Below are positions 1-64,000 of a DNA stretch of 64,000 bases, one piece after another. Both the position numbers and the translations under genes were made by a program. This stretch comes from Mesorhizobium australicum WSM2073 (GTDB lineage Bacteria; Pseudomonadota; Alphaproteobacteria; Rhizobiales; Rhizobiaceae), in NCBI RefSeq assembly GCF_000230995.2, contig NC_019973.1, forward strand, positions 5,718,001 to 5,782,000, read 5' to 3'. Positions within the stretch are counted from its first letter, which is position 1. Every line of letters begins with the position of its first letter. Under the pieces are notes generated by a model that had not been told where the DNA came from, searched no databases, and was given only the letters and a program-made list of their open reading frames with translations.

Positions 1-1722
1 AAAGGCGACGACTTGCGGCGTATTCAGGGCCGTCAGCCTCTCCGCTGGCCACAGCGCTGTGGAATGTTCATTGTTGGTGACGACCCCCCGGGGTGCCCGG
101 TGGGCGCCCTGATCAAGCGCATCCGGCAAGGGCTGTATCTGCTGTTGGCTGGCAGCTAGGACTGGCGGAGCGGCGGCCTGAACTCCGGCCCATCCAGAGC
201 TTGCGAAAGCGTCCGACATGCTTGTGTTGAGGTTATCCCGTCCAGCGGGCATGCTTTGATTGTTGAAAAAAGACGAGGCGGCTTGATCATTCTGCCCTTC
301 CTGAAGCGCGTCGAGCAACCCCTGCTCGATTCGCACAAGCGCCTCTGTATTGGTTGGCACCACGTCGGCTCGATCAACGAACAGCGATAGGTTCGCCTTG
401 GCAAGCGCGTATGAGTCCGCTTTGCGAATCCGCTCTAGCGCGTAGCTGAGATAGCGATCGTCTGGGTACAAGCTCTCGGCGATTTTCGCCCGCTCATCGT
501 GATCCAGCCCAGTGATCGTCTGACCCTGTTTGTCAAGCGCCGCAGAAAATTTGCGAAGACTACGACTATAGATAACACGGGTGCCTGAAGCCAACCCGCT
601 GTCACCGGCCGCTTGTTCCAGGAGGTGCGCGTCTGCCTTTGCGGGCACCGGCCGGTCAGCAACTGAATAGTCCGGCTCATGATACGCACGCAGGACGTTC
701 AACGCCGGCTTCATATCAGGGTAGTCCGAAAAGAAAGTATCGAGGTGGTCGACCAGGGATTGGTGATTTGTTAGATCATTCGCTTGGCCGCGCTCGCCGA
801 AATGATTCGCCAATCGGCGAAGCGAATAAGTGTAAGCTTGAAGCCTACTCTTGCTATAGCCTTGCTGAGAATCCGCAGCCTGGGCGATCGCCTTATCAAT
901 AACGTTCCAGTGTTCGTCGGACACATGGCGATAGCTGGGGTCACGACGTACTCGAGGCGCGACAGGAGCCGGATTGGAGCGGCGCGGCGCGGCCACGTGC
1001 TGCTCAATGCCCACTTGCCGGGCCGGACCCGCATCAGGCAAGCGGCCATCGCGGTCCGAGGAAGAGAGCATCGCCTGTGGGACGCGTTGAGTTCCATGGG
1101 AGACGCCTTTGGGGAGGGCGAACGAGACGGTAATGGAGCTCCCGATAGCAGCGGAGGGCGCTTCAAATTTTGCGGAGGGCGCGGCCTGCACATGCATCCT
1201 TCTGATGTGTTCGGCCCTTGCGCCTTGAACTGGTAGCCCTGCCAATGGCAATTCAGCCAACCGCTGCATGAGGGGCTGCATCGGCACGCGGCCGCCCGAA
1301 TGGCCGATTTGGCTCGGCTGCTGGTGAAGGGCGACGGCTTGCCGCGCATTCAGGGCCGCCAGCCTCTCCGCTGGCCACAGCGCTGTGAAATGTTCACCAT
1401 TGACGATGACCAACTGTGGCCGGTGGTTGCCCTGGTCAAGCGCATCCGACAAGGGTCGGATCTGCTGTTGGCTGGCAGCTACGATTGGCTGAGCGGCTTG
1501 ATCATTCTGCTCTTGGTGAAGCACGTCGCGGAGCCCCTGTTCCACTCGCAGAACGGCCCCTTCATTGTGCGCCTCGTCGGCTCGATCATCGAACATCGGC
1601 CGGAACGCCTCGGCCACTTGCTGCTCCACGCTCACTCGCCGGGCCTCGCCCGCTTGCCGCCCTTCCAAGCCGGCGTCCTGCGGCAAAGCTGTTGCACGGG
1701 ATGGATTTTTTCGCGGGTCCAC
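1..1722 (-). CDS. XopD/Msi059-like VirD4-dependent effector, N-terminal part (runs off left edge)
   Basis: The frame is open without a stop from a GTG at 1722-1720 to the window edge, about 574 codons. The GTG lies 12 nt after the virD4 stop and has a GAGG about 5 nt upstream, so translation is probably coupled to virD4. The protein is Gln/Ala-rich and internally repetitive. A block with the motif ALWPAERL (plus strand about 1-370) recurs at about 1330-1600, and between the copies is a segment resembling a phage-integrase SAM-like fold (SGTRVIYSRSLRKFSAALDK). Such repeats are known in rhizobial XopD/NopD-type effectors. In M. loti R7A, Msi059 (partly XopD-like) is a VirB/D4-translocated effector. 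The C48 protease domain, if present, would be outside the window. Family assignment is inferred from repeat style and context. Confidence 0.6.
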   Translation of the reverse strand, partial: MDPRKNPSRATALPQDAGLEGRQAGEARRVSVEQQVAEAFRPMFDDRADEAHNEGAVLRVEQGLRDVLHQEQNDQAAQPIVAASQQQIRPLSDALDQGNHRPQLVIVNGEHFTALWPAERLAALNARQAVALHQQPSQIGHSGGRVPMQPLMQRLAELPLAGLPVQGARAEHIRRMHVQAAPSAKFEAPSAAIGSSITVSFALPKGVSHGTQRVPQAMLSSSDRDGRLPDAGPARQVGIEQHVAAPRRSNPAPVAPRVRRDPSYRHVSDEHWNVIDKAIAQAADSQQGYSKSRLQAYTYSLRRLANHFGERGQANDLTNHQSLVDHLDTFFSDYPDMKPALNVLRAYHEPDYSVADRPVPAKADAHLLEQAAGDSGLASGTRVIYSRSLRKFSAALDKQGQTITGLDHDERAKIAESLYPDDRYLSYALERIRKADSYALAKANLSLFVDRADVVPTNTEALVRIEQGLLDALQEGQNDQAASSFFNNQSMPAGRDNLNTSMSDAFASSGWAGVQAAAPPVLAASQQQIQPLPDALDQGAHRAPRGVVTNNEHSTALWPAERLTALNTPQVVAF

Positions 1723-1734
1723 ACTAGCCTCACA

Positions 1735-3480
1735 TCAAACGGTATCGTTAAATTCCTGCGCCAATCCACGCGGCGGCTCATCGAGTCGAAAGTCTGTGGA
1801 GAGTTCCTCCTCTGCTTCCGTCAACGGTGCCGGCTCCGGGAGGGCGCCTGTCTGGCCTTCAAAGATGCGTTTCAGAATGCGGTCCGAAAAATATCGCACC
1901 TTCCTCAATTGCAATGGTGGCAGACCTTTGATGAGAACGATCTCGTAGTCGTCGTCGAGCAGCCGAACCTGTTCGGGACGCAACAGCGGTGCACCTTGAT
2001 GCGAATTCTGAATGTTCCAATCGAATCTTCGCGCCTGGCTGTAGGAAATCGATTTGGCTTCAAACGTGTATTCACCGATGGCTTTGGAAATGTAATTTGG
2101 GGTCTCGTCATCGGCCGTTGCCATGAACACTTGCAGGCCGGTATTGCTGAGAAAATTCTGCTTGCCAGCCTCTCCATAAGCCCCTGTCAGTGCCGAAAGG
2201 CTTTGGATGATGAGCATGAAACGCCCCTTGTAGCCCGCGATAGTCGTAATTGCGGTCTCGATCGCCTCCAGCTTACCCAAGTGCTTGAACTCATCGAGCA
2301 GGAAGAGAACCTCGTGCTTTTCCTCCGGGCGGGGCAGCGACCGCTGTAGAATTGAAACGATCTGCTGAAAAAACAAGCGTATCAAAGGCGCGATCACCTC
2401 AAGGTCGTTCGGACCAACGCAAAGATAGATGCACGTTCTGCGACGGCGAAGATCATACACCGAAAAGTCCGAGCGACTTGTGGCCGCCTTAACAGCGGGA
2501 TCCGCCCAGAGATTGAGCCCGCCATCGCCGAGCACTGACGTGTAGGAGGTCAGTATTTTTGTGTCGTTCCCCGCCATGTCGTCGAAGATGCGTTGAGCCT
2601 CTTTGTTCCGGGTCTCCATCGCGAGTTGCGCGAAGAGCTTAAACTTCTCCCCCGGCTGGGCGAAGAGATCATAGACGGCGCCGATTGTCGGCGTACCCCG
2701 CTCGATGCAGGCAAGGATCCCCGCGACAAAGATATCTCGCGCGCCGCTGATGAAACCTTCCGCGCCTTCCCCCTTGGCCGTAATCAGGTTTGCGGCCAAG
2801 CGGCGGGCTTCCGTGAATTGGAGCTGTGGAGGCAGCGCTATAAGGTCCAACAGTGGATTGTAGCAGTTCGTGCGCCGCTCCGAATCCAGCGGCGCGAATT
2901 TGAACACGTCATCGCCTGCGGCTTTGCGCGCCCTCGAGGTGAGCTCAAAGAGCTCCCCCTTGACGTCCAGAGCTATCACTGAGCCTTTGAATGTAAGTAG
3001 CGTTGGAATGACTACGCCGACGCCCTTGCCAGCGCGGGTCGGTGCAACGATGAGGCTGTGAGGCTGCTCGCCATTGGTCAGGTAGTAGCCAGGCCAGAAA
3101 GGGCCACTCGTCTTCCCAAATACCGGTCCTTTCACGCCACGGTATCGTCGCAGATATCCGGTGCGTCGCATTTCATCCACTCGAGCCCAACGAGCCGTCC
3201 CGTGGTGTTCGAGCTTGCGGCGCAACACGACCTGCTGAATCAGCAAGACGACCACGGATGTCGAGAGCACGATAGCCGCGCCCCGATAGAAGACGGGGGT
3301 TGCGAAACCCAGATAGAAGGGCGTCTCAAACCAAAAGGCACGGACATCAAACGCCATCAAGGCCTCGCCGCCACCGCCGTGGCGGAAGGTTGCGTACAGA
3401 CTTGCCGCACAGAAGCCCACGGCGAGCGAGCAGGCGATGCTAACGGCTAGGTTGGGGGTCGTCGTTTTGGTTGAAGGCAT
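1735..3480 (-). CDS. virD4: VirD4/TraG type IV secretion coupling protein
   Basis: Inner-membrane hexameric ATPase that recruits substrates to a type IV secretion channel. The 581-aa product has two N-terminal membrane segments (about residues 12-30 and 66-83), a Walker A motif APTRAGKG at 146-153 and a Walker B motif VLFLLDEF at 391-398, in the usual VirD4/TraG order. It is somewhat shorter than Agrobacterium VirD4. It lies between two effector-like genes on the same strand, the arrangement expected of a host-targeting VirB/D4 system rather than plain conjugation. No virB genes are in the window. The Shine-Dalgarno before the ATG is weak, so the start is slightly uncertain. Confidence 0.93.
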   Translation of the reverse strand: MPSTKTTTPNLAVSIACSLAVGFCAASLYATFRHGGGGEALMAFDVRAFWFETPFYLGFATPVFYRGAAIVLSTSVVVLLIQQVVLRRKLEHHGTARWARVDEMRRTGYLRRYRGVKGPVFGKTSGPFWPGYYLTNGEQPHSLIVAPTRAGKGVGVVIPTLLTFKGSVIALDVKGELFELTSRARKAAGDDVFKFAPLDSERRTNCYNPLLDLIALPPQLQFTEARRLAANLITAKGEGAEGFISGARDIFVAGILACIERGTPTIGAVYDLFAQPGEKFKLFAQLAMETRNKEAQRIFDDMAGNDTKILTSYTSVLGDGGLNLWADPAVKAATSRSDFSVYDLRRRRTCIYLCVGPNDLEVIAPLIRLFFQQIVSILQRSLPRPEEKHEVLFLLDEFKHLGKLEAIETAITTIAGYKGRFMLIIQSLSALTGAYGEAGKQNFLSNTGLQVFMATADDETPNYISKAIGEYTFEAKSISYSQARRFDWNIQNSHQGAPLLRPEQVRLLDDDYEIVLIKGLPPLQLRKVRYFSDRILKRIFEGQTGALPEPAPLTEAEEELSTDFRLDEPPRGLAQEFNDTV

Positions 3481-3715
3481 TGTTCCATTGCCTGCCGCAG
3501 CTCATGGTGCGGCCTCAGACACCGAACCGACGTCGCGATGTCGCCGCTCGACAGATCGATGCCGAGGCAGGTGGCGCAATGGCTGCATCGCACCACCCGG
3601 CAGACGTGGTTTTTTGAAAGTTACACAAGTTAGTGCGTCAACGGCCAGCGACTTGGAAACAGCCAGGCCGTGAACGGAATTCGGGAGACAAAGCGTCTAT
3701 ACCGTTGCCGAGACC

Positions 3716-4582
3716 TCAACGACCCCCGCGATCCCTGTTTCTGGTGGACTCCTGCAGGTCCGCTCGGGCCTGACTGTAGCTGCGGTTTATGGCCTGCCCT
3801 ATTAGACCACCCCGCTGCAGCTGTTCATAGGAGATTTGCGTGCCTGTCGCATGAACCGCAGCCTCAAGCCCTGCTATGTGGGCGTCCAGATCCGCATGCC
3901 GTTCCTGTGCATGCTGCGGCGGAGGCATTTGCCGCAAGATGGGTTCCAGGCCGGGAACTGCGTGAGCTTGGGCCTGTTGATTTGGATCCATCTGGTGATA
4001 CGCCTGAAAAATAGCATTCTGTGCCACCATCCTGATGTTGCCGTTCGGATCAGACATCAATTCAACGGCTTGATCAAGAATGCGAGATTGGTTTTCGTTA
4101 TTGAACTTGCCGAAATTGGGCGCAACGTTAAGAGCTCCGAGAGCTTGCGAGGCCGGATCCATGTTGCCAATGCGATTGACAACAGCATCTTGCATGTGTG
4201 GCGTTAGGTAATTGGCTATATTGCTGACCGCTCTGACTTGCTCCAATGCAACGTTGTCCGGCTGGTACCCCAATTCGGATGTCAGCTTCCAGGTCAGCTC
4301 GACGGCTGATCGTCCGAGCTGATTGCCGCGCCTTTCAAATTTTGCGAGTTCAGTTTCTTGCCCGGGTTGACTGCCCCGAATGGCTGTTCGCGCTTCCTTC
4401 CCGAGGCCTTTGAAGCCTGCAAGATTTCGCGCTGTATCGCGCGGGTTAGCGGTTACCAGCCGTTCTGCCACCTGCGTTAATGGCCCCTCTGTAAGGGACA
4501 GGATGGTAGAGGGTTCCCTGGCTTGTTCCCTGGCTTGGGATGAACTTGCAGCTGCGCGTGCCCGTTTGTTATCGCGATCCAT
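3716..4582 (-). CDS. VirF/Msi061-like F-box effector with C-terminal VirD4 transport signal
   Basis: The 288-aa protein ends in RADLQESTRNRDRGGR. This contains an exact match to the Agrobacterium VirF-type transport consensus R-x7-R-x-R-x-R. Near the N-terminus (about residues 29-66) is a Leu/Val-spaced segment, LTEGPLTQVAERL, followed by NPRDTARNLAGFKGLGKEAR, resembling an F-box helix pattern. A vir-box-like element precedes it and virD4 follows on the same strand. Msi061 of M. loti R7A is a known VirF-like effector. Expected role: delivery into plant cells to engage SCF ubiquitin ligase. The F-box call is by pattern only; the transport signal is directly visible. A GGAG lies 8 nt before the ATG. 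Confidence 0.72.
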   Translation of the reverse strand: MDRDNKRARAAASSSQAREQAREPSTILSLTEGPLTQVAERLVTANPRDTARNLAGFKGLGKEARTAIRGSQPGQETELAKFERRGNQLGRSAVELTWKLTSELGYQPDNVALEQVRAVSNIANYLTPHMQDAVVNRIGNMDPASQALGALNVAPNFGKFNNENQSRILDQAVELMSDPNGNIRMVAQNAIFQAYHQMDPNQQAQAHAVPGLEPILRQMPPPQHAQERHADLDAHIAGLEAAVHATGTQISYEQLQRGGLIGQAINRSYSQARADLQESTRNRDRGGR

Positions 4583-4650
4583 TGCTCGGTCTCCAAAGTC
4601 GTTATTCTATGAGGTTATCACCCAAGCCTGACCTGCTGAACCGATATGGT

Positions 4651-4662
4651 GTTACAGTTGTA
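4651..4662 (-). promoter_or_regulatory. vir box (VirG binding site)
   Basis: The minus strand reads TACAACTGTAAC, matching the vir box consensus TNCAATTGAAAY at 10 of 12 positions. It lies about 70 bp upstream of the VirF-like effector start, where VirG sites sit in virulence promoters. This suggests VirA/VirG-type control of the effector-virD4-effector unit. Confidence 0.55.
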
Positions 4663-7016
4663 GTCTGGCAGAAGGTTCCGGTCCCGTCCCAGCCAAGATG
4701 ACGAGGCTGGCATCAAATGCTGTGAGTGACTTCTGCCAAAGCGCATGAATGGTACGCCCCGGCTCTGTCGCCTCCTCCTTCCGGTCGTTGTAAGAGCCCG
4801 GGATGATATCCTCGCGGCAGCTTCTCCTTTGAGCGCAGGGGGGGGATGATCGAGGGTTGCTACGACGACCATCGCCCGCTCCGGCTGATCAGCCGCGGCC
4901 GAGCTCTCATGCCTGCCTGGCAGGGAAATCAGTCCGACCTGACCGGCAATTTGCGCGGCCGCCAATAGCACCACCGTGCCTTGCCACCATCCAGGGACTT
5001 CCTGCTGCAGACTCATGGTAATCTCGCCACGGGGCCGGTGACAGGCGAGGTGCAAAGGACGGGCGGGAAAGATCGCGCTGGCGGGCAGCACGGCATCGCG
5101 CAATGCCGCCCCGTCCTCGGCCCGGCCGCCTGTCGCCTATGAGTGCCCGGTCGTTAGCCCCAGCCGCTGGCGAGCCAACCGTCAGCTGGGCGACAGCGAC
5201 ATGTTCAACGCCTTAGTGCCCGGGGGTTTCTCAACGGGAGGTCGCCTGGCGCAGTCACCCCGGAACGGACGGCCTATTCAGCGCCAGCTCCGCAGCAACA
5301 TGACCGGCTGCAATGGCCACGCAGCCTTCCGCTCCAACGCCATGATGCAGGCGCGCCATCGACATTACTTGCTTGGCTGCAACATCCCCTCTCCTTCCCC
5401 GCCCCACGACGGTGCAGGGCTCAGGAAAACTTCAACTACGCAAAGACGGTCAGTTTCTTCAGCTGCACCTCGATCGGATGCAAGGGGATAAAGGAGGGTT
5501 CAAGTGGCGCCGAAGCGCAGACGCGATGGCATGACTCGCGCACGCAGCCATCCTGGCCGACGCCAGGCCTGTTCTTGGGCACAAGCTCGAATTGAGCGCC
5601 TTATCAAGGCTCAAGGAGTTTTCAGGTTACCGTCGCGATCGGGGCGCTATTACGCTCTGAGCACGCACACTTAGGGAGAGCAATCGCAGGGACGAACATG
5701 AGAGGGATACATTGCGTGGCCCGCGCCTTCGATCCTGCAAAGCTGCATTTCACATCCTGGGCGGGCGACCCGACGCAGAGAGCAACATAGACGGTCAGCG
5801 TGTTTTCACGTGGGGAAGTCGCGAACGCGGTTCCAACGTTATTTCGGCCGCAGCCTATGGCAACAGTGAGCGGATCTGCAGCCACAGCCAAGTCGCAGTG
5901 ACGAGATCTAACAGATCACTGCAACATTACGAGATCGTAGGATCATCAGGCACGGTTGAGGGCACCAAATATTATGGCAGCATCGACAGCGGCGACCGGC
6001 ATGCAAGCTTGCTTGGTGACTAGCGTCAGTTTTGCTACTTTGAATGAGTCGCTCACACTAAGGCATCGTAGAGCTGGCCTAAGTCGCCTCAAGCCGACGC
6101 GCGCCGCAAACCATTATTGCTGTGCAGGTGTTTGCAGCCCTGTGCGATTGGGAGACCGCCTCGCCATGAAGTGGACCAGCTTACTTCTGCTGAGCACATT
6201 CAGGCTCGGACCTGTGTCCCTCAAGAAGAGGGTGGTTCGATCCGGCACTGACCCTAGGGCGGGGGGGCTTGTTGAGCCGGTGCCGGACCGAACCGTCTAG
6301 GGCAACGCCGGCTATGTCGTGGGAAATTGTGGCTTCGGCGCGGCTAAACCGTGGCGGAAATGTGTCGCCGATTCACCGTTTCCAACACGCGCGTTGAAAA
6401 CGTGACTGGACGTTTCGGAAAGCGCCTAGCGCTGCCGGGCCTGGCGGGAGCTCTGCAGATGGGAGGCTATCCTGGCTGTGAAAATAGTCGCCTGATTAGG
6501 CGCCGGGTGCAGGAGGGGAAAACGCGCAATGTCGATTCCGCGTGGTGAAGGGGGAGACGCCACAGCAAGCCAGCCGGCGCGGCTCGACCGAACAACACAC
6601 GTCTATCAGGACATGCGGATCCGAAGCAGAAGTCATGCGCTCCAATCTTGCAGCCTTATGCAACACGCCCGGCGATTTTCATCACCGGGCCAAGGCCGCG
6701 TTGTGTGACCAGTTCGATGGCACTAGCTCCTGTCAGCGAGAGGATTGGAGTTTCTGACCGAATTGTCTCTCGTCACATTGATTGGGAAGAACAGTTAAGA
6801 TCGGCTATGGACAATCTGGACGCTTTGACCCATCCAAATCATGGCGCGGCCTGCCTGTCGATAACGAAAGTCTGGCATTGAGCTTTTGGAACGGACCAGG
6901 GCTTCCGCAGGTCTTCGAGCCGTCCTGCATGGCGAATAGGAGTCCCGGGTCAGGCGACTGCGGAAGATGGCCAAGTCATTGCCGCCTTCGCCCAGAAGCG
7001 CGGAAGGCGGCTATAC
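4663..7016. other. Gene-poor stretch, no supported gene
   Basis: About 2.3 kb with only short overlapping frames lacking recognisable domains or good ribosome binding sites. The longest, minus strand 4618-5103, runs over the vir box and reads as low-complexity. Apart from the inverted repeat at 6234-6294 I see nothing identifiable. Probably decayed accessory DNA. Confidence 0.5.
6234..6294. repeat. Inverted repeat, 15-bp arms
   Basis: Arms GGTTCGATCCGGCAC (6234-6248) and GTGCCGGACCGAACC (6280-6294) are reverse complements with one mismatch, separated by a G-rich 31-nt spacer. No T-run follows, so it is not a typical terminator. It could be a protein-binding or recombination site, or an IS end remnant. 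Confidence 0.5.
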
Positions 7017-7583
7017 TCAGATTGGCCGATACATCAAAACCCGACCCGTCGGAATTAACTGCAGCAAATAGTCGAAATCACTGACGTTGCCCGTTAGAAC
7101 GGAAAATCCCATTTTCTGCGCATGCAGGAACAGCACGCAGTCCTGAAGCGCCCGAAGCTTGGAATCGTGCTTGTAGCCCTGGAGGCGACACAGCATTCCT
7201 GAGAGAAGGGCGGCTCGGCCCAAGACATCGGGATCTGGTGCAAAAACCCGATGGGACGGCATGTCCTTGATCATGCTCCCGATCTGCTTGACAGCTTTAC
7301 TCGTGCCCGAGTGTTTCGGATCAAGCACGCCTACAGTGTGCACCAGCTCCTGGATCGCTACGGTGCTATGGTTGACCTGCCTGACATCGAGGAGGTCGGC
7401 AACTGCGTCAGGCGCCCGGCCTTGCAAACCGTCGATATAGACGCAGGTGTCCAGCAGCAGTTCTTGCCCCGCCCCGACGAGGTTGCCGATGATCGGCAGC
7501 TCCGTGTCGGGGCGGCGGCTCAAGGTTTTTTGAGGATCAAATCGCGACCACCTTAAGGCCGCACCAAAGTCGAAATCGGCCAA
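7017..7583 (-). CDS. PIN-domain toxin-like protein (VapC-type ribonuclease)
   Basis: 188 aa with the PIN acidic pattern: LLLDTCVYIDGL near residue 43, STVAIQELVH near 73, and DCVLFLHAQKMG...TGNVSDFDYL near the C-terminus. PIN domains are Mg-dependent ribonucleases and commonly act as toxins of TA pairs. The start is a TTG one nucleotide after the stop of the upstream RHH-like gene, so the two are translationally linked. It is longer than a classic VapC (about 130 aa) because of an N-terminal extension of about 40 residues. Confidence 0.75.
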   Translation of the reverse strand: MADFDFGAALRWSRFDPQKTLSRRPDTELPIIGNLVGAGQELLLDTCVYIDGLQGRAPDAVADLLDVRQVNHSTVAIQELVHTVGVLDPKHSGTSKAVKQIGSMIKDMPSHRVFAPDPDVLGRAALLSGMLCRLQGYKHDSKLRALQDCVLFLHAQKMGFSVLTGNVSDFDYLLQLIPTGRVLMYRPI

Positions 7584-7584
7584 T

Positions 7585-7929
7585 TCAGAATCCGAGCTTC
7601 AGCGTCGGATCCACAGTCCCCCGTGTTTTCCTGAAGGTCTCGGCGAAGTTGTCTTCCAGAGCCACATTGGCCAATGCAAATTCGACGAGCTCGGTATCAG
7701 ACGTCAATCCGGTTCGAGCCTTGGCCCTCTTGATTAGATCAGCACTCACCCGCCCCGCAATCCTGCCGTCCTTCTCAGCGCGCAGGCCGGATTCTTCCGC
7801 CCTCTGCAGGACGGCGTTAATCCTGGCCAATCTACGCATCTGCAATTTCTCAGCCAGTTTGGGATGGGTTCTCGTCCGCTTGCCCACTGGCCCTTGGCCG
7901 CGACGCATCCGTACAGCTGTCTTCGTCAT
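7585..7929 (-). CDS. Ribbon-helix-helix-like antitoxin partner of the PIN toxin
   Basis: 114 aa with a basic N-terminus (RMRRGQGPVGKRTRTHPK). It is followed by GRIAGRVSADLIKRAKARTG and a helix ending ELVEFALANVAL, the strand-helix-helix pattern of RHH antitoxins. It directly precedes the PIN gene. As in VapB-type antitoxins, it would be expected to neutralise the toxin and repress the operon. Function is inferred from the fold pattern and pairing. Confidence 0.65.
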   Translation of the reverse strand: MTKTAVRMRRGQGPVGKRTRTHPKLAEKLQMRRLARINAVLQRAEESGLRAEKDGRIAGRVSADLIKRAKARTGLTSDTELVEFALANVALEDNFAETFRKTRGTVDPTLKLGF

Positions 7930-8118
7930 CGGGGTTCCCCGCAGATCCGTTTAACAAAAATGGATTCTAGACAACATAGCAGGCAAGGTGAATTTTTCAA
8001 ATACCCCAAGACAAAGGGCGGTTGTTGGCACCCGGACGTTGCGTGCTGAAGCTCTCCAAAAGGAGGGATGTCACGGCTGCAATCGACCGAAAGCAACTCA
8101 GGTACAATTTTTCCGGCA

Positions 8119-9084
8119 TTAGATGCTATGGGGGTGGAAAGCCGCCTTGGGCCCTTCGCGCCCGAACGATTGTTCACGGTGGATCACCTCCACGAAAGTA
8201 TCCACAATTGGCGACGTTTGCGAAATATTATCGCTGCCGCGGCGCCAAAATACCACGTAATTGTATCTCGCTGACGGCTCAAAAGGCACGACTTTCACAT
8301 CAAACATTTGATATTGCTGTGCAACAAATTCATTATCTATTGCAATGCCTAAACCATATGCGACAAAAGAAGCATCCAATCCTATTGTGTCCGAATGAAC
8401 CTTCGGCAATAAAGGAAGTTCTCTCCGCCCGTATGTCAATAGACCCAATTTGTTAGAAGTGTATTCTCTCTCTAGAACGATAAGGGGCTCCCCTGAGAGG
8501 TCGTCAACAGTTATGATGTCCTTTTCAGCAAGGCGATGGTCGGGTTGCAACACGCAGACACTCTTGCTTTCGGCGACTATCTTCCACTCAAAGAAGCGTT
8601 CATCTAACGGCAGCCGGGAAATCCCGATATCGGCCGCTCCCGTCACAACGCTTTGTGCTATCTCGTCGTATCGCTGCGCCCTATAATGAAATTCTAGAGT
8701 CGAATCTAGACTATTTAGCGCAAGAATTATTTTGGGGATGAGTCTCAACGAGAATATATGCGGTGCGGCAATCGTCAGGAGGTTTCTCTTGGCGCTGAAA
8801 GAGTCGGTGATTTCCCTCTCGATGTGCCCTAGCGTCTCAAAATATCTGTCTATGCGGTTGTAAATTTCGATGGCTCGCGTGGTTGGAACAAGGCCGCGGG
8901 GATCTCGCGCAAAAAGCTTCTCACCAACAGCTTCTTCAAACAGCTTGAGATGCTGGCTTACGGCCGACTGGGTAATCCCGAGTTCTCGGGCGGCCCGCCT
9001 CGTAGAACCGGTCCTCATGATCTCCCGAAAAATCTGAGCGGACCTGAACCCAGCCTTGCTGTTTCGGCCGGAAATCTCTTCCAT
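8119..9084 (-). CDS. LysR-family transcriptional regulator of the adjacent transport/catabolic locus
   Basis: 321 aa with an N-terminal winged helix-turn-helix (GSTRRAARELGITQSAVSQHLKLFE, about residues 27-51) and a LysR-type effector-binding domain. It is transcribed away from the plus-strand locus beginning at 9575, and a 46-bp AT-rich element at 9136-9181 lies just upstream of its start. Linkage to a polar amino acid ABC transporter, arginase and ornithine cyclodeaminase parallels the OccR/NocR regulators of Ti-plasmid opine catabolism. The inducer is unknown. Confidence 0.88.
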   Translation of the reverse strand: MEEISGRNSKAGFRSAQIFREIMRTGSTRRAARELGITQSAVSQHLKLFEEAVGEKLFARDPRGLVPTTRAIEIYNRIDRYFETLGHIEREITDSFSAKRNLLTIAAPHIFSLRLIPKIILALNSLDSTLEFHYRAQRYDEIAQSVVTGAADIGISRLPLDERFFEWKIVAESKSVCVLQPDHRLAEKDIITVDDLSGEPLIVLEREYTSNKLGLLTYGRRELPLLPKVHSDTIGLDASFVAYGLGIAIDNEFVAQQYQMFDVKVVPFEPSARYNYVVFWRRGSDNISQTSPIVDTFVEVIHREQSFGREGPKAAFHPHSI

Positions 9085-9135
9085 TGCCTTTGTCCGAATT
9101 GGTGGCCGCGGAGCCAGAGGCTCCGTTTGGCCGCT

Positions 9136-9181
9136 ATATCAGTAAAATTAATAGGGTGTCACAAAAACTTAATAAATTGAC
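9136..9181. promoter_or_regulatory. 46-bp regulatory repeat, copy 1 (putative LysR operator)
   Basis: This 46-bp stretch is identical to 13129-13174, and about 25 further bases downstream are partly conserved. It is AT-rich, contains ATTAATAGGGTGTCAC and ACTTAATAAATT, and lies just upstream of the divergent lysR gene. Exact repetition before two genes of the same locus suggests an operator/promoter, although a recombination scar is possible. Confidence 0.6.
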
Positions 9182-9574
9182 CGTTTTCCCGATTCTCCCC
9201 ATCGTCTGGCGTAACAAAACCAGTGGATCAGACGCATCAGAGAGAACGCTGACGTGACGCATGCAGCAACACCTATCCCCTGGCAGAGCGGATAGTTCAC
9301 AATCGAACACAGGGGACACAGCTCTAAAAATTGCGCACTATAACGTTAGAAAAGCACATATGCGGCATTCGTATTTCCGTGCCTCTGGCAGGAACTGTAC
9401 CGACCCCAGCTCGGACGTTGCGCACCCGCAACCAACTACCCGCGCTTGTCGTAAATCCGTACGGCCGATCCTTACCGGATCAAGGAACTAGCCAACACTT
9501 TCTCCGCAGTCGATCGGTTGCCACAAAAAGTGGCCGCTAATGACATTTGCCTATACAGGGGTTGATACTCAATC
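9182..9574. other. Leader region between regulatory repeat and CapA-like gene
   Basis: About 390 bp without a convincing gene. Short frames at 9261-9540 have no recognisable domain. If the promoter is in the repeat element, the transcript would have a long 5' leader. Alternatively this is remnant sequence left when the repeat was duplicated. Confidence 0.4.
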
Positions 9575-10846
9575 ATGCCTTCGCCGTTCACCCTCGCCCT
9601 CACCGGACAGTCCCTCATCTACCACGATATTCGGCATGTATCGGACGACGGCTTCGCCACGATCAAAGAACTGATCCGGCAAGCCGATGCCTCATTCACG
9701 AATTTAGAAACCACGATACTCGGCCGGCATGGTGGGTGGCCGATGAAAGGCACCTATTTCCAGTGCTCTCCACCTGTCGTGTTAGATAATTTGAAGGATA
9801 TTGGCTTTAGCGCACTGGCTCTTTCCAATAATCATGCGTTCGATCTTGGGCCCGCAGGAGTGCTTTCGACACTTGAGGAAGTAGACGAGCGTGAGTTTCT
9901 GCGTGCAGGAATTGGCGTTGACGCCAGTGACGCGAGCAAAGCCGGCATCAAGCAACTCGGCAAGAGGAAGGTCGCCCTCATCGCGATGGATGCCGGACCA
10001 GGGCCAGCCACAATGTACGCTGAAAATGCGGCAGGTACCCGTCCCGCTCGACCGGGGGTGAACAAACTCGATGTCTCGCGGGTATTCGAGGTTGACGATG
10101 AGAAATTCGCGAACCTGCGTTCCATTCAGGAAACGTTTTTAAGCAACTCTATGGAGCGCGGAACCTACACGCAGCCGGACGATCCTCGCGAACTGACATC
10201 GTCCGATGAAATCGACTTTTACGGAACCATTTTTCGCCGATCCTCCGAGAACTGCCGAAGGATCATCTTCAACGAGCAAAGTTTACGAGGTCAGCTCGCC
10301 GCAATCCGGAAGGCCTCGTTGGCCGGTGCCTTTGTCATCGCCTATCTTCATCATCATCATTGGGAACCAGATTGGCGCGAGGTTCCCGAATGGGTTCAAT
10401 TCTTCGCGCGATCCTGCATTGATGCGGGAGCGAATGCGTTCGCCAGCCACGGCGCACCGGTGCTGCAGCCGATCGAAATCTACCGCGGGGCTCCGATCTT
10501 CTACGGATTGGGAAATTTCCTGTTTCATCTACCCGAAGGTGAGGACGAATGGAGCTCACCGGATATCTGGAAAAGTATCGTCGCGACGTGCAGCTTCGAT
10601 GGCAACAACCACTTGGAGTCGATCTACCTCGCTCCAATCGTGATTGGAGGGGAGCAGCGGCTGAGCAGCAACAGGTATCATGAGCGTCTTGTGCCCGTGC
10701 CCGCATCAAAAGAGCTGGCCGGTTCAATGCTCGAAGACCTATCTCGACGCTCGCAAAAGTATGGAACCGAAATAGTGCTGGAAGATGCTCGCGTTCTTCT
10801 GCCAAAAGCTAATTCCCGCAGCGTCGAGGTCGCCGCCAGCAGGTAA
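9575..10846 (+). CDS. CapA/PgsA-family metallophosphoesterase-like protein
   Basis: 423 aa resembling the PGA_cap (CapA/PgsA) family. It has LTGQSLIYHDIR at the start, NLETTI near residue 46, ALSNNHAFDLG near 86, YLHHHHWEPD near 260 and FYGLGNFLF near 309, the conserved Asn/His metal-site motifs of this fold. Classic CapA is membrane-bound in poly-gamma-glutamate capsule synthesis. This one has no obvious signal peptide or membrane segment, so capsule synthesis is unlikely. It is the first plus-strand gene of the LysR-linked locus; substrate unknown. Confidence 0.8.
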   Translation: MPSPFTLALTGQSLIYHDIRHVSDDGFATIKELIRQADASFTNLETTILGRHGGWPMKGTYFQCSPPVVLDNLKDIGFSALALSNNHAFDLGPAGVLSTLEEVDEREFLRAGIGVDASDASKAGIKQLGKRKVALIAMDAGPGPATMYAENAAGTRPARPGVNKLDVSRVFEVDDEKFANLRSIQETFLSNSMERGTYTQPDDPRELTSSDEIDFYGTIFRRSSENCRRIIFNEQSLRGQLAAIRKASLAGAFVIAYLHHHHWEPDWREVPEWVQFFARSCIDAGANAFASHGAPVLQPIEIYRGAPIFYGLGNFLFHLPEGEDEWSSPDIWKSIVATCSFDGNNHLESIYLAPIVIGGEQRLSSNRYHERLVPVPASKELAGSMLEDLSRRSQKYGTEIVLEDARVLLPKANSRSVEVAASR

Positions 10847-10978
10847 CGTCGTCCATGCACGTCAACCTGGCCCGCATCCTGATGATCGTGTCGTATAGTG
10901 CCAATGCACTGATGACCGGGCGCCCCCTTACAGCCGAACGGATCCAAATGCGCACTTGGACAATGAGGAGAACCGAAC

Positions 10979-12424
10979 ATGCATAACGATGGGCTGGGCG
11001 TCTATGAAATCGCCCGGCGCGTGGACACCAAGAGCGCCGACTACTGTGCGCTCAGCGACCGCATCTGGGCCATGCCGGAACTCGCCTTCGAGGAGCATCG
11101 CGCGGTCGCTGAGCAGATCGCCTTGCTGGAGCACGAAGGCTTTCGCATCACCAAAAAGCTCTGCGGCATGGCAACTGCCTTCGTGGCGGAACATGGAAGC
11201 GGTAGCCCAACAGTCGGTTTTCTGGGGGAGTTCGATGCGCTGCCGGCTCTCGGGCAAGTTTCGGGCATAACCGAGCGCATGCCTACCGCGGAGGGCGCAT
11301 CTGGGCATGGTTGCGGGCACAATCTTCTCGGTTCCGGATCTGCGCTCGCAGCCGTGGCCTTGAAGGATGCGCTTGCATCGGGCGCCATCGCGGGCACGGT
11401 GCGCTATTACGGCTGCCCGGCGGAGGAGAGCGGATCGGGCAAGACTTTCATGGCACGGGCCGGTCTCTTCGATGATCTCGATGCCGCCTTCTGCTGGCAT
11501 CCAAACGTCGTCAACGAGGTGCAGTCCACCTCGTTTCTCGCGTGCATTCAGGCTAGCTTCCGCTTCACGGGTCAGGCGTCGCATGCGGCGGTTTCTCCCC
11601 ATCTTGGCCGCAGCGCGCTCGACGCGGTGGAGCTGATGAATGTGGGCGTAAATTACATGCGCGAGCACATGGCGTCGGATGCGCGCGTCCACTATGCCAT
11701 TACGAATACGGGTGGCGATGCGCCAAACGTGGTACAGGCTTTTGCGGAATCACTCTACCTGGTGCGTTCGCCGCATTTGCCGGATGCGGAGCACCTCTTC
11801 CAGCGCGTCAAGAAGATCGCCGATGGCGCCGCGCTGATGACGGAAACCACCGTTGAGGTGCAGATCATGGATGCAAACTCGAACGTTCTGCCTAACAAAG
11901 TGCTGCAGGAGGTTATGTACGAAAACATGAGTCGCCTGGGCGGCCCGGGCTTCGACGATACGGATTATGCCTTCGCCGAACAACTGCGGAAGAACGCGTT
12001 TACGAACGAGGAGATTGTGGCGAGCGTTGCGCTCTACGACCGTTCGCTGGCGAGCCAGGTGCTGCATGACGGGCTACTTCCCATGCCTGCGCGCGAAGGG
12101 ATGATGATGGGCAGCACTGACGTCGGCGACGTGAGCTGGATCGTGCCCACGGTTCAGTGCAGCACTGCCTGCTTCGCTATAGGTACGCCGTTCCACACTT
12201 GGCAGCTCGTCACGCAAGGGAATCTGCCTGCAGCCCATAAGGGAATGGTGCTCGCGGCGAAAGCAATGGCGACCACCGCGGCAGATTGCCTGCGCAATCC
12301 CGATCTTATCGCCCGGGCGAAAGCGGAATTGAAGGAGCGTACTGGCGGGCGGCGCTACACTTGCCCAATTCCGCCCGAGATCACGGTCGACAACCTGCGC
12401 GCTAAGGCAGCGGCTTTTGCATAG
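10979..12424 (+). CDS. M20-family amidohydrolase (AbgB-like)
   Basis: 481 aa dinuclear-metal amidohydrolase/aminoacylase. Visible motifs are FLGEFDALPALGQ, the metal site GASGHGCGHNLLG near residue 105, PAEESGSGK near 145 and a dimerisation segment with SFRFTGQASHAAVSPHLGRS. The architecture is that of AbgB (p-aminobenzoyl-glutamate hydrolase subunit) and related amide hydrolases that release amino acids from N-acyl conjugates. A GAGGAG precedes the ATG. In this locus it may hydrolyse an imported amino-acid conjugate; substrate inferred only from context. Confidence 0.85.
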   Translation: MHNDGLGVYEIARRVDTKSADYCALSDRIWAMPELAFEEHRAVAEQIALLEHEGFRITKKLCGMATAFVAEHGSGSPTVGFLGEFDALPALGQVSGITERMPTAEGASGHGCGHNLLGSGSALAAVALKDALASGAIAGTVRYYGCPAEESGSGKTFMARAGLFDDLDAAFCWHPNVVNEVQSTSFLACIQASFRFTGQASHAAVSPHLGRSALDAVELMNVGVNYMREHMASDARVHYAITNTGGDAPNVVQAFAESLYLVRSPHLPDAEHLFQRVKKIADGAALMTETTVEVQIMDANSNVLPNKVLQEVMYENMSRLGGPGFDDTDYAFAEQLRKNAFTNEEIVASVALYDRSLASQVLHDGLLPMPAREGMMMGSTDVGDVSWIVPTVQCSTACFAIGTPFHTWQLVTQGNLPAAHKGMVLAAKAMATTAADCLRNPDLIARAKAELKERTGGRRYTCPIPPEITVDNLRAKAAAFA

Positions 12425-12746
12425 GTGCAAGAAGTCCTTACGCTCGGCGGCCTCGCTTGCAGAGTTTCACTATATTTATGGCGGACAACGCTCGATCACA
12501 GTTGCGTTCATCAAGTTCCGCGAATAGCGTCGCAATGACATCGACTGTCTGCCGCGCCCCGGGGGTTAGCAGAGCAGGGAAAACGCAGCGCGTTCAGCGA
12601 TGAATGTCCCCAGACCCTCCTTCTCTGCGCTCGCGCAAATGGTCTGCATTGAGCCAGCGGTTCGCCTCGGCCACCTCTCATGAATTTCTCACCCCAGCTC
12701 TGCGCCAAGCTTCGAGTTTTTGGTCCTCCGCTTGGCGATCACAGCG
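12425..12746. other. Intergenic region without a supported gene
   Basis: About 320 bp separating the M20 gene from the IS256-type remnant. Only short frames lacking domains are seen. Confidence 0.4.
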
Positions 12747-13130
12747 CTAGGCTAAGTCGTGGGGCGCACGTCCTAAACCTGCCCTGACGGCCGGATGGCC
12801 GTCGGAGACCGCGAACTCGACATTGGCAAGTCCGCGCTGCTTGAGCCCTGTCGCGAACGCTCGCCAGTAATGGTGCTGCCACTCCCATAGCCAGCTCGAC
12901 CACCAGCACCTAGCGCAGGCCCCAGTCCATTCTGATCGCCCACAGCACCGCCTGGCTGGATGACCCGGCCAGGCGGGTCCGAAGCGCCGCGTCCATAATG
13001 AGGAACCAAGCAAGATGTCGGCAAGCCGTCGCTCAAAGATGCTTGCAGGCTGCTGATCAGGCCTGCCAGGCAGCAGCCCTGCATCGCGGTTCGTCATCCA
13101 GCCATTTGCCTGCCTCGTGTGTGTGGCCAT
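12747..13130 (-). pseudogene. IS256/mutator-type transposase remnant
   Basis: The minus strand contains recognisable pieces of a mutator-family transposase in different frames. RRLADILLG lies near the 5' side, and WRAFATGLKQRGLANVEF followed by AVSDGHPAV matches the W-R-x-F-L-x-x-L-K-x-R-G-L...SD signature around the second catalytic Asp. The intervening DNA is frameshifted and both ends are missing. It sits between the M20 gene and the second 46-bp element, so an insertion accompanied assembly of this locus. Confidence 0.65.
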
Positions 13131-13174
13131 ATCAGTAAAATTAATAGGGTGTCACAAAAACTTAATAAATTGAC
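13129..13174. promoter_or_regulatory. 46-bp regulatory repeat, copy 2
   Basis: Exact copy of 9136-9181, ending 29 bp before the first ATG of the racemase-like gene. Because this copy has no regulator gene beside it, it most likely carries the operator/promoter for the racemase-ABC-arginase operon. Confidence 0.6.
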
Positions 13175-13203
13175 GGTTTTGGCGATTCCTCCCATCGTTT
13201 CGC

Positions 13204-14394
13204 ATGCAAACAAGCAATAAAAAGCGGTTGGGAAAAACGTCAGAACCTATGTGCGCGTTAACGTCTATTGCGCCGGTGCAGAGCAAAAAGGCGGCGTCCC
13301 GGGAGGCCTGGTACGAGATCGACCTCGGCGCGATCAGGCACAATTACCGTCAGCTGCGTAGGCATCTTCCCCGGACAGTGAAGATTTTCGCCTGCTTAAA
13401 GCGCAATGCATATGGCTGTGGAGCGGGACCTGTCGCCCGCACACTGGCAACAGAGGGGGCTGACGGCTTTGCTGTCGCAACCTTGCCCGATGCTATGGCC
13501 ATCCGGGAAATGGGCATCGATCTCCCGGTTTTGCTTTATCCCGGTCCTCTACCGACATCGGCGAAAACAATTGAAGCGCTCGGACTCACCGTTACCGTTT
13601 CCAGCCTCGATGAGCTGGAGTCCTGGCGCGCCGCCATGAGCGTCACCCGTATTTTCGTCAAGGCGGATCTCGGGTTCTTCAGGGCTGGGGCCACGCCGCA
13701 GGAGATAGGCCGGCTTCTCGCAGCCGCGCACGTCTGCAGCGACGTTGAAGTACAGGGGCTCTACGCCCATCTCAGCGAGCTGCCCACATCAGTAACTTCG
13801 GATGCTAGCGAGCAATTTTCCCGCCTGCAGCGGATTCTACAGGATGCCGAGGCGTCCGGCACCCGTCCCCCGATCATTATGATGTCGAGTACTGCAGGTG
13901 TGCTTCGGCATCCCGCGATGGATCTCGATGCCGTCGATCCCGGGGCCCTGTTTATCGGTCTTCCCGAGACGGATCGACCCATGCGGGCCGTCACTCTGCG
14001 GCCGGCGCTCAAGGCCATTTCGACATGCCTCGTTTCCGTCAAGCGGATCGATGCTTCTCTCGGCCCTATACCAGACATACCCGGTTTTCGGTCGGGAATG
14101 ACCATCGGCGTCCTAGGTATGGGATGGGGGGATGGCCTTCCGCGTCACGTGCCAGCCCAGGCCGAGGCGCTGGTGAGGGGGCAGCGCGCGCGCCTGCTCC
14201 CTCCCGCGCATCTCGAGCACCTGCGCATTGATCTGACGGACGTGCCTGATGCGAGATTTGGCGACCAAGTGCTCCTGCTCGGACAGCAAGCGCACCAGAC
14301 CATCAGTCACGAGGAAGTCGCCGCTCAATGGGGCACAGACCTCATCGGTCTCTATGCCCAGCTCCGCGACCACATCCCGCGCGTCTATGTCTGA
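13204..14394 (+). CDS. Alanine racemase-like fold-type III PLP protein with altered active site
   Basis: 396 aa. The N-terminal barrel has the PLP-lysine motif ACLKRNAYGCG near residue 65, VKADLGFFRAG near 155 and MMSSTAGVLRHP near 225. The C-terminal domain is diverged. Where alanine racemase has GYADG with the catalytic tyrosine (Tyr265 in the Geobacillus enzyme), this protein reads GWGDG, and the usual GR-x-C-MDQ segment is replaced by PPAHLEHLRID. It may therefore catalyse another PLP reaction or act on an unusual amino acid. First gene of the second half of the locus. The true start may be ATG 13249, since the first ATG has no ribosome binding site. Confidence 0.8.
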   Translation: MQTSNKKRLGKTSEPMCALTSIAPVQSKKAASREAWYEIDLGAIRHNYRQLRRHLPRTVKIFACLKRNAYGCGAGPVARTLATEGADGFAVATLPDAMAIREMGIDLPVLLYPGPLPTSAKTIEALGLTVTVSSLDELESWRAAMSVTRIFVKADLGFFRAGATPQEIGRLLAAAHVCSDVEVQGLYAHLSELPTSVTSDASEQFSRLQRILQDAEASGTRPPIIMMSSTAGVLRHPAMDLDAVDPGALFIGLPETDRPMRAVTLRPALKAISTCLVSVKRIDASLGPIPDIPGFRSGMTIGVLGMGWGDGLPRHVPAQAEALVRGQRARLLPPAHLEHLRIDLTDVPDARFGDQVLLLGQQAHQTISHEEVAAQWGTDLIGLYAQLRDHIPRVYV

Positions 14395-14494
14395 GACATT
14401 GGCGCAGAAATAGAGGAAACGAAATGAAGGCGCCCAGAACAGTGCTGTTGCTCTCGCCCTTTCATGTTGTGCTCGGCAATACGGGCGCACAGCA

Positions 14495-15307
14495 ATGACG
14501 GCCACGATCATGGCAATTCCTCGCCACGCGGTGACGGACACGGCCGCGGAGGCGATCCATGTCCAGGACTTGCACAAGAAATTTGGCGCCCTTCATGTGT
14601 TGAAGGGGGTCTCGCTATCTGCACGCGACGGCGATGTGGTGGCGATTATCGGGGGCAGCGGCTCCGGCAAATCCACTTTACTTCGCTGCATCAACTGCCT
14701 GGAAAACCCCACCAGCGGCGTTATCAGGGTGAACGGCGAGGAAATACGTCTCAAGCCTGACGGAAATGGCAGCACCCTCCCGGCGGACCGAAAGCAGATT
14801 GAACGTGTACGTTCCCGGCTCGGCATGGTCTTTCAGAGCTTCAATCTCTGGACCCACATGACCTTGATCGAAAATGTGATCGAGGTTCCGGTCCATGTGC
14901 TTGGCGTCAAGCGTGAAATGGCGATCATCGAAGCCGAGAAACTGCTTGCAAGAGTGGGGCTTCTGGAAAAACGGCACGTATACCCGGCATTTCTATCCGG
15001 CGGACAGCAGCAGCGCGGCGCGATCGCACGCGCTCTCGCGGTCCAGCCACGCGTCATGCTCTTTGACGAACCGACTTCATCACTCGATCCCGAACTCATC
15101 GGTGAGGTTCTGGGCGTAATCGGCGATTTGGCCCGCGAAGGTCGCACCATGATCCTGGTCACGCATGAAATGAAATTTGCCCGCGAGGTCGCGACCCGCG
15201 TGGTTTTTCTCCACGAGGGCCGCGTCGAGGAAGAAGGGTCACCAGACGCAATCTTCGGATCTCCGAAATCAGAGCGGCTTCAACAATTCATCCGCAGAGT
15301 GGGCTAG
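14495..15307 (+). CDS. Polar amino acid/opine ABC transporter ATP-binding protein (HisP/OccP-like)
   Basis: 270-aa cytoplasmic ABC ATPase. It has Walker A GGSGSGKST near residue 54, Q-loop MVFQSFNLW, signature LSGGQQQRGAIARAL (one residue off the usual QRVAIARAL), Walker B VMLFDEPTSSLDPE and switch VTHEMKFA. Its order with the binding protein and two permeases (P-T-Q-M) is that of Ti-plasmid occ/noc and his/art operons. Confidence 0.93.
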   Translation: MTATIMAIPRHAVTDTAAEAIHVQDLHKKFGALHVLKGVSLSARDGDVVAIIGGSGSGKSTLLRCINCLENPTSGVIRVNGEEIRLKPDGNGSTLPADRKQIERVRSRLGMVFQSFNLWTHMTLIENVIEVPVHVLGVKREMAIIEAEKLLARVGLLEKRHVYPAFLSGGQQQRGAIARALAVQPRVMLFDEPTSSLDPELIGEVLGVIGDLAREGRTMILVTHEMKFAREVATRVVFLHEGRVEEEGSPDAIFGSPKSERLQQFIRRVG

Positions 15308-15351
15308 CGCCGGGAAAACAGAGTAAACCATCTGACTTATAGGGGAAAACA

Positions 15352-16134
15352 ATGAGAATACTTTCGAAACTGACGGCCGCAGCGGCAATCTTCTGCGCAT
15401 CTACTTTGATGGCGCAAGCTGAACAGGTGAAGGTCGGAATCGCGGCCGAGCCCTACCCTCCATTCTCGTCCCTGGACGCCTCTGGAAAATGGGTCGGCTG
15501 GGAGATTGAGATCATCGATGCGATCTGCGCCGAGGCAAAACTCGATTGTGTCATCACTCCGGTCGCCTGGGACGGGATCATTCCTTCCCTAACTTCCAAG
15601 AAAATCGATGTCATCATGAGTTCGATGTCAATCACAGAGAAGCGCAAGAAGACGATCGATTTCTCCGACAAGTACTATAGCGATAACGGGTACACGATTG
15701 CCGGTCCCAAGGGCGTTACAATTGATCCTACCCCTGAGGGCCTCAAGGGCAGGATTCTCGGTATTCAGGTCTCCACCAATGCCGAGGTCTACGCCAGCAA
15801 GCATTTCAAAGACAGCTTGGCCGAGATGAAGACGTACCAGACACAGGATGAGGCCAACCAGGACTTGGTCGCCGGCAGGATCGACGCCATTCTGGCTAGC
15901 CCGCTTACCATTGATCAATTCATGAAGACTGACCAGGGTAAGGCCTGTTGCGAGATAAAGGGCAAGGTTGCCAATGACCCCGAGATTTTCGCGCCGGGCG
16001 CGGGCGCGGGTCTGCGCAAGGGAGACACCATGCTCAAGGAAAAGATAAACGCCGCAATCAAGGGGATTCGCGCGAACGGGAAGTACAACGAAATTACGAA
16101 AAAGTACTTCTCCTTCGACATTTACGGCGAATGA
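15352..16134 (+). CDS. Periplasmic amino acid/opine-binding protein (LAO/NocT/OccT-like)
   Basis: 260 aa with a cleavable signal peptide (about residues 1-23, ending AQA) and a family-3 solute-binding fold. The Ser-rich IMSSMSITEKR retains the arginine that holds the ligand alpha-carboxylate in LAO/HisJ. By alignment the alpha-amino-binding Asp161 of LAO (LQDE) is replaced by Ser (AGRIDAILASP), suggesting a ligand whose alpha-amino group is blocked or substituted, as in opines. That is inference from one position. A GGGG-containing ribosome binding site lies upstream. Confidence 0.9.
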   Translation: MRILSKLTAAAAIFCASTLMAQAEQVKVGIAAEPYPPFSSLDASGKWVGWEIEIIDAICAEAKLDCVITPVAWDGIIPSLTSKKIDVIMSSMSITEKRKKTIDFSDKYYSDNGYTIAGPKGVTIDPTPEGLKGRILGIQVSTNAEVYASKHFKDSLAEMKTYQTQDEANQDLVAGRIDAILASPLTIDQFMKTDQGKACCEIKGKVANDPEIFAPGAGAGLRKGDTMLKEKINAAIKGIRANGKYNEITKKYFSFDIYGE

Positions 16135-16266
16135 AGAGGAAATTCTCCTATTACGTAGACCCTCGCAATACTTCTCCTGTTGAGTCGGAGGCAGGCGGCC
16201 TCCTTCGTCACGCACCAGTGAACGGCAGGCTCTTGGCGAGGGTCAATCCTCAAGGTGGAGGCGTTC

Positions 16267-17019
16267 TTGACCGATTCATTCTTTTTGTCGCTGGCGCAGA
16301 CCAGCATGTTCGAGTTGCTTGCACCTACGCCGCCTGGCTGGGGTGGAAATCTGGTTCGCGGATTCATTAATTCAATTGGGATCGGTGTCGGCGCATTCGC
16401 CTTGGGATTGCTTATTGGCATCGGCGGTGCCTTTGGCAAGCTTTACGGCGGACCTGTGCGCCGCGACTTGCTTCAAGTCTACACCACCCTCATCCGCGCG
16501 GTACCGGAACTTGTGCTAATTCTGCTTATCTATTTCGCAGTTCCGGACCTGATCAACCGCCTCCTCGATACTCTCGGTTACGGACGGATCGACGTCAGCG
16601 GGCCGATGGCAGGCATCGTTGCGCTCGGCTTCGTACAGGGCGCGTACGCAACGGAGGTGCTGCGCGGCGCGATCCTCGCGGTGCCGCAAGGCCAAATCGA
16701 GGCCGGACGAGCCTTTGGTATGAACCCAACGATGCTGATGCGACGCATTACTATGCCGGCGATGCTGCCCTTCGCGATCCCGGGTCTCGCAAATCTCTGG
16801 CTGGTTGCATTCAAAGGCACAGCACTTCTGGCCGTTGTGGGCTTCAATGAACTGACTCTGGAAACACGACAGGCTGCGGGCACCACAAAAGCCTATTTCA
16901 CCTTCTTCATGGCCGCTGGCGTGCTTTATCTACTGCTCACTTTGATCTCCAACGTCCTCATCGGACGGGTCGAGCATTGGGCAAGGCGCGGCCGGCAGCC
17001 GATAGCGGAGAGCCGCTGA
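16267..17019 (+). CDS. ABC transporter permease (OccQ/HisQ-like)
   Basis: Inner-membrane permease of the amino acid/opine transporter, with about five hydrophobic segments. The coupling EAA loop reads GQIEAGRAFGMNPTMLMRRI. A GGAGG (16257-16261) lies 5 nt before a TTG at 16267, the preferred start; GTG 16255 and ATG 16306 are alternatives. The stop overlaps the next permease start (TGATG). Confidence 0.9.
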   Translation: MTDSFFLSLAQTSMFELLAPTPPGWGGNLVRGFINSIGIGVGAFALGLLIGIGGAFGKLYGGPVRRDLLQVYTTLIRAVPELVLILLIYFAVPDLINRLLDTLGYGRIDVSGPMAGIVALGFVQGAYATEVLRGAILAVPQGQIEAGRAFGMNPTMLMRRITMPAMLPFAIPGLANLWLVAFKGTALLAVVGFNELTLETRQAAGTTKAYFTFFMAAGVLYLLLTLISNVLIGRVEHWARRGRQPIAESR

Positions 17020-17825
17020 TGGCCTATTTCACGACTGTTGCGGCAAACTGCCGCCCATTCGCACGGTTGGACCCACACCGCGTCGTATTGATCGTAATCG
17101 GCCTTGTCTTGATCACCGCAGCAGCCGTCTTCATGCGTTGGGACTGGTTGGCCGACTACTACATGCTTGCGATTGCTGGTTTATGGCGTTCGATCTGGAT
17201 CCTCATCGTGACCTGCGTCTTCGGCTTCGTTCTGGCATTGCCACTTGGGCTCGCTCAAGTAGTGGGCCCTAGTTGGCTCAGTCTTCCAGCGAAAGCTTTC
17301 TGCACCGTCATTCGAGGCACACCGTTGCTTCTGCAAATTTGGCTGCTCTATTACGGGCTTGGCTCGCTCTTCCCGCAATATCCATGGATTCGCGAATCCG
17401 ATATCTGGCCTCTCGTTCGCCAGGCGTGGCCATACGCTGTACTGGCTCTAACGCTGTCCTTCGCAGGCTATGTAGGCGAGGTTATGCGCGGTGCTTTTGC
17501 CGGCGTGCCGAGCGGCCAGCTCGAGGCGGGACGCGCTTTCGGTATGAACCGCTGGAAGCTTTTTCGCAGGGTCTGGTTGCCGCAGGCAATCCACAAGGCG
17601 TTGCCCACGTTGGCTGGTGAAACAGTAATGCAACTCAAATCGACACCGCTCGTCGCTACTATCACGGTTGTCGACCTTTATGCAGTTTCAGCTCGCGTTC
17701 GCCAGGATACATTGGTGATATACGAGCCATTGCTTCTGCTTGCATTGACATACATGGTTCTCACGGGATTGCTCGTATGGATTTTCAGCCGTATCGAGGC
17801 TCGCATCCCGGTTCGAGTGGGGTGA
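17019..17825 (+). CDS. ABC transporter permease (OccM/HisM-like)
   Basis: 268-aa second permease of the transporter. It has a membrane segment near residues 22-40 (VVLIVIGLVLITAAAVF) and further hydrophobic helices. The EAA loop reads GQLEAGRAFGMNRWKLFRRV. The start codon overlaps the stop of the upstream permease, so the two are coupled and presumably form the heteromeric channel. Confidence 0.92.
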   Translation: MAYFTTVAANCRPFARLDPHRVVLIVIGLVLITAAAVFMRWDWLADYYMLAIAGLWRSIWILIVTCVFGFVLALPLGLAQVVGPSWLSLPAKAFCTVIRGTPLLLQIWLLYYGLGSLFPQYPWIRESDIWPLVRQAWPYAVLALTLSFAGYVGEVMRGAFAGVPSGQLEAGRAFGMNRWKLFRRVWLPQAIHKALPTLAGETVMQLKSTPLVATITVVDLYAVSARVRQDTLVIYEPLLLLALTYMVLTGLLVWIFSRIEARIPVRVG

Positions 17826-17869
17826 CGCGCCGAACCAGCGCGCTGCCAGCAGCAATAGGGAGCGGCGAC

Positions 17870-18790
17870 ATGCTGTGTAGGATCGTTGGCGCGCCGGTCC
17901 AGGACGGGGCCGGACGCATGGGCTGTGATATGGGACCGAGCGCTTTGCGCGCCGCGGGACTCGCGCAGGCGCTGACGGAACTCGGCCATGAAGTGGAGGA
18001 CGCAGGGGCGGTCGCGCCCGGACCGCTTCCGCCCGTGGCGCATGAGAACCTCGGCCTGAAGGCGCTGCCGCAGGTCTCGGCGTGGACCGGAGCGATCGCC
18101 GAAGCTGCCTATGCGGCGAGCCGGGAAGCAATGCCGATCTTTCTCGGCGGCGATCACAGTATCTCTGCCGGCACGCTGTCCGGAGTTGCCCGTCGTGCCA
18201 AGGAGTTGGGCCGGCCGCTCTTCGTGCTTTGGCTGGATGCCCACCCGGACTTTCACACGCTCGACACTACGGTCAGCGGCAACTTGCACGGCGTCCCGCT
18301 CGCCTACGCCAGCGGGCAAAAAGGCTTTCACGGCTATTTCCCAGACCTGCCAGCTGCGGTCGATCCGGCGCGCATCTGCACGCTTGGTGTCCGCAGCGTC
18401 GATCCGGCCGAGCGTGAGGCGCTGAAACTCGCCGGGGTGACAGTCCACGACATGCGCATGATCGATGAGCACGGGATCGCTCCTCTGCTACGCGCTTTTC
18501 TCCAGCGCATCCTGGCTGAGGACGGCATGCTTCATGTCAGCCTGGACGTCGATTTCCTAGACCCGTCAATCGCCCCGGCCGTGGGCACGACCGTGCCGGG
18601 CGGGGCGACCTTCCGCGAGGCGCATCTGGTGATGGAGATGCTGCACGATTCCGGCCTCGTCACCAGCCTCGATCTCGTCGAGCTCAACCCCTTCCTCGAC
18701 GAGCGCGGCCGCACCGCGATCCTGATGGTCGACCTCACCGCCAGTCTAATGGGCCGCCGCATCATGGACCGCCCGACAAGGAACCACTGA
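17870..18790 (+). CDS. Arginase/agmatinase-family ureohydrolase
   Basis: 306 aa. Manganese-site motifs are all present: FLGGDHSIS near residue 88, [10 protein letters not shown] near 118 and [17 protein letters not shown] near 224. Arginase splits L-arginine to ornithine and urea in the cytoplasm; some members act on other guanidino compounds. The start is ATG 17870 behind AGGGAGCGG; an upstream in-frame ATG overlaps the permease and is less likely. Directly followed by ornithine cyclodeaminase, as in the Ti-plasmid arc-ocd pair of nopaline catabolism. Confidence 0.93.
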
Positions 18791-18793
18791 ACC

Positions 18794-19867
18794 ATGCCCG
18801 AGAAGCTAAACATCGTTCCCTTCGTGAGCGTGGACAATATGATGAAGCTGGTTCTGACGATCGGCGTGGAGCGCTTCCTGACCGACCTCGCCGGCTATAT
18901 CGAGGAAGACTTCGGCCGCTGGGAGCTGTTCGACAAGACGCCGCGAGTGGCGTCCCACAGCGTGGACGGCGTCATCGAGCTGATGCCGACGAGCGACGGC
19001 GAAACCTACGGCTTCAAATATGTCAACGGCCATCCCAAGAACACGCGCTCCGGCCGCCAGACCGTCACCGCCTTCGGCGTTCTGGCAGATGTCGGAAGCG
19101 GCTATCCAATGCTGCTCACGGAGATGACCATCCTCACCGCGCTCCGCACCGCGGCCATGTCGGCGGTCGCGGCGAAGCATCTCGCGCCGAAGGGCGTTCG
19201 CACCATGGCGATCATCGGCAACGGCGCACAGTCCGAGTTCCAGGCGATCGCCTTCAAGGCCATCGTCGGCGTCGATCGACTGCGCCTCTACGACGTCGAT
19301 CCTGCCGCAACGCGCCGCTGCGCGAAGAACCTCGCCGGCATCGGCCTGGACATCGCCGCCTGCGCCTCCTCGCAGGAGGCCGTGGAAGGCGCCGATATCA
19401 TTACCACCGTCACCGCCGACAAGCAGTGTGCCACCATCCTTACCGACAACATGGTTGGCCCCGGCGTCCACATCAACGCGGTCGGCGGCGACTGTCCAGG
19501 CAAGACCGAGCTGCACCGCGACATTCTTCTGCGCTCCGACATCTTCGTGGAATACGCCCCACAGACCCGCATCGAAGGCGAAATCCAACAGCTCGCGCCC
19601 GAGCACTTGGTGGTCGAGCTCTGGCAGGTGATCGCCGGCAACGCGCCCGGCCGCCGCGACGAGCGCCAAATCACTTTGTTCGATTCCGTGGGCTTCGCGA
19701 TCGAGGATTTTTCGGCCCTGCGCTATGTGCGCGACCGCCTCAAGGACACCGGACTCTACGAAGAACTCGATCTCCTCGCCGACCCGGATGAACCCCGCGA
19801 CTTGTACGGCATGATCCTGCGCGCCGCCCAACCGGCTCCAGTGCGGCTGAGCGGTGCATTGGGATGA
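18794..19867 (+). CDS. ocd: Ornithine cyclodeaminase
   Basis: 357-aa NAD-dependent enzyme converting L-ornithine to L-proline and ammonia. Visible are the Rossmann motif [14 protein letters not shown] near residue 139 followed by LYDVDP, and the catalytic-Asp segment [13 protein letters not shown] near 232. It starts 3 nt after the arginase stop and its own stop overlaps the next ATG. Arginase plus OCD gives a complete arginine-to-proline route. The mu-crystallin family includes other imine reductases, but the arginase linkage supports OCD. Confidence 0.93.
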
Positions 19868-20850
19868 GCAAAGTATCCATGCAGGCGCCGAGGGCCGTCG
19901 TGATGATCCGTCCTCATCACTTCACGCCGAATCCGGTCACTGCGGCAGACAATACGTTCCAGGTGCGCGATGAAAAGCGGAAGCCGGATGATCTGGTCGC
20001 TCTGGCATATCAAGAAGCCACGCGTATGGCCGATGGCCTCGCTGAGGCCGGGATCACTGTCCACCTCTATGAGGATGAATCGGCCGCAACACCCGACTCC
20101 GTCTTTCCGAACAACTGGTTTTCGACCCATTCTGGCGGGCATGTCGCGATCTATCCGATGTACTCGGAGAATCGAAGGCAAGAGCGCCGGACCGACATCA
20201 TCGAGATGCTCAAGGCTGAGTACCGGGTTCAGGATGTCATCGATTATTCCGGCCTCGAGAAAGACGGGGTCTTCCTCGAAGGGACCGGTGCGATGGTGCT
20301 CGACCACATTGCCCGTGTCGCCTACGTGGTGCGTTCCAACAGGGCCAACGAGGTTGCGCTCGAACGGTTCTGCACGCACTTCAATTTCGAGCCAATGATC
20401 TTTGACGCAGTCGATCGCAGCGGCAAGGCAATCTATCACACCAATGTCCTGATGTGCGTCGGCACCGATTTCGCGTTGTTAGGGGCGCAGTCGATCCCTG
20501 ATCCCTGGCGGCGGCGGGAAGTCGTCGCGAGGTTGGAGGAAACCGGTCGTCAGATCGTGGAGCTTTCGATCGAGCAGATCGAAGACTTCGCCGGCAATGC
20601 CATTGAACTGGAGGGCACGGATGGTCGCATTGTTGCCATTTCCGGGCGAGCACACGCGGCGCTGCAGGCGGAGCAGATATCGGCAATCGAGCAGTCCGCG
20701 CGACTATTGCCGTTCGATGTCTCGACAATCGAACTCGCGGGTGGATCGGTCCGGTGCATGCTTGCAGGGATTCACCTGTCGAGGCGCAGGGCGCAGCCCG
20801 CACAGACGCCATTCACCGCCCAAGCAAGCCGCACAGCGAAACACTACTGA
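19864..20850 (+). CDS. ctlX: CtlX-like amidinotransferase/deiminase-superfamily protein
   Basis: 328 aa of the arginine deiminase/amidinotransferase superfamily, resembling CtlX (citrulline-utilisation-associated) proteins. Motifs include PDSVFPNNWFSTH near residue 78, VFLEGTGAMVLDH near 136, a His in AIYHTNVLMCVGT near 194 and the C-terminal Cys in GGSVRCMLAGIHL near 298. The start overlaps the ocd stop (ATGA). Likely a hydrolase or deiminase acting on a guanidino- or ureido-amino acid; exact substrate unknown. Confidence 0.82.
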   Translation: MSKVSMQAPRAVVMIRPHHFTPNPVTAADNTFQVRDEKRKPDDLVALAYQEATRMADGLAEAGITVHLYEDESAATPDSVFPNNWFSTHSGGHVAIYPMYSENRRQERRTDIIEMLKAEYRVQDVIDYSGLEKDGVFLEGTGAMVLDHIARVAYVVRSNRANEVALERFCTHFNFEPMIFDAVDRSGKAIYHTNVLMCVGTDFALLGAQSIPDPWRRREVVARLEETGRQIVELSIEQIEDFAGNAIELEGTDGRIVAISGRAHAALQAEQISAIEQSARLLPFDVSTIELAGGSVRCMLAGIHLSRRRAQPAQTPFTAQASRTAKHY

Positions 20851-20865
20851 CAAATAGGATTGGAA

Positions 20866-21669
20866 ATGTCGCAAACCAGATCGGTCTATCAGTTCAACTC
20901 CGCAATCGTTCGCGAACCCTCGATCTCGGTCGTCAACGGCCTACGCGCCGATGATCGGGGAGGTCCTACCTATGAAGGCGTCAAGGGCGAGCACGACGCA
21001 TACGTTGCGTCCTTGCGGCATGCAGGTGTCGAAGTGAGCGTCCTGCCGTCTCTTGAGGCCTTTCCAGACTCTTTGTTTGTCGAAGACCCGGCGCTCGTTT
21101 TCACCGGGGGCGCCATCCTGCTCCGTCCCGGCGCGCCAAGCCGGGTCGCCGAGACCGCGGAGCTCGCGCCGATCCTGCGCGATATGTTCGACACCGTGCT
21201 AGAACTCCCTACCCCGGGACAAGCCGACGGCGGGGATATCATGTACACCCCAAATAGCGTCCTGATAGGCCTGTCCGATCGCACCGACAAGGCCGGGGCA
21301 GAGGCCCTTGTCTCCTGTATCGAGCAACTCGGCGGGAAGGCCCAGATTGCCGAGACTCCGAAAGGCGTTCTGCATTTCAAGACGGCCTCCTCGCTGCTCG
21401 ACGATGAAACCGTGATTTCGACCGCTGCCCTCGCGAAGGCTTCCGTATTCAAGGAATTCCGCCAGTTCATCGTCCCGGAAGGCGAAGAGCCTGCGGCGAA
21501 CGTGCTGCGCGTCAACGACATCGTCATGGTCAGCGCGGGCTACCCGCGCACGATTGAGATGCTCGAAAAGGCGAATTACAAGGTCGTGCCTCTGAAGACC
21601 GCCGAGATCGAGAGGATCGATGCCGGGCTCTCCTGTATGTCGCTGCGCTGGTACCGGGACTGCAGGTAG
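20866..21669 (+). CDS. Dimethylarginine dimethylaminohydrolase (DDAH)-like enzyme
   Basis: 267 aa, five-bladed amidino-group hydrolase fold. Signature segments are PDSLFVEDPALVFTGGAILL near residue 60, ADGGDIMY near 118, the catalytic His in GVLHFKTASSLL near 165 and the catalytic Cys in GLSCMSLRWY near the C-terminus. DDAH hydrolyses N-methylated arginines to citrulline plus methylamines. It is the last gene of the operon; ATG 20866 is preceded by AGGA. Close to a PRMT-like gene 530 bp downstream. Confidence 0.85.
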   Translation: MSQTRSVYQFNSAIVREPSISVVNGLRADDRGGPTYEGVKGEHDAYVASLRHAGVEVSVLPSLEAFPDSLFVEDPALVFTGGAILLRPGAPSRVAETAELAPILRDMFDTVLELPTPGQADGGDIMYTPNSVLIGLSDRTDKAGAEALVSCIEQLGGKAQIAETPKGVLHFKTASSLLDDETVISTAALAKASVFKEFRQFIVPEGEEPAANVLRVNDIVMVSAGYPRTIEMLEKANYKVVPLKTAEIERIDAGLSCMSLRWYRDCR

Positions 21670-21921
21670 GTCATTCAAACCCCCCTTGTTGCCGCCCCAG
21701 ACGTCCAGACGACAAACAGAACTCGTGCTTTCCCCTCGATCGTGATTGTCGCGCCGCCACGCTTTCTCTCCGGGTAAAGCGACGACGGACTTATGTTAGA
21801 AACCGTATTTTACCCAGAGAATTGTCGATCTCATGTCGGCTCGTCGCATCGCCGACCTCCTATTCCGCGACACGCTGGAGCTTGAGGCGACCACCAGCTG
21901 TAAGACAGCGAAAGATGACCG
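21670..21921. other. Intergenic region between DDAH-like gene and NifA site
   Basis: No gene seen. A short plus-strand frame from 21822 has no recognisable domain and overlaps the NifA site downstream. I found no clear terminator hairpin after the DDAH-like gene. Confidence 0.4.
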
Positions 21922-21937
21922 TGTCGTGGATTCGACA
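21922..21937 (+). promoter_or_regulatory. NifA upstream activator sequence
   Basis: TGTCGTGGATTCGACA fits TGT-N10-ACA exactly. It lies about 140 bp upstream of the start predicted from the -24/-12 element at 22045-22060, a normal distance for NifA sites. Confidence 0.7.
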
Positions 21938-22044
21938 AATCGGCACTGAGTTCAGGTACCCGGCGCATTCCGAAAAACGAGATCAGAGCACTCTCTTGCA
22001 GGCGACGGAAATGGCAGGTGGAGGTCTTTAGCGCTTGCGTGCCT

Positions 22045-22060
22045 TGGCACCATTCTTGCT
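22045..22060 (+). promoter_or_regulatory. Sigma-54 (-24/-12) promoter of the PRMT-like gene
   Basis: TGGCACCATTCTTGCT matches the RpoN consensus TGGCAC-N5-TTGC exactly, with GG and GC 10 nt apart. It points toward the methyltransferase starting at 22200. With the upstream NifA site it predicts expression in nitrogen-fixing bacteroids. Confidence 0.78.
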
Positions 22061-22199
22061 GCCTCCCCTTCGCGAACCGCAACACTCATTCGTTCGTCTC
22101 AGAGGCTGACAGGGAGCCCTACAAACCGCGCGACGTCGTCGATCGCCGTCCGCGATGAGTGGCTTATTCACCCGCCACAGGGGTTCAGAAGGGTATTAA

Positions 22200-23081
22200 A
22201 TGCACAAAATCCCGTCCCGCGCTCACGCAGATTCCCAGGTTCCCAACTGGCATTTCAGAATGATGCGCGACTCCGCACGAAATGCAGCAATAGAGGCGGC
22301 CATAGCATCCTGTAATCTCAGAGGAAAGACCGTCGTGGAAATCGGGACCGGGGCTGGCCTTCCGGCGATGCTCTTCGCCAGGCATGGCGCCCGAAAGGTA
22401 TTCACATGCGAGATGGATGAGCGAATTGCTGCGGCAGCGCGGGAGATTATCCGGAACAACGATTTGCAGGATCGCATCGTGGTGATTGCAAAGTCCTCAA
22501 GGCAAGCAATTCAGGACGGCGACCTTCCTTCGGCGCCTGACATAATTTTTACGGAAACATTGGATTCTGGGGTAGTTGGTGAGGGATATGAATCGATAGC
22601 GGAAGACATCCGCCAAATCGCCAGTCCTGCTACAGTAGTGATGCCAGATCGGATTCAGCAATTCGGGTTCCTCTGCACCGACGTGCAAGCCTTTGAGGAC
22701 AATTCCGTCTTTAACCAATGCGGATTCGATCTTTCGGGATTTAACCTGTTTGCCGAACGTTCATATTTTTCGGTGATCCAGACGCTACATGATCCGGTAT
22801 GTCTCTCGCCAACCGTTCTTTTCAGGAGCTATGATTATTTAGATCCAAGCGCTCTGGACCCGGTAGAACATCAAGTTACAGTTCACAGCTCTGGCCTTTG
22901 CCATGGAATGACCTCATATTTTGACGCCCATTTTGGGAAATTTCTCATCTCTTCTAGAGAGCGGAAGAGTCATTGGCGAACGGCTTTTCACCCCCTACGA
23001 GTACCTATGCCGGTCGAATCTGGGCGGAGATACTATTTGAGAGGTGATAAATCTGGGTCGATCGATTTGGTTTCGACATGA
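22200..23081 (+). CDS. PRMT7-like protein arginine methyltransferase
   Basis: 293 aa class I SAM methyltransferase. Motif I is VEIGTGAGLPAML (about 46-58) with an acidic motif at CEMDE. A double-E-type loop TETLDSGVVGEG (about 118-129) resembles the PRMT7 loop, and HWRTAFHPL near residue 263 resembles the PRMT THW loop. PRMTs transfer methyl groups from SAM to arginine guanidino nitrogens of proteins and are rare in bacteria; methylation of free arginine is also possible. A NifA/sigma-54 promoter lies 140 bp upstream, and a DDAH-like gene that would cleave methylarginine precedes it. Confidence 0.75.
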   Translation: MHKIPSRAHADSQVPNWHFRMMRDSARNAAIEAAIASCNLRGKTVVEIGTGAGLPAMLFARHGARKVFTCEMDERIAAAAREIIRNNDLQDRIVVIAKSSRQAIQDGDLPSAPDIIFTETLDSGVVGEGYESIAEDIRQIASPATVVMPDRIQQFGFLCTDVQAFEDNSVFNQCGFDLSGFNLFAERSYFSVIQTLHDPVCLSPTVLFRSYDYLDPSALDPVEHQVTVHSSGLCHGMTSYFDAHFGKFLISSRERKSHWRTAFHPLRVPMPVESGRRYYLRGDKSGSIDLVST

Positions 23082-23805
23082 AGTGCAGGGCAAGCGACAA
23101 GCGGCTCTTGGTTCATGTGCTGAAGGTTCTGCTGACAGGGCGGCTGCAGGGGGGCTGGTGATGCTAACGTTACCTGATCCCCCGTGAGCACAGGCCATCA
23201 CGATCCAGTATTGAAGATACAACCTCTGACCGGACCTTTTACCGGGCAGACTCGGCTACCGCTCCGCCTGTTTGGGTAACATGCTGATAACGGGTCAACA
23301 TGCTGGGATTGTCGGCGATGCAGGCGCCGTTCGCTTCTCCGATGTCGAGCTCAATCAGGGCTTCGGTCCGGGGGATCTTGACGCGCGAGATCAAAGCGAT
23401 CACCGGCTTTACAGACGTGTCTTCCCATTTTGGCGACATGTGATCATTGCCCGGGACAGGCAAGCTCGACTGGGCGACACCGGTCAACGCGTGAGCAACT
23501 AATGTGCACACCCAAGGTGGGCAGACGACTGTGGACTGATGTCCAACACTCCTTGCGCAGCTTATTAATTAATGTCCAAAGTGTGTTAATTTTCAAGGTG
23601 CAGCCTACACTTGCGATTTAGCCTAACTTTTACATTAGTACTGATTGCGATGTGATATAACTTTGGCGAAGCCGGCCTGCCGGGTCAGCAGCACAAAGCC
23701 GCAGCCTCGGATGCCCTCACTCGTCCGCGCGTGCGCCTCAGATGCGTCTATAGACGGAGCCATGCGCAAACTGCCGGAGGCTGTGCGTCGAGCAACAAGA
23801 GCGAA
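23082..23805. other. Intergenic stretch between two methyltransferase-like genes
   Basis: About 720 bp with only weak short frames (for example 23239-23511 minus). The part from 23560 to 23660 is strongly AT-rich (TTAATTAATG, GTGTTAATTTTC), suggesting a promoter for the following gene. I found no -24/-12 element with correct GG-N10-GC spacing here. Confidence 0.4.
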
Positions 23806-24837
23806 ATGGAACAGCAGGTGGAAGACTTTTTCAAGGACTGCGATAAGGCACCGCGATTGAATGAAATGGCCGATTTCTTTTCGGCGACCGCAGCAGGCCG
23901 ATCAGGAGCCCCGATCAAAGTTCCGAGCGTGGATGCGCGCCTTTTCCAAGGGGATGTGTCGCTGCAAAGCTTCACCAGCGTGCATCGCCAGATCTGGGGC
24001 CGCTTCGACCCTCACTATCATGCCAGCATTCCTTATCGTCTCGAGGAGGAGGTTCGAGTTGGCGATGCCTTCTTGCGATATGCAGACGCTATCGCGGATG
24101 AGACCGTCCCGGCTCGGTTCTATCTGCTGGGGGCCGCCGAAGGCACACTCGCTCGAACGCTTGCCCAGCTGGGCAACGGCAAGATTCAAACCCTTTCATG
24201 CAGTCCCAATAAAGAAAACGAGGAAAGCTTCTTTCTCCACGGACGGCCCGCGCATGCAACATTCTTCCTCGGCCCATTTCATCACTTGACCCGGAGCAGA
24301 ATGGTGGGAACGTCGGCGCTCAGGCACTTTGCCGACGGATTCGACATCATCTTGGAGGACACCACATTTCAAATGTATTCGCCCAATCGAAAGGCGCAGA
24401 TTGGCTTTGTGAAACATCATTTGAAAGACGGCGGGATATTCTTCTTCTTCGAAAAATTTCGGCAAGACGACGATATCTCATACCTGAGCCGGGAGCTACA
24501 GAAAGACTACGGATATAAGGCACGCTTCTTCACTCAGGACGATATCAAAAATAAGACTGAATCCATTCTTAAGCAAATGAACTTCAATGAGACGACGCTA
24601 TCTGAAATGTCAGAGTCGGTGGCCGCACACTTCAAATACGGATGCGTGACATGGAATTCCGGCAATTTCTACACACTTGCCGCTAGCAACAACGCGGACA
24701 ATCTTCGGCGTGTAATTTCGGCGATGGCCCCGCCCTGCATTCCAAATGAATACGTCTATACGGAAACTCCGGCTTCGCTGCCGGGATTGGCCTTCGAACC
24801 CCCGCCGTTCCGCCGCCTGGCAGCGTCCGGCAGATGA
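23806..24837 (+). CDS. Putative SAM-dependent methyltransferase-like protein
   Basis: 343 aa from ATG 23806 (AAGAG upstream; an earlier in-frame ATG gives a basic unconserved extension). A Rossmann-type core is visible: RFYLLGAAEGTLARTLAQLG near residue 103, FDIILEDTTFQMY near 180 and HLKDGGIFFFFEKF near 205. This has the shape of class I methyltransferase motifs I, IV and VI, although the motif I glycine pattern is loose (LLGAAEG). No close family recognised. It lies between the PRMT-like gene and a large unknown gene on the same strand. Confidence 0.6.
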   Translation: MEQQVEDFFKDCDKAPRLNEMADFFSATAAGRSGAPIKVPSVDARLFQGDVSLQSFTSVHRQIWGRFDPHYHASIPYRLEEEVRVGDAFLRYADAIADETVPARFYLLGAAEGTLARTLAQLGNGKIQTLSCSPNKENEESFFLHGRPAHATFFLGPFHHLTRSRMVGTSALRHFADGFDIILEDTTFQMYSPNRKAQIGFVKHHLKDGGIFFFFEKFRQDDDISYLSRELQKDYGYKARFFTQDDIKNKTESILKQMNFNETTLSEMSESVAAHFKYGCVTWNSGNFYTLAASNNADNLRRVISAMAPPCIPNEYVYTETPASLPGLAFEPPPFRRLAASGR

Positions 24838-25265
24838 GCGAAGCCGGCCAACGACCAACGCGTCCTAACATGCCATCATTTACGACCAGTACATTCTTGG
24901 CCAGTGGCTTGCCTCCAATATCCGTAGGTACTGGTATTTCATGTCCGCTACATGGCTCGCGCTTTCTTGAAAACAACAGCGTACAGACAGTCACCTCATT
25001 ACTGTTGTCGGGAAGGATGACCCATTGTTCACCAGCGGCGCAGTCGGCTTTATTGCGGTTCCCGTCGATCGGCCAGTGCGCATCCAAACCCTTGCAACGG
25101 GGTTTGGATTTGTTGTGTATGGTTTGACTGCATTTGCCGGCGATACGCTGCTGCCCCGGCCGGGCTCCCGTATTTCGGAGTTGTCATGGTCGTGGTTTGG
25201 ACAGTCGGTATTCTCGTCTGTCCACCAAGCAAAACGGTAGCCCAACAGCCACCGGATGACGTGTA
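24838..25265. other. Intergenic region with possible -24/-12 element
   Basis: A sequence TTGGCCAGTGGCTTGCC (24897-24913) has the GG-N10-GC spacing of sigma-54 promoters and points to the gene at 25266, but I see no TGT-N10-ACA upstream. A minus-strand frame (25087-24683) and a hydrophobic plus-strand frame (25025-25240) are open here but neither has a recognisable domain. Confidence 0.35.
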
Positions 25266-26693
25266 ATGAAATCGCCATCTCCAAAACCCGTCGCTGAAGC
25301 ATTGGCTTGGCTTGTGCCACACATCTCGCGTTACTCGACGCTTCCGACACGTGCGTATGCGCATGTCGCTTATGACGCTAAACCCGCCGCCGCCGATCCT
25401 GTCCGTATGCATGCTCTAGAGCAGATGGAATTGCGACTTGCAGATTGTGCCTCTCGTCTGGGCTACGGGCATCCGCAGATTGAAAAACTCGGTACACAGC
25501 TTCGAAGCCGACCGGTCATTCAGACCGGCCCACATTGTTACCTGGCCTTTGAACCCGATGCGTTCTACACGCATATCTTTAGTGCCATGGGGCTGCGCTC
25601 CCATAAAGACAGCTGGTATGTGACTCATTCGAGTTCAACCGTTAAATTCCAAGAAAGCGACAAGAAAGGCCCCGGTTGGCTGCGGCTTGGAGGTCAGCAC
25701 TTCAATCTCTTCGGGCTGTCAAACAGAAAAATGGGTCGACTCAGTGTTTGCGGACGTGATGCGCCGCAGCGGTTTGCTCTGACGAGCGCCAAACAGACGG
25801 GGATCGCGAGCCAATTGGCCGAGCGATTGAAAAGAGCCCTGCCCGATGACGAGTTTCTCTCGGCCGCCGATGCTATCAAGACAGCCAATCAGAGCCTCTG
25901 GCGCCGTTTCTTCGCATCGGATCTTCACTTGTTGCAGTTCGACGATTGGGACGTGGGCGACCTAGTCGCCCAGCATCTTCGCGACCCGTCGTCCTGGCTT
26001 TCGTCAACGCTGTTTGGACCAAGCTCTTTTGCGAAGAGGCTGCTCAATCATTTCGCATCGTTTGATTGCGGCCAATGGGCCGACTGGGCAAAGACGACAA
26101 CCGACTTCTTTTGGCATTTTTCAGGGGGGCGCATATTTCCCCTGCGGCTGCGCGATGGCCTGTTTTTGAACGAAAGCGGGACCTTCTCTGTACAGTGCGC
26201 ACCTGACGCGCTTCTCCAATCGTTGAACGAGCGTGAAATCATACCCAGTATGCTCCTGTCATTCTTTGTGACATCGATACTCCCTGGAGTGCGGGTGCTC
26301 GGCGGCAGTCGCCAGATCGTTTACTATCCGATTATGCGCTATGCCTTGCTGTCTACTCTCTCTGAGTTTCCGTCACCTGCAAATCGTAGCTTGTCCGTCT
26401 CGCTGGGGTCTGACCAAGAGCCGAGTCTGTGGGGGCATCGTACGATCTCGCCGGGTCGAATCGATCCGTTCAGTCTTATGACCCAGCTTGGCTGCGATTT
26501 TGGGCGGCTAATCGACTGCTATGGCGAGATACCTTTGAGCGAGGCATGGGGCAGCTTGCCAGCATTCGCCGGCGATCCCCTCTGGCAAACGTTGTGCAAA
26601 CGGCTTGCAAAGGAAACAGCATTGGAGGATCGCCCCATTTGGCTCGCTGGCGCTCAGCAGCCAAAACAGGATGTAATTGGCCCCTCCCGTTGA
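25266..26693 (+). CDS. Large protein of unknown function in the methyltransferase cluster
   Basis: 475 aa, no family recognised. It has no signal peptide or membrane segment. It is rich in aromatic and His residues and carries blocks such as VIQTGPHCYLAFEPDAFYTH (about 84-103), LRLGGQHFNLFGLSNRKMGR (about 134-153) and IVYYPIMRY near residue 360. The length, steady codon use and absence of frameshifts argue for a real gene. Between methyltransferase-like genes it may be an enzyme modifying or assembling a small molecule; the QTGPH patch faintly recalls BshC-type ligases, too weakly for a call. Confidence 0.7.
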   Translation: MKSPSPKPVAEALAWLVPHISRYSTLPTRAYAHVAYDAKPAAADPVRMHALEQMELRLADCASRLGYGHPQIEKLGTQLRSRPVIQTGPHCYLAFEPDAFYTHIFSAMGLRSHKDSWYVTHSSSTVKFQESDKKGPGWLRLGGQHFNLFGLSNRKMGRLSVCGRDAPQRFALTSAKQTGIASQLAERLKRALPDDEFLSAADAIKTANQSLWRRFFASDLHLLQFDDWDVGDLVAQHLRDPSSWLSSTLFGPSSFAKRLLNHFASFDCGQWADWAKTTTDFFWHFSGGRIFPLRLRDGLFLNESGTFSVQCAPDALLQSLNEREIIPSMLLSFFVTSILPGVRVLGGSRQIVYYPIMRYALLSTLSEFPSPANRSLSVSLGSDQEPSLWGHRTISPGRIDPFSLMTQLGCDFGRLIDCYGEIPLSEAWGSLPAFAGDPLWQTLCKRLAKETALEDRPIWLAGAQQPKQDVIGPSR

Positions 26694-27103
26694 TCTGTGA
26701 GCGCGAAGCTGACGCCGTTCAGATTTGGTCATTTCACAGAACGCATGGACATCGCTGTCGGGCCTTCCATCGCCGATGCGCTTTGAAGACCTGTGCGAGC
26801 CATGCGTGCGGATTGGCGATTGCGGACGGCCGAATTATGCTGACAGAAATGGCCTTCGGCGTCAGGTGGTCAAGTGCTTGCAGAAAGCCAGCGATGTCGT
26901 TCGGCGCGCGATCGAGTTGTTAAGGCATCGAAGTTCGTGAGCCGCGCTTGTTCGCTGATGCACGTTCGCGCTTCGCGCTGCTGACTCCTACAGGCCGATA
27001 TTGCGAATAGGTAGAACCGATCATAGACCCTTATGCCGCCAAGCTAGCTTGTTCCGCTCACAACAACCTCACGGTTGTTTCAATGAGGCTCTGCCAGGCT
27101 TTA
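26694..27103. other. Convergent intergenic region
   Basis: About 400 bp between a plus-strand and a minus-strand gene. Short frames only; no clear hairpin-plus-T-run terminator identified. Confidence 0.4.
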
Positions 27104-27895
27104 TCATCCGCCTCGAGGGGCTTGCCTTACATGAGTTGGAGATAACTCATTTAATAGACCGGTCGTCGCTCGGCCGTAAACAGAGATATGACGTTTGGAC
27201 TGTTCGGTGAACGCACCTCCTGCCCAATCTCCCCAACGCTCCGCCAGCTTGAGCCCTACGCATTCGGCCATGGTATCGAGTTCCTGATGATAGACGTAAC
27301 GAACGCGATTGGGCAATCGTTTGACCGACGTACCAGAAAACCAGAGGAGGGTTGAGACCAAGTTTTGGGTTAGGGGATCGTGCACATCAGCAGCGATGAT
27401 CGTATTCTCATGATCCACAACGAGCGTGGAAATTTTCTGGCCGTTGACGAAACCATCCAAGGGCGGCACGCCTACATCTATCACCAAATTCCCTCCATCA
27501 TCTAACGCCTCCACGGCAGATCGGAGGCAAGCTATTTGCGCTTCGCGCGTGACGGCCTGCGTGAATGTATTCCAAACGCAATACACCAAGTTGTAGCGTT
27601 GCTCCGATCTAAATCTTGAAATATCTGCCTTCCAAAACTTAATCAGATCAGTACGCTTGGCGAGAAGGTTCAACATGCTGTCCGAATTGTCGATACCTTC
27701 GACCTTGACGCCGCGCTCGCTCAACGGCACCGCCACGCGTCCGTCGCCAATGCCAAGTTCAAGAGCAGTCCCTCCGCTGGAAAATCGCTGAAGAAAGGCG
27801 ACAGTCTCGCCAACCTCATCATTCTTACCTCGCAGCAATGTAAGTAGCTCATACATTGCCGACCAATTTTCGTCGTAGATGAATTCGTCAGCCAT
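27104..27895 (-). CDS. Class I SAM-dependent methyltransferase under NifA/sigma-54 control
   Basis: 263 aa. Motif I reads ALELGIGDGRVAVPLSERG (about 44-62), followed by acidic VEGIDNSDSML, motif IV YNLVYCVWNTFTQ and motif VI ALDDGGNLVIDVG. This is a small-molecule-type methyltransferase fold; substrate unknown. GGAGGAG precedes the ATG. Its upstream region has a -24/-12 promoter and two NifA sites at standard distances, the most complete nif-type promoter in the window, so strong induction in nodules is expected. Confidence 0.88.
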   Translation of the reverse strand: MADEFIYDENWSAMYELLTLLRGKNDEVGETVAFLQRFSSGGTALELGIGDGRVAVPLSERGVKVEGIDNSDSMLNLLAKRTDLIKFWKADISRFRSEQRYNLVYCVWNTFTQAVTREAQIACLRSAVEALDDGGNLVIDVGVPPLDGFVNGQKISTLVVDHENTIIAADVHDPLTQNLVSTLLWFSGTSVKRLPNRVRYVYHQELDTMAECVGLKLAERWGDWAGGAFTEQSKRHISVYGRATTGLLNELSPTHVRQAPRGG

Positions 27896-28060
27896 TTCTC
27901 CTCCTGTGAGATTGATTTAAGGATTTTAGCAATTACTTCGTATGCAATCGGCTCGGAAATAACGCCGCTCGTTCCGCAACAGGAAATGGTCGAAGGGTGT
28001 CGCTCTGGTCGGGCTCCGGACATCGAACGGCTCCGTTGCGGAGTGAACGCGGATTCAAAA

Positions 28061-28077
28061 TGCAAGAGCCAAGCCAA
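28061..28077 (-). promoter_or_regulatory. Sigma-54 (-24/-12) promoter of the minus-strand methyltransferase
   Basis: The minus strand reads TTGGCTTGGCTCTTGCA, with GG and GC 10 nt apart and a TTGCA -12 box. It lies about 165 bp upstream of the ATG at 27895 and downstream of two NifA sites. Confidence 0.75.
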
Positions 28078-28129
28078 TTCAAAGAGTCGGTTTAGTTCAC
28101 CATATTGGCTCTTAGTCTCCGCTTCTGTC

Positions 28130-28145
28130 TGTTTGCAACGACACA
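28130..28145 (-). promoter_or_regulatory. NifA upstream activator sequence 1
   Basis: TGTTTGCAACGACACA fits TGT-N10-ACA, centred about 88 bp upstream of the predicted start of transcription. Confidence 0.7.
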
Positions 28146-28149
28146 GCTT

Positions 28150-28165
28150 TGTCAGGGTTCCGACA
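28150..28165 (-). promoter_or_regulatory. NifA upstream activator sequence 2
   Basis: TGTCAGGGTTCCGACA fits TGT-N10-ACA, 20 bp (about two helical turns) from the first site. Tandem NifA sites are typical of strongly activated nif/fix promoters. Confidence 0.7.
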
Positions 28166-29318
28166 AATGATCAGACGATTCTGGTCGCGAAAGGCGCCTC
28201 AGAGGGACACCGCGTGCGGGGAGTGGCAACTCTGGCCCGACCTTTACGTCATCACAAACGTTTTGGCCCATAACGAGGCGGTTCCTTTGAAGTCGCCGTG
28301 CCGAAGATACATCCATAGTCCCCGGCGTTCCGATTTGAGCCGTGAACACTTGCTCAAAAGCTTCGGTTGCACTTTGCGACTGTTCCCCATCGAGGTGCGG
28401 ATCGCAGGTTGAATCCTGCTTCCGAGAGCCGGGGCAAGGACCCGCACCGCGTCCTAGTCTCCTGGCCCGTTCCTGGCCTGGACGAAATCGATCTGGAGCG
28501 GCCGTGCTGCCGCCGCCGTAGTGAATTCGGCCCGAATGTTCTTGCGGCCAGTTCCCTCTCACGAGGTCGTTTCGACGTATCCCGAATCCACCAGGAATCT
28601 CTCGGTTAGTGATGGACTCCCAGGAAGGGGGCGGCCTCCGTCATCGTCATGACGTTCGATAAGGACAGTACGGTCGGCCCCGGCGACTGGCAGGGACGCA
28701 ATAACGGCATGGGAATGCATGACGAACTTTTCCTTCTGGAGTGGCGGTCTCTTGCCTCAGCATTTCGGTCGCCATGCCGACGCTGGTTTTTGTGGGGCTC
28801 GTCGAAGCGCCAGGCGCCACCTTGTGCTCACATGCGCGGCCGCAGGATACGCGAGAATTCGGCAGATTTAATCAAAGAGCACGGCAGCGCCAGGGACAGA
28901 ACGGTGTCGGCACAGTAGGCGAAAGGGCGGTCTCGAGCTTTAGCTCCCCGCACGAAGCGGTCTGGAACCAAGCCTGATCTCCGGAGCCGCCGTCGCGCGT
29001 CCCGCCATGCGCAGGCGCGCGCAGTCCGCAAGGGCTTGAGCGGAGCGTCCCTTGCGGACGAGCACGGCTGCGCGAGGGACAGAGCGCGTCGGAGGCAGCG
29101 GGTTCAGGCGGCCTGATCCTTGGTGAGTCCAGAGCGTCTTCTTTGGTCGACCGCTCGGCCGAAACGCCGTTCCTGGGGTGGCAACCTGGCCCTACCATCG
29201 AGAAAGCAGGGAGCTAACGGGATAGGCCTTCCGGTTTAGGCACGCGTTGTCTGGTCGGCGGATAGATGAGTGTTCTGATGTCTGCTACGATCGAAACCAA
29301 AGAGTCGAGGGGGCGACA
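28166..29318. other. Gene-poor stretch
   Basis: About 1.15 kb with short overlapping frames only. The minus-strand frame at 29031-28828 is Arg-rich without a known domain. I see no supported gene or element. Confidence 0.4.
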
Positions 29319-30211
29319 ATGGTTGAAGTGTTCCGCGGAAGGGGCGGTAAACTCGAACACGAAGGGGCCGCGCTCGGTAGAATCCATGCGCAGGCAAATC
29401 ACCGGAAGGCGTTGGGGTACTGGCTCGGGTTCTTGAAGGGCGTGATGGCCAGCGAGCGGGTCGAGAGCGCGGAGATGCCGCCACTCAGGGTCGAAGCTGA
29501 GCAGTTCCTGTCCCTTCTTCATGACGACGATGCTGCCGAGCTCATCCGCGATCTGGATGTGTGGGGTAACGCGCCCGAAGAGATCTACGCCATCCTTGAA
29601 ACTATAGTCGGCATACGCTCGCGGGAGTTTATCGCCGCTGACGAGAAGGACGAAGTCAACGAGTTCTACGGGTTCTGTGCCGGTATCGCCTGCGACAACT
29701 CCATCACGCCCGCAGAGGTCGAAAGACTGCGAGTGTGGTCCTGCAGAGAGACAGCCGCGTGGCGTCTCTCGGAGAAACTGCCAGAAGGTCTATTTCTGAC
29801 GGTCGCATAACCGCCGAGGAGGCAAAAGACATATGCGGGTGGATTGCCCATCTTGTCGGCGACAGCGCGACAGATACGGGGCTGCCTACCTTCGGCAATG
29901 TGGGTGTCATTGACGGCGCCTTGGAGGATGCAAGCCGGCTCGTAATTCCGAGTCGGATGTTCGTCCTCACGGGAAAATTCGCCATTGGCCCGCGAAAGGT
30001 AATCGCTGAGATGATTTGCGAACGCGGCGGTGATTGGAAGGAAACCGTCTGCGGCCAGACCGACTACCTCGTCGTCGCGGCCGAAGCGTCTCGGGACTGG
30101 AAGCACAGCCATGAAGGCACGAAGATCATAAGGGCAATGGAGCTTCGCGAAAAGGGAGGTCGGCCGGATCTGGTTCTTGAACCGATGCTGGCCAAAGCGT
30201 TGGGTTTCTGA
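29319..30211 (+). pseudogene. BRCT-domain protein gene with a frameshift
   Basis: Two overlapping frames form one gene. The 5' part (29319-29810, SD GAGGGGG) encodes an acidic helical region with NEFYGFCAGIACDNSITPAE. The 3' part continues in another frame (to 30211) with DGRITAEEAKDICGWIAHLV and a BRCT domain: RMFVLTGKFAIGPRKVIAEM, GGDWKETVCGQTDYLVVA and a late KALGF end. The repeated ITPAE/ITAEE motifs make one reading frame of about 295 codons plausible. The shift lies near 29770-29800. BRCT domains mediate DNA-repair protein contacts. Sequencing error cannot be excluded. Confidence 0.65.
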
Positions 30212-30720
30212 CCGCCTCCATCCGGCAAAGGAAAACCTATTATCTTGGAAGTGCGGCTTCAGAGCATGGTCGCGTTGGAAGCGCGGAGCCTGAATACCCG
30301 AGCCTTAGTGGATCCTGATACGGGTCTGGGCGCTCGCCACCTTTCTTGACAGTTTTTAAGGCGGGCAGCGGCCGCACCTGCACGAACAATATCTCCCACG
30401 GCATCGCGGCACGGTCGTGCTTCACTGGTTCACCCGAAGCAAAAGCGAGGCTCGATGTGCGCCGATGCTATGCTATTTCTCCGTCATGCCGAGATGACCC
30501 GTTCGCATCGCGGCCGCTCTCTCGCCTGCACTTGCCCAGATCGACCGCATAGTGACGGAGACAGACGCTCCTTTCACTCAGGTCGACCGAACGAGCTTCG
30601 ATGACGTGATGACCACGGTCGCCGCGATCGCCGTCGACTGGGGGGTCCCGTCGATGCCATCACGACGGCGTTAATAGAACTTCGTTCTCCATTGAGATGA
30701 GGCTTCAAGGGCTAGATGAA
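30212..30720. other. Intergenic stretch, possible gene fragment
   Basis: No complete gene. Around 30530-30660 a plus-strand frame reads ALAQIDRIVTETDAPFTQVD, protein-like but without a start or known family, so perhaps a 3' remnant. Confidence 0.35.
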
Positions 30721-30740
30721 ATGTAGTCTTCGTGCTACAT
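30721..30740. promoter_or_regulatory. Palindromic operator of the hipBA-like operon
   Basis: ATGTAG-N8-CTACAT is a perfect dyad 33 bp before the HipB-like start. A half-site-like CTGTAG follows at 30752. HipB-type repressors bind such palindromes for autoregulation. Confidence 0.6.
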
Positions 30741-30772
30741 AACGCACCAATCTGTAGCGCGAAGGTGACATA

Positions 30773-31108
30773 ATGCCCACTCCACACAACCCTCCTGCTG
30801 CGGTGCGGCGCGTGCTGCGCAAGCTTGGGGCTGACATTCATGATGCCCGTCGACGCCGACGGCTGCCGATGGCGGTGGTAGCCGAGCGCGCCTTCACTTC
30901 TCGCTCGACTCTGCAAAGGGTCGAAGCCGGGGACACCAACGTCAGCGTCGGCATCTATGCCGGCGTCCTGCAGGCGCTCGGCCTCCTCGAGGGCCTAGGC
31001 CAGGTCGCCGACATCAGCAACGACAGCGTCGGTCAGGCGCTCGCCAGTGCCGACCTGCCCAAGCATGTCCACCTCCAGCGGCCAACCGGATCGTCGCGCG
31101 ATGGCTGA
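30773..31108 (+). CDS. HipB-like XRE-family antitoxin/repressor
   Basis: 111 aa with a helix-turn-helix: DIHDARRRRRLPMAVVAERAF, then TSRSTLQRVEAGDTNVSVG (about residues 41-60). The last codons overlap the start of the HipA-like kinase, the typical antitoxin-toxin order. Expected to repress the operon at the palindrome upstream and to sequester HipA. Confidence 0.85.
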   Translation: MPTPHNPPAAVRRVLRKLGADIHDARRRRRLPMAVVAERAFTSRSTLQRVEAGDTNVSVGIYAGVLQALGLLEGLGQVADISNDSVGQALASADLPKHVHLQRPTGSSRDG

Positions 31109-32348
31109 CTTCGAGGTCCATATCGATTTGGACGGCCGCACACGCCCGATCGGACTGGCGAGGAGCAATCGCGTCCGGGGCACCGAGACCATGCTCTTCG
31201 AGTATGACGGAGCATGGCTTGAGGATTCGGACCGCTTCTCGCTAGAGCCAGCTCTTGCTCTGACCCGCGGAGCCTTCGCCCCCCCTGCAGGTCTTGCGAC
31301 TTTCGGCTCCATCGGCGACTCAGCGCCGGATACCTGGGGCCGGCGCCTCATGCAGCGCGCCGAACGCCGCCTCGCCGACCAAGAAGGCCGCGCGGTTCGC
31401 ACGCTTATAGAAAGCGACTACCTGCTCAGCGTCGCCGACGAGACGCGACTTGGCGCCCTCCGCTTCCGCTGGGTCGGCGAAGAGATTTTCCAAGCGCCGA
31501 TCCGCACGGGCGTTCCCGCTTTAATCGAGCTTGGCCGTTTGCTCCAGATCACCGAACGGATCCTCCGAGACGAGGAAACGGATGAAGACCTGCAGCTCAT
31601 CTTTGCCCCAGGCTCCTCCCTGGGCGGTGCCCGACCGAAGGCCTCGGTTATCGACCAACATGGTCACCTCTCCATAGCGAAATTCCCGAAGGAGACCGAC
31701 GACTACAGTATGGAGACCTGGGAACAGATCGCGCTGCGGCTGGCCGGCCAGGCAGGTATTGCCACGCCTCGACACGAGCTGATCGAGGTCGCCGGCAAGC
31801 CAGTCATGTTGTCGCGGCGCTTCGATCGTGACGGTGCGAGCCGCATCCCGTTCCTGTCGGCGATGGCGATGATGGGCGCCAAGGACGGTGAGCGCGGCAG
31901 CTATCCGGAGATCGTCGATGCCCTTGCTCAACACGGCGCCCAGGGGAAGACGGACGCGCATGCCCTCTATCGGCGGGTCGTCTTCAATGTGCTGGTTTCC
32001 AATGTCGACGACCACCTCCGCAATCACGGTTTCCTATGGCTGGGAAAGGCGGGGTGGTCTCTCTCGCCGGCATACGACCTCAATCCCGTCCCGACAGATC
32101 TCAAGGCCCGGGTGCTGACGACGAACATCGATCTCGATGAGGGCACCTGTTCGCTCGATCTGCTTGAAGCCGCGTCGATATTTTTCGCGCTCACCCTGCC
32201 GCAGGCCCGCGCGATTATCAAAGAGGTCGCGACCGTGACAGCGACCTGGCGCGATACAGCCAAGGCGGTCGGCGCTCGATCGGCGGAAATCAGCCGAATG
32301 GCCAGCGCTTTCGAGCATGACGATCTCAAGCTGGCGCTGGCGCTATGA
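31101..32348 (+). CDS. HipA-like serine/threonine kinase toxin
   Basis: 415 aa. It has an N-terminal HipA_N region (FGSIGDSAPDTWGRRLMQRAE), the activation-loop/P-loop GSSLGGARPKASVI near residue 175, catalytic NVDDHLRNHGFLW near 302 and metal-binding YDLNP near 327. E. coli HipA phosphorylates glutamyl-tRNA synthetase and causes growth arrest; this diverged member may have another target. The start ATG lies within the last codons of the HipB-like gene, and the stop overlaps the next start. Confidence 0.9.
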   Translation: MADFEVHIDLDGRTRPIGLARSNRVRGTETMLFEYDGAWLEDSDRFSLEPALALTRGAFAPPAGLATFGSIGDSAPDTWGRRLMQRAERRLADQEGRAVRTLIESDYLLSVADETRLGALRFRWVGEEIFQAPIRTGVPALIELGRLLQITERILRDEETDEDLQLIFAPGSSLGGARPKASVIDQHGHLSIAKFPKETDDYSMETWEQIALRLAGQAGIATPRHELIEVAGKPVMLSRRFDRDGASRIPFLSAMAMMGAKDGERGSYPEIVDALAQHGAQGKTDAHALYRRVVFNVLVSNVDDHLRNHGFLWLGKAGWSLSPAYDLNPVPTDLKARVLTTNIDLDEGTCSLDLLEAASIFFALTLPQARAIIKEVATVTATWRDTAKAVGARSAEISRMASAFEHDDLKLALAL

Positions 32349-33467
32349 CGAGGACCTTCCTCCACAATTTCGATCCGCCAGCATTCAGCCCTGTCACGGG
32401 CGCGACCGTCGACCTCGACGTCTCGGAGATCGAGGACGCCGGGATTCGCGAAGTGTTGCAGACGCCAGGGGCTGCATACGGCGCGTGGTCTATCCTGGAC
32501 GCGCTGTTGACGCCAACCGGCGCGGGTACGCCCTTCATCTTCCGGGAACCGCTTGGGCAAGCCCGCGAGGTGAAGGTCGCGCTATCCGGCTTGTTCGGCC
32601 GCTTCGTTGCCCGCGCCTATCTGGAACGCTACTTCAACTTTCGTCTTCGCGCATCTCGGCAGCCGCATCATCGACCTCGATCGCCGCCGGCAGGTCAAAG
32701 TCACGCGCTTGTCCCGCGGCGATCTGCCCGACTGGATCGCCTGCGCATCCGACCTGTCCTCCTTGACCGTGGCCGAAGCGAAGGGTTGCCACGATAATGG
32801 CGGCCCGGCCAAAGCATTGAACCGCGCCTGGGCTCAGGCCGGACGGATAGATATCACCGCTGGAGGCCGCAAGATCACAGTGAAGCGCATTGCCGTCGCG
32901 ACCCGCTGGGGGATGGCGGCGCGAAATCCGACGGACGCCCACCTCTCAGTCCGCGATCCGATCGATGAAGGCGAGCCGATCAAGCCGGAGGAGAAAGACG
33001 CGCTCTTCATCGGGCTTCTCCGCCTCCATATCGCCAATCTCATCAAGTCGCTTGGGCACGCTGAGCTAGCCAGTGCGCTTCGCGGCCTCACACACCAGCC
33101 GTTCGCGCGAAGACTGCAAGGGGATCTCCAACGCGCCCGAGCGCTGCTGGATGCCACGTTGGTGAGAGAGCTGGAAAAGGCCACGACCATGGGCGGACTG
33201 ATCGGAGGGATCGTCACCCGTGCCGGACCCGTCGCTGACACCGACGTTGCGCCCGCCGATCAGGAGGCGCTCGCTCGCCTCAATCTCCGGCCGGTCTTCG
33301 TCGGCATCGAGCGCGATCTCATCCGTGCCGCTATCGACGCGGAGCTGCAAACCGTTCGCATGCGCCTGACGCAGATAGGGGGTCCCGATGATTTTTCTCG
33401 GCCTGACCGCGCTGGCGGCTGGATCATCCCGATCGGTGAGGAGCGACGCATCAGAGGAGGCAACTGA
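32345..33467 (+). pseudogene. HipA-downstream gene of unknown function, frameshifted
   Basis: A first frame starts at ATG 32345, overlapping the hipA stop (MTRTFLHNFDPPAFSPVTGA), and runs to about 32640. The protein then continues in another frame (FVFAHLGSRIIDLDRRRQVK to the stop at 33467). Together they would give about 370 aa encoded as the third gene of the hip operon. Family not recognised. A single indel near 32630-32645 explains the break; real decay and sequencing error cannot be separated here. Confidence 0.55.
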
Positions 33468-34005
33468 TCCGGTGACCACCGAACATGAGCATCGTGGGGA
33501 AACGGCCGGCGACACCAGACACGGCACGATTAGGCAGAAAGATGGAACGCAGGAGACTGAACGCGGCCACGCCGCGCTGATGCCCACTATCACCACCGAC
33601 AGGGGACGAAAATTCAGATCGTCTGCCGAAACGTATTCGGCCCCGTCCGGTACTGTCGTATATCGATACGCTGGGGAAGGCCGCGCCTTGAGGCCAAAAT
33701 GGCGGCCGCCCGGGTTCAGGCTAGATACGAAGCCTCGGAGGCTGACATCAGTTATCCGAGGAGTTGTATCACCAGGCCCCGCTCTCGAAACGAACGACAT
33801 GACATCCCGGGGGCAGTTCGGGTGCCTGACCCAGCCTCAGAGCAGCGAGATCCACCACAAGCGAGCTCAGCAGCGAGCGGGACGCTTGGCCGCCCGCGCA
33901 AGCACCTCGATGAAGTCTCCTGATTGGGCTTTCCAACGCCGGTATGCAGCGTTGCAACAGATCCTTCAAAGAAAATCGCGGACTTTTAGCACTCTAAACC
34001 GGTGA
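33388..34005 (+). CDS. Hypothetical protein, doubtful
   Basis: 205-codon frame overlapping the end of the previous gene by 80 bp. The sequence is hydrophilic and Arg/Thr-rich with no domain or clear ribosome binding site. Listed only because the interval has no other candidate; it may be non-coding. Confidence 0.2.
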   Translation: MIFLGLTALAAGSSRSVRSDASEEATDPVTTEHEHRGETAGDTRHGTIRQKDGTQETERGHAALMPTITTDRGRKFRSSAETYSAPSGTVVYRYAGEGRALRPKWRPPGFRLDTKPRRLTSVIRGVVSPGPALETNDMTSRGQFGCLTQPQSSEIHHKRAQQRAGRLAARASTSMKSPDWAFQRRYAALQQILQRKSRTFSTLNR

Positions 34006-34244
34006 GAATATGTACGTTGAGCCTCGTTAAAGCCGCGGGTCGAGACCGTGGCGCCGTGCCCCGACCAAATACCTGCAGCTCGGAAAAGCAGGGGCCGGCA
34101 GGAGCATTTGCCTTGGTCGAGGAGATATATCGCAAACGATCTGACGATGCGGTCGAGCGTATTGACCTCGTCGGGACGGCAAGATCGCCTCTGAAAGAGT
34201 GGGAGACGCCAAATGGACGAAGTCAATACAACGAGCGCCGGACG

Positions 34245-34595
34245 ATGATGACACTGGTCAGGCGCCTAAAGGCCGCGGCTCATCTTGATCGACTTCGAAT
34301 CCTGGGACTTTGTGCGCATGCGGACCTAACCGTCTGCGAGCTAGCAGAAGTTCTGAGTCTGTCTCGCGAGCACGTGGTTGCACACGTCCGTCGGCTCGCC
34401 AGAGCCGGCTTTCTTCTCGGCAACGAACAGCGCCCCTGGCCTTCGTACCACCTCGAAGCAGGAGGCTCGGACGGCGGCTTGGTTCAATTATTGGTTGATC
34501 TCCTGCCTCACGGCGATGGCCATCACAGACAAGACCTACAGCGACTGGAGGCGATACAGAGCGCGCGGTCCAAGGTGACCGCCTGCTTGTCTTGA
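34245..34595 (+). CDS. ArsR-type regulator, truncated relative to ArsR-methyltransferase fusions
   Basis: 116 aa winged-helix protein: LKAAAHLDRLRILGLCAHAD, then LTVCELAEVLSLSREHVVAHVRRL. It ends shortly after QDLQRLEAIQSARSKV. In rhizobial regulators of methionine-cycle genes this point is followed by a SAM-binding methyltransferase domain, which is missing here. The start ATG 34245 is the first in frame. A short frame ending just there (from ATG 34213) looks like its displaced N-terminus, so a frameshift is possible. It is 12 bp upstream of glyA and probably co-transcribed. Confidence 0.7.
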   Translation: MMTLVRRLKAAAHLDRLRILGLCAHADLTVCELAEVLSLSREHVVAHVRRLARAGFLLGNEQRPWPSYHLEAGGSDGGLVQLLVDLLPHGDGHHRQDLQRLEAIQSARSKVTACLS

Positions 34596-34607
34596 AACTT
34601 AGTCCCA

Positions 34608-35963
34608 ATGGATCGCGAAGCAGATATGAGCAATTCGACTGGCGGCGGGATCGCGGAGCTTGGCACTTGCGAGTGGCCTCCCCTGGCTGTCGCAGATTCT
34701 CGCGTTCACGAGCTGCTTTTAAGACAGGAGCGCCAGGAGAGGACGACCCTCAAGCTTATCGCCTCCGAGAACTTCGCGTCCTCCGCGGTGCTGGAAGCGA
34801 CCGGGTCTATTTTCACCAACAAGTATGCCGAGGGATATCCTGGCGCACGCTATTACGCCGGAAACGAGATCGTCGATGAGCTTGAGAACCTCGCCATGGA
34901 TCGATTGAAGGCACTGTTCGGCTGTGAACACGCCAACGTGCAGCCCTATTCCGGCTCCCCGGCCAATCAGGCTGTCTGTCGAGCGCTGTTGTGTCCGGGA
35001 GACAAGATGATGGGCTTGACCCTCCCCGAGGGCGGGCATCTGACTCACGGTTGGGCCGTCAACTTCTCCGGCACTGACTATCAGAGAGTCCCGTACGGGC
35101 TGCACGAAAAGACACACCAGATTGACCATGACAGCTTGCGCGAGACGGCCAAGCGGGAACGACCGAAGCTCATTTGGGTCGGCGGAACTGCCTATCCGCG
35201 TATCTTTGACTACGAGGCAATGGCCGAAATTGCTTCGGAGGTGAACTCCTACCTGGTGGCCGACATCGCCCACATCAGCGGCCTCGTTGTCGCAGGAGTG
35301 CACCCCAATCCTGTAGGCCATTGCGATGTGGTCACCAGCACCTCTCACAAATCGATCCGCGGTCCCCGCGGTGGCTTCATATTGTCAAGGAATGAAGACC
35401 GCTATCAGGCACTCTATCATTCCAAGAGCAAACACAATCTGGCCAAACGCATAGACCGTGCCGTGTTCCCTCTCCTGCAGGGCGGACCTCACATGAATAC
35501 GATTGCAGCGCTAGCTGTCGCTCTGCACGAAGCAGGGAATCCGTCCTTCCGTGTGTACGGTCAGCAGATCGTCAACAACGCCAGGGCTCTGGCCCAGGCG
35601 CTTCTGGAGCGAGGCTATGAACTCGTCACGGGGGGCACTGACAATCACATGCTGATCCTTGATCTACGGGAACGGCCGCTGTCCGGGAAAGCCTATGCCG
35701 AGCGCTTGTCGCAAGCAGGTATCATCACGAATTTCAACATGGTGCCGGGCGACCGGCGGCATCCCGCGCTCACCAGCGGCATTCGGTTAGGCACGCCAGC
35801 AGTGACGTCTGTGGGCATGCGCGAGGCGGAAATGCTGCAGATTGCCGCTTTCATCGACCTTGTTTGCCGCCAGCCCGATGATTCGGATGTCCATGCCCGC
35901 GTGCGCAGAGACGTTGCCGACTTCTGCGCTGCGTTCGACGTCCCTGGCATCTCCGACAGATAA
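34608..35963 (+). CDS. glyA: Serine hydroxymethyltransferase
   Basis: 451-aa PLP enzyme converting serine and tetrahydrofolate to glycine and methylene-THF. Visible are LIASENFAS near residue 49, NKYAEGYPGARYYAG near 70, and the PLP-lysine segment TSTSHKSIRGPRGG near 250. It is about 25 residues longer than typical GlyA at the N-terminus; ATG 34626 is an alternative. Second gene of the methyl-cycle cluster, supplying one-carbon units for methionine/SAM. Presumably a second copy beside a chromosomal glyA. Confidence 0.95.
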   Translation: MDREADMSNSTGGGIAELGTCEWPPLAVADSRVHELLLRQERQERTTLKLIASENFASSAVLEATGSIFTNKYAEGYPGARYYAGNEIVDELENLAMDRLKALFGCEHANVQPYSGSPANQAVCRALLCPGDKMMGLTLPEGGHLTHGWAVNFSGTDYQRVPYGLHEKTHQIDHDSLRETAKRERPKLIWVGGTAYPRIFDYEAMAEIASEVNSYLVADIAHISGLVVAGVHPNPVGHCDVVTSTSHKSIRGPRGGFILSRNEDRYQALYHSKSKHNLAKRIDRAVFPLLQGGPHMNTIAALAVALHEAGNPSFRVYGQQIVNNARALAQALLERGYELVTGGTDNHMLILDLRERPLSGKAYAERLSQAGIITNFNMVPGDRRHPALTSGIRLGTPAVTSVGMREAEMLQIAAFIDLVCRQPDDSDVHARVRRDVADFCAAFDVPGISDR

Positions 35964-36017
35964 GATGGCCGGATCGGCTGTCACATTTAATTCCAACGTT
36001 TGAAGCGAGGATATTCC

Positions 36018-37193
36018 ATGACCAGACAATTCGTGTTCTCCTCCGAATCCGTCGGCGCGGGACATCCCGACAAGATGGCCGACAATATCTCAGATGGCGT
36101 CCTCGATGCGATCCTTCGCAAGGATCCTCTGGCTCGCGTTGCTTGTGAAGCGTTGGTGAAGTCAGGGATGGTCGTTCTGGCTGGCGAGATCACCAGCCAC
36201 GCGCAGATCGACTACAGCCAAGTTGCCCGCGATATCATTTTGGACATTGGATATGACGACGATGCGATCGGCTTTGACGGCCGGCGTTGCGCGGTGATCT
36301 TGGCCCTGACCGAGCAGTCGCCTGACATCAGCCAGGGGGTAGACGAGGGACGAGGGCAGGATCTCGAGCAGGGAGCGGGAGATCAGGGCCTCATGTTCGG
36401 GTACGCATGCAACGAGACCGAAACATTGATGCCATTGCCAATCCAACTTGCTCACGATTTGACGAAAAAACAGGCAGAGGTGCGCCAAACCGGACGCCTT
36501 GGCTGGCTTCGCCCGGACGTTAAATCTCAGGTGTCCGTCCGCTATGAAGGTTTGCGACCGGTAGCGCTCGATACCATAGTCCTGTCGACGCAGCATGACG
36601 ATAAGGTCTCACAGGCCGCCGTCCGCGAAGGCGTCATTGAGGAGATCATAAGGCCGGTCTTGCCCCATGACCTGGATACGACGGGAATAAGGTTCCTGGT
36701 CAATCCAACCGGCCGGTTCGTGGTCGGCGGGCCGCGAGGCGATTGCGGGCTTACCGGCCGCAAGATCATCGTCGATTCCTACGGCGGCATGGGGCGTCAC
36801 GGCGGCGGTGCCTTTTCGGGCAAGGACCCGTCCAAGGTTGATCGGTCGGCCGCCTATGCCGCGCGGTACGTCGCAAAAAACGTCGTTGCCAGCGGACTTG
36901 CGGAGGTGTGCGAGGTTCAGCTTGCTTACGCGATCGGTGTGGCCGCACCGGTCTCAGTCCTCATCAATACATTCGGAACCGCAAAGATTGATGAAAAAAG
37001 GATCGAACGCGCCGTCCTTGAGCTTTTCGATCTCAGGCCGAAAGGCATCATCAAGGCGCTGGATCTCTTACGGCCGATTTACCGCAAGACCGCGACATAC
37101 GGACACTTCGGCCGCGAAGAGCCGGAGTTCACCTGGGAAAAGACGGACAGAGCTGACGACCTGTCGCGTGAGGCAGGACCCGCAGCTGCTTGA
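36018..37193 (+). CDS. metK: S-adenosylmethionine synthetase
   Basis: 391 aa. It starts [20 protein letters not shown] at ATG 36018 with AGCGAGG upstream. ATP/Met-site motifs [12 protein letters not shown] and [24 protein letters not shown] loop (here [19 protein letters not shown]) are intact. It makes SAM, the methyl donor of the nearby methyltransferases. A strong hairpin terminator follows at 37251. Confidence 0.96.
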
Positions 37194-37250
37194 TGCGTCG
37201 GTATTGGATTCTTTCGGCAAAGGACGACCCATTCCACACTCGAAAGAAAC

Positions 37251-37287
37251 ACCCGGCCGGCGTGGCAAGAAGCCGGCTCGGGTTTTT
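37251..37287 (+). terminator. Rho-independent terminator between metK and adenosine kinase
   Basis: Stem ACCCGGCCGGC with GCCGGCTCGGGT around a 10-nt loop, followed by TTTTT. It ends only about 14 bp before the adenosine kinase ATG, so the kinase gene seems to have arrived with foreign upstream DNA. Confidence 0.8.
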
Positions 37288-37300
37288 GGCGGAGATTTTG

Positions 37301-38293
37301 ATGCCGGATTATGACGTGCTTTGCATCGGCAATGCCATTGTCGACATCCTCGCCCAGTGCGACGAGGAATTCCTCGAGACCAACGGCATCATCAAGGGCG
37401 CGATGAACCTCATCGACACACAACGCGCCGAACTGCTCTACAGCCGCATGGGCCCGGCGATCGAGGCGTCCGGCGGCAGCGCCGGCAACACGGCGGCCGG
37501 CGTCGCCAGCTTCGGCGGCCGCGCCGCCTTCTTCGGCAAGGTCTCCAACGATGCGCTGGGCGAAATCTACGCCCACGACATCCATGCGCAGGGCGTCGCC
37601 TTCGACACCACGCCGCTCAAGGGAGAGCCGCCGACGGCGCGCTCGATGATCTTCGTCACGCCCGACGGCGAGCGCTCGATGAACACCTATCTCGGCGCCT
37701 GCGTCGAGCTTGGGCCGGAGGATGTCGAGGCCGACAAGGCGTCTGGCGCCAAGGTCACCTATTTCGAAGGCTATCTGTGGGACCCGCCGCGCGCCAAGGA
37801 AGCGATCCGCCAGACGGCGAAGCTGGCGCACGCAGCAGGCCGCGAAGTGTCGATGACGCTGTCGGATTCGTTCTGCGTCGACCGCTACCGCGACGAATTC
37901 CTCGAGCTGATGCGTTCGGGCACGGTCGACATCGTCTTTGCCAACAGCCACGAGATCAAATCGCTCTACCAGACATCCTCGTTCGACGAGGCGCTGGCGC
38001 AGATCCGCAAGGATTGCCGGATCGCCGCCGTGACCCGCTCGGAAAAAGGCTCCGTCATCGTGCACGGCGACGAAACCGTGGTGATCAAGGCGACCGCCAT
38101 CAAGGAACTGGTCGACACGACCGGCGCCGGCGACCTCTACGCCGCCGGCTTCCTGCATGGCTACACGCAAGGCCGCGACCTCAAGACCTGCGGTGATCTT
38201 GGCTCACTGGCGGCCGGATTGGTGATCCAGCAGATCGGCCCCAGGCCCCGGCAGAATCTGCGCCGCGAGGCTGAGCAGGCGGGATTGTTGTAG
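37301..38293 (+). CDS. Adenosine kinase (PfkB/ribokinase family)
   Basis: 330 aa. It begins MPDYDVLCIGNAIVDILAQC (GGCGGAG ribosome site). It carries GGSAGNTAAGVASFGG near residue 50 and the anion-hole/catalytic motif DTTGAGDLYAAGFLHG near 270. It phosphorylates adenosine, removing a product of S-adenosylhomocysteine breakdown and so relieving inhibition of methyltransferases. Codon use is visibly more GC3-rich than glyA/metK, like a core-chromosome gene, which suggests a recently duplicated chromosomal copy. Confidence 0.88.
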   Translation: MPDYDVLCIGNAIVDILAQCDEEFLETNGIIKGAMNLIDTQRAELLYSRMGPAIEASGGSAGNTAAGVASFGGRAAFFGKVSNDALGEIYAHDIHAQGVAFDTTPLKGEPPTARSMIFVTPDGERSMNTYLGACVELGPEDVEADKASGAKVTYFEGYLWDPPRAKEAIRQTAKLAHAAGREVSMTLSDSFCVDRYRDEFLELMRSGTVDIVFANSHEIKSLYQTSSFDEALAQIRKDCRIAAVTRSEKGSVIVHGDETVVIKATAIKELVDTTGAGDLYAAGFLHGYTQGRDLKTCGDLGSLAAGLVIQQIGPRPRQNLRREAEQAGLL

Positions 38294-38640
38294 GGGGCAT
38301 ATCGGCAAGGTGCTGCCCACCGAACTTGATGCAGGGCTGTTAAGATAAGCGCGTGTAATTCGAAATGTCGCGTGCCCGTCCGTGAAGGATGGCGGTTTTC
38401 TCCAAATTTCCGATTTTGACGGCGCAGAAACATTTACGCTCTTCGGGCTAATACTGTGGCCGATCATGGTGGCCGACAGGCCATTTGCCGAAGTCGCCAG
38501 CCAGGATCGTGCGGCTCGCAGATTTGCCGGAGCGGCCAGGCACGGCCTGCGCAAAACTGGAGAGGGCACAAGCGGCTCAGCCCTAGCGCGGCCTTGGACT
38601 TGGAAACCGTCGCAGATAAAGTTCACATAAACACAGCCTA
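38294..38640. other. Intergenic region upstream of the riboswitch fragment
   Basis: No supported gene. A frame at 38382-38630 has no domain. The 5' half of a cobalamin aptamer would be expected here, but its GGTG and GCGG-CCCGC-ACTGT elements are not recognisable. Confidence 0.4.
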
Positions 38641-38648
38641 CCCACTAA

Positions 38649-38720
38649 GGTCACTGGGGCGAACTCCCCGGGAAGAGGGGCAGAGGCTGTTATCCGCGAG
38701 CCAGGAGACCTGCCACGGTG
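38649..38720 (+). promoter_or_regulatory. Cobalamin riboswitch, 3' part (B12 box)
   Basis: GGTCACTGGGGCG and GGGAAGAGGGG are followed by the near-canonical B12 box AGCCAGGAGACCTGCCA (38699-38715). It lies about 100 bp before a metE remnant; cobalamin riboswitches commonly repress B12-independent metE when B12 is present. The upstream half is not recognisable. Confidence 0.72.
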
Positions 38721-38814
38721 AACACGGGCGGGGTGTCTGGTGGCCGCTGCAGCTCGGCTTTGATGCCGGCCTGCTAGCGCCTTCCTTTTCCCGCCCCAAC
38801 CATCGGGGTATGGA

Positions 38815-39540
38815 ATGAATGTCTCTCAGCAAGTTCCCATAGCAACGCTTGGCGTGCCGCGTATCGGTCGCCGGCGAGAACTGAAATTCGCGCTCGAAAG
38901 CTACTGGTCCAGAAAATCTTCTGCTGCCAACCTTCTGGCGACGGCGAAGGCGCTCCGTGCCGCCAGTTGGAGCAGCGAGACCGCGGCGTGTCGAAAATCC
39001 CGTCGAACGATTTCTCACTCTATGACCACGTGCTCGACACGGCAGCAATGGTCGGCGCCGTGCCAGCTCGTTACGGCTGGACAGGCGGCGAGGTGCCGCT
39101 CGACATCTACTTCGCGATGGCGCGCGGGACGCAAGGCGATACTGCGGGTTGCGGACACGCCAGTCACGGGCATGCCGTTAAGGGGCAATGCTAACCGCGA
39201 TGGAAATGACCAAATGGTTTGAAACAAACTATCACTACCTCGTGCCGGAGCTGGCGACGATCATACATTCGCCCTTTCGTCGACGAAACCCGTCGATCAC
39301 TTCTGGAGGCAAAAGAGCTCGGCATCCATACACGCCCGGTCATCCTTGGACCCGTGACCTTCCTGAAGCTGGCGAAGTCTCCCGACCAGGGTTTCAATCC
39401 CATGGCGCTCCTGCCGCGGCTGCTGCCCGTCTACGAGCAACTCCCGCAGAAGCTGGAACTCGCTGGGGCCAACTGGGTGCAGATTGATGAGCCGGCGCTT
39501 GTGCTCGATCTTAACCCGAACGAACGAGCTGCCTTCCAAG
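38815..39540 (+). pseudogene. metE: Cobalamin-independent methionine synthase, decayed 5' portion
   Basis: Pieces of the MetE N-terminal barrel appear in successive frames: [20 protein letters not shown], then [34 protein letters not shown], and HTRPVILGPVTFLKL...WVQIDEPALVLDL. At least three frameshifts are needed, and the whole C-terminal catalytic half (zinc site) is absent after about 39540. The gene cannot make active enzyme. Confidence 0.88.
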
Positions 39541-39971
39541 TCACCTGCCAGCAGCGGTCAACAGACACTTCACCGAGGGGCACGTTTTCGGATGCCGCCT
39601 GTGCGTCCGCACTATGAGATATCGCGGTGAGATCGACCATCGAGAGCATCGTGTCGATTGATTGCCTGGCATGTTGCTGACATCGACAACATAGCCACGG
39701 CCCCGAGCCGCAAGCTGCGACCCTTTACTCATCCCATGAGTTGAAACTTCGCTGCATCTGGCGTGGCGCTTGCTCCGCTTCCGCTGAGGTTCGCTGGAAC
39801 TGGATCTTCACGCGCCCCTCGCGGTGGAGTGTTGCTTCGACACCAAGGCAGCCTCGACATACCCATCGGTCCAGAAATCTCAGCTGTGCTCTCCGAACCC
39901 CACCTTTCCGTTGTGCGGCTACCAGAGGAGAGGCGCAAGTGGGATCAAAACCAAGGTGTAAGGAGCATCTG
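39541..39971. other. Intergenic region before tdh
   Basis: Short frames only. The frame open from 39741 into tdh is an upstream extension without conservation. No promoter recognised. Confidence 0.4.
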
Positions 39972-41006
39972 ATGTCGAACATGATGAAAGCGCTGGTGAA
40001 GGCCAAGGCCGAACCAGGCATCTGGATGGAAGAGGTGCCGGTGCCGGAAATCGGCCCTAACGACGTGCTGATCAAGATCAAGAAGACGGCGATCTGCGGC
40101 ACCGACGTGCACATCTACAATTGGGACCAGTGGGCGCAGAAGACGGTGCCGGTGCCGATGGTGACGGGCCATGAATTCGTCGGCACCGTTGCCGATTTCG
40201 GCGCAGCGGTCACCGAATACAAGGTCGGCCAGCGCGTGTCGGGCGAGGGCCACATCGTCTGCGGTCATTGCCGCAACTGTCGCGCCGGGCGAGGGCATCT
40301 GTGCCGCAACACGCTCGGCGTCGGCGTCAACCGTCCGGGCGCCTTCGGTGAGTATCTGGCTATCCCGCAGCACAATGTCGTGCCGATCCCCGATGATGTG
40401 CCGGACGAGATCGCCGCCATCTTCGATCCGTTGGGCAATGCCGTGCACACGGCACTCTCCTTCGATCTGGTCGGCGAGGACGTGCTGGTCACCGGCGCCG
40501 GGCCGATCGGCATCATGGGCGCGCTCGTCGCCCAATGCGTCGGCGCGCGAAAAGTGGTGATCACCGACATCAACCCGGTGCGGCTGGCGCTGGCAAAAAA
40601 ACTCGGCGTGCAGCACGTCGTCGACGCGTCCAAGGAAAAGCTGCGCGACGTCATGCCGGTGCTCGGTATGACCGAAGGTTTCGATGTCGGCCTTGAAATG
40701 TCGGGTGCCGCGCCCGCCTTCCGCGATATGATCGACACCATGAACAATGGCGGCAAGATCGCCATTTTGGGCATTGCACCGACCGGTTTCGAGATCGACT
40801 GGAACAAGGTGATCTTCAAGATGCTGCATCTCAAGGGCATCTATGGCCGTGAGATGTTCGAGACCTGGTACAAGATGATCGCGCTGGTGCAGGGGCCGCT
40901 GGATGTTTCCGGGCTTATCACGCACCGCATCGGCATCGACGATTTCCAAGCCGGCTTCGATGCGATGAGGAGCGGTAGTTCGGGCAAGGTGGTGATGGAC
41001 TGGTGA
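39972..41006 (+). CDS. tdh: L-threonine 3-dehydrogenase
   Basis: 344 aa zinc-dependent medium-chain dehydrogenase. The catalytic-zinc motif [15 protein letters not shown] and GHEFVG are near the N-terminus. Structural-zinc cysteines ([15 protein letters not shown]) are near residue 97, and the NAD site is [14 protein letters not shown] near 176. It oxidises threonine to 2-amino-3-ketobutyrate. AGGAG lies 6 nt before ATG 39972. GC-rich, chromosome-like codon use resembles the adenosine kinase gene rather than neighbours. Confidence 0.95.
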
Positions 41007-41224
41007 GGCGATTGGCCGGCCTAATGCTGACGGACAGCGCCCTGGCCTGCCGAAGATCTCCAAGGGCGGGAGCATGCAAAACCATGGCTTCATGCCATCA
41101 ACGAGCGACGCTCAATCGCGCCGCGACGTATCACGGCCCAATCGGACGGCCGCGCCTGTGGCAATTCGCCAGATGGGTCAAGGAACGCTCACTGGCTCCG
41201 ACGCGATCGCTTGTTTCGCGATGC

Positions 41225-41831
41225 CTAGGATCGAGGTCGAGGTGTAGTGGGCGTCTCAGTTGGCAAGAGGGGATATGTGATCTCCGGTCGCTTTCCGGTC
41301 ACCGAATGAAGGTAGGCAACGATCCGATCGATTTCGATTTGCGCTAGCTCTTGGCCAAACTGGGTAGTGCCCATGATGGCGACCGCCTCGCTCAGGTCCC
41401 AGACCTTGCCCGAATGAAAGTATAGCGCGGTGATTGCTACGTTGCGCAGCGATGGCACGCGGAAAACATAGGATCCTCTGGCACATTGGTGACGGCAAAT
41501 CGTCCCTTGTCGTTCTCCGGCAGGATGTCGGCGCCGGGCTTCTCTACGAGGCCGAATGGATATAGCCTTCCCCGCCAATATTGACACCGGAATGGCAGGA
41601 GGAGCAGCCCTTTTCCATAAAAGGGCCAGACCGTGTTTCGCTGGGATCAATGGCGGTGTCATCGCCATTGAGGTAGGCCTCGAATGGGTCCGGCGCGACC
41701 AGTGTCGCCTCGTAGGATGGCAAGGGCTTGAAGATGGCAGTGCCGTGTCCCTGAGGTCTGGCGGAGGGACTGCTCAGCAAAGCTGTGGCCGCCACAAGCG
41801 CAACAGCCACCGCGGGCAATAGAATTTTCAT
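41225..41831 (-). pseudogene. Di-heme cytochrome c peroxidase, internally deleted and frameshifted
   Basis: From ATG 41831 a signal peptide (MKILLPAVAVALVAATALLS) is followed by KPLPSYEATLVAPDPFEAYLNG and the second haem site GCSSCHSG. The frame then shifts near 41540 and ends with VPSLRNVA...DLSEAVAIMGTTQ and LHSVTGKRPEITYPLLP. The first haem domain of CcpA/MauG-type peroxidases is absent, so the remnant is about half length and not functional. Confidence 0.8.
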
Positions 41832-42344
41832 AGATTTCCTTACGAATCTCCACATGCGGCATGCGAACGCCCTGCGCGAGATCCGTTGATCAAGGGAATG
41901 GCGCCTGTCGACCAAGATGATCGAGCGGCGGAAACAGTGATTGATGTATCGCCCGACGGCCCCCGATATCAACAGTGGCGGGCGCGCAATCGCTATTTGT
42001 TCGCTGAGGGCTTGGTCGGTTCTGTTGCCTGTCGCCCCCACGCTGGCGCAACGCCGACCTGCTTCGTACGCGCAAGGTCTTCCAGGTGCACGGCTCATGG
42101 TGCTTACAATTTTTCTGCGTCGTCCTCTCGCAACTCAAACCGACAAGATCGCGACTGAACGGCGGATACCGGGCGCTTATGAACGGCGATTTCCGAGGAG
42201 ATCAGCGTCGCGACAGCTTGTAACTGGCGCTATAGACCTCGATGTTGGACGAGCACCGAACAATCCTGTCGCGAGATTTGTTGCGTTCATCGGAAATCAT
42301 CACTAGAAGGCCACGCTCCGTAGACCAATCCACTGGAGAGTTTC
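41832..42344. other. Intergenic region upstream of mucR-like gene
   Basis: About 510 bp with shadow frames only. It probably contains the divergent promoters for the peroxidase remnant and the mucR-like gene, but I cannot pick a convincing -35/-10 pair. Confidence 0.35.
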
Positions 42345-42812
42345 ATGCCAGAAGAAGACTTCGAAAACGCCAACAACCTCATCGACCTTACCGCGGATGT
42401 TGTCTCAGCCTATGTTTCCAACAATCCCGTCCCGGTGGGGGAGCTGCCTGCCCTGATCGGCCAATTGCACGAAGCTTTGAAACGCACGGCGGCCGGTCGC
42501 GTCTCCGCACAAGAGCCGACGGCGTTTACGCCGGCCGTCCCGATCAGAAAATCGGTGACGCCGGACTACATTATCTCCCTTGAGGACGGCAAGAAATTCA
42601 AATCGCTAAAGCGCCATCTGTCGACCCATTACGGGCTGACACCCGATGAATATCGCGCCAAATGGGGTCTGCCGGCGGACTATCCCATGGTCGCGCCGAA
42701 CTATGCGGCTGCGCGCTCTGCCCTGGCCAAGACGATGGGACTCGGCCGCAAACCGAAAGAGCCTGAAGTCTCGGCGCCCGAGAAGCGGTCTAGAAAGAAG
42801 GTACCAGCGTGA
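42345..42812 (+). CDS. Ros/MucR-family transcriptional regulator
   Basis: 155 aa. It has an N-terminal helical region (IDLTADVVSAYVSNNPVPVGELPALI) and the Ros/MucR DNA-binding region: TPDYIISLEDGKKFKSLKRH, then LTPDEYRAKWGLPADYPMVAPNYAA. The first zinc-finger cysteine (normally IICLED) is Ser here and the second is also absent, as in zinc-free Ros homologues described from M. loti. It would control exopolysaccharide, motility or symbiosis genes. A terminator follows. Confidence 0.9.
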   Translation: MPEEDFENANNLIDLTADVVSAYVSNNPVPVGELPALIGQLHEALKRTAAGRVSAQEPTAFTPAVPIRKSVTPDYIISLEDGKKFKSLKRHLSTHYGLTPDEYRAKWGLPADYPMVAPNYAAARSALAKTMGLGRKPKEPEVSAPEKRSRKKVPA

Positions 42813-42873
42813 CTTCCTCAATCCAGACCCGTTGAGGGGCTGGCAGCTCGGGCATGATGCGAGCGAAAACATA

Positions 42874-42903
42874 GAAAGGCGGGATCAAATCCCGCCTTTT
42901 CCT
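42874..42903 (+). terminator. Rho-independent terminator after mucR-like gene
   Basis: AAAGGCGGGAT-CAA-ATCCCGCCTTTT forms a perfect stem with a 3-nt loop and a short T-run, about 60 bp past the stop. Confidence 0.85.
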
Positions 42904-43010
42904 TGCAGGGCGTGATTACATGCGCGAAGCGGAATGGAATTGACATAGCGCAGGGACACAGGAGACCGCGGCGGTAAAAGGACCAACTTTTCAGCTTGGG
43001 ACGGAAACTG

Positions 43011-44366
43011 TTGCAGACCTCTATCCTGAAAGAATATCGCGAGGCTCTCCTGCCTTGGTACACCATCTATCCGACTGTGCCGGAGTTCACCGCCACCGTC
43101 AGGCCCGAAAGCTATCAGGAATGGCTAAGAGGTCTGCCGGCTGACGATCCGGTGTCTCTCTATCTCCACATTCCGTTCTGCCGATCGATTTGCTGGTATT
43201 GCGGCTTCCCGACCACGATTGCCCGCAATCAGGGTCCGATCCTCGATTATCTGGCCGTTCTGCGTGACGAGATCCGTTTGGTCTGGGAGCAAGTGCAGCA
43301 GGGGCTCGTCGTGAACGACGTGCATTTCGGCGGTGGAACCCCGACCCTGATCGGAGCAGCGGAGTTCTTGGCCATGATCCAACTCCTGCGCCGCCGCTTC
43401 GCGTTCAGGGAGTCCGCGACAATCGCCGTCGAAATTGACCCGCGCACCTTCACGGCCGAGATTGCCGAAGCAATGGGAGCAGCCAATGTGAGCCGCGCGA
43501 GTCTCGGAGTGCAGAGCTTTGATCCGATTGTTCAAAAAGCGATAAACCGCGTCCAGAGCGAGGCGCAGACGGCCGCTGCCGTCGAAGAGCTGCGCCGGCA
43601 TGGGGTAAGCGGCATCAACGTCGATCTCATTTTCGGTCTTCCGAATCAGACGGTAGAGTCCTGCGTCCAGACTGCGGCGGCAACTGTCGCCATGCGCCCC
43701 AACCGGCTTGCGGTGTTCGGCTACGCGCACATTCCATCGGTGATAAAGAATCAGCGCCTGATCGAGACGACTGCGCTGCCGGACAGCGTCGCCCGCGCCG
43801 AACAGGCTGCGGCCGTGGCCGAGACGCTGGTCGCCGCCGGCTACCAAGAGATCGGCCTCGACCATTTCGCCTTGCCGGACGACGAACTTACGCTGGCGCA
43901 GACCAGTGGTCGGCTACGGCGTAACTCGCTGGGTTACTCGGCCGACACCTGCAAAACCCTGATCGGTTTCGGCGCGTCGGCTATCGGGCGGGTCGGCGAG
44001 GGTTACGTCCAGAACGAGGTAACACGTGAGTCCTACAGTCGGCACATAGCAGCTGGCCGTTTGGCGACGTCAAAAGGCTACCGGCTCACAGACGATGACC
44101 GCGTGCGAGCCGTGATCATAGAGCGGCTGATGTGCGATTTGCAGGCCGATGTGCCGGCAATTTGTGCGGCCTGTGGATTCGATCCAACTCGCCTTCTCGA
44201 TTCGGCTGCCGAACGCTTGGCGAAGCTGGCTGAGGATGGGATAGTGGACATTGAAAACGGTTTCATCCGGGTGCGGCAGGAGCATCGTTTCGTAGTTCGC
44301 GCTGTTGCTGCCGCATTCGATGCTTTTCTCGACCGGGTTGTCCCACAGCACAGCCAATCAGCGTGA
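43011..44366 (+). CDS. hemN: Oxygen-independent coproporphyrinogen III oxidase
   Basis: About 451 aa radical-SAM enzyme decarboxylating coproporphyrinogen III to protoporphyrinogen IX under low oxygen, needed for haem in bacteroids. The cluster motif HIPFCRSICWYCGFP (Cx3Cx2C), GGGTPT and the HemN-type N-terminus EYREALLPWYTIYPTVPEF are present. I prefer TTG 43011 (about 7 nt after GGGACGG), giving the usual MQTSIL start; TTG 42996 is an alternative. No FNR/anaerobox is seen upstream. Confidence 0.93.
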   Translation: MQTSILKEYREALLPWYTIYPTVPEFTATVRPESYQEWLRGLPADDPVSLYLHIPFCRSICWYCGFPTTIARNQGPILDYLAVLRDEIRLVWEQVQQGLVVNDVHFGGGTPTLIGAAEFLAMIQLLRRRFAFRESATIAVEIDPRTFTAEIAEAMGAANVSRASLGVQSFDPIVQKAINRVQSEAQTAAAVEELRRHGVSGINVDLIFGLPNQTVESCVQTAAATVAMRPNRLAVFGYAHIPSVIKNQRLIETTALPDSVARAEQAAAVAETLVAAGYQEIGLDHFALPDDELTLAQTSGRLRRNSLGYSADTCKTLIGFGASAIGRVGEGYVQNEVTRESYSRHIAAGRLATSKGYRLTDDDRVRAVIIERLMCDLQADVPAICAACGFDPTRLLDSAAERLAKLAEDGIVDIENGFIRVRQEHRFVVRAVAAAFDAFLDRVVPQHSQSA

Positions 44367-44701
44367 GGTGCCAAAGCGACAAGCTCGTGCCGAACGGCAA
44401 GCTCCTAAAACCGCCGCAGGCCCCGGTCACGGCGCCCCCTGCGCGGATTGAAGTGTTTGACGGTCCCGAATGGACGAGCGTGTCGCCGATAACGCGACAC
44501 AGTCATCGATGGTGACTTGTTTTGCGAGATGCCCGGCCGATCGACGTCTTGTGCTTATGAATACTACTTTCGCAGGCAAGAGCGAAAACGACAAGATCGT
44601 CGGCGCGATGATCTCGTGGACGCGCGGCACGGTCGTGTCTTCTCATCAGTGATGAGGATCAACAGTTTTGGAGTTATGGGCAGAAACTACCCTAGCCTTA
44701 G
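44367..44701. other. Intergenic region
   Basis: About 330 bp between hemN and the prephenate dehydratase remnant. Short frames only; nothing supported. Confidence 0.4.
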
Positions 44702-45480
44702 CTAATGGCAACGTGGGCAGGACCCGAGAATTCTAAAGCCATCAATATCCGCCAACGCAGCCAGCGCCGGGTGCGTCAAAACATGGCCAGCGACATCGAT
44801 GACATATTGATGGGTGTCCAGCCGCTCGCATGTCGGACGCTCATAACTGAGATTTTGCTCTGAAACGCGGAGGTGAAGTGTCGTCCGGTCAAATCCTGTC
44901 GGCTCAGTGGCCCTGCCCCCGAGCACCCACCACCGCTTAACGTTATGCAGCCCTTCTTCAATTCCTGTTCGCAATATCTGCAGATTGTACAGCTTGGCAC
45001 CAAGCGCAGGACCAAATGCCGCTATCGAGGGCGAGGCTTAGCGACTAAAGATGTCGCTCCCTTACGGCTCTCTCGCTCGACATTGGGCATGTTCTCGTCG
45101 AGCCACCCGGCCACCTCCTGCAAGGCTACGGCGTGGCCAAGCACCTTAGTGATCATCGAGAAACTCGCATCCTTGCTGGCCATCAGGCTATAGCTCAAGA
45201 CCTTCGGGTACTCGGCGATGACCCTGGGAGACCTCAAGCGCAGGACTTGGTCGAGGTAGAGAGTGGTTCCGACCAGAGAGGTCGTAGCTGGAACGCATGC
45301 AACGTCGACGCAGCCATTCTCATATGCTTCGAACAATCCGTCGTTGAACGGAACGAGTTCAACTTGGTCGCCAAAGAGGTCCAGCGAGGCTTGATGGGTC
45401 CAGGTCCCCTCAGGGCCAATGTACCCTACCCGCTTGATCGTGGAGATGTCGACCGCTGGAGGTGGCTGAATTGCTGGTTC
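44702..45480 (-). pseudogene. Prephenate dehydratase remnant
   Basis: The minus strand encodes VGYIGPEGTWTHQASLDLFG, NGCVDVACVPATTSLVGT and ALQEVAGWLDENMPN, matching the substrate-binding core of PheA-type prephenate dehydratase. A frameshift near 45020 follows. The ACT domain (TTLHLRVSEQN...HPALAALADIDGFRILGSCP) then appears in another frame. No start codon precedes the first part. The phenylalanine-synthesis function would be lost. Confidence 0.75.
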
Positions 45481-45838
45481 ATTTCCTCGGCACGCTCGAT
45501 CGATAATGCGTCAGAGCACGGGGCTCGTGAACGAAAATATAGCATTGATCCGCGTGAAGCGAGCGGACCCACAAGAAGCTCGCAGCTTGATCTCATTTGT
45601 CCAGATTCGTTCTGATGCGCGCGGTCGCCGTCGGCATCTGCTACGTGAGAATCTACAGCAGAAAAAATAAGAGGCCGGGACCCGCCCCTCTTCACTTGCA
45701 AACATCTTGTTTCAGTAGAACTTAGCAGCTTCCTGCAAACCGCAGCCCGGTCAGCGGGAGATCCGTGTTCTTGCCCGCTCCTATGGCGCGGTCAGTGGCA
45801 CTTCTGCCCGGCTCTTGCCGGGCAGAGGCAGAAAAAGA

Positions 45839-46051
45839 TCAGCCAGCTTTGCTGAGACTGCCTGCGGAGGACTTGCCGGTACGGCGGTCCTGTTCGACCT
45901 CGTAGTTGATCTTCTGGCCCTCATTAAGGGTCGAAAGGCCCGCTCGTTCGACAGCGGAAATGTGAACGAAAACGTCCTGACCTCCGTTGTCAGGCTGGAT
46001 AAAACCGAATCCCTTGGTGCTGTTGAACCACTTCACCGTTCCAGTCGCCAT
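45839..46051 (-). CDS. cspA: CspA-family cold shock protein
   Basis: 70 aa single cold-shock domain RNA chaperone. RNP1 KGFGFIQPD and RNP2 VFVHISAVE are both intact, and it starts [14 protein letters not shown]. Stand-alone gene. Confidence 0.95.
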
Positions 46052-46416
46052 AGTCGTATTCCTTTGTAACCATTCAATGTAGGCAGGCCATAGGCCAGGT
46101 CCGCTTCATATCTGAGATTTTAGGGGCAGCAAAAGCGAAAACAGCAAAAGCCCCGGTCAAATCGCAAATCGGCTCGCAAGCTCCATCATGACCGCCCCTC
46201 GCGGAAGCGTCTCCCGCGCTGGCGTTCCGAGTGGCAAATACATGTCCTGCAACGCTCCGGTAAATTCCAGACCGCGTCTATCGCTGTTTGGAGTCGTGTT
46301 AGGGGACCAGCGATCGGCCGATGTGAGCAGGCGTACGCGGACGACCAGCAACTACAGGCGCGCGCTAACGCCATGATATTCGACATCTCCGAAGGGTAGC
46401 TCACCTAGCCACCTTT
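46052..46416. other. Intergenic region upstream of the gibberellin operon
   Basis: No confident gene. A minus-strand frame (46351-46157) ends in TPARETLPRGAVMMELASRF and looks protein-like, perhaps a 3' remnant of an unidentified gene. Confidence 0.35.
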
Positions 46417-46463
46417 TTAAGCGGTGAGGGCTTCCCATTCGGGCGGTGTAAGATGTCCGACAA

Positions 46464-46479
46464 TGTCGGATACGTAACA
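46464..46479 (+). promoter_or_regulatory. NifA upstream activator sequence (gibberellin operon)
   Basis: TGTCGGATACGTAACA fits TGT-N10-ACA, about 80 bp upstream of the predicted transcription start. Confidence 0.75.
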
Positions 46480-46524
46480 TAGCTGAGTCCGACAATCACA
46501 TCGCCGAAACGGGGTTTTCTCATT

Positions 46525-46540
46525 TGGCACGGTTCGTGCG
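46525..46540 (+). promoter_or_regulatory. Sigma-54 promoter of gibberellin operon
   Basis: TGGCACGGTTCGTGCG, with GG and GC 10 nt apart. It matches the -24 consensus fully; the -12 TTGC is changed to GTGC. Downstream of a NifA site and oriented toward cyp114, consistent with expression in bacteroids. Confidence 0.75.
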
Positions 46541-46654
46541 CGGTCATCGCGAACACGTCACGGGCCGAGGAGAGTCATCCAATGATCCCAAAAAAATACC
46601 GCCTCACGTTTCCCAGATTAGCTCAAAGATGACGCTCGTGTCAGGCCTCGAAAC

Positions 46655-47023
46655 ATGTTGATGGCTCATCTGGCTCGGGGCTACCCACCGCCCCACTATC
46701 TCCCACTAAAGGGACGAGCACGCAGCACCCTCAACATAAGGGACAACTCACTTTGCCTCAAAACTTGCCCATCGGCCGGTCACGACAAGAGACGCCGTCA
46801 GCAAACCTTCAGTCTGGCTCTTTTTGCGACCGCGCTGGCCTTCGTGAGCACCGCTCCGGTTCTGGCGGCTACCGATGACATCAAGGCGACGGCCAATCAC
46901 GTCGCCGGCGAGTTTGACCGCGCGGTGGCCGAGATCGGTGGCTCGCACGACGCCTTCACCTCCTATGACTATAGTGCCTACTACCCTGGCGCGCGCCGGT
47001 CAGATCAGCCAGCCAAGAGGTAA
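46655..47023 (+). CDS. Small putative exported protein in the gibberellin operon leader
   Basis: 122-codon frame whose middle resembles a signal peptide ([28 protein letters not shown]). It is followed by a short hydrophilic tail ending 5 bp before cyp114. The first part overlaps the repeat, where a different frame (starting TTG 46753) is better conserved with copy B, so a frameshift or fusion is likely. Function unknown; it occupies the position normally held by cyp112. Confidence 0.35.
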
Positions 47024-47028
47024 CCAAG

Positions 47029-48321
47029 ATGGACGTGCAAGAAACCAAGACAGCATGCCGGGACGCCTTCGCCGAACTGGCGTCGCCAGCGTGCATCCAC
47101 GACCCGTATCCGTTTATGCGATGGTTGCGCGAGCACGATCCGGTGCATCGCGCGGCCTCGGGCCTCTTTCTGTTGAGCCGCCACGCCGACATTTACTGGG
47201 CGCTCACGGCCACGGGCGATGCCTTTCGGGGACCGGCGCCTGGCGAACTGGCGCGCTATTTCCCGCGTGCGGCGACCAGCCTGTCGCTCAATCTAATGGC
47301 GTCCACGATAGCGATGAAGGACCCACCGACGCATACGCGTCTGCGCCGGCTGATCTCTCGCGATTTCACCATGCGCCAGATCGACAACCTGCGGCCGAGC
47401 ATCGCGCGCATCGTCGCAGCGCGCCTGGACGGCATGGCGCCCGCGCTGGAGCGCGGGGAGGCGGTGGATCTGCATCGGGAATTCGCGCTGGCCTTGCCCA
47501 TGCTGGTCTTCGCCGAACTGTTCGGCCTGCCCCAGGACGACATGTTCGGGCTCGCCGCCGGCATCGGCGCCATTGTGGAAGGCCTGAGCCCGCACGCCAG
47601 CGATCCCCAGCTCGCCGCGGCGGACGCAGGCAGCGCCAGGGTGCAGGCCTACTTCGGCGACCTCATACAGCGCAAGCGCACCGATCCCCGCCATGACATC
47701 GTGTCGATGCTGGTCGGCGCACACGACGACGATGCCGACACGCTATCGGATGCGGAGTTGATCAGCATGCTGTGGGGCATGCTGCTGGGCGGCTTCACCA
47801 CCACTGCTGCGGCCATCGACCACGCGGTCCTGGCGATGCTGGCTTATCCCGAACAGCGGCACTGGCTGCAGGGAGACGCCGTGGAGGTGAAGGCATTCGT
47901 CGAAGAAGTCCTGCGCCGCGACGCGCCCGTCCTGTTCAGCGCCACTCCGCGTATCGCCCAGCGCGACATCGAACTGGGCGGCGTGGTGATCCCGAAGAAC
48001 GCGGACGTTCGCGTTCTGATCGCGGCCGGCAATCGCGACCCGGACGGCTTCGCCGATCCCGACCGCTTCGATCCCGCGCGGTTCTACGGCACCAATCCTG
48101 GCATGTCGACCGACGGGAAGATCATGCTGAGCTTCGGCCACGGCATCCACTTCTGCCCCGGTGCACAACTGGCCCGGATGCAGTTGGCCGAGAGCCTGCC
48201 GCGGATCCAGGCGCGCTTCCCCACGCTGGCATTGGCCGAGCAGCCGACCCGGGAGCCCTCCGCGTTCCTTAGGACGTTCCTTGCGCTGCCGGTGCGGCTG
48301 AATGCGCAGGCGGGGGGCTGA
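47029..48321 (+). CDS. cyp114: Cytochrome P450 CYP114 (ent-kaurenoic acid oxidase)
   Basis: 430-aa soluble P450. I-helix [16 protein letters not shown] near residue 247, ExxR in FVEEVLRRD near 290 and haem-Cys loop [17 protein letters not shown] near 366. Closely like Bradyrhizobium BJ-3 (CYP114), which with the adjacent ferredoxin converts ent-kaurenoic acid to GA12-aldehyde by ring contraction. It precedes fd as in other rhizobia. The Thr-rich I-helix (TTT) and Pro after the haem Cys are notable local variants. Confidence 0.93.
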
Positions 48322-48322
48322 G

Positions 48323-48628
48323 ATGCGCGTCGTGGTCGACCAGGATCTGTGCGGAACCACCGGGCAGTGCGTGCTTACGCTGCCGGGCACCTTTCGCCAG
48401 CGCGAACCGGACGGCGTGGCTGAAGTGTGCGCGGCGACGGTGCCGCAGGCGTTGCTCGCCGCCGTGCGGCTCGCGGCCAGCCAGTGCCCGGTCGCCGCCA
48501 TTCGGGTGATAAGCGACGCTGGCGATGACGAGCGCGCCAGCGCCGACGCTGCGCCTTCTCCGGCGGAACCCGAGCGGCATGCCGCGAAAGACCAACGCAA
48601 TCCAGAAGGACACGATGGGACGGTTTGA
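48323..48628 (+). CDS. 3Fe-4S ferredoxin partner of CYP114
   Basis: 101 aa. The cluster is formed by CGTTGQC near residue 10 and a C-terminal CPVAAI near 55, the spacing of single-cluster [3Fe-4S] P450 ferredoxins. It starts one base after the cyp114 stop, and its Pro/Glu-rich tail overlaps the sdr start. It delivers electrons to the operon P450s. Confidence 0.92.
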   Translation: MRVVVDQDLCGTTGQCVLTLPGTFRQREPDGVAEVCAATVPQALLAAVRLAASQCPVAAIRVISDAGDDERASADAAPSPAEPERHAAKDQRNPEGHDGTV

Positions 48629-49450
48629 AGGCAAGGTGGCCGTGGTGACCGGCGCCAGCGCCGGCATCGGCAAGGCATGCGCCCTCGCCATCGCGCCGAG
48701 GGCGGCAGAGTGGTGGTGGCCGACATTGATGGCTCGGCGACCATCGCCTGCACCGCGCAGATCACGGCCGAAGCGGGCCACGCGCTGGCCCTGGCCATGG
48801 ACATCGCCGATGCGCAGGCGGTGGCAGCGCTGTTCCAGACGGCGGAGCGGCACTTCGGTGAGGTCGACTGCGGTGAACAACGCGAGCTATGCATCTGACC
48901 CCGCACGAGCGCGCGATGCTCGACCTGGACCTGGCGGTCTGGGATCAGACCATGGCGACCAATCTGCGCGGCATGCTGCTCTGCTGCGGCACGCCATCCG
49001 ACGGCTGATTGCCCGCGGCGGTGGCGCGATCGTCAACATGTCGTCGTGCCAGGGCTCAGCGGTGACCCCGCCCAGACGTCCTACCCCGCATCGAAGGCGG
49101 CGATGAACACCCTGACGGCCTCGCTCGCCACCCAGTACGGTGATGAGCAGATCCGCTGCAACGCGGTTGCGCCGGGTCTGATCATGACCGAGCGTCTCCT
49201 CGCCAAGCTGGACGAGTGCATGCAACGGCATCTGCGCCGGCACCAGCTGCCGCGCGTCGGCCGCCCCGAGGACGTGGCCGCGCTGGTAGCGTTCCTGCTC
49301 TCCGACGATGCTGCGTTCATCACCGGCCAGGTCGTGTGCATCGACGGCGGCATGCTGGCGCATGTGCGGACGTACGCGAACGGTGGCAACAGCCGCGCCG
49401 CGCGGCCTGCCGGCGACACCGCCGAAGCGGCCGCGGCGCCGCGCTGCTGA
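48615..49450 (+). pseudogene. Short-chain dehydrogenase of gibberellin operon, multiply frameshifted
   Basis: The gene starts MGRFEGKVAVVTGASAGIGK (cofactor motif intact), but the frame shifts near 48695 (GGRVVVADIDGSATIACTAQ). It shifts again near 48868 and 48890 (NNAS, then LDLDLAVWDQTMATNLRGML), near 48987 (HAIRRLIARGGGAIVNMSSC) and near 49050. Only then does the last part run clean (SYPASKAAMNTLTASLATQY to the stop). At least five indels in about 275 codons, while flanking genes are intact. In other rhizobia this SDR acts in the GA12-aldehyde/GA12 step. Confidence 0.88.
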
Positions 49451-50802
49451 TGGAGCTGATGGACATGCTGCTCAACCCGCTGAACCGTCGCCACCGGCTG
49501 CGGCACGACATCCCGGTCGTGCCCGGCGCTTTCCCCTTGGTCGGGCATCTTCCCGCCATCATCTGCGACCTGCCGCGCCTGCTGCGGCGCGCGGAACGGA
49601 CGCTGGGCAGCTACTTCTGGCTGGATTTCGGCCCTGCCGGACACCTGATGACCTGCATGGATCCGGACGCGTTCGCACTGCTTCGGCACAAGGACGTGTC
49701 CTCGGCGCTGATCGAAGGGATCGCGCCCGAATTGCTTGGTGGAACGATGGTCGCCCAGGACGGCGGCGCGCACCGGCAGGCGCGCGATGCGATCAAGCCG
49801 GCGTTCCTGCCCAAGGGGCTGACCCAGGCCGGCATCGGCGACCTGTTCGAGCCCGTCATCCGGGCGCGTGTGCAGGCGTGGCGCGACCGCGGCGACGTAG
49901 CCATCCTGCGTGAAACCGGCGACCTGATGCTAAAGCTCATCTTCAGCCTCATGGGAATCCCCGCGCAGGACCTGGCGGGATGGCATCGCAAGTACCGGCA
50001 ACTGGTGCAGTTGATCGTCGCGCCCCCGATCGACCTGCCCGGACTGCCCTTGCGGCGCGGCCGCGCCGCCCGCGACTGGATCGACGCGCAGTTGCACCAG
50101 TTCGTCCGCGACGCGCGCGCGCATGCCGCGCGCACCGGGTTGATCAAGGACATGGTGAGCGCCTTCGATCGCAGCGACGATGCGCTCTCCGATGACGTCC
50201 TGGTCGCCAATATCCGCTTGCTGCTGCTTGGCGGTCACGAGACCACCGCCTCGACGATGGCCTGGATGGTGATCGAGCTGGCGCGGCAGCCTGTGCTGTG
50301 GGACACCCTGGTCGAAGAGGCGCAACGCGTGGGCGCGGTGCCGACCCGGCACGCGGATCTAGCGCAGTGTCCGGTCGCCGAGGCGCTGTTCCGCGAGACG
50401 CTGCGCCTGCATCCGGCGGTCACGCTCCTGCCGCGTCAAGCGCTGCAGGAATTGCAACTCGGCCAATGGCGCATTCCCGCGGGTACCCATCTGTGCATCC
50501 CGCTGCTGCATTTCTCGACCTCGGCGCTGCTGCACGAGGCGCCTGATCAGTTCCGCCTGGCGCGATGGCTGCAACGCACGGAGCCGATCCGGCCGGTGGA
50601 CATGCTGCAGTTCGGTACCGGCCCACACGTCTGCATCGGCTACCACGTGGTATGGCTGGAACTAGTGCAGTTCTGCATCGCCTTGGCGCTGACCATGCAC
50701 AAGGCCGGGGTGCGGCCGCGGTTGCTGAGCGACGTCGAAAAAGGCCGGCGCTATTACCCGACCGCAAATCCGTCCATGAAAATCCGCATCGGATTCTCAT
50801 GA
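49450..50802 (+). CDS. cyp117: Cytochrome P450 CYP117 (ent-kaurene oxidase)
   Basis: 450 aa. I-helix LLLLGGHETTASTMAWMV near residue 257, ExxR in ALFRETLRLHP near 315 and haem-Cys loop FGTGPHVCIGYHVVWLEL near 391. The start overlaps the sdr stop (TGATG). It oxidises ent-kaurene to ent-kaurenoic acid. No truncation visible. Confidence 0.93.
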   Translation: MELMDMLLNPLNRRHRLRHDIPVVPGAFPLVGHLPAIICDLPRLLRRAERTLGSYFWLDFGPAGHLMTCMDPDAFALLRHKDVSSALIEGIAPELLGGTMVAQDGGAHRQARDAIKPAFLPKGLTQAGIGDLFEPVIRARVQAWRDRGDVAILRETGDLMLKLIFSLMGIPAQDLAGWHRKYRQLVQLIVAPPIDLPGLPLRRGRAARDWIDAQLHQFVRDARAHAARTGLIKDMVSAFDRSDDALSDDVLVANIRLLLLGGHETTASTMAWMVIELARQPVLWDTLVEEAQRVGAVPTRHADLAQCPVAEALFRETLRLHPAVTLLPRQALQELQLGQWRIPAGTHLCIPLLHFSTSALLHEAPDQFRLARWLQRTEPIRPVDMLQFGTGPHVCIGYHVVWLELVQFCIALALTMHKAGVRPRLLSDVEKGRRYYPTANPSMKIRIGFS

Positions 50803-50944
50803 GCTGGCATCGCATGCCCCGTGTGGCGAGGCAGCGGCGAGCGACGCGCAGCATTGCTGCACTCGGCGCGCGCGCTCGGTGCGACGCCGGCAACAGCGCG
50901 GCGGTCGCCGCTCGCCGTGGCCGTCTCCTGTCAGGTACAAGGAC

Positions 50945-51952
50945 ATGAACAACATGCAGGCCGGTTCCAAGCCACATGACGACCGAACTGGCGTTTCCGC
51001 GATCGGGGGATTAGGCGCGCAGGCGCGCGGCGCATCCGGCAGGCTGCTGCCGGAGATCTGGATGCAGGACGGCGCAAAGGGGGTCGAACAGGCGCTGGCG
51101 CGTCTTCTGTGCGCCGAAGACGATGGCGAGACCGAGCTGATGGCGGCGATGCGCTACGCCACCTTGCATGGCGGGAAGCGCACCCGCGCCTTGCTCTGTC
51201 TGGCTGCCGGCGCACTGGCCGATACGCCGGCGCACGTGCTCGAGGACGTCGGCGCCGCCATCGAGATGATCCACGCCTGTACCCTGGTCCACGACGACCT
51301 GCCCGCGATGGACAACGACGTGCTTCGCCGCGGCCTTCCGACTGTGCACGTCAAGTTCGGCGAAGCCACTGCGATCCTGGTCGGTGATGCGCTGCAGGCG
51401 CACGCCTTCCTCACCCTGGCGAGCCTGGATGCGCCGGGCGACAACCGTATCGCGCTCGTGCGCGAATTGGCGCAGGCGGTGTCCGCCGAGGGTGCCGCAG
51501 GCGGGCAGGCCAAGGATCTGTCGCTGGTCGGAAAGCATGTCGAGCTGGACAGGATCGTGGCGATGCACCGGATGAAGAGCGGAGCGCTGGTGCGCGCGTC
51601 CGTTCGCATGGGCGCGCTATGCGCCATCACGGAGGATGCCGCGCACGCCGCGCTGTACAGTGCGCTCGATCGCTACAGCGCCTGTTTCGGCCTGGCGCTG
51701 CAGGTGGTTGACGACATTCTCGACGCGACAGCGGATGCCGCGGCGCTGGGCAAGACCCCCGGCAAGGACGCGGCGGCGCAGAAGCCGACCTGCGCGTCGA
51801 TCATGGGGCTGCAAGCAGCGCGCCAGTTTGCGCTGGATCTGTTGCGCGACGCCGGGGAGGCCATCGCCCCGCTGGGGCCGCGTGCGGAACCGTTGGCGCA
51901 GATGCTGCAGCGGGCCACCGCGTATCTGTTAAAGCACGCGCCATGCGCATGA
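50945..51952 (+). CDS. Geranylgeranyl diphosphate synthase
   Basis: 335-aa trans-prenyltransferase. First Asp-rich motif LVHDDLPAMDND near residue 115, LHGGKRTRALL near 74, second motif LQVVDDILDAT near 252. It makes GGPP from IPP and allylic diphosphates, the precursor for CPS. Full length, although the ggps of some rhizobial operons is reported to be degraded. Confidence 0.93.
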   Translation: MNNMQAGSKPHDDRTGVSAIGGLGAQARGASGRLLPEIWMQDGAKGVEQALARLLCAEDDGETELMAAMRYATLHGGKRTRALLCLAAGALADTPAHVLEDVGAAIEMIHACTLVHDDLPAMDNDVLRRGLPTVHVKFGEATAILVGDALQAHAFLTLASLDAPGDNRIALVRELAQAVSAEGAAGGQAKDLSLVGKHVELDRIVAMHRMKSGALVRASVRMGALCAITEDAAHAALYSALDRYSACFGLALQVVDDILDATADAAALGKTPGKDAAAQKPTCASIMGLQAARQFALDLLRDAGEAIAPLGPRAEPLAQMLQRATAYLLKHAPCA

Positions 51953-52248
51953 GGCGTCCCGTCCGCATGGAGTCGCCCCTGTGCCGCTGCGATCGGCCGG
52001 CGGTAGCGGTGGATGCTGCACTCTGTCCGAGATCCCGCGGCGCCGATCGCAGCGGTTGCCCAGCACGGCCGTGGCACGCGGCGCGCTGCGCTAGCCTATT
52101 GGGCGAACCGACGCCAGCCGCGCGTCGCCGCGCCGGAGCAGGGCGGCCATCCGGCGCTGCCCACGCGCCTGGCCGCGACGGGCCTGCGGCGACGTGCGCG
52201 GCGTCTGCCCGATCGTTCGTCAACCCTTCTGCAGAAGGAACATCCCGC

Positions 52249-54698
<2,450 letters not shown>

Positions 54699-54782
54699 AC
54701 GCGCGGGACGCGGCGCGTGCGCGCGCTGCCGTCGGTCCGATCCGACGCAATGCCGTCGCACGATGCGACGGATGGAGCGAGC

Positions 54783-55832
54783 ATGACCGACACCGCCCTG
54801 AGCCGGCGCAAGGACGATCATCTGGACATCGTGCTGGATCGGCGAACGGCGCCGGCCAGGGTCGCCGCCGGCTGGGAGTCCATCCGTTTCGAACACTGCG
54901 CATTGCCCGAGTTGGACCTGACGCAGATCGACCTGCGCGCCTCGCTGCTGGGCAAGACCATGCGCGCGCCGCTGCTGATCAGCTCCATGACCGGCGGCAT
55001 GCCACGCGCCGAGGCCATCAACCGGCATTTGAGCGAGGCAGCGCAATCCTTGGGGATCGCCATGTGCGTCGGTTCGCAGCGCGTGAGCCTGCAATCCCGC
55101 AGCTCCCAGGGGCTAACGCGCGCGCTGCGCCGCCTGGCCCCAGACATTCCCTTGCTGGCCAATATCGGCGCCGCGCAACTGCGCGAGGCCGACGGCCTGG
55201 ACCTGGCGCGGCGGGCAGTTGATGCGCTGGAGGCCGATGGACTCATCGTCCATCTCAATCCGCTGCAGGAAGCGGTACAGCCGGACGGCGACAGCGACTG
55301 GCGCGGCGTCATGGCGCAGATCGCTCGCGCCGCGCGCTGCGTGGGCGTGCCGATCGTGGCCAAGGAAGTGGGGTCGGGCCTGTCCACCTCTGTGGCCTGT
55401 GTGCTCGTCGAGGCGGGCGTGGCGGTGATCGATGTCGCAGGCGCCGGCGGCACCTGTTGGGCCGCGGTGGAGGGCGAGCGCGCCCGCGATGCCGCCGACC
55501 GTGCAGTGGCGCTGGCCTTCGCCGATTGGGGGATTCCGACCCCGGCCGGCGTGCAGGCGGTACGTCGGGCGCTGCCAACGGTGAAGCTGATCGCGTCGGG
55601 CGGAATCCGCGACGGCGTCGACGTGGCCAAGGCCATTCGCCTGGGCGCGGACATCGCTGGGCAGGCGGCCGGCGTGCTGCGCGCGGCGACGGTGTCCACC
55701 GAGGCAGTTGTCGCGCATTTCGAGATCGTCATCCGCCAGTTGGCCGTCGCCTGCTTCTGCACCGGCTCGGCCGATCTGGCGGCATTACGTCAGGCGCGCT
55801 TGTTGCCCTCGGCGCATCTGCCCGCCGGTTGA
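54783..55832 (+). CDS. fni: Type 2 isopentenyl diphosphate isomerase
   Basis: 349-aa FMN-dependent TIM-barrel enzyme. [11 protein letters not shown] at the N-terminus, [12 protein letters not shown] near residue 62, [14 protein letters not shown] near 156 and [20 protein letters not shown] near 270. It interconverts IPP and DMAPP to feed GGPP synthesis. Last gene of the operon; idi occurs only in some rhizobial versions. Confidence 0.93.
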
Positions 55833-56929
55833 TGCGGGCGTCCGCACGTAGCGGCGGGGCGCCCAGAAGGCTGCTGAAATACCTACGCCAAAGTAGACCA
55901 CTGATCCACCTTGGCGAGGCGGTTCGATGCGCCCGGAGCGATGTGTGATGGAGTAGCTGTTCACGATGAAGCGGTTGGAGGATTTCGTTCCAGCCGATCA
56001 TCCACTGCGCCCAATCCGCTGATGGTCAATGAAGCGCGAATACGTGCACATCCAACTTAAGACACGGCGGAAGCAGCCGCGTCGCAGGAACGGGCCGGGT
56101 AATCTTCGCCGCCCTGCCCTGTCGGTTCATTCAGCGCGGTGGCGGCGCAAACTGCGATCGGCCCGAACGGAGATTGGCTCCGGCAAGAGCTTTTTCCGCT
56201 GAGAAGTGGCGAGCGACGCGGAAGCATGATTGCGAACGCGAACTCTCGGCGACGAAAATCCTGAAGCAGCGGGCGAGCATTCATTGCCCCTTTCTAGGCA
56301 GTTAGCAGCAGCAGCAGTCCTAAGGCCAACGCGATGGGACCCAAGAGAAGGCAGGCCGGAACAACGCTCCTTCCAATTGAATTGCGAATTTTGGACGTTT
56401 GCTTTGGCCGCATTCTGACGACGATTTCCTGTCAAGCGACGCACGCGTGGGCGGCGCATTCAGACATTGAATGGTGATGGCTCGAACGAAGTTCTCGGTT
56501 GTACTGACGCTTCCGAGCCCGCCGCCGATAAAAAAGCGCGATCTGAGCCGGCGAGATTGGCAAGCAGACACGGGCCCCCTCGCCCCCTTTGGATGCCGCC
56601 AGCCGGTGATGGCCACGAGTGCTGTCTAGGTTAGCAAGATCAGCTTCGATGCTCCCGACGGATTGTGGCTAGGTAGCCCGATTTACGCTTGGTCATGCAC
56701 TCAGGACTTGAAGATCACGCATTCAGGATATGACAGTGCATCGTTGGCATCGCGGGCGCATGAATAAGGCGGGATTGGATGATGAGGGCCGCAGCGGGCA
56801 TTGGCAGAACGCTCATGCTGATCATATTTCATCCACGAAGAATAACACCACTTGGCCAATCTCGAGGCTACAGTGGAACAATCCTAAGACAGGGCTTCCA
56901 GACATTGTAGGTGACGCATCGCTTTATCC
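55833..56929. other. Gene-poor stretch after the gibberellin operon
   Basis: Apart from the transposase start at 55966-56037 there is no recognisable gene. The Arg/Ser-rich minus-strand frames (56616-56320, 56459-56127) have no domains. Confidence 0.4.
55966..56037 (+). pseudogene. Transposase N-terminal remnant (IS5/IS1182-type)
   Basis: MKRLEDFVPADHPLRPIR followed by a shifted MVNEA is the conserved start of transposases that begin with V-x-DHPLRPIR-x-LV. Only about 24 codons remain, marking the downstream edge of the gibberellin operon. Confidence 0.65.
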
Positions 56930-57193
56930 TTAGCCTCCTGCGCCGGCACCACCCACACGCGCGAAGCTACGCGGTCGAAGTGCGTTTTGACGTTTTGCCC
57001 ATCGACTCGACGCCATCTGACCCGCCGTCTTCGGTCTAATCAAACGGAGGTGCCTTTGCTCCGCTTCAGGCTTGGTCAGTACGGCTTGGCGCGGTTGCCA
57101 TTCGGCGATCCCAACCTCTAAGTTCCCGGCGGCCGGTGCAGCGCCGACGGTGGTCGCATAAAGAGAAAGTGCCGTGATCAAGATGACGTTCAT
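56930..57193 (-). CDS. Small putative exported protein divergent from response regulator
   Basis: 87 aa with a signal-peptide-like start (MNVILITALSLYATTVGAAPA), then a basic tail. It diverges from the regulator-kinase gene with about 155 bp between the starts. The C-terminal part is Arg/Gly/Ala-rich and may be frameshifted. No family recognised. Confidence 0.45.
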   Translation of the reverse strand: MNVILITALSLYATTVGAAPAAGNLEVGIAEWQPRQAVLTKPEAEQRHLRLIRPKTAGQMASSRWAKRQNALRPRSFARVGGAGAGG

Positions 57194-57347
57194 AACTTGC
57201 CTCTAATCGGTTGTTATAATCACCGCCCTTCTGACACGCGCACCTGACGGCAGCCTGAAAGCCGCCGGAACATTTGCGCTACGGCGTTCAGCCTATTGTC
57301 AGGTTCCGTCAATAGGGCACGAACCCTGCCCAATTATGGAGCTCGGC

Positions 57348-58463
57348 ATGCGAATTTTGCTCATTGAAGACAGCGAGGACTTTGGCAGCGCTGTACGAGA
57401 ACATATGATAGCTGATGGCCACGCGGTTGAATGGGCCAAGGACCTGTCCGAAGCGCGGTATCACGCAAGTGGGATTCCCTACGGGCTTGTTCTGCTCGAT
57501 ATTAACCTGCCAGACGGTAACGGCCTGGACTACTTGCGGGAGATGAGGAAGGGGCGTGATTCGACACCCGTCATCATCGTGACAGCTCGCCATACGGTCG
57601 AGGACCGCATCGAGGGGCTCAATGCTGGTGCCGCCGACTACTTGGTCAAGCCGTTCGATCCCCGCGAACTTTCCGCGCGCATTCATGCCGTGGCGCGTAG
57701 TCACGGGAACTTCCCGAAGCCATATTCTGTCGGGGCGCTGTCCATAAACGCGGCTGAGCGGCGCGTCGCCCTCGACGGGCAGCCGGTCAACCTGACTGCA
57801 CGCGAATGGGCGATTCTCGACTGCGTTCTATCCCGACCCGGAGCGGTAGTTTTGAAGAGGAAGATCGAGGAAGAACTCCTTTCCTTAGGTTCGGAAAGTG
57901 AGAGCAATACCGTGGAGGTTTATGTTAGCCGGCTCCGCAAGAAGATCGGTAGGGACCGAATAGCGACACTGCGTGGCTTGGGGTACAGTTTCGTGGAAGA
58001 ATCGCGGAACGGCCTCGGAGACCCCGTCGATCTTGTCCAAAAGGTTCGGTCAGTCGTTGATGACTTCTTGAAAAAGCCGTGGTTTGCCGGACGGCTAATC
58101 CTTGACGTCGACGGCTGTCCCGCCTGGGAGTGCAAAGCAGACCACGCCGTTAGAATTCCCGTCGTGCTTCGATACCTCATCGACAACGCACTCACACATG
58201 GACTGCCCGATATCCCGACGACAGTTTCCGTCCGAGCTGATGGAACCATCGCCATTGTAAACGCAGGACCGGTGGTGCCCCTCCCAGACCTTGACGAGAT
58301 AACAGAGCGTTTTGTGCGTCTTGCGACTCGGGCAACTGTCCCAGGCCAGGGTCTACCCGTCGCTAATTATGTAATCAAGAAGGTCGGTGGCAGCCTTGAA
58401 CTTGCCTCGCCTGCCACAGGTCGCGAGGATGGTTTTGAGGCGATTATTCGAATCCCTCGATGA
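57348..58463 (+). CDS. OmpR-type response regulator fused to a histidine-kinase ATPase domain
   Basis: 371 aa from ATG 57348 (GGAG 6 nt upstream). Receiver domain at 1-120: acidic EDS, phospho-acceptor in LVLLDINLPDGNG, TARH and KPF. OmpR winged helix at about 125-220 (LTAREWAILDCVLSRPG...VEVYVSRLRKKIG). Then a GHKL ATPase fold with N-box LRYLIDNALTHG and G-box GQGLPVANYVIKKVGGSLEL up to the end. The sensor and HisKA phosphoacceptor regions of a kinase are absent. It could be a natural one-protein regulator or a fusion by deletion. Confidence 0.85.
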   Translation: MRILLIEDSEDFGSAVREHMIADGHAVEWAKDLSEARYHASGIPYGLVLLDINLPDGNGLDYLREMRKGRDSTPVIIVTARHTVEDRIEGLNAGAADYLVKPFDPRELSARIHAVARSHGNFPKPYSVGALSINAAERRVALDGQPVNLTAREWAILDCVLSRPGAVVLKRKIEEELLSLGSESESNTVEVYVSRLRKKIGRDRIATLRGLGYSFVEESRNGLGDPVDLVQKVRSVVDDFLKKPWFAGRLILDVDGCPAWECKADHAVRIPVVLRYLIDNALTHGLPDIPTTVSVRADGTIAIVNAGPVVPLPDLDEITERFVRLATRATVPGQGLPVANYVIKKVGGSLELASPATGREDGFEAIIRIPR

Positions 58464-59082
58464 CCCTGGTTTGCTGCAGCGACCAGGTTGGGCGTAGGAA
58501 GCATTGTACGCTGCTGGGCAACGGGAATGTCAAACAGGGGCGGTAACCAACCCCGCGGTGGGCCGGCTCGCCAGAGGAAGTCAGCTTTGGCGGGGCACAC
58601 CACATCCCAATCCACTGGCGTGAGACAAGCATGCCACGGCCCCCGCCCAAGCCCAAGGCGCTTCCGCCTGCACGCACCCTTCCGATTTCCCGTCGTGAGA
58701 GCCCGCGCTGTAGCGTTGTTCTGAGCGGTCTTTTTCATTCACATGGGACGTTGATCCGTCCGCTTCCCCCCAATGTTCGTCTCCAGTTCGACAACGCTTT
58801 TGTCTTGTCGTTTTCATGATCAATATAAGGTCAGGGCCGATCTTCAAGATCGATTGGATTACCTACCCTGCTCGACAGAACTGAGGCCACTCAGAATCGT
58901 CGTCGCGAAAATAGCTGGTAGCTTTCAGGCTCAGCTAGCTCTGCCAGAAGGGTTATTGTTGGGCCTTCCAGTCAGGAGATCTTATGAACTAGGAAACCAT
59001 ATCATTCCGTCCGGCGTGCCGATGGCCAAATGGCAGACGACACCGGAATCCAGCACGTTACCATACAGGAGAAAGATATACG
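58464..59082. other. Intergenic region
   Basis: About 620 bp downstream of the regulator fusion; shadow frames only, nothing supported. Confidence 0.4.
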
Positions 59083-59295
59083 ATGATGTCCCCCTCACCC
59101 AAAGATGTCGCCGTCCAGGGCCTTCCGAAGCCGCCGACGAAATTTCCCTCTGCCTTGCTGCGCACCATACTTGCTGGCGCGCTAGCCCTGATGGCGACCG
59201 GTCCGGCTCCCGCAGGCCCCGACGACGACGACGACGACGGCGGTTGTGGCTATGCCGCCTCCCTTGTGAATGTTGGCGCTCGGAAGACGATCTGA
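59083..59295 (+). CDS. Small hypothetical exported protein with Asp run
   Basis: 70 codons, ATG behind AGGAGAAAG. A hydrophobic stretch (LLRTILAGALALMATGPAPAG) is followed by six Asp in a row and GGCGYAASLV. It could be a short secreted or lipid-anchored peptide. The good ribosome site supports translation; function unknown. Confidence 0.45.
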   Translation: MMSPSPKDVAVQGLPKPPTKFPSALLRTILAGALALMATGPAPAGPDDDDDDGGCGYAASLVNVGARKTI

Positions 59296-59511
59296 GCCCC
59301 TGCGACCAAGTAGATCTATAGCGGTTGCTGCGGGTCCTGATTTGACCCGCAGCAGCATATCAGCTGGAAGGCGAAGCTCACAAAAAGGGGGGCGTTTCTG
59401 CGCTTTTTCGACGCATTTCCCTCATGCTGCCGGCGTCCATCCGGCATGACGGGGAAGATATCATGTTAAGCGGCACGCGCTTCCCATTCGGCGATGTCCG
59501 ACGTCCGACAA

Positions 59512-59527
59512 TGTCGGATAGGCAACA
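59512..59527 (+). promoter_or_regulatory. NifA upstream activator sequence, repeat copy B
   Basis: TGTCGGATAGGCAACA fits TGT-N10-ACA; paralogous to 46464-46479. Confidence 0.65.
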
Positions 59528-59570
59528 TAGCAGACTGCGGATAATCACATTGCCGAGACGAGTTTCTCGT

Positions 59571-59586
59571 TGGCACGGTATGTGCC
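59571..59586 (+). promoter_or_regulatory. Sigma-54 promoter, repeat copy B
   Basis: TGGCACGGTATGTGCC with GG-N10-GC spacing, paralogous to the gibberellin operon promoter. No intact gene follows on the plus strand, so it may be an orphan promoter reading toward the minus-strand hip genes. Confidence 0.6.
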
Positions 59587-59866
59587 CGGTCCGCAAACGC
59601 CTCACAAACTAACGAGAAGTCATCCGACCATCATCCACCAAAGAATGCCCCTCACCTTGATTCACTCAAAGATGACGCTCGAGTCAGGCCCCGCAACATG
59701 ATGATGGCTCATCTGGCTCGGGCTGCCCACCGTCCCACTCTCTCCCACTACTAAGTGGGACGAGCACGCAGCACCCTCAACTAGGAGATAAACTCACTTT
59801 GCCTCGAACTTTGCCCATCGCCCGATCACCACAAGCTAAGCCATCGCTGAACCTTCGGTCCGGTTG

Positions 59867-60212
59867 GCTAGATCGTGCAGCCGGCAGTACTGTCGCCAAA
59901 GCGCGGCGCGCCCCGTCAGCATTGCGTCCCATCAGCTCGGCCGACAGAGTAAAGCACGGCCTGGCGCAGCGCCTGCTCGAAAAGCGCCGCGTCCGACGAG
60001 TGGCGGATGGCGTTCTGCCGCCGAGTCGTCAACGACAGCCAGCTGCGGCCGGCGCACAGCTTTGCCGCTCGGCCAAGCGCCCGCCCAGATTACGGGCGGC
60101 AGTCTTGAAGGTTGAACAGCCGTCTGTTCCTGTCTTCGCGCTGGCACGGCAAGGATTGTCCAAATTGTGGGCGTCGTGCGCTTGCCGAGCGTGTCCGAAA
60201 TCCAGCGCCGGA
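59867..60212. other. Region between repeat copy B and hipA-like gene
   Basis: Frames on both strands without domains. The minus-strand piece near 60200 (LDFGHARQAHDAHNLDNPCR) looks protein-like but is unidentified. Confidence 0.35.
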
Positions 60213-61529
60213 TCAGGCGTGAACACTGTTGCGTAGTTCGTCAGCCAGAGCGCGGAGAGCGTCGGCGCTCCCTTCCAGCGCCGTAAAAGCGTAGGGATTG
60301 AGGAACTGTCGGCCCCAGAACAGATTGCGATCTGTGCGCGATAGCGCAGCTTCCTCGCTGACACTCGGCCAATTCTCCGCAATGCATCGGAGCTGGCCTT
60401 CAACAATCGCAAGAGCTTCCGGCGCGCTGAGCAGGAAGTGATGCGCGGCCTCAAGGCATGACGCGATCCGGCTCATGCGGTTATTGCCGCTGATGAGCAT
60501 GGCCTGGCTGGCCTCCTGGCCGCTGCGGGCCTGCGGACAAATATCATAGGCAGGCGTGAGGGTGAGCTTAGCCCCGTCCCAGAACGCCGCATGGTTGCGG
60601 GCATGATCGTCGGTGTTGCCGCAAAGTATATTGAATACAATGCGGCTGAACAACTCGCGGAGAGTTTCCGACGGCGCAGTGAATCGGTGGCGAATGATCT
60701 CCGCCAGATCCTGGTAGCTAGCGTAACGCGCCATCATCTCATCGAGCGCGAGCATCGTCAGCGCTGAGACCATGGATTTGCGTTGCCAGCCGCCCGTGAC
60801 CCTGATCCGGTCGAATCGCTCGACGAGCAACACGTCCTTGCCTGCGGCGCGGACGAGCGAGACGGATGCCGCTCTGATGCCGCACAAGGCGGCAAGCCGC
60901 ATGGCTATGAATTCTCCTTTGACGACGCTGTAAAGGTCGGCAGACGAGGAAAATTTCGCGACATGCTTGACGGTGTGGTCCTCGATCAGCGCCTTGGGTC
61001 TTGCCCCGCCGATCGAGCTGCCGTGATGCAGCGCCTGATCTAATTCGGGGGTGAGCGGAATACCTGTCTCTACCCGCTCCGCCGATTGGACAAGCTCTTC
61101 GAGAGTGGCATTGGCCGGTGCGCGCGGCTCGTAATTTGTGGGCGAAAACTGAAAATCGAGCGCGCCGATGCGGTCCGAGCCTGATTCCAGCAGGAACGTC
61201 AGTTCTGAAATATCGAGCTGCGCGATTTCATCGCCTTTCACACCGAATTTGCGATTGAGGATAACCCGTCGTCCCCAGGCATCGGGGGCAGCATCGCGGA
61301 TGCATCCCGGCATGGTTAGGCCAGGAAGCAAAGGCAATTCGCCTGTCTTCAGGGGCAGTTCCGGGAGATAAAGCGCGACCGCCCTGCCGAGTTCACGAAA
61401 GCTCCTGCCATAGTTGAAGCTGACGAGTCCGTCATGGGTATATAGCCGCCCGGCGACAACCGGCGCGGTCTCGCCCGGCAGCCAGACCCAGACATAGGCT
61501 TCGTCGTACTTGGGGACCTTAGAACTCAT
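60213..61529 (-). CDS. HipA-like kinase toxin, second module
   Basis: 438 aa from ATG 61529. Motifs: IRDAAPDAWGRRVILNRKFG in the N-domain, HGSSIGGARPKALIED near residue 180, catalytic CGNTDDHARNHAAFWDG near 300 and YDICPQ near 325. It belongs to a different HipA subgroup from the module at 31 kb (VWVWLPGETAPVVAGRL start). Overlaps the HipB-like gene by 11 bp. Confidence 0.9.
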   Translation of the reverse strand: MSSKVPKYDEAYVWVWLPGETAPVVAGRLYTHDGLVSFNYGRSFRELGRAVALYLPELPLKTGELPLLPGLTMPGCIRDAAPDAWGRRVILNRKFGVKGDEIAQLDISELTFLLESGSDRIGALDFQFSPTNYEPRAPANATLEELVQSAERVETGIPLTPELDQALHHGSSIGGARPKALIEDHTVKHVAKFSSSADLYSVVKGEFIAMRLAALCGIRAASVSLVRAAGKDVLLVERFDRIRVTGGWQRKSMVSALTMLALDEMMARYASYQDLAEIIRHRFTAPSETLRELFSRIVFNILCGNTDDHARNHAAFWDGAKLTLTPAYDICPQARSGQEASQAMLISGNNRMSRIASCLEAAHHFLLSAPEALAIVEGQLRCIAENWPSVSEEAALSRTDRNLFWGRQFLNPYAFTALEGSADALRALADELRNSVHA

Positions 61530-61857
61530 CGACGACCTGCTTGCCGGCCTTGTAGACGTGCTTCGGCAGCAGCGCGATGCGATCGTCCATGCGGCCTGTG
61601 AGGGCTGTGATGGCCTTGCCATCCGCATCGAACAGCTTCACACCGACAATGGCAGCAGCCTCGAACATCAGTCCGATTTCGACTTTGGGATCGCCCTTCT
61701 CGATGCGCTGCAAGGTGCTGCGTGAAACACCGATTCTCTCGGCTAACTCCTGTCCGGTTAACCGGTGCTGCATCCGGCCCAGCCGGATGGTCTTACCGAA
61801 AAGGCCAAGCGCCTCGATCGCGTAGCGCGAATAAGTCCGTTTTTGCGTTGCCGTCAT
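61519..61857 (-). CDS. HipB-like XRE-family antitoxin, second module
   Basis: 112 aa. Helix-turn-helix IRLGRMQHRLTGQELAERIG, then VSRSTLQRIEKGDPKVEIG. Its stop lies inside the hipA start region, giving coupled antitoxin-toxin translation. ATG 61857 chosen; a longer in-frame extension to 62106 reads through a remnant of another gene and is unlikely. Confidence 0.85.
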   Translation of the reverse strand: MTATQKRTYSRYAIEALGLFGKTIRLGRMQHRLTGQELAERIGVSRSTLQRIEKGDPKVEIGLMFEAAAIVGVKLFDADGKAITALTGRMDDRIALLPKHVYKAGKQVVDEF

Positions 61858-63236
61858 TAGGCCACCGTGATCCATGCATGAGCCATATCTCAGGCTTTCG
61901 GCCTTTATATAGGTCATCTTCGCAGAGCGAGGCAAGCATCCGTCTCCTATATGATCCAAACCCCTGAGTCGCCCTTTATAAGCAGCAAGAGTTCGCAGCA
62001 GGAGCCAATGAACCCCGATTACTTGGGCGGTCTCACTTATTTGCCTTTTCTCGCCGAGCACCCGCTCCAAGTTCTCATACACCCCAGGCTGCCGTTCATC
62101 TGGCATGCGTTCCAGAGTGCGCAGCTTCCAGCGAACGGCGGGCAGCTTGTCCGCCCCTTCAATGCCGAGCAGATCCCATTGCGGGGCGGGCTTCGAAGGA
62201 GAGCAGGAATTTTCGCTGATCGTCGGTCAATGCCTGGTTGAGCCGGTGATCAGCCGCTTGCGAACGTCGAGCAATTGATCGAGGCTCACCTCGATCTGCG
62301 ACATGCGCAGAATTTCTCTCGGCGGTCGAAGAAGGCATCGCCTTGATGCCACACAATCTCGGTTTCCGCCGGTCTCGTGTGAATCTGTTGGCTTCACAAA
62401 ATGAAGAGGACATGCAGGCCGGCTTGCCCGTCATGCGGCAATTCGTTCGCTGGGATCAACAGAAACTCCGAGAATTGGATGGTTGCGGCCTTGACCATTC
62501 GCACTTTCCGTCTTCTGAGCGCTTGGCGATGGGAAAACAGCTGTCCGACCACATCCTGGCATTGAATCCCCCGATAGCGACCAATGCAAGCTCGTGCCTT
62601 ACCCGTTGGCAGCTCTGTACTATCACGAGAGCGGCAACAAAGACTCGGGCGATCGAGTTGATCGACCTGACACTGAAGTCGCAGGGCGGTCCGTAGCTTA
62701 TCCGCGACGAAGATGAACAGCATTTGCTGCAGTTCCTGGCCTACTTCAAGGGTGAGAAGGTTTGTTACGGCGCTGTGTGTGCGGCTCCAAACAATGGCCG
62801 ATTCGACAGCTGGTATACCGTTTCCGGCTGACCATCAGGTTTATGTTAGGGACAGAATTGGCCGGGCGGACAGCTCTTGATGCGAACGGCGCAAAGCCGC
62901 CCGGTCTGCGAGATCGCCTTGGCTGCTCTTTTGGACTTAGGTCCGAAGGACGGCGGTCTGCTACGACGCCACCGCCTTTGGTTAAGCGGGGCATGAGCTG
63001 AGCTACGCGTTTGCCCGCTTCGAACCGGCTTCGCGCACCGGTGCCAGATGGCCCCCGGAACCTTAAAATCGACCGGCGACAACACCTTCACGCCGGCCGG
63101 ATCATGCCTGGCGGACCGCCCGGATAATCCTGAGATCCTGGCCGACGTCGGCGCCGCTTGGGTAGCTGCGATTGAAATCGTTTGGGCGCAGATGCAACGT
63201 GGGTCCTTATTCCACGCATCGTTTTACGTGCTCAGC
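61858..63236. other. Gene-poor stretch with gene remnants
   Basis: Besides the AbiEii-like remnant (62010-62290) I see only short frames, for example 62343-62696 plus and 62762-63001 plus, without domains. Confidence 0.4.
62010..62290 (-). pseudogene. AbiEii/AbiGii-type nucleotidyltransferase C-terminal remnant
   Basis: The minus strand carries LTDDQRKFLLSFEA and, in another frame, GADKLPAVRWKLRTLERM, then YENLERVLG. These match the conserved C-terminal end of AbiEii toxins (F-L-LSF...LPAV-x-WKL-x-NL). The N-terminal catalytic part is missing and the two pieces are in different frames, so it is a dead fragment. Confidence 0.55.
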
Positions 63237-63640
63237 TCAAAACGTCAGCTTGAAGCCGGCCGACAGGGTGAAGGCATAGGAGTCCATGCCAGCGCTGTTG
63301 CTACCCTTGATGCTTAGCTCTCCGCCGGTCGCGATGCTGTAGTCCGGGTTCTAGCCTTTCTTGGGAAAATATTGTCCAGATTGCCGGCCAGGAAGACGCT
63401 GGCGCGGCCGGTTATCTGATAGTCGATCTTGGCTGGCCGAGATGAACGGCACCGTGGAGAAGTCGTCGTCAAATCGCAGCCCGGGCCAATCGCCCCCCAT
63501 TGATGGTCAACATCGCTTGCGTCGATGGTCAGGCCGCCGCGGAGCAGACCCGAGGGCGTCAAGTGCTGAGCGTCGTGGTTGCTTCCGCGCCAAGGAACAC
63601 GCCGAAATAGCGCTGTTCGTAATCGATGCTGGCTTCGCCG
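63237..63640 (-). pseudogene. Outer-membrane beta-barrel/autotransporter C-terminal remnant
   Basis: The minus-strand sequence ends NSAGMDSYAFTLSAGFKLTF before a TGA, the alternating strand with terminal Phe of outer-membrane barrels. Upstream pieces (KIDYQITGRASVFLAGNLDN; LRGGLTIDASDVDHQWGAIG) are in other frames. No intact gene. Confidence 0.55.
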
Positions 63641-63687
63641 TCCGGGAACTTGCCGCGTTTCTCGCGGAAGCCGAAGCCGTTCCCACT

Positions 63688-63731
63688 ATATATGTACGAT
63701 CCCCTTAGGCATATATGTACGATCCCGTTAG
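63688..63731. repeat. Tandem short direct repeat
   Basis: ATATATGTACGATCCCCTTAG is followed by a near copy ATATATGTACGATCCCGTTAG (one mismatch), a unit of about 24 bp in two copies. Function unknown; it interrupts the outer-membrane-protein remnant. Confidence 0.6.
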
Positions 63732-64000
63732 TCGCTCCGCTTCATGTTCGTGTAATTGACGCCGCCATGAAGGTTGAGAACCGTGGCACGCTGATCACGA
63801 AACCTCGGCCGCCTGCGCCGTCCAAATTGATGTAGCGGTCAAGGTGGGTGTCGGAGTGGATTGACTGATCCGACCAATCCCGTTCGGCAGAGCTCGGCGC
63901 TTCCTTGAGCCAATCATAGCAGCGATTCATGGGGCCGCCTCCTCGGGATAGCCGTTGGTGATCTCTCGTTGAACGACGGCGGCTCTCAGCGACCGTTCGA
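63732..64000 (-). pseudogene. Further outer-membrane protein remnant
   Basis: The minus strand near 63780-63730 reads VLNLHGGVNYTNMKRSD in one frame, and INLDGAGGRGFVISVPR lies in another just upstream. This is barrel-like sequence probably belonging to the same decayed gene as 63237-63640. Nothing else is supported to the window end. Confidence 0.35.

Follow-up and report, generated by a model that had tools for sequence, protein, structure and literature searches.

The mos/moc rhizopines of Sinorhizobium meliloti L5-30, scyllo-inosamine and 3-O-methyl-scyllo-inosamine, are handled by inositol enzymes, and the noc regulon of Ti plasmids contains a LysR regulator, a His-type ABC transporter, arginase, and ornithine cyclodeaminase (OCD; ornithine to proline). 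Rhizolotine, an opine-like and nodule-specific metabolite of Rhizobium loti, is a tetrahydropyrimidine riboside; we know of no gene link for it, and to our knowledge the genes for making and degrading the compound are known only for the inositol rhizopines. A search of the CC-licensed PMC literature found no paper on rhizolotine, on methylarginine, DDAH, or arginine methyltransferase in rhizobia, or on methylarginine together with opine dehydrogenase. According to an excerpt of PMC6668481, synthesis in the mos/moc system is under NifA and the natural role of rhizopines is still called unelucidated; linkage of mos and moc on the Sym plasmid appears there as a title in the reference list.

The locus described here lies in a 64-kb stretch of Mesorhizobium australicum WSM2073, hereafter the window. 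Its DNA is identical to that of Mesorhizobium ciceri WSM1271, the symbiosis-island donor, from which a 455.7 kb island passed to WSM2073 as described in an excerpt of PMC4062642. The locus genes covered by the WSM1271 sequence (L010) were 100% identical in comparison, and genome G429 holds the full gene set at 100%, OCD and CtlX included. With mos/moc, the locus shares NifA-type control of synthesis, linked catabolism, its own regulator and transporter, and residence on a symbiotic element, but domain scans place its arginine/guanidino enzymes in families other than those of the inositol enzymes. With rhizolotine it would share nodule specificity, an opine-like character, and the Mesorhizobium lineage, although the chemistry differs. 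LysR, His-type ABC, arginase, and OCD genes are common to the locus and Ti noc/occ, whereas neither opine dehydrogenase nor oxidase is present in the window locus, which additionally has PRMT, DDAH, CtlX, and a NifA/sigma-54-type synthesis promoter, such that synthesis would take place in the bacterium and not in plant tissue. An earlier note on this DNA had proposed NifA-controlled synthesis paired with linked (methyl)arginine catabolism; linkage in six lineages, distribution over 146 genomes, and opine genes in relatives lead us to favor that pairing strongly, although details of the proposal have changed.

Domain and family scans of the window recovered every gene named in the earlier note at its claimed position. 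A LysR-type regulator (8119..9084, minus strand; Pfam LysR_substrate/HTH_1) is divergent from the uptake and breakdown genes, all on the plus strand, and LysR homologues (70-81%) lie near PGA_cap genes in G486, G465, G466, G437, and G494. The PGA_cap-family protein (9575..10846; PF09587) is a relative of the peptide epimerase MslH: its best PDB matches, 8ith and 8gq9 (E 5e-33), are named poly-gamma-glutamate synthesis protein and we take them to be MslH, while the NCBIfam MslH epimerase model gave 134.8 bits and did not reach its cut-off of 700. The M20 amidohydrolase (10979..12424; TIGR01891 above cut-off) is HmrA- and Xaa-Arg dipeptidase-like, matching 3ram (E 3e-40) and the Xaa-Arg dipeptidase 7yh4 (E 9e-38). 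These matches suggest amide cleavage of a conjugate by the M20 enzyme and an opening or epimerizing step by the MslH-like protein. An alanine-racemase-family racemase (13204..14394; TIGR00492 above cut-off) precedes the His/LAO-type ABC uptake system (14495..17825), which comprises an ATPase (14495-15307), a LAO-type binding protein (15352-16134), and two permeases (16255-17019 and 16977-17825). Closest to the binding protein were lysine/arginine/ornithine-binding proteins (E 1e-48), ahead of octopine-binding protein (6e-34) and nopaline-binding NocT (1e-26); the former description as an opine-type ABC transporter is therefore too loose for WSM2073, and the system is better called LAO-type.

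Four enzymes complete the breakdown set, again on the plus strand: arginase (17777..18790; TIGR01229, 323 bits, cut-off 228), OCD (18794..19867; PRK07589, 582 bits, cut-off 350), the citrulline hydrolase CtlX (19864..20850; NF046062, 417.5 bits, cut-off 334), and a putative methylarginine hydrolase (20866..21669; start ATG 20866, listed ORF from TTG 20860). The last matched the DDAH structures 3rhy and 1h70 at E of about 1e-47, and alignment to both showed that it keeps Cys and His and has Asp where 1h70 has Glu, the residues (Cys, His, acidic) that we presume to be catalytic. A DDAH-like hydrolase is thus present as claimed; since NCBIfam dimethylargininase model NF045658 returned 200 bits against a cut-off of 450, it is called DDAH-like only.

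The first synthesis-type gene encodes a predicted PRMT-fold arginine/guanidino N-methyltransferase (22200..23081, plus strand). The sigma-54 -24/-12 motif TGGCAC-N5-TTGCW occurs without mismatch at a single site in the window (22045..22060, plus strand; 0.09 expected), and a NifA-type upstream activator, TGT-N10-ACA (21922..21937, plus strand), sits 123 bp upstream of it. The NifA/sigma-54 promoter proposed earlier for this gene is accordingly borne out at the level of sites. A second promoter had been proposed for a small methyltransferase (27104..27895, minus strand; Methyltransf_25), which we refer to as 27104 or, at its promoter, 27895. Here a sigma-54-like site with two mismatches (28061..28076, minus strand) follows two NifA-type sites (28130-28145 and 28150-28165, minus strand) located 69 and 89 bp upstream of it. 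On its own this sigma-54 site was initially discounted, since matches with two or fewer mismatches are common in the window (41 seen, 34 expected); it became plausible because joint sigma-54 and NifA sites, of which the window has four, this one among them, exceed chance (60 simulations averaged 0.2 and never gave more than 2). The second promoter therefore holds for its NifA sites and their combination, and is weak in its sigma-54 match. The two intervening genes, 23806 and 25266, have no sigma-54 site of their own at two or fewer mismatches within 400 bp; 23806 begins 0.7 kb past the end of the PRMT gene. An excerpt of PMC3538637 describes a NifA2-dependent methyltransferase, Msi321, in R7A.

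In four of the six diverged lineages opened, PRMT has a sigma-54 site that departs from the motif at no more than one position; about 0.011 such sites are expected per 400 bp, in an estimate that counts the sites themselves. The PRMT genes of G461 and G557 have no match within 400 bp when as many as three mismatches are allowed, a one-mismatch site lying at -675 in G461, and those of G552 and G486 have the sigma-54 site and no NifA site within 400 bp. An analogous NifA site precedes PRMT in B2-7-2 and in G490, a MAG in which PRMT and an opine dehydrogenase diverge from one common NifA site.

PRMT lies within about 20 kb of OCD, CtlX, and DDAH in all six of these lineages, the distance being smallest in G490 (about 80 bp) and largest in G557 (about 20 kb), with gene order and orientation varying and PRMT 73-78% identical to that of the window. 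Synthesis-type and catabolic genes are thus linked in each lineage and on the symbiotic element, the WSM1271 island. Homologues of PRMT also occur in Rhizobium, Sinorhizobium, and Paraburkholderia; the linkage count rests on the six lineages opened. Across 146 genomes of the genus, PRMT (E<=1e-40) was found in 7 and DDAH (E<=1e-60) in 8. All 7 PRMT loci are among these 8; the extra one is in G522, where the DDAH gene is interrupted by two internal stops and the 20 kb of sequence examined contain no PRMT. The hypergeometric probability of this co-occurrence is 3e-11 raw, 3e-7 with near-identical islands collapsed, and 2e-5 if islands are assumed to be present in only 50 genomes. Ratios of dN/dS for PRMT, DDAH, CtlX, and OCD were 0.08-0.21 over 23 pairs (the window against each other lineage, plus G490-G552), excluding the frameshifted OCD of G461, a locus where OCD is broken into frames and arginase has decayed.

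Three of the lineages carry an opine dehydrogenase (PF02317) linked to PRMT: G490 (140 bits), G552, and G461, where it is about 15 kb away. At E<=1e-80 this enzyme is present in 2 of the 146 genus genomes, both of them PRMT carriers (chance 0.002). Genes for Ti-type opine oxidase A and B lie within the PRMT locus of G490 and G552, subunit A of G490 being 66-68% identical to annotated OoxA of Agrobacterium-group plasmids, and the binding protein of this MAG is NocT-like (E 4e-110 to nopaline-binding NocT). These relatives thus share opine dehydrogenase, an OoxA-like oxidase, and, in the MAG, a NocT-type binding protein with Ti opine systems. Domain scans detected no PF02317 protein among the window locus genes and no two-subunit opine oxidase domains among the genes from 8119 to 27895; the window genome has no homologue of the G490 opine dehydrogenase at E<=1e-80, and no NocT/OccJ-type opine-binding protein is found in the window locus. 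A plain noc regulon was ruled out on the lack of oxidase and opine-binding protein. The earlier statement that opine oxidases are missing describes the window locus correctly and does not extend to its relatives; the missing oxidase therefore looks like a swap in cap chemistry and not a trait of the whole system.

These distributions bear on the alternative of a pure scavenging operon, by which the bacterium would use arginine, citrulline, methylarginine, and Xaa-Arg dipeptides taken from soil or from the turnover of plant protein and to which the adjoining methyltransferases would be unrelated. The LAO-type transporter agrees with such a role, and the DDAH-like protein could also serve simple scavenging of methylarginine: pSymB of S. 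meliloti ml21 carries a homologue (70%) without PRMT and the other locus neighbors, and DDAH homologues at E<=1e-90 occur in 19 of 247 sampled family genomes, the window genome counted. Within the genus, however, every copy of this DDAH clade except a single broken one sits beside PRMT, and the PRMT-linked opine dehydrogenase of three lineages is a synthetic enzyme that has no role in scavenging. We consider this alternative unlikely.

The identity of the methyltransferase is relevant to two further alternatives. In searches of PDB, 22200 matched 8rbk (3e-17), PRMT9 (6e-17), and PRMT7 (2e-15). In 17 aligned sequences, window included, E119 and E128 of the double-E loop and H258-W259 of the HW loop are invariant, and motif I reads EIGTGAGL with three single-residue variants. 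By sequence, 22200 is a clear member of the PRMT family, although its homologues are auto-annotated as ribosomal protein L11 methyltransferase and Pfam PrmA passes its cut-off of 22 with 24.4 bits. In a tree of 47 rows (matches P0047-P0058 excluded), the rhizobial proteins fall into a supported clade of their own, 20 rows in size (100/98). Of 394 genomes drawn across the family, 3 have PRMT: that of the window and two with distant copies (29-33%). A 45%-identical homologue in Methylobacterium adjoins a SznF homologue (locus L026), with no DDAH, OCD, or CtlX alongside.

Methylarginines are classic inhibitors of nitric-oxide synthase and are removed by DDAH. The PRMT enzyme might accordingly make N-methylarginine as a nodule signal or inhibitor, for example against nitric oxide from arginine, or as an antimetabolite directed at competitors, with DDAH and its partners serving self-protection or recycling. 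A precedent is SznE, the partner of SznF in streptozotocin biosynthesis, which an excerpt of PMC11705231 describes as an arginine-guanidino methyltransferase. The same activity is proposed for 22200, which is SznE-like by family and by the neighborhood of the Methylobacterium relative; its place in the separate rhizobial clade is a difference. A search of the window genome for SznF homologues at E up to 10, run without a positive control, gave none, and tblastn over the window and 109 further loci gave one only in L026; an SznF-type nitrosourea pathway is unlikely on this result. Transporter, racemase, amidohydrolase, and proline route are moreover more than self-protection needs, and the version with opine dehydrogenase and oxidase is left unexplained, which makes a signal or inhibitor improbable. 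That the enzyme instead targets arginine in proteins, plant nodule peptides, or a ribosomal protein, its catabolic neighbors being hitch-hikers, appears very improbable: PRMT membership and the PrmA score are compatible with it, islands gather symbiosis cargo, and genes on mobile islands may become linked through hitch-hiking, but the pairing persists while order and orientation differ among lineages, and the nearest relative with a telling neighborhood adjoins SznF, whose partner SznE supplies methylated free arginine.

Returning to NifA-controlled synthesis with linked catabolism, two further locus genes that the earlier note had not used, 23806-24837 and 25266-26693 (plus strand), probably form a conjugating, or cap, module, with which 27104 travels. 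The first (start ATG 23806, listed ORF from GTG 23731) encodes a class I methyltransferase whose fold gave generic class I methyltransferase matches only. The second encodes a BshC-like-fold protein (class I aminoacyl-tRNA-synthetase-like) that belongs to no Pfam or NCBIfam family; it had no Pfam match at E<=0.5, and none of 50 aligned members matched BshC. In the structure alignments, the window protein was accompanied by 49 of 203 and 53 of 445 reported homologues, among the 120 matches listed of each. Compared with BshC (bacillithiol) and MshC, 25266 agrees in fold only (9% identity) and has a methyltransferase neighbor, as its family does in the plasmid loci opened. We infer that it is the amide ligase of the cap module.

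Homologues of 27104 lie beside those of 25266 and 23806 in G490, G465, and G466, the last matching G465 with its 23806 homologue split in two pieces. In their distribution the cap genes follow a breakdown gene: the close 25266 family is present in nine genus genomes, all nine with a PGA_cap homologue of 72-100% identity. PGA_cap homologues of at least 68%, a threshold set after seeing the list, occur in 14 of the 146 genomes, and those at E<=1e-90 in 52; the stop in the G490 copy is its terminal one. M20 follows the family less tightly: at E<=1e-120 it occurs in 6 of the 9 genomes and in 19 of all 146, and the gene is broken in G465 and G466. The window's methyltransferase and BshC-like protein would be matched by its dipeptidase-like M20 enzyme and MslH-like protein. 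The 25266 family is found without PRMT in G434, G465, and G466; the two modules therefore need not share one molecule.

Gene families, promoter sites, linkage, and co-occurrence were read from sequence; the substrate, the cap, expression in nodules, export, and the ecological use are what we infer from them. NifA together with sigma-54 would turn on 22200 in bacteroids, and its product would N-methylate the guanidino group of arginine. The products of 23806, 25266, and 27104 would cap the methylarginine, an amide bond to a unit resembling an amino acid being the likeliest linkage, and the capped compound would exit the nodule. Free-living cells that carry this island too would import it through the LysR-controlled LAO-type ABC system and uncap it with the M20 dipeptidase-like enzyme, aided by the MslH-like protein and the racemase. 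The DDAH-like enzyme would then cut off methylamine to give citrulline, CtlX would convert citrulline to ornithine and OCD ornithine to proline, and arginase would take unmethylated arginine. On balance, the locus is probably a modular, NifA-controlled, methylarginine-based rhizopine- or opine-like system on the symbiosis island. It is also quite possible, though a little short of probable, that several rhizobial genera hold a family of arginine-derived nodule rhizopines, true opines included, in which a constant methylarginine core, made by PRMT and broken by DDAH-CtlX-OCD, bears exchangeable caps (opine dehydrogenase with opine oxidase, BshC-like ligase with M20 and MslH-like proteins, and others), cap-making and matching cap-removing modules being co-inherited. 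The true-opine case would be an N-methyl-nopaline-like compound, with opine dehydrogenase acting after guanidino methylation.

With make- and eat-type genes side by side, a new kind of private nutrient may pass from the bacteria in nodules to their own kin. If true, this would be a second, chemically unrelated, modular rhizopine class, with opine dehydrogenases under NifA-type promoters, and new plant-to-microbe signaling chemistry. The rhizopine concept would become testable in a field system in which the island has passed from one species to another (WSM1271 to WSM2073), and opine-style private nutrition would have evolved inside the nitrogen-fixing symbiosis itself.

The window covers bases 5,718,001 to 5,782,000 of the 6,200,534-base contig. 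According to PMC4062642, the 455.7-kb symbiosis island of Mesorhizobium australicum WSM2073 came from M. ciceri bv. biserrulae WSM1271. At the WSM1271 locus, the genes from the end of the M20 gene to 32348 were 100% identical to those of the window, as were PGA_cap and M20 themselves. All of the genes that the earlier note had named were recovered in place: LysR (8119), PGA_cap (9575), M20 amidohydrolase (10979), alanine-racemase-family protein (13204), ABC transporter (14495-17825), arginase (17777), OCD (18794), CtlX (19864), DDAH-like protein (20866..21669, +), PRMT-fold methyltransferase (PRMT; 22200..23081, +), and a second methyltransferase (27104..27895, −). Two further genes, those for a class I methyltransferase (23806) and a BshC-like protein (25266), make up a putative "cap pair." NCBIfam cut-offs were passed by arginase, OCD, CtlX, the racemase, and M20. 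The DDAH-like protein fell below its cut-off (200 of 450 bits); over almost its whole length it could be aligned with bacterial DDAH structures; the Cys and His were retained, and Asp stood in place of the 1h70 Glu.

A perfect sigma-54 consensus occurred once in the window (0.09 expected), 155 bp 5′ of the start of PRMT, and a NifA site lies 123 bp farther upstream, as the claim of a NifA/sigma-54 promoter for this gene had held. A joint scan (sigma-54 sites with ≤2 mismatches and GG and GC retained, plus a NifA site 40 to 200 bp upstream) returned four places, namely, PRMT, the second methyltransferase (27895), 46525, and 59571; across 60 simulated windows (first-order Markov), the count averaged 0.2 and never exceeded 2. 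The site of the second methyltransferase includes two NifA sites; with the window-wide count above the simulated maximum, its proposed promoter, although weak in its sigma-54 match, is plausible. No sigma-54 site (≤2 mismatches) was found within 400 bp of LysR, PGA_cap, M20, racemase, ABC ATPase, or arginase. In the window, neither gene of the cap pair has its own promoter, which counts against the proposal of a NifA-controlled, methylarginine-based, rhizopine- or opine-like system of synthesis and linked catabolism. Similar double NifA sites with sigma-54-like promoters lie at 46447-46540, where the genes downstream are of P450/terpene type as read by eye, and at 59495-59586, where only short ORFs follow on the plus strand. 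HipA_C-domain proteins are encoded at 31047-32348 and 60213-61628. Genes for serine hydroxymethyltransferase, S-adenosylmethionine synthetase, and an adenosine-kinase-like PfkB protein stand in a row at 34608-38293; this island-borne row is a methyl-supply set. In PMC3538637, metK of strain R7A is reported to be NifA2 dependent in nodules, and by analogy such dependence would suit methylation in bacteroids.

PRMT was present in 7 of 146 genomes of the genus and in 2 of 33 of a second genus of the family, which we take to be Sinorhizobium; OCD, CtlX, and DDAH were nearby in all nine. The seven represent four lineages (window/WSM1271/G429/B2-7-2; G486; G461, strain WSM3859; and the MAG G490), which with G552 and G557 make six. 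Gene order and orientation vary between lineages: PRMT lies 0.5 kb after DDAH in the window; in G490 the two converge, about 80 bp apart, and in G557 the distance between them is about 20 kb. DDAH (E ≤ 1e-60) occurred in 8 of the 146 genomes, the same seven and G522. The G522 copy is interrupted by two stops, and no PRMT lies in the 20 kb retrieved there. In G522, this DDAH and a 64% CtlX homologue stand about 8 kb apart (L108, 1160-10570) without PRMT, possibly a remnant of the system. The hypergeometric probability of PRMT/DDAH co-occurrence was 3.3e-11, 3e-7 after near-identical islands were collapsed, and 2e-5 if just 50 genomes, an assumed number, had islands. The genes look constrained (dN/dS 0.08 to 0.21). 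Which lineage is closest to the window depends on the gene (G461 for CtlX, 85%; G486 for DDAH, 84%; G552 for PRMT, 78%); therefore, the set seems reshuffled yet held together.

Several observations count against the proposal: PRMT lacks a recognizable sigma-54 site in two of the six lineages and a NifA site within 400 bp in two further ones, and the 25266 family occurs without PRMT. In S. meliloti RCAM1750 (CP050513; L021, 10678-19392), nifA-nifB has two neighbors of interest: an ATP-grasp gene whose sigma-54 site is perfect and a 23806/25266-like pair that has NifA sites and a sigma-54 site with one mismatch. On two Rhizobium conjugative plasmids (L022 and L023), such a pair (42 to 44%) is followed by a GNAT acetyltransferase gene, one locus beside traA and the other beside a LuxR regulator. 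In G557 (L060, 6709-15045), PRMT adjoins genes for an ornithine-decarboxylase-like protein, ATP-grasp ligases, and a cysteine-synthase-like PALP protein. A minus-strand gene, with a D-Ala-D-Ala-ligase-like one after it, has a perfect sigma-54 site and a NifA site. These genes may represent a third cap chemistry.

In G490, PRMT has a divergent neighbor that encodes an opine dehydrogenase (PF02317, with 140 bits against a cut-off of 30). The two share one NifA site, and each has its own one-mismatch sigma-54 site. The same contig encodes a nopaline-binding-type protein (NocT, E 4e-110), in which the residue that we take to be NocT position 117 changes from Met to Ile in the alignment, and an opine oxidase whose A subunit shares 66 to 68% identity with Agrobacterium-group plasmid proteins that carry the annotation OoxA. 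G552 has the same set (dehydrogenase, 77%; oxidase B, 80%; oxidase A, 75% relative to G490), with a NifA site and no sigma-54 match upstream of the dehydrogenase; G461 has a 75% dehydrogenase, a broken catabolic operon, and, as oxidase genes, only more distant ones (37 to 41%). Opine dehydrogenase (E ≤ 1e-80) occurred in 2 of the 146 genus genomes, both PRMT carriers. In Paraburkholderia sprentiae WSM5005, a beta-rhizobium, a plasmid that also bears nod and nif genes encodes a 71% homologue. Upstream of this gene are a sigma-54 site with two mismatches and two NifA-type sites, and oxidase, LysR, and His-type ABC genes lie 10 to 18 kb from it; PRMT was not found on this plasmid. At E ≤ 1e-5, 285 plasmid records had matches, mostly below 60% identity. 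Together, the WSM5005 and plasmid matches indicate that outside the genus opine dehydrogenase is not restricted to PRMT loci. On Agrobacterium fabrum Kin001 pAt1 (L104, 8152-10110), a dehydrogenase 57% identical to that of G490 adjoins aminotransferase and MATE exporter genes. No paper on such a methylarginine-based system was found in the open-access literature.

The PRMT protein reached no NCBIfam cut-off and passed Pfam PrmA narrowly (24.4 of 22 bits, residues 35 to 102), which accounts for its being called "ribosomal protein L11 methyltransferase" in public annotation. The top PDB matches of the protein were 8rbk ("MGC151858 protein"), PRMT9, and PRMT7, and the HW pair and the two glutamates of the double-E loop were retained across 17 aligned sequences. 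SznE is an arginine-guanidino methyltransferase that gives SznF its N-omega-methyl-arginine, as described in PMC11705231. A 45% homologue of the window PRMT in Methylobacterium adjoins a homologue of SznF (E 1e-112 against SznF structures); DDAH, OCD, and CtlX were not found beside it. The rhizobial PRMT proteins and two from Paraburkholderia form a separate clade (20 rows, support 100/98). DDAH, CtlX, and OCD, by their established family functions, would act in series from methylarginine to citrulline, ornithine, and proline, so that synthesis and breakdown would converge on one compound. Overall, the interpretation in the earlier note required corrections and was strengthened in its core; the structure of the product, expression in nodules, export, and use by kin are inferred.
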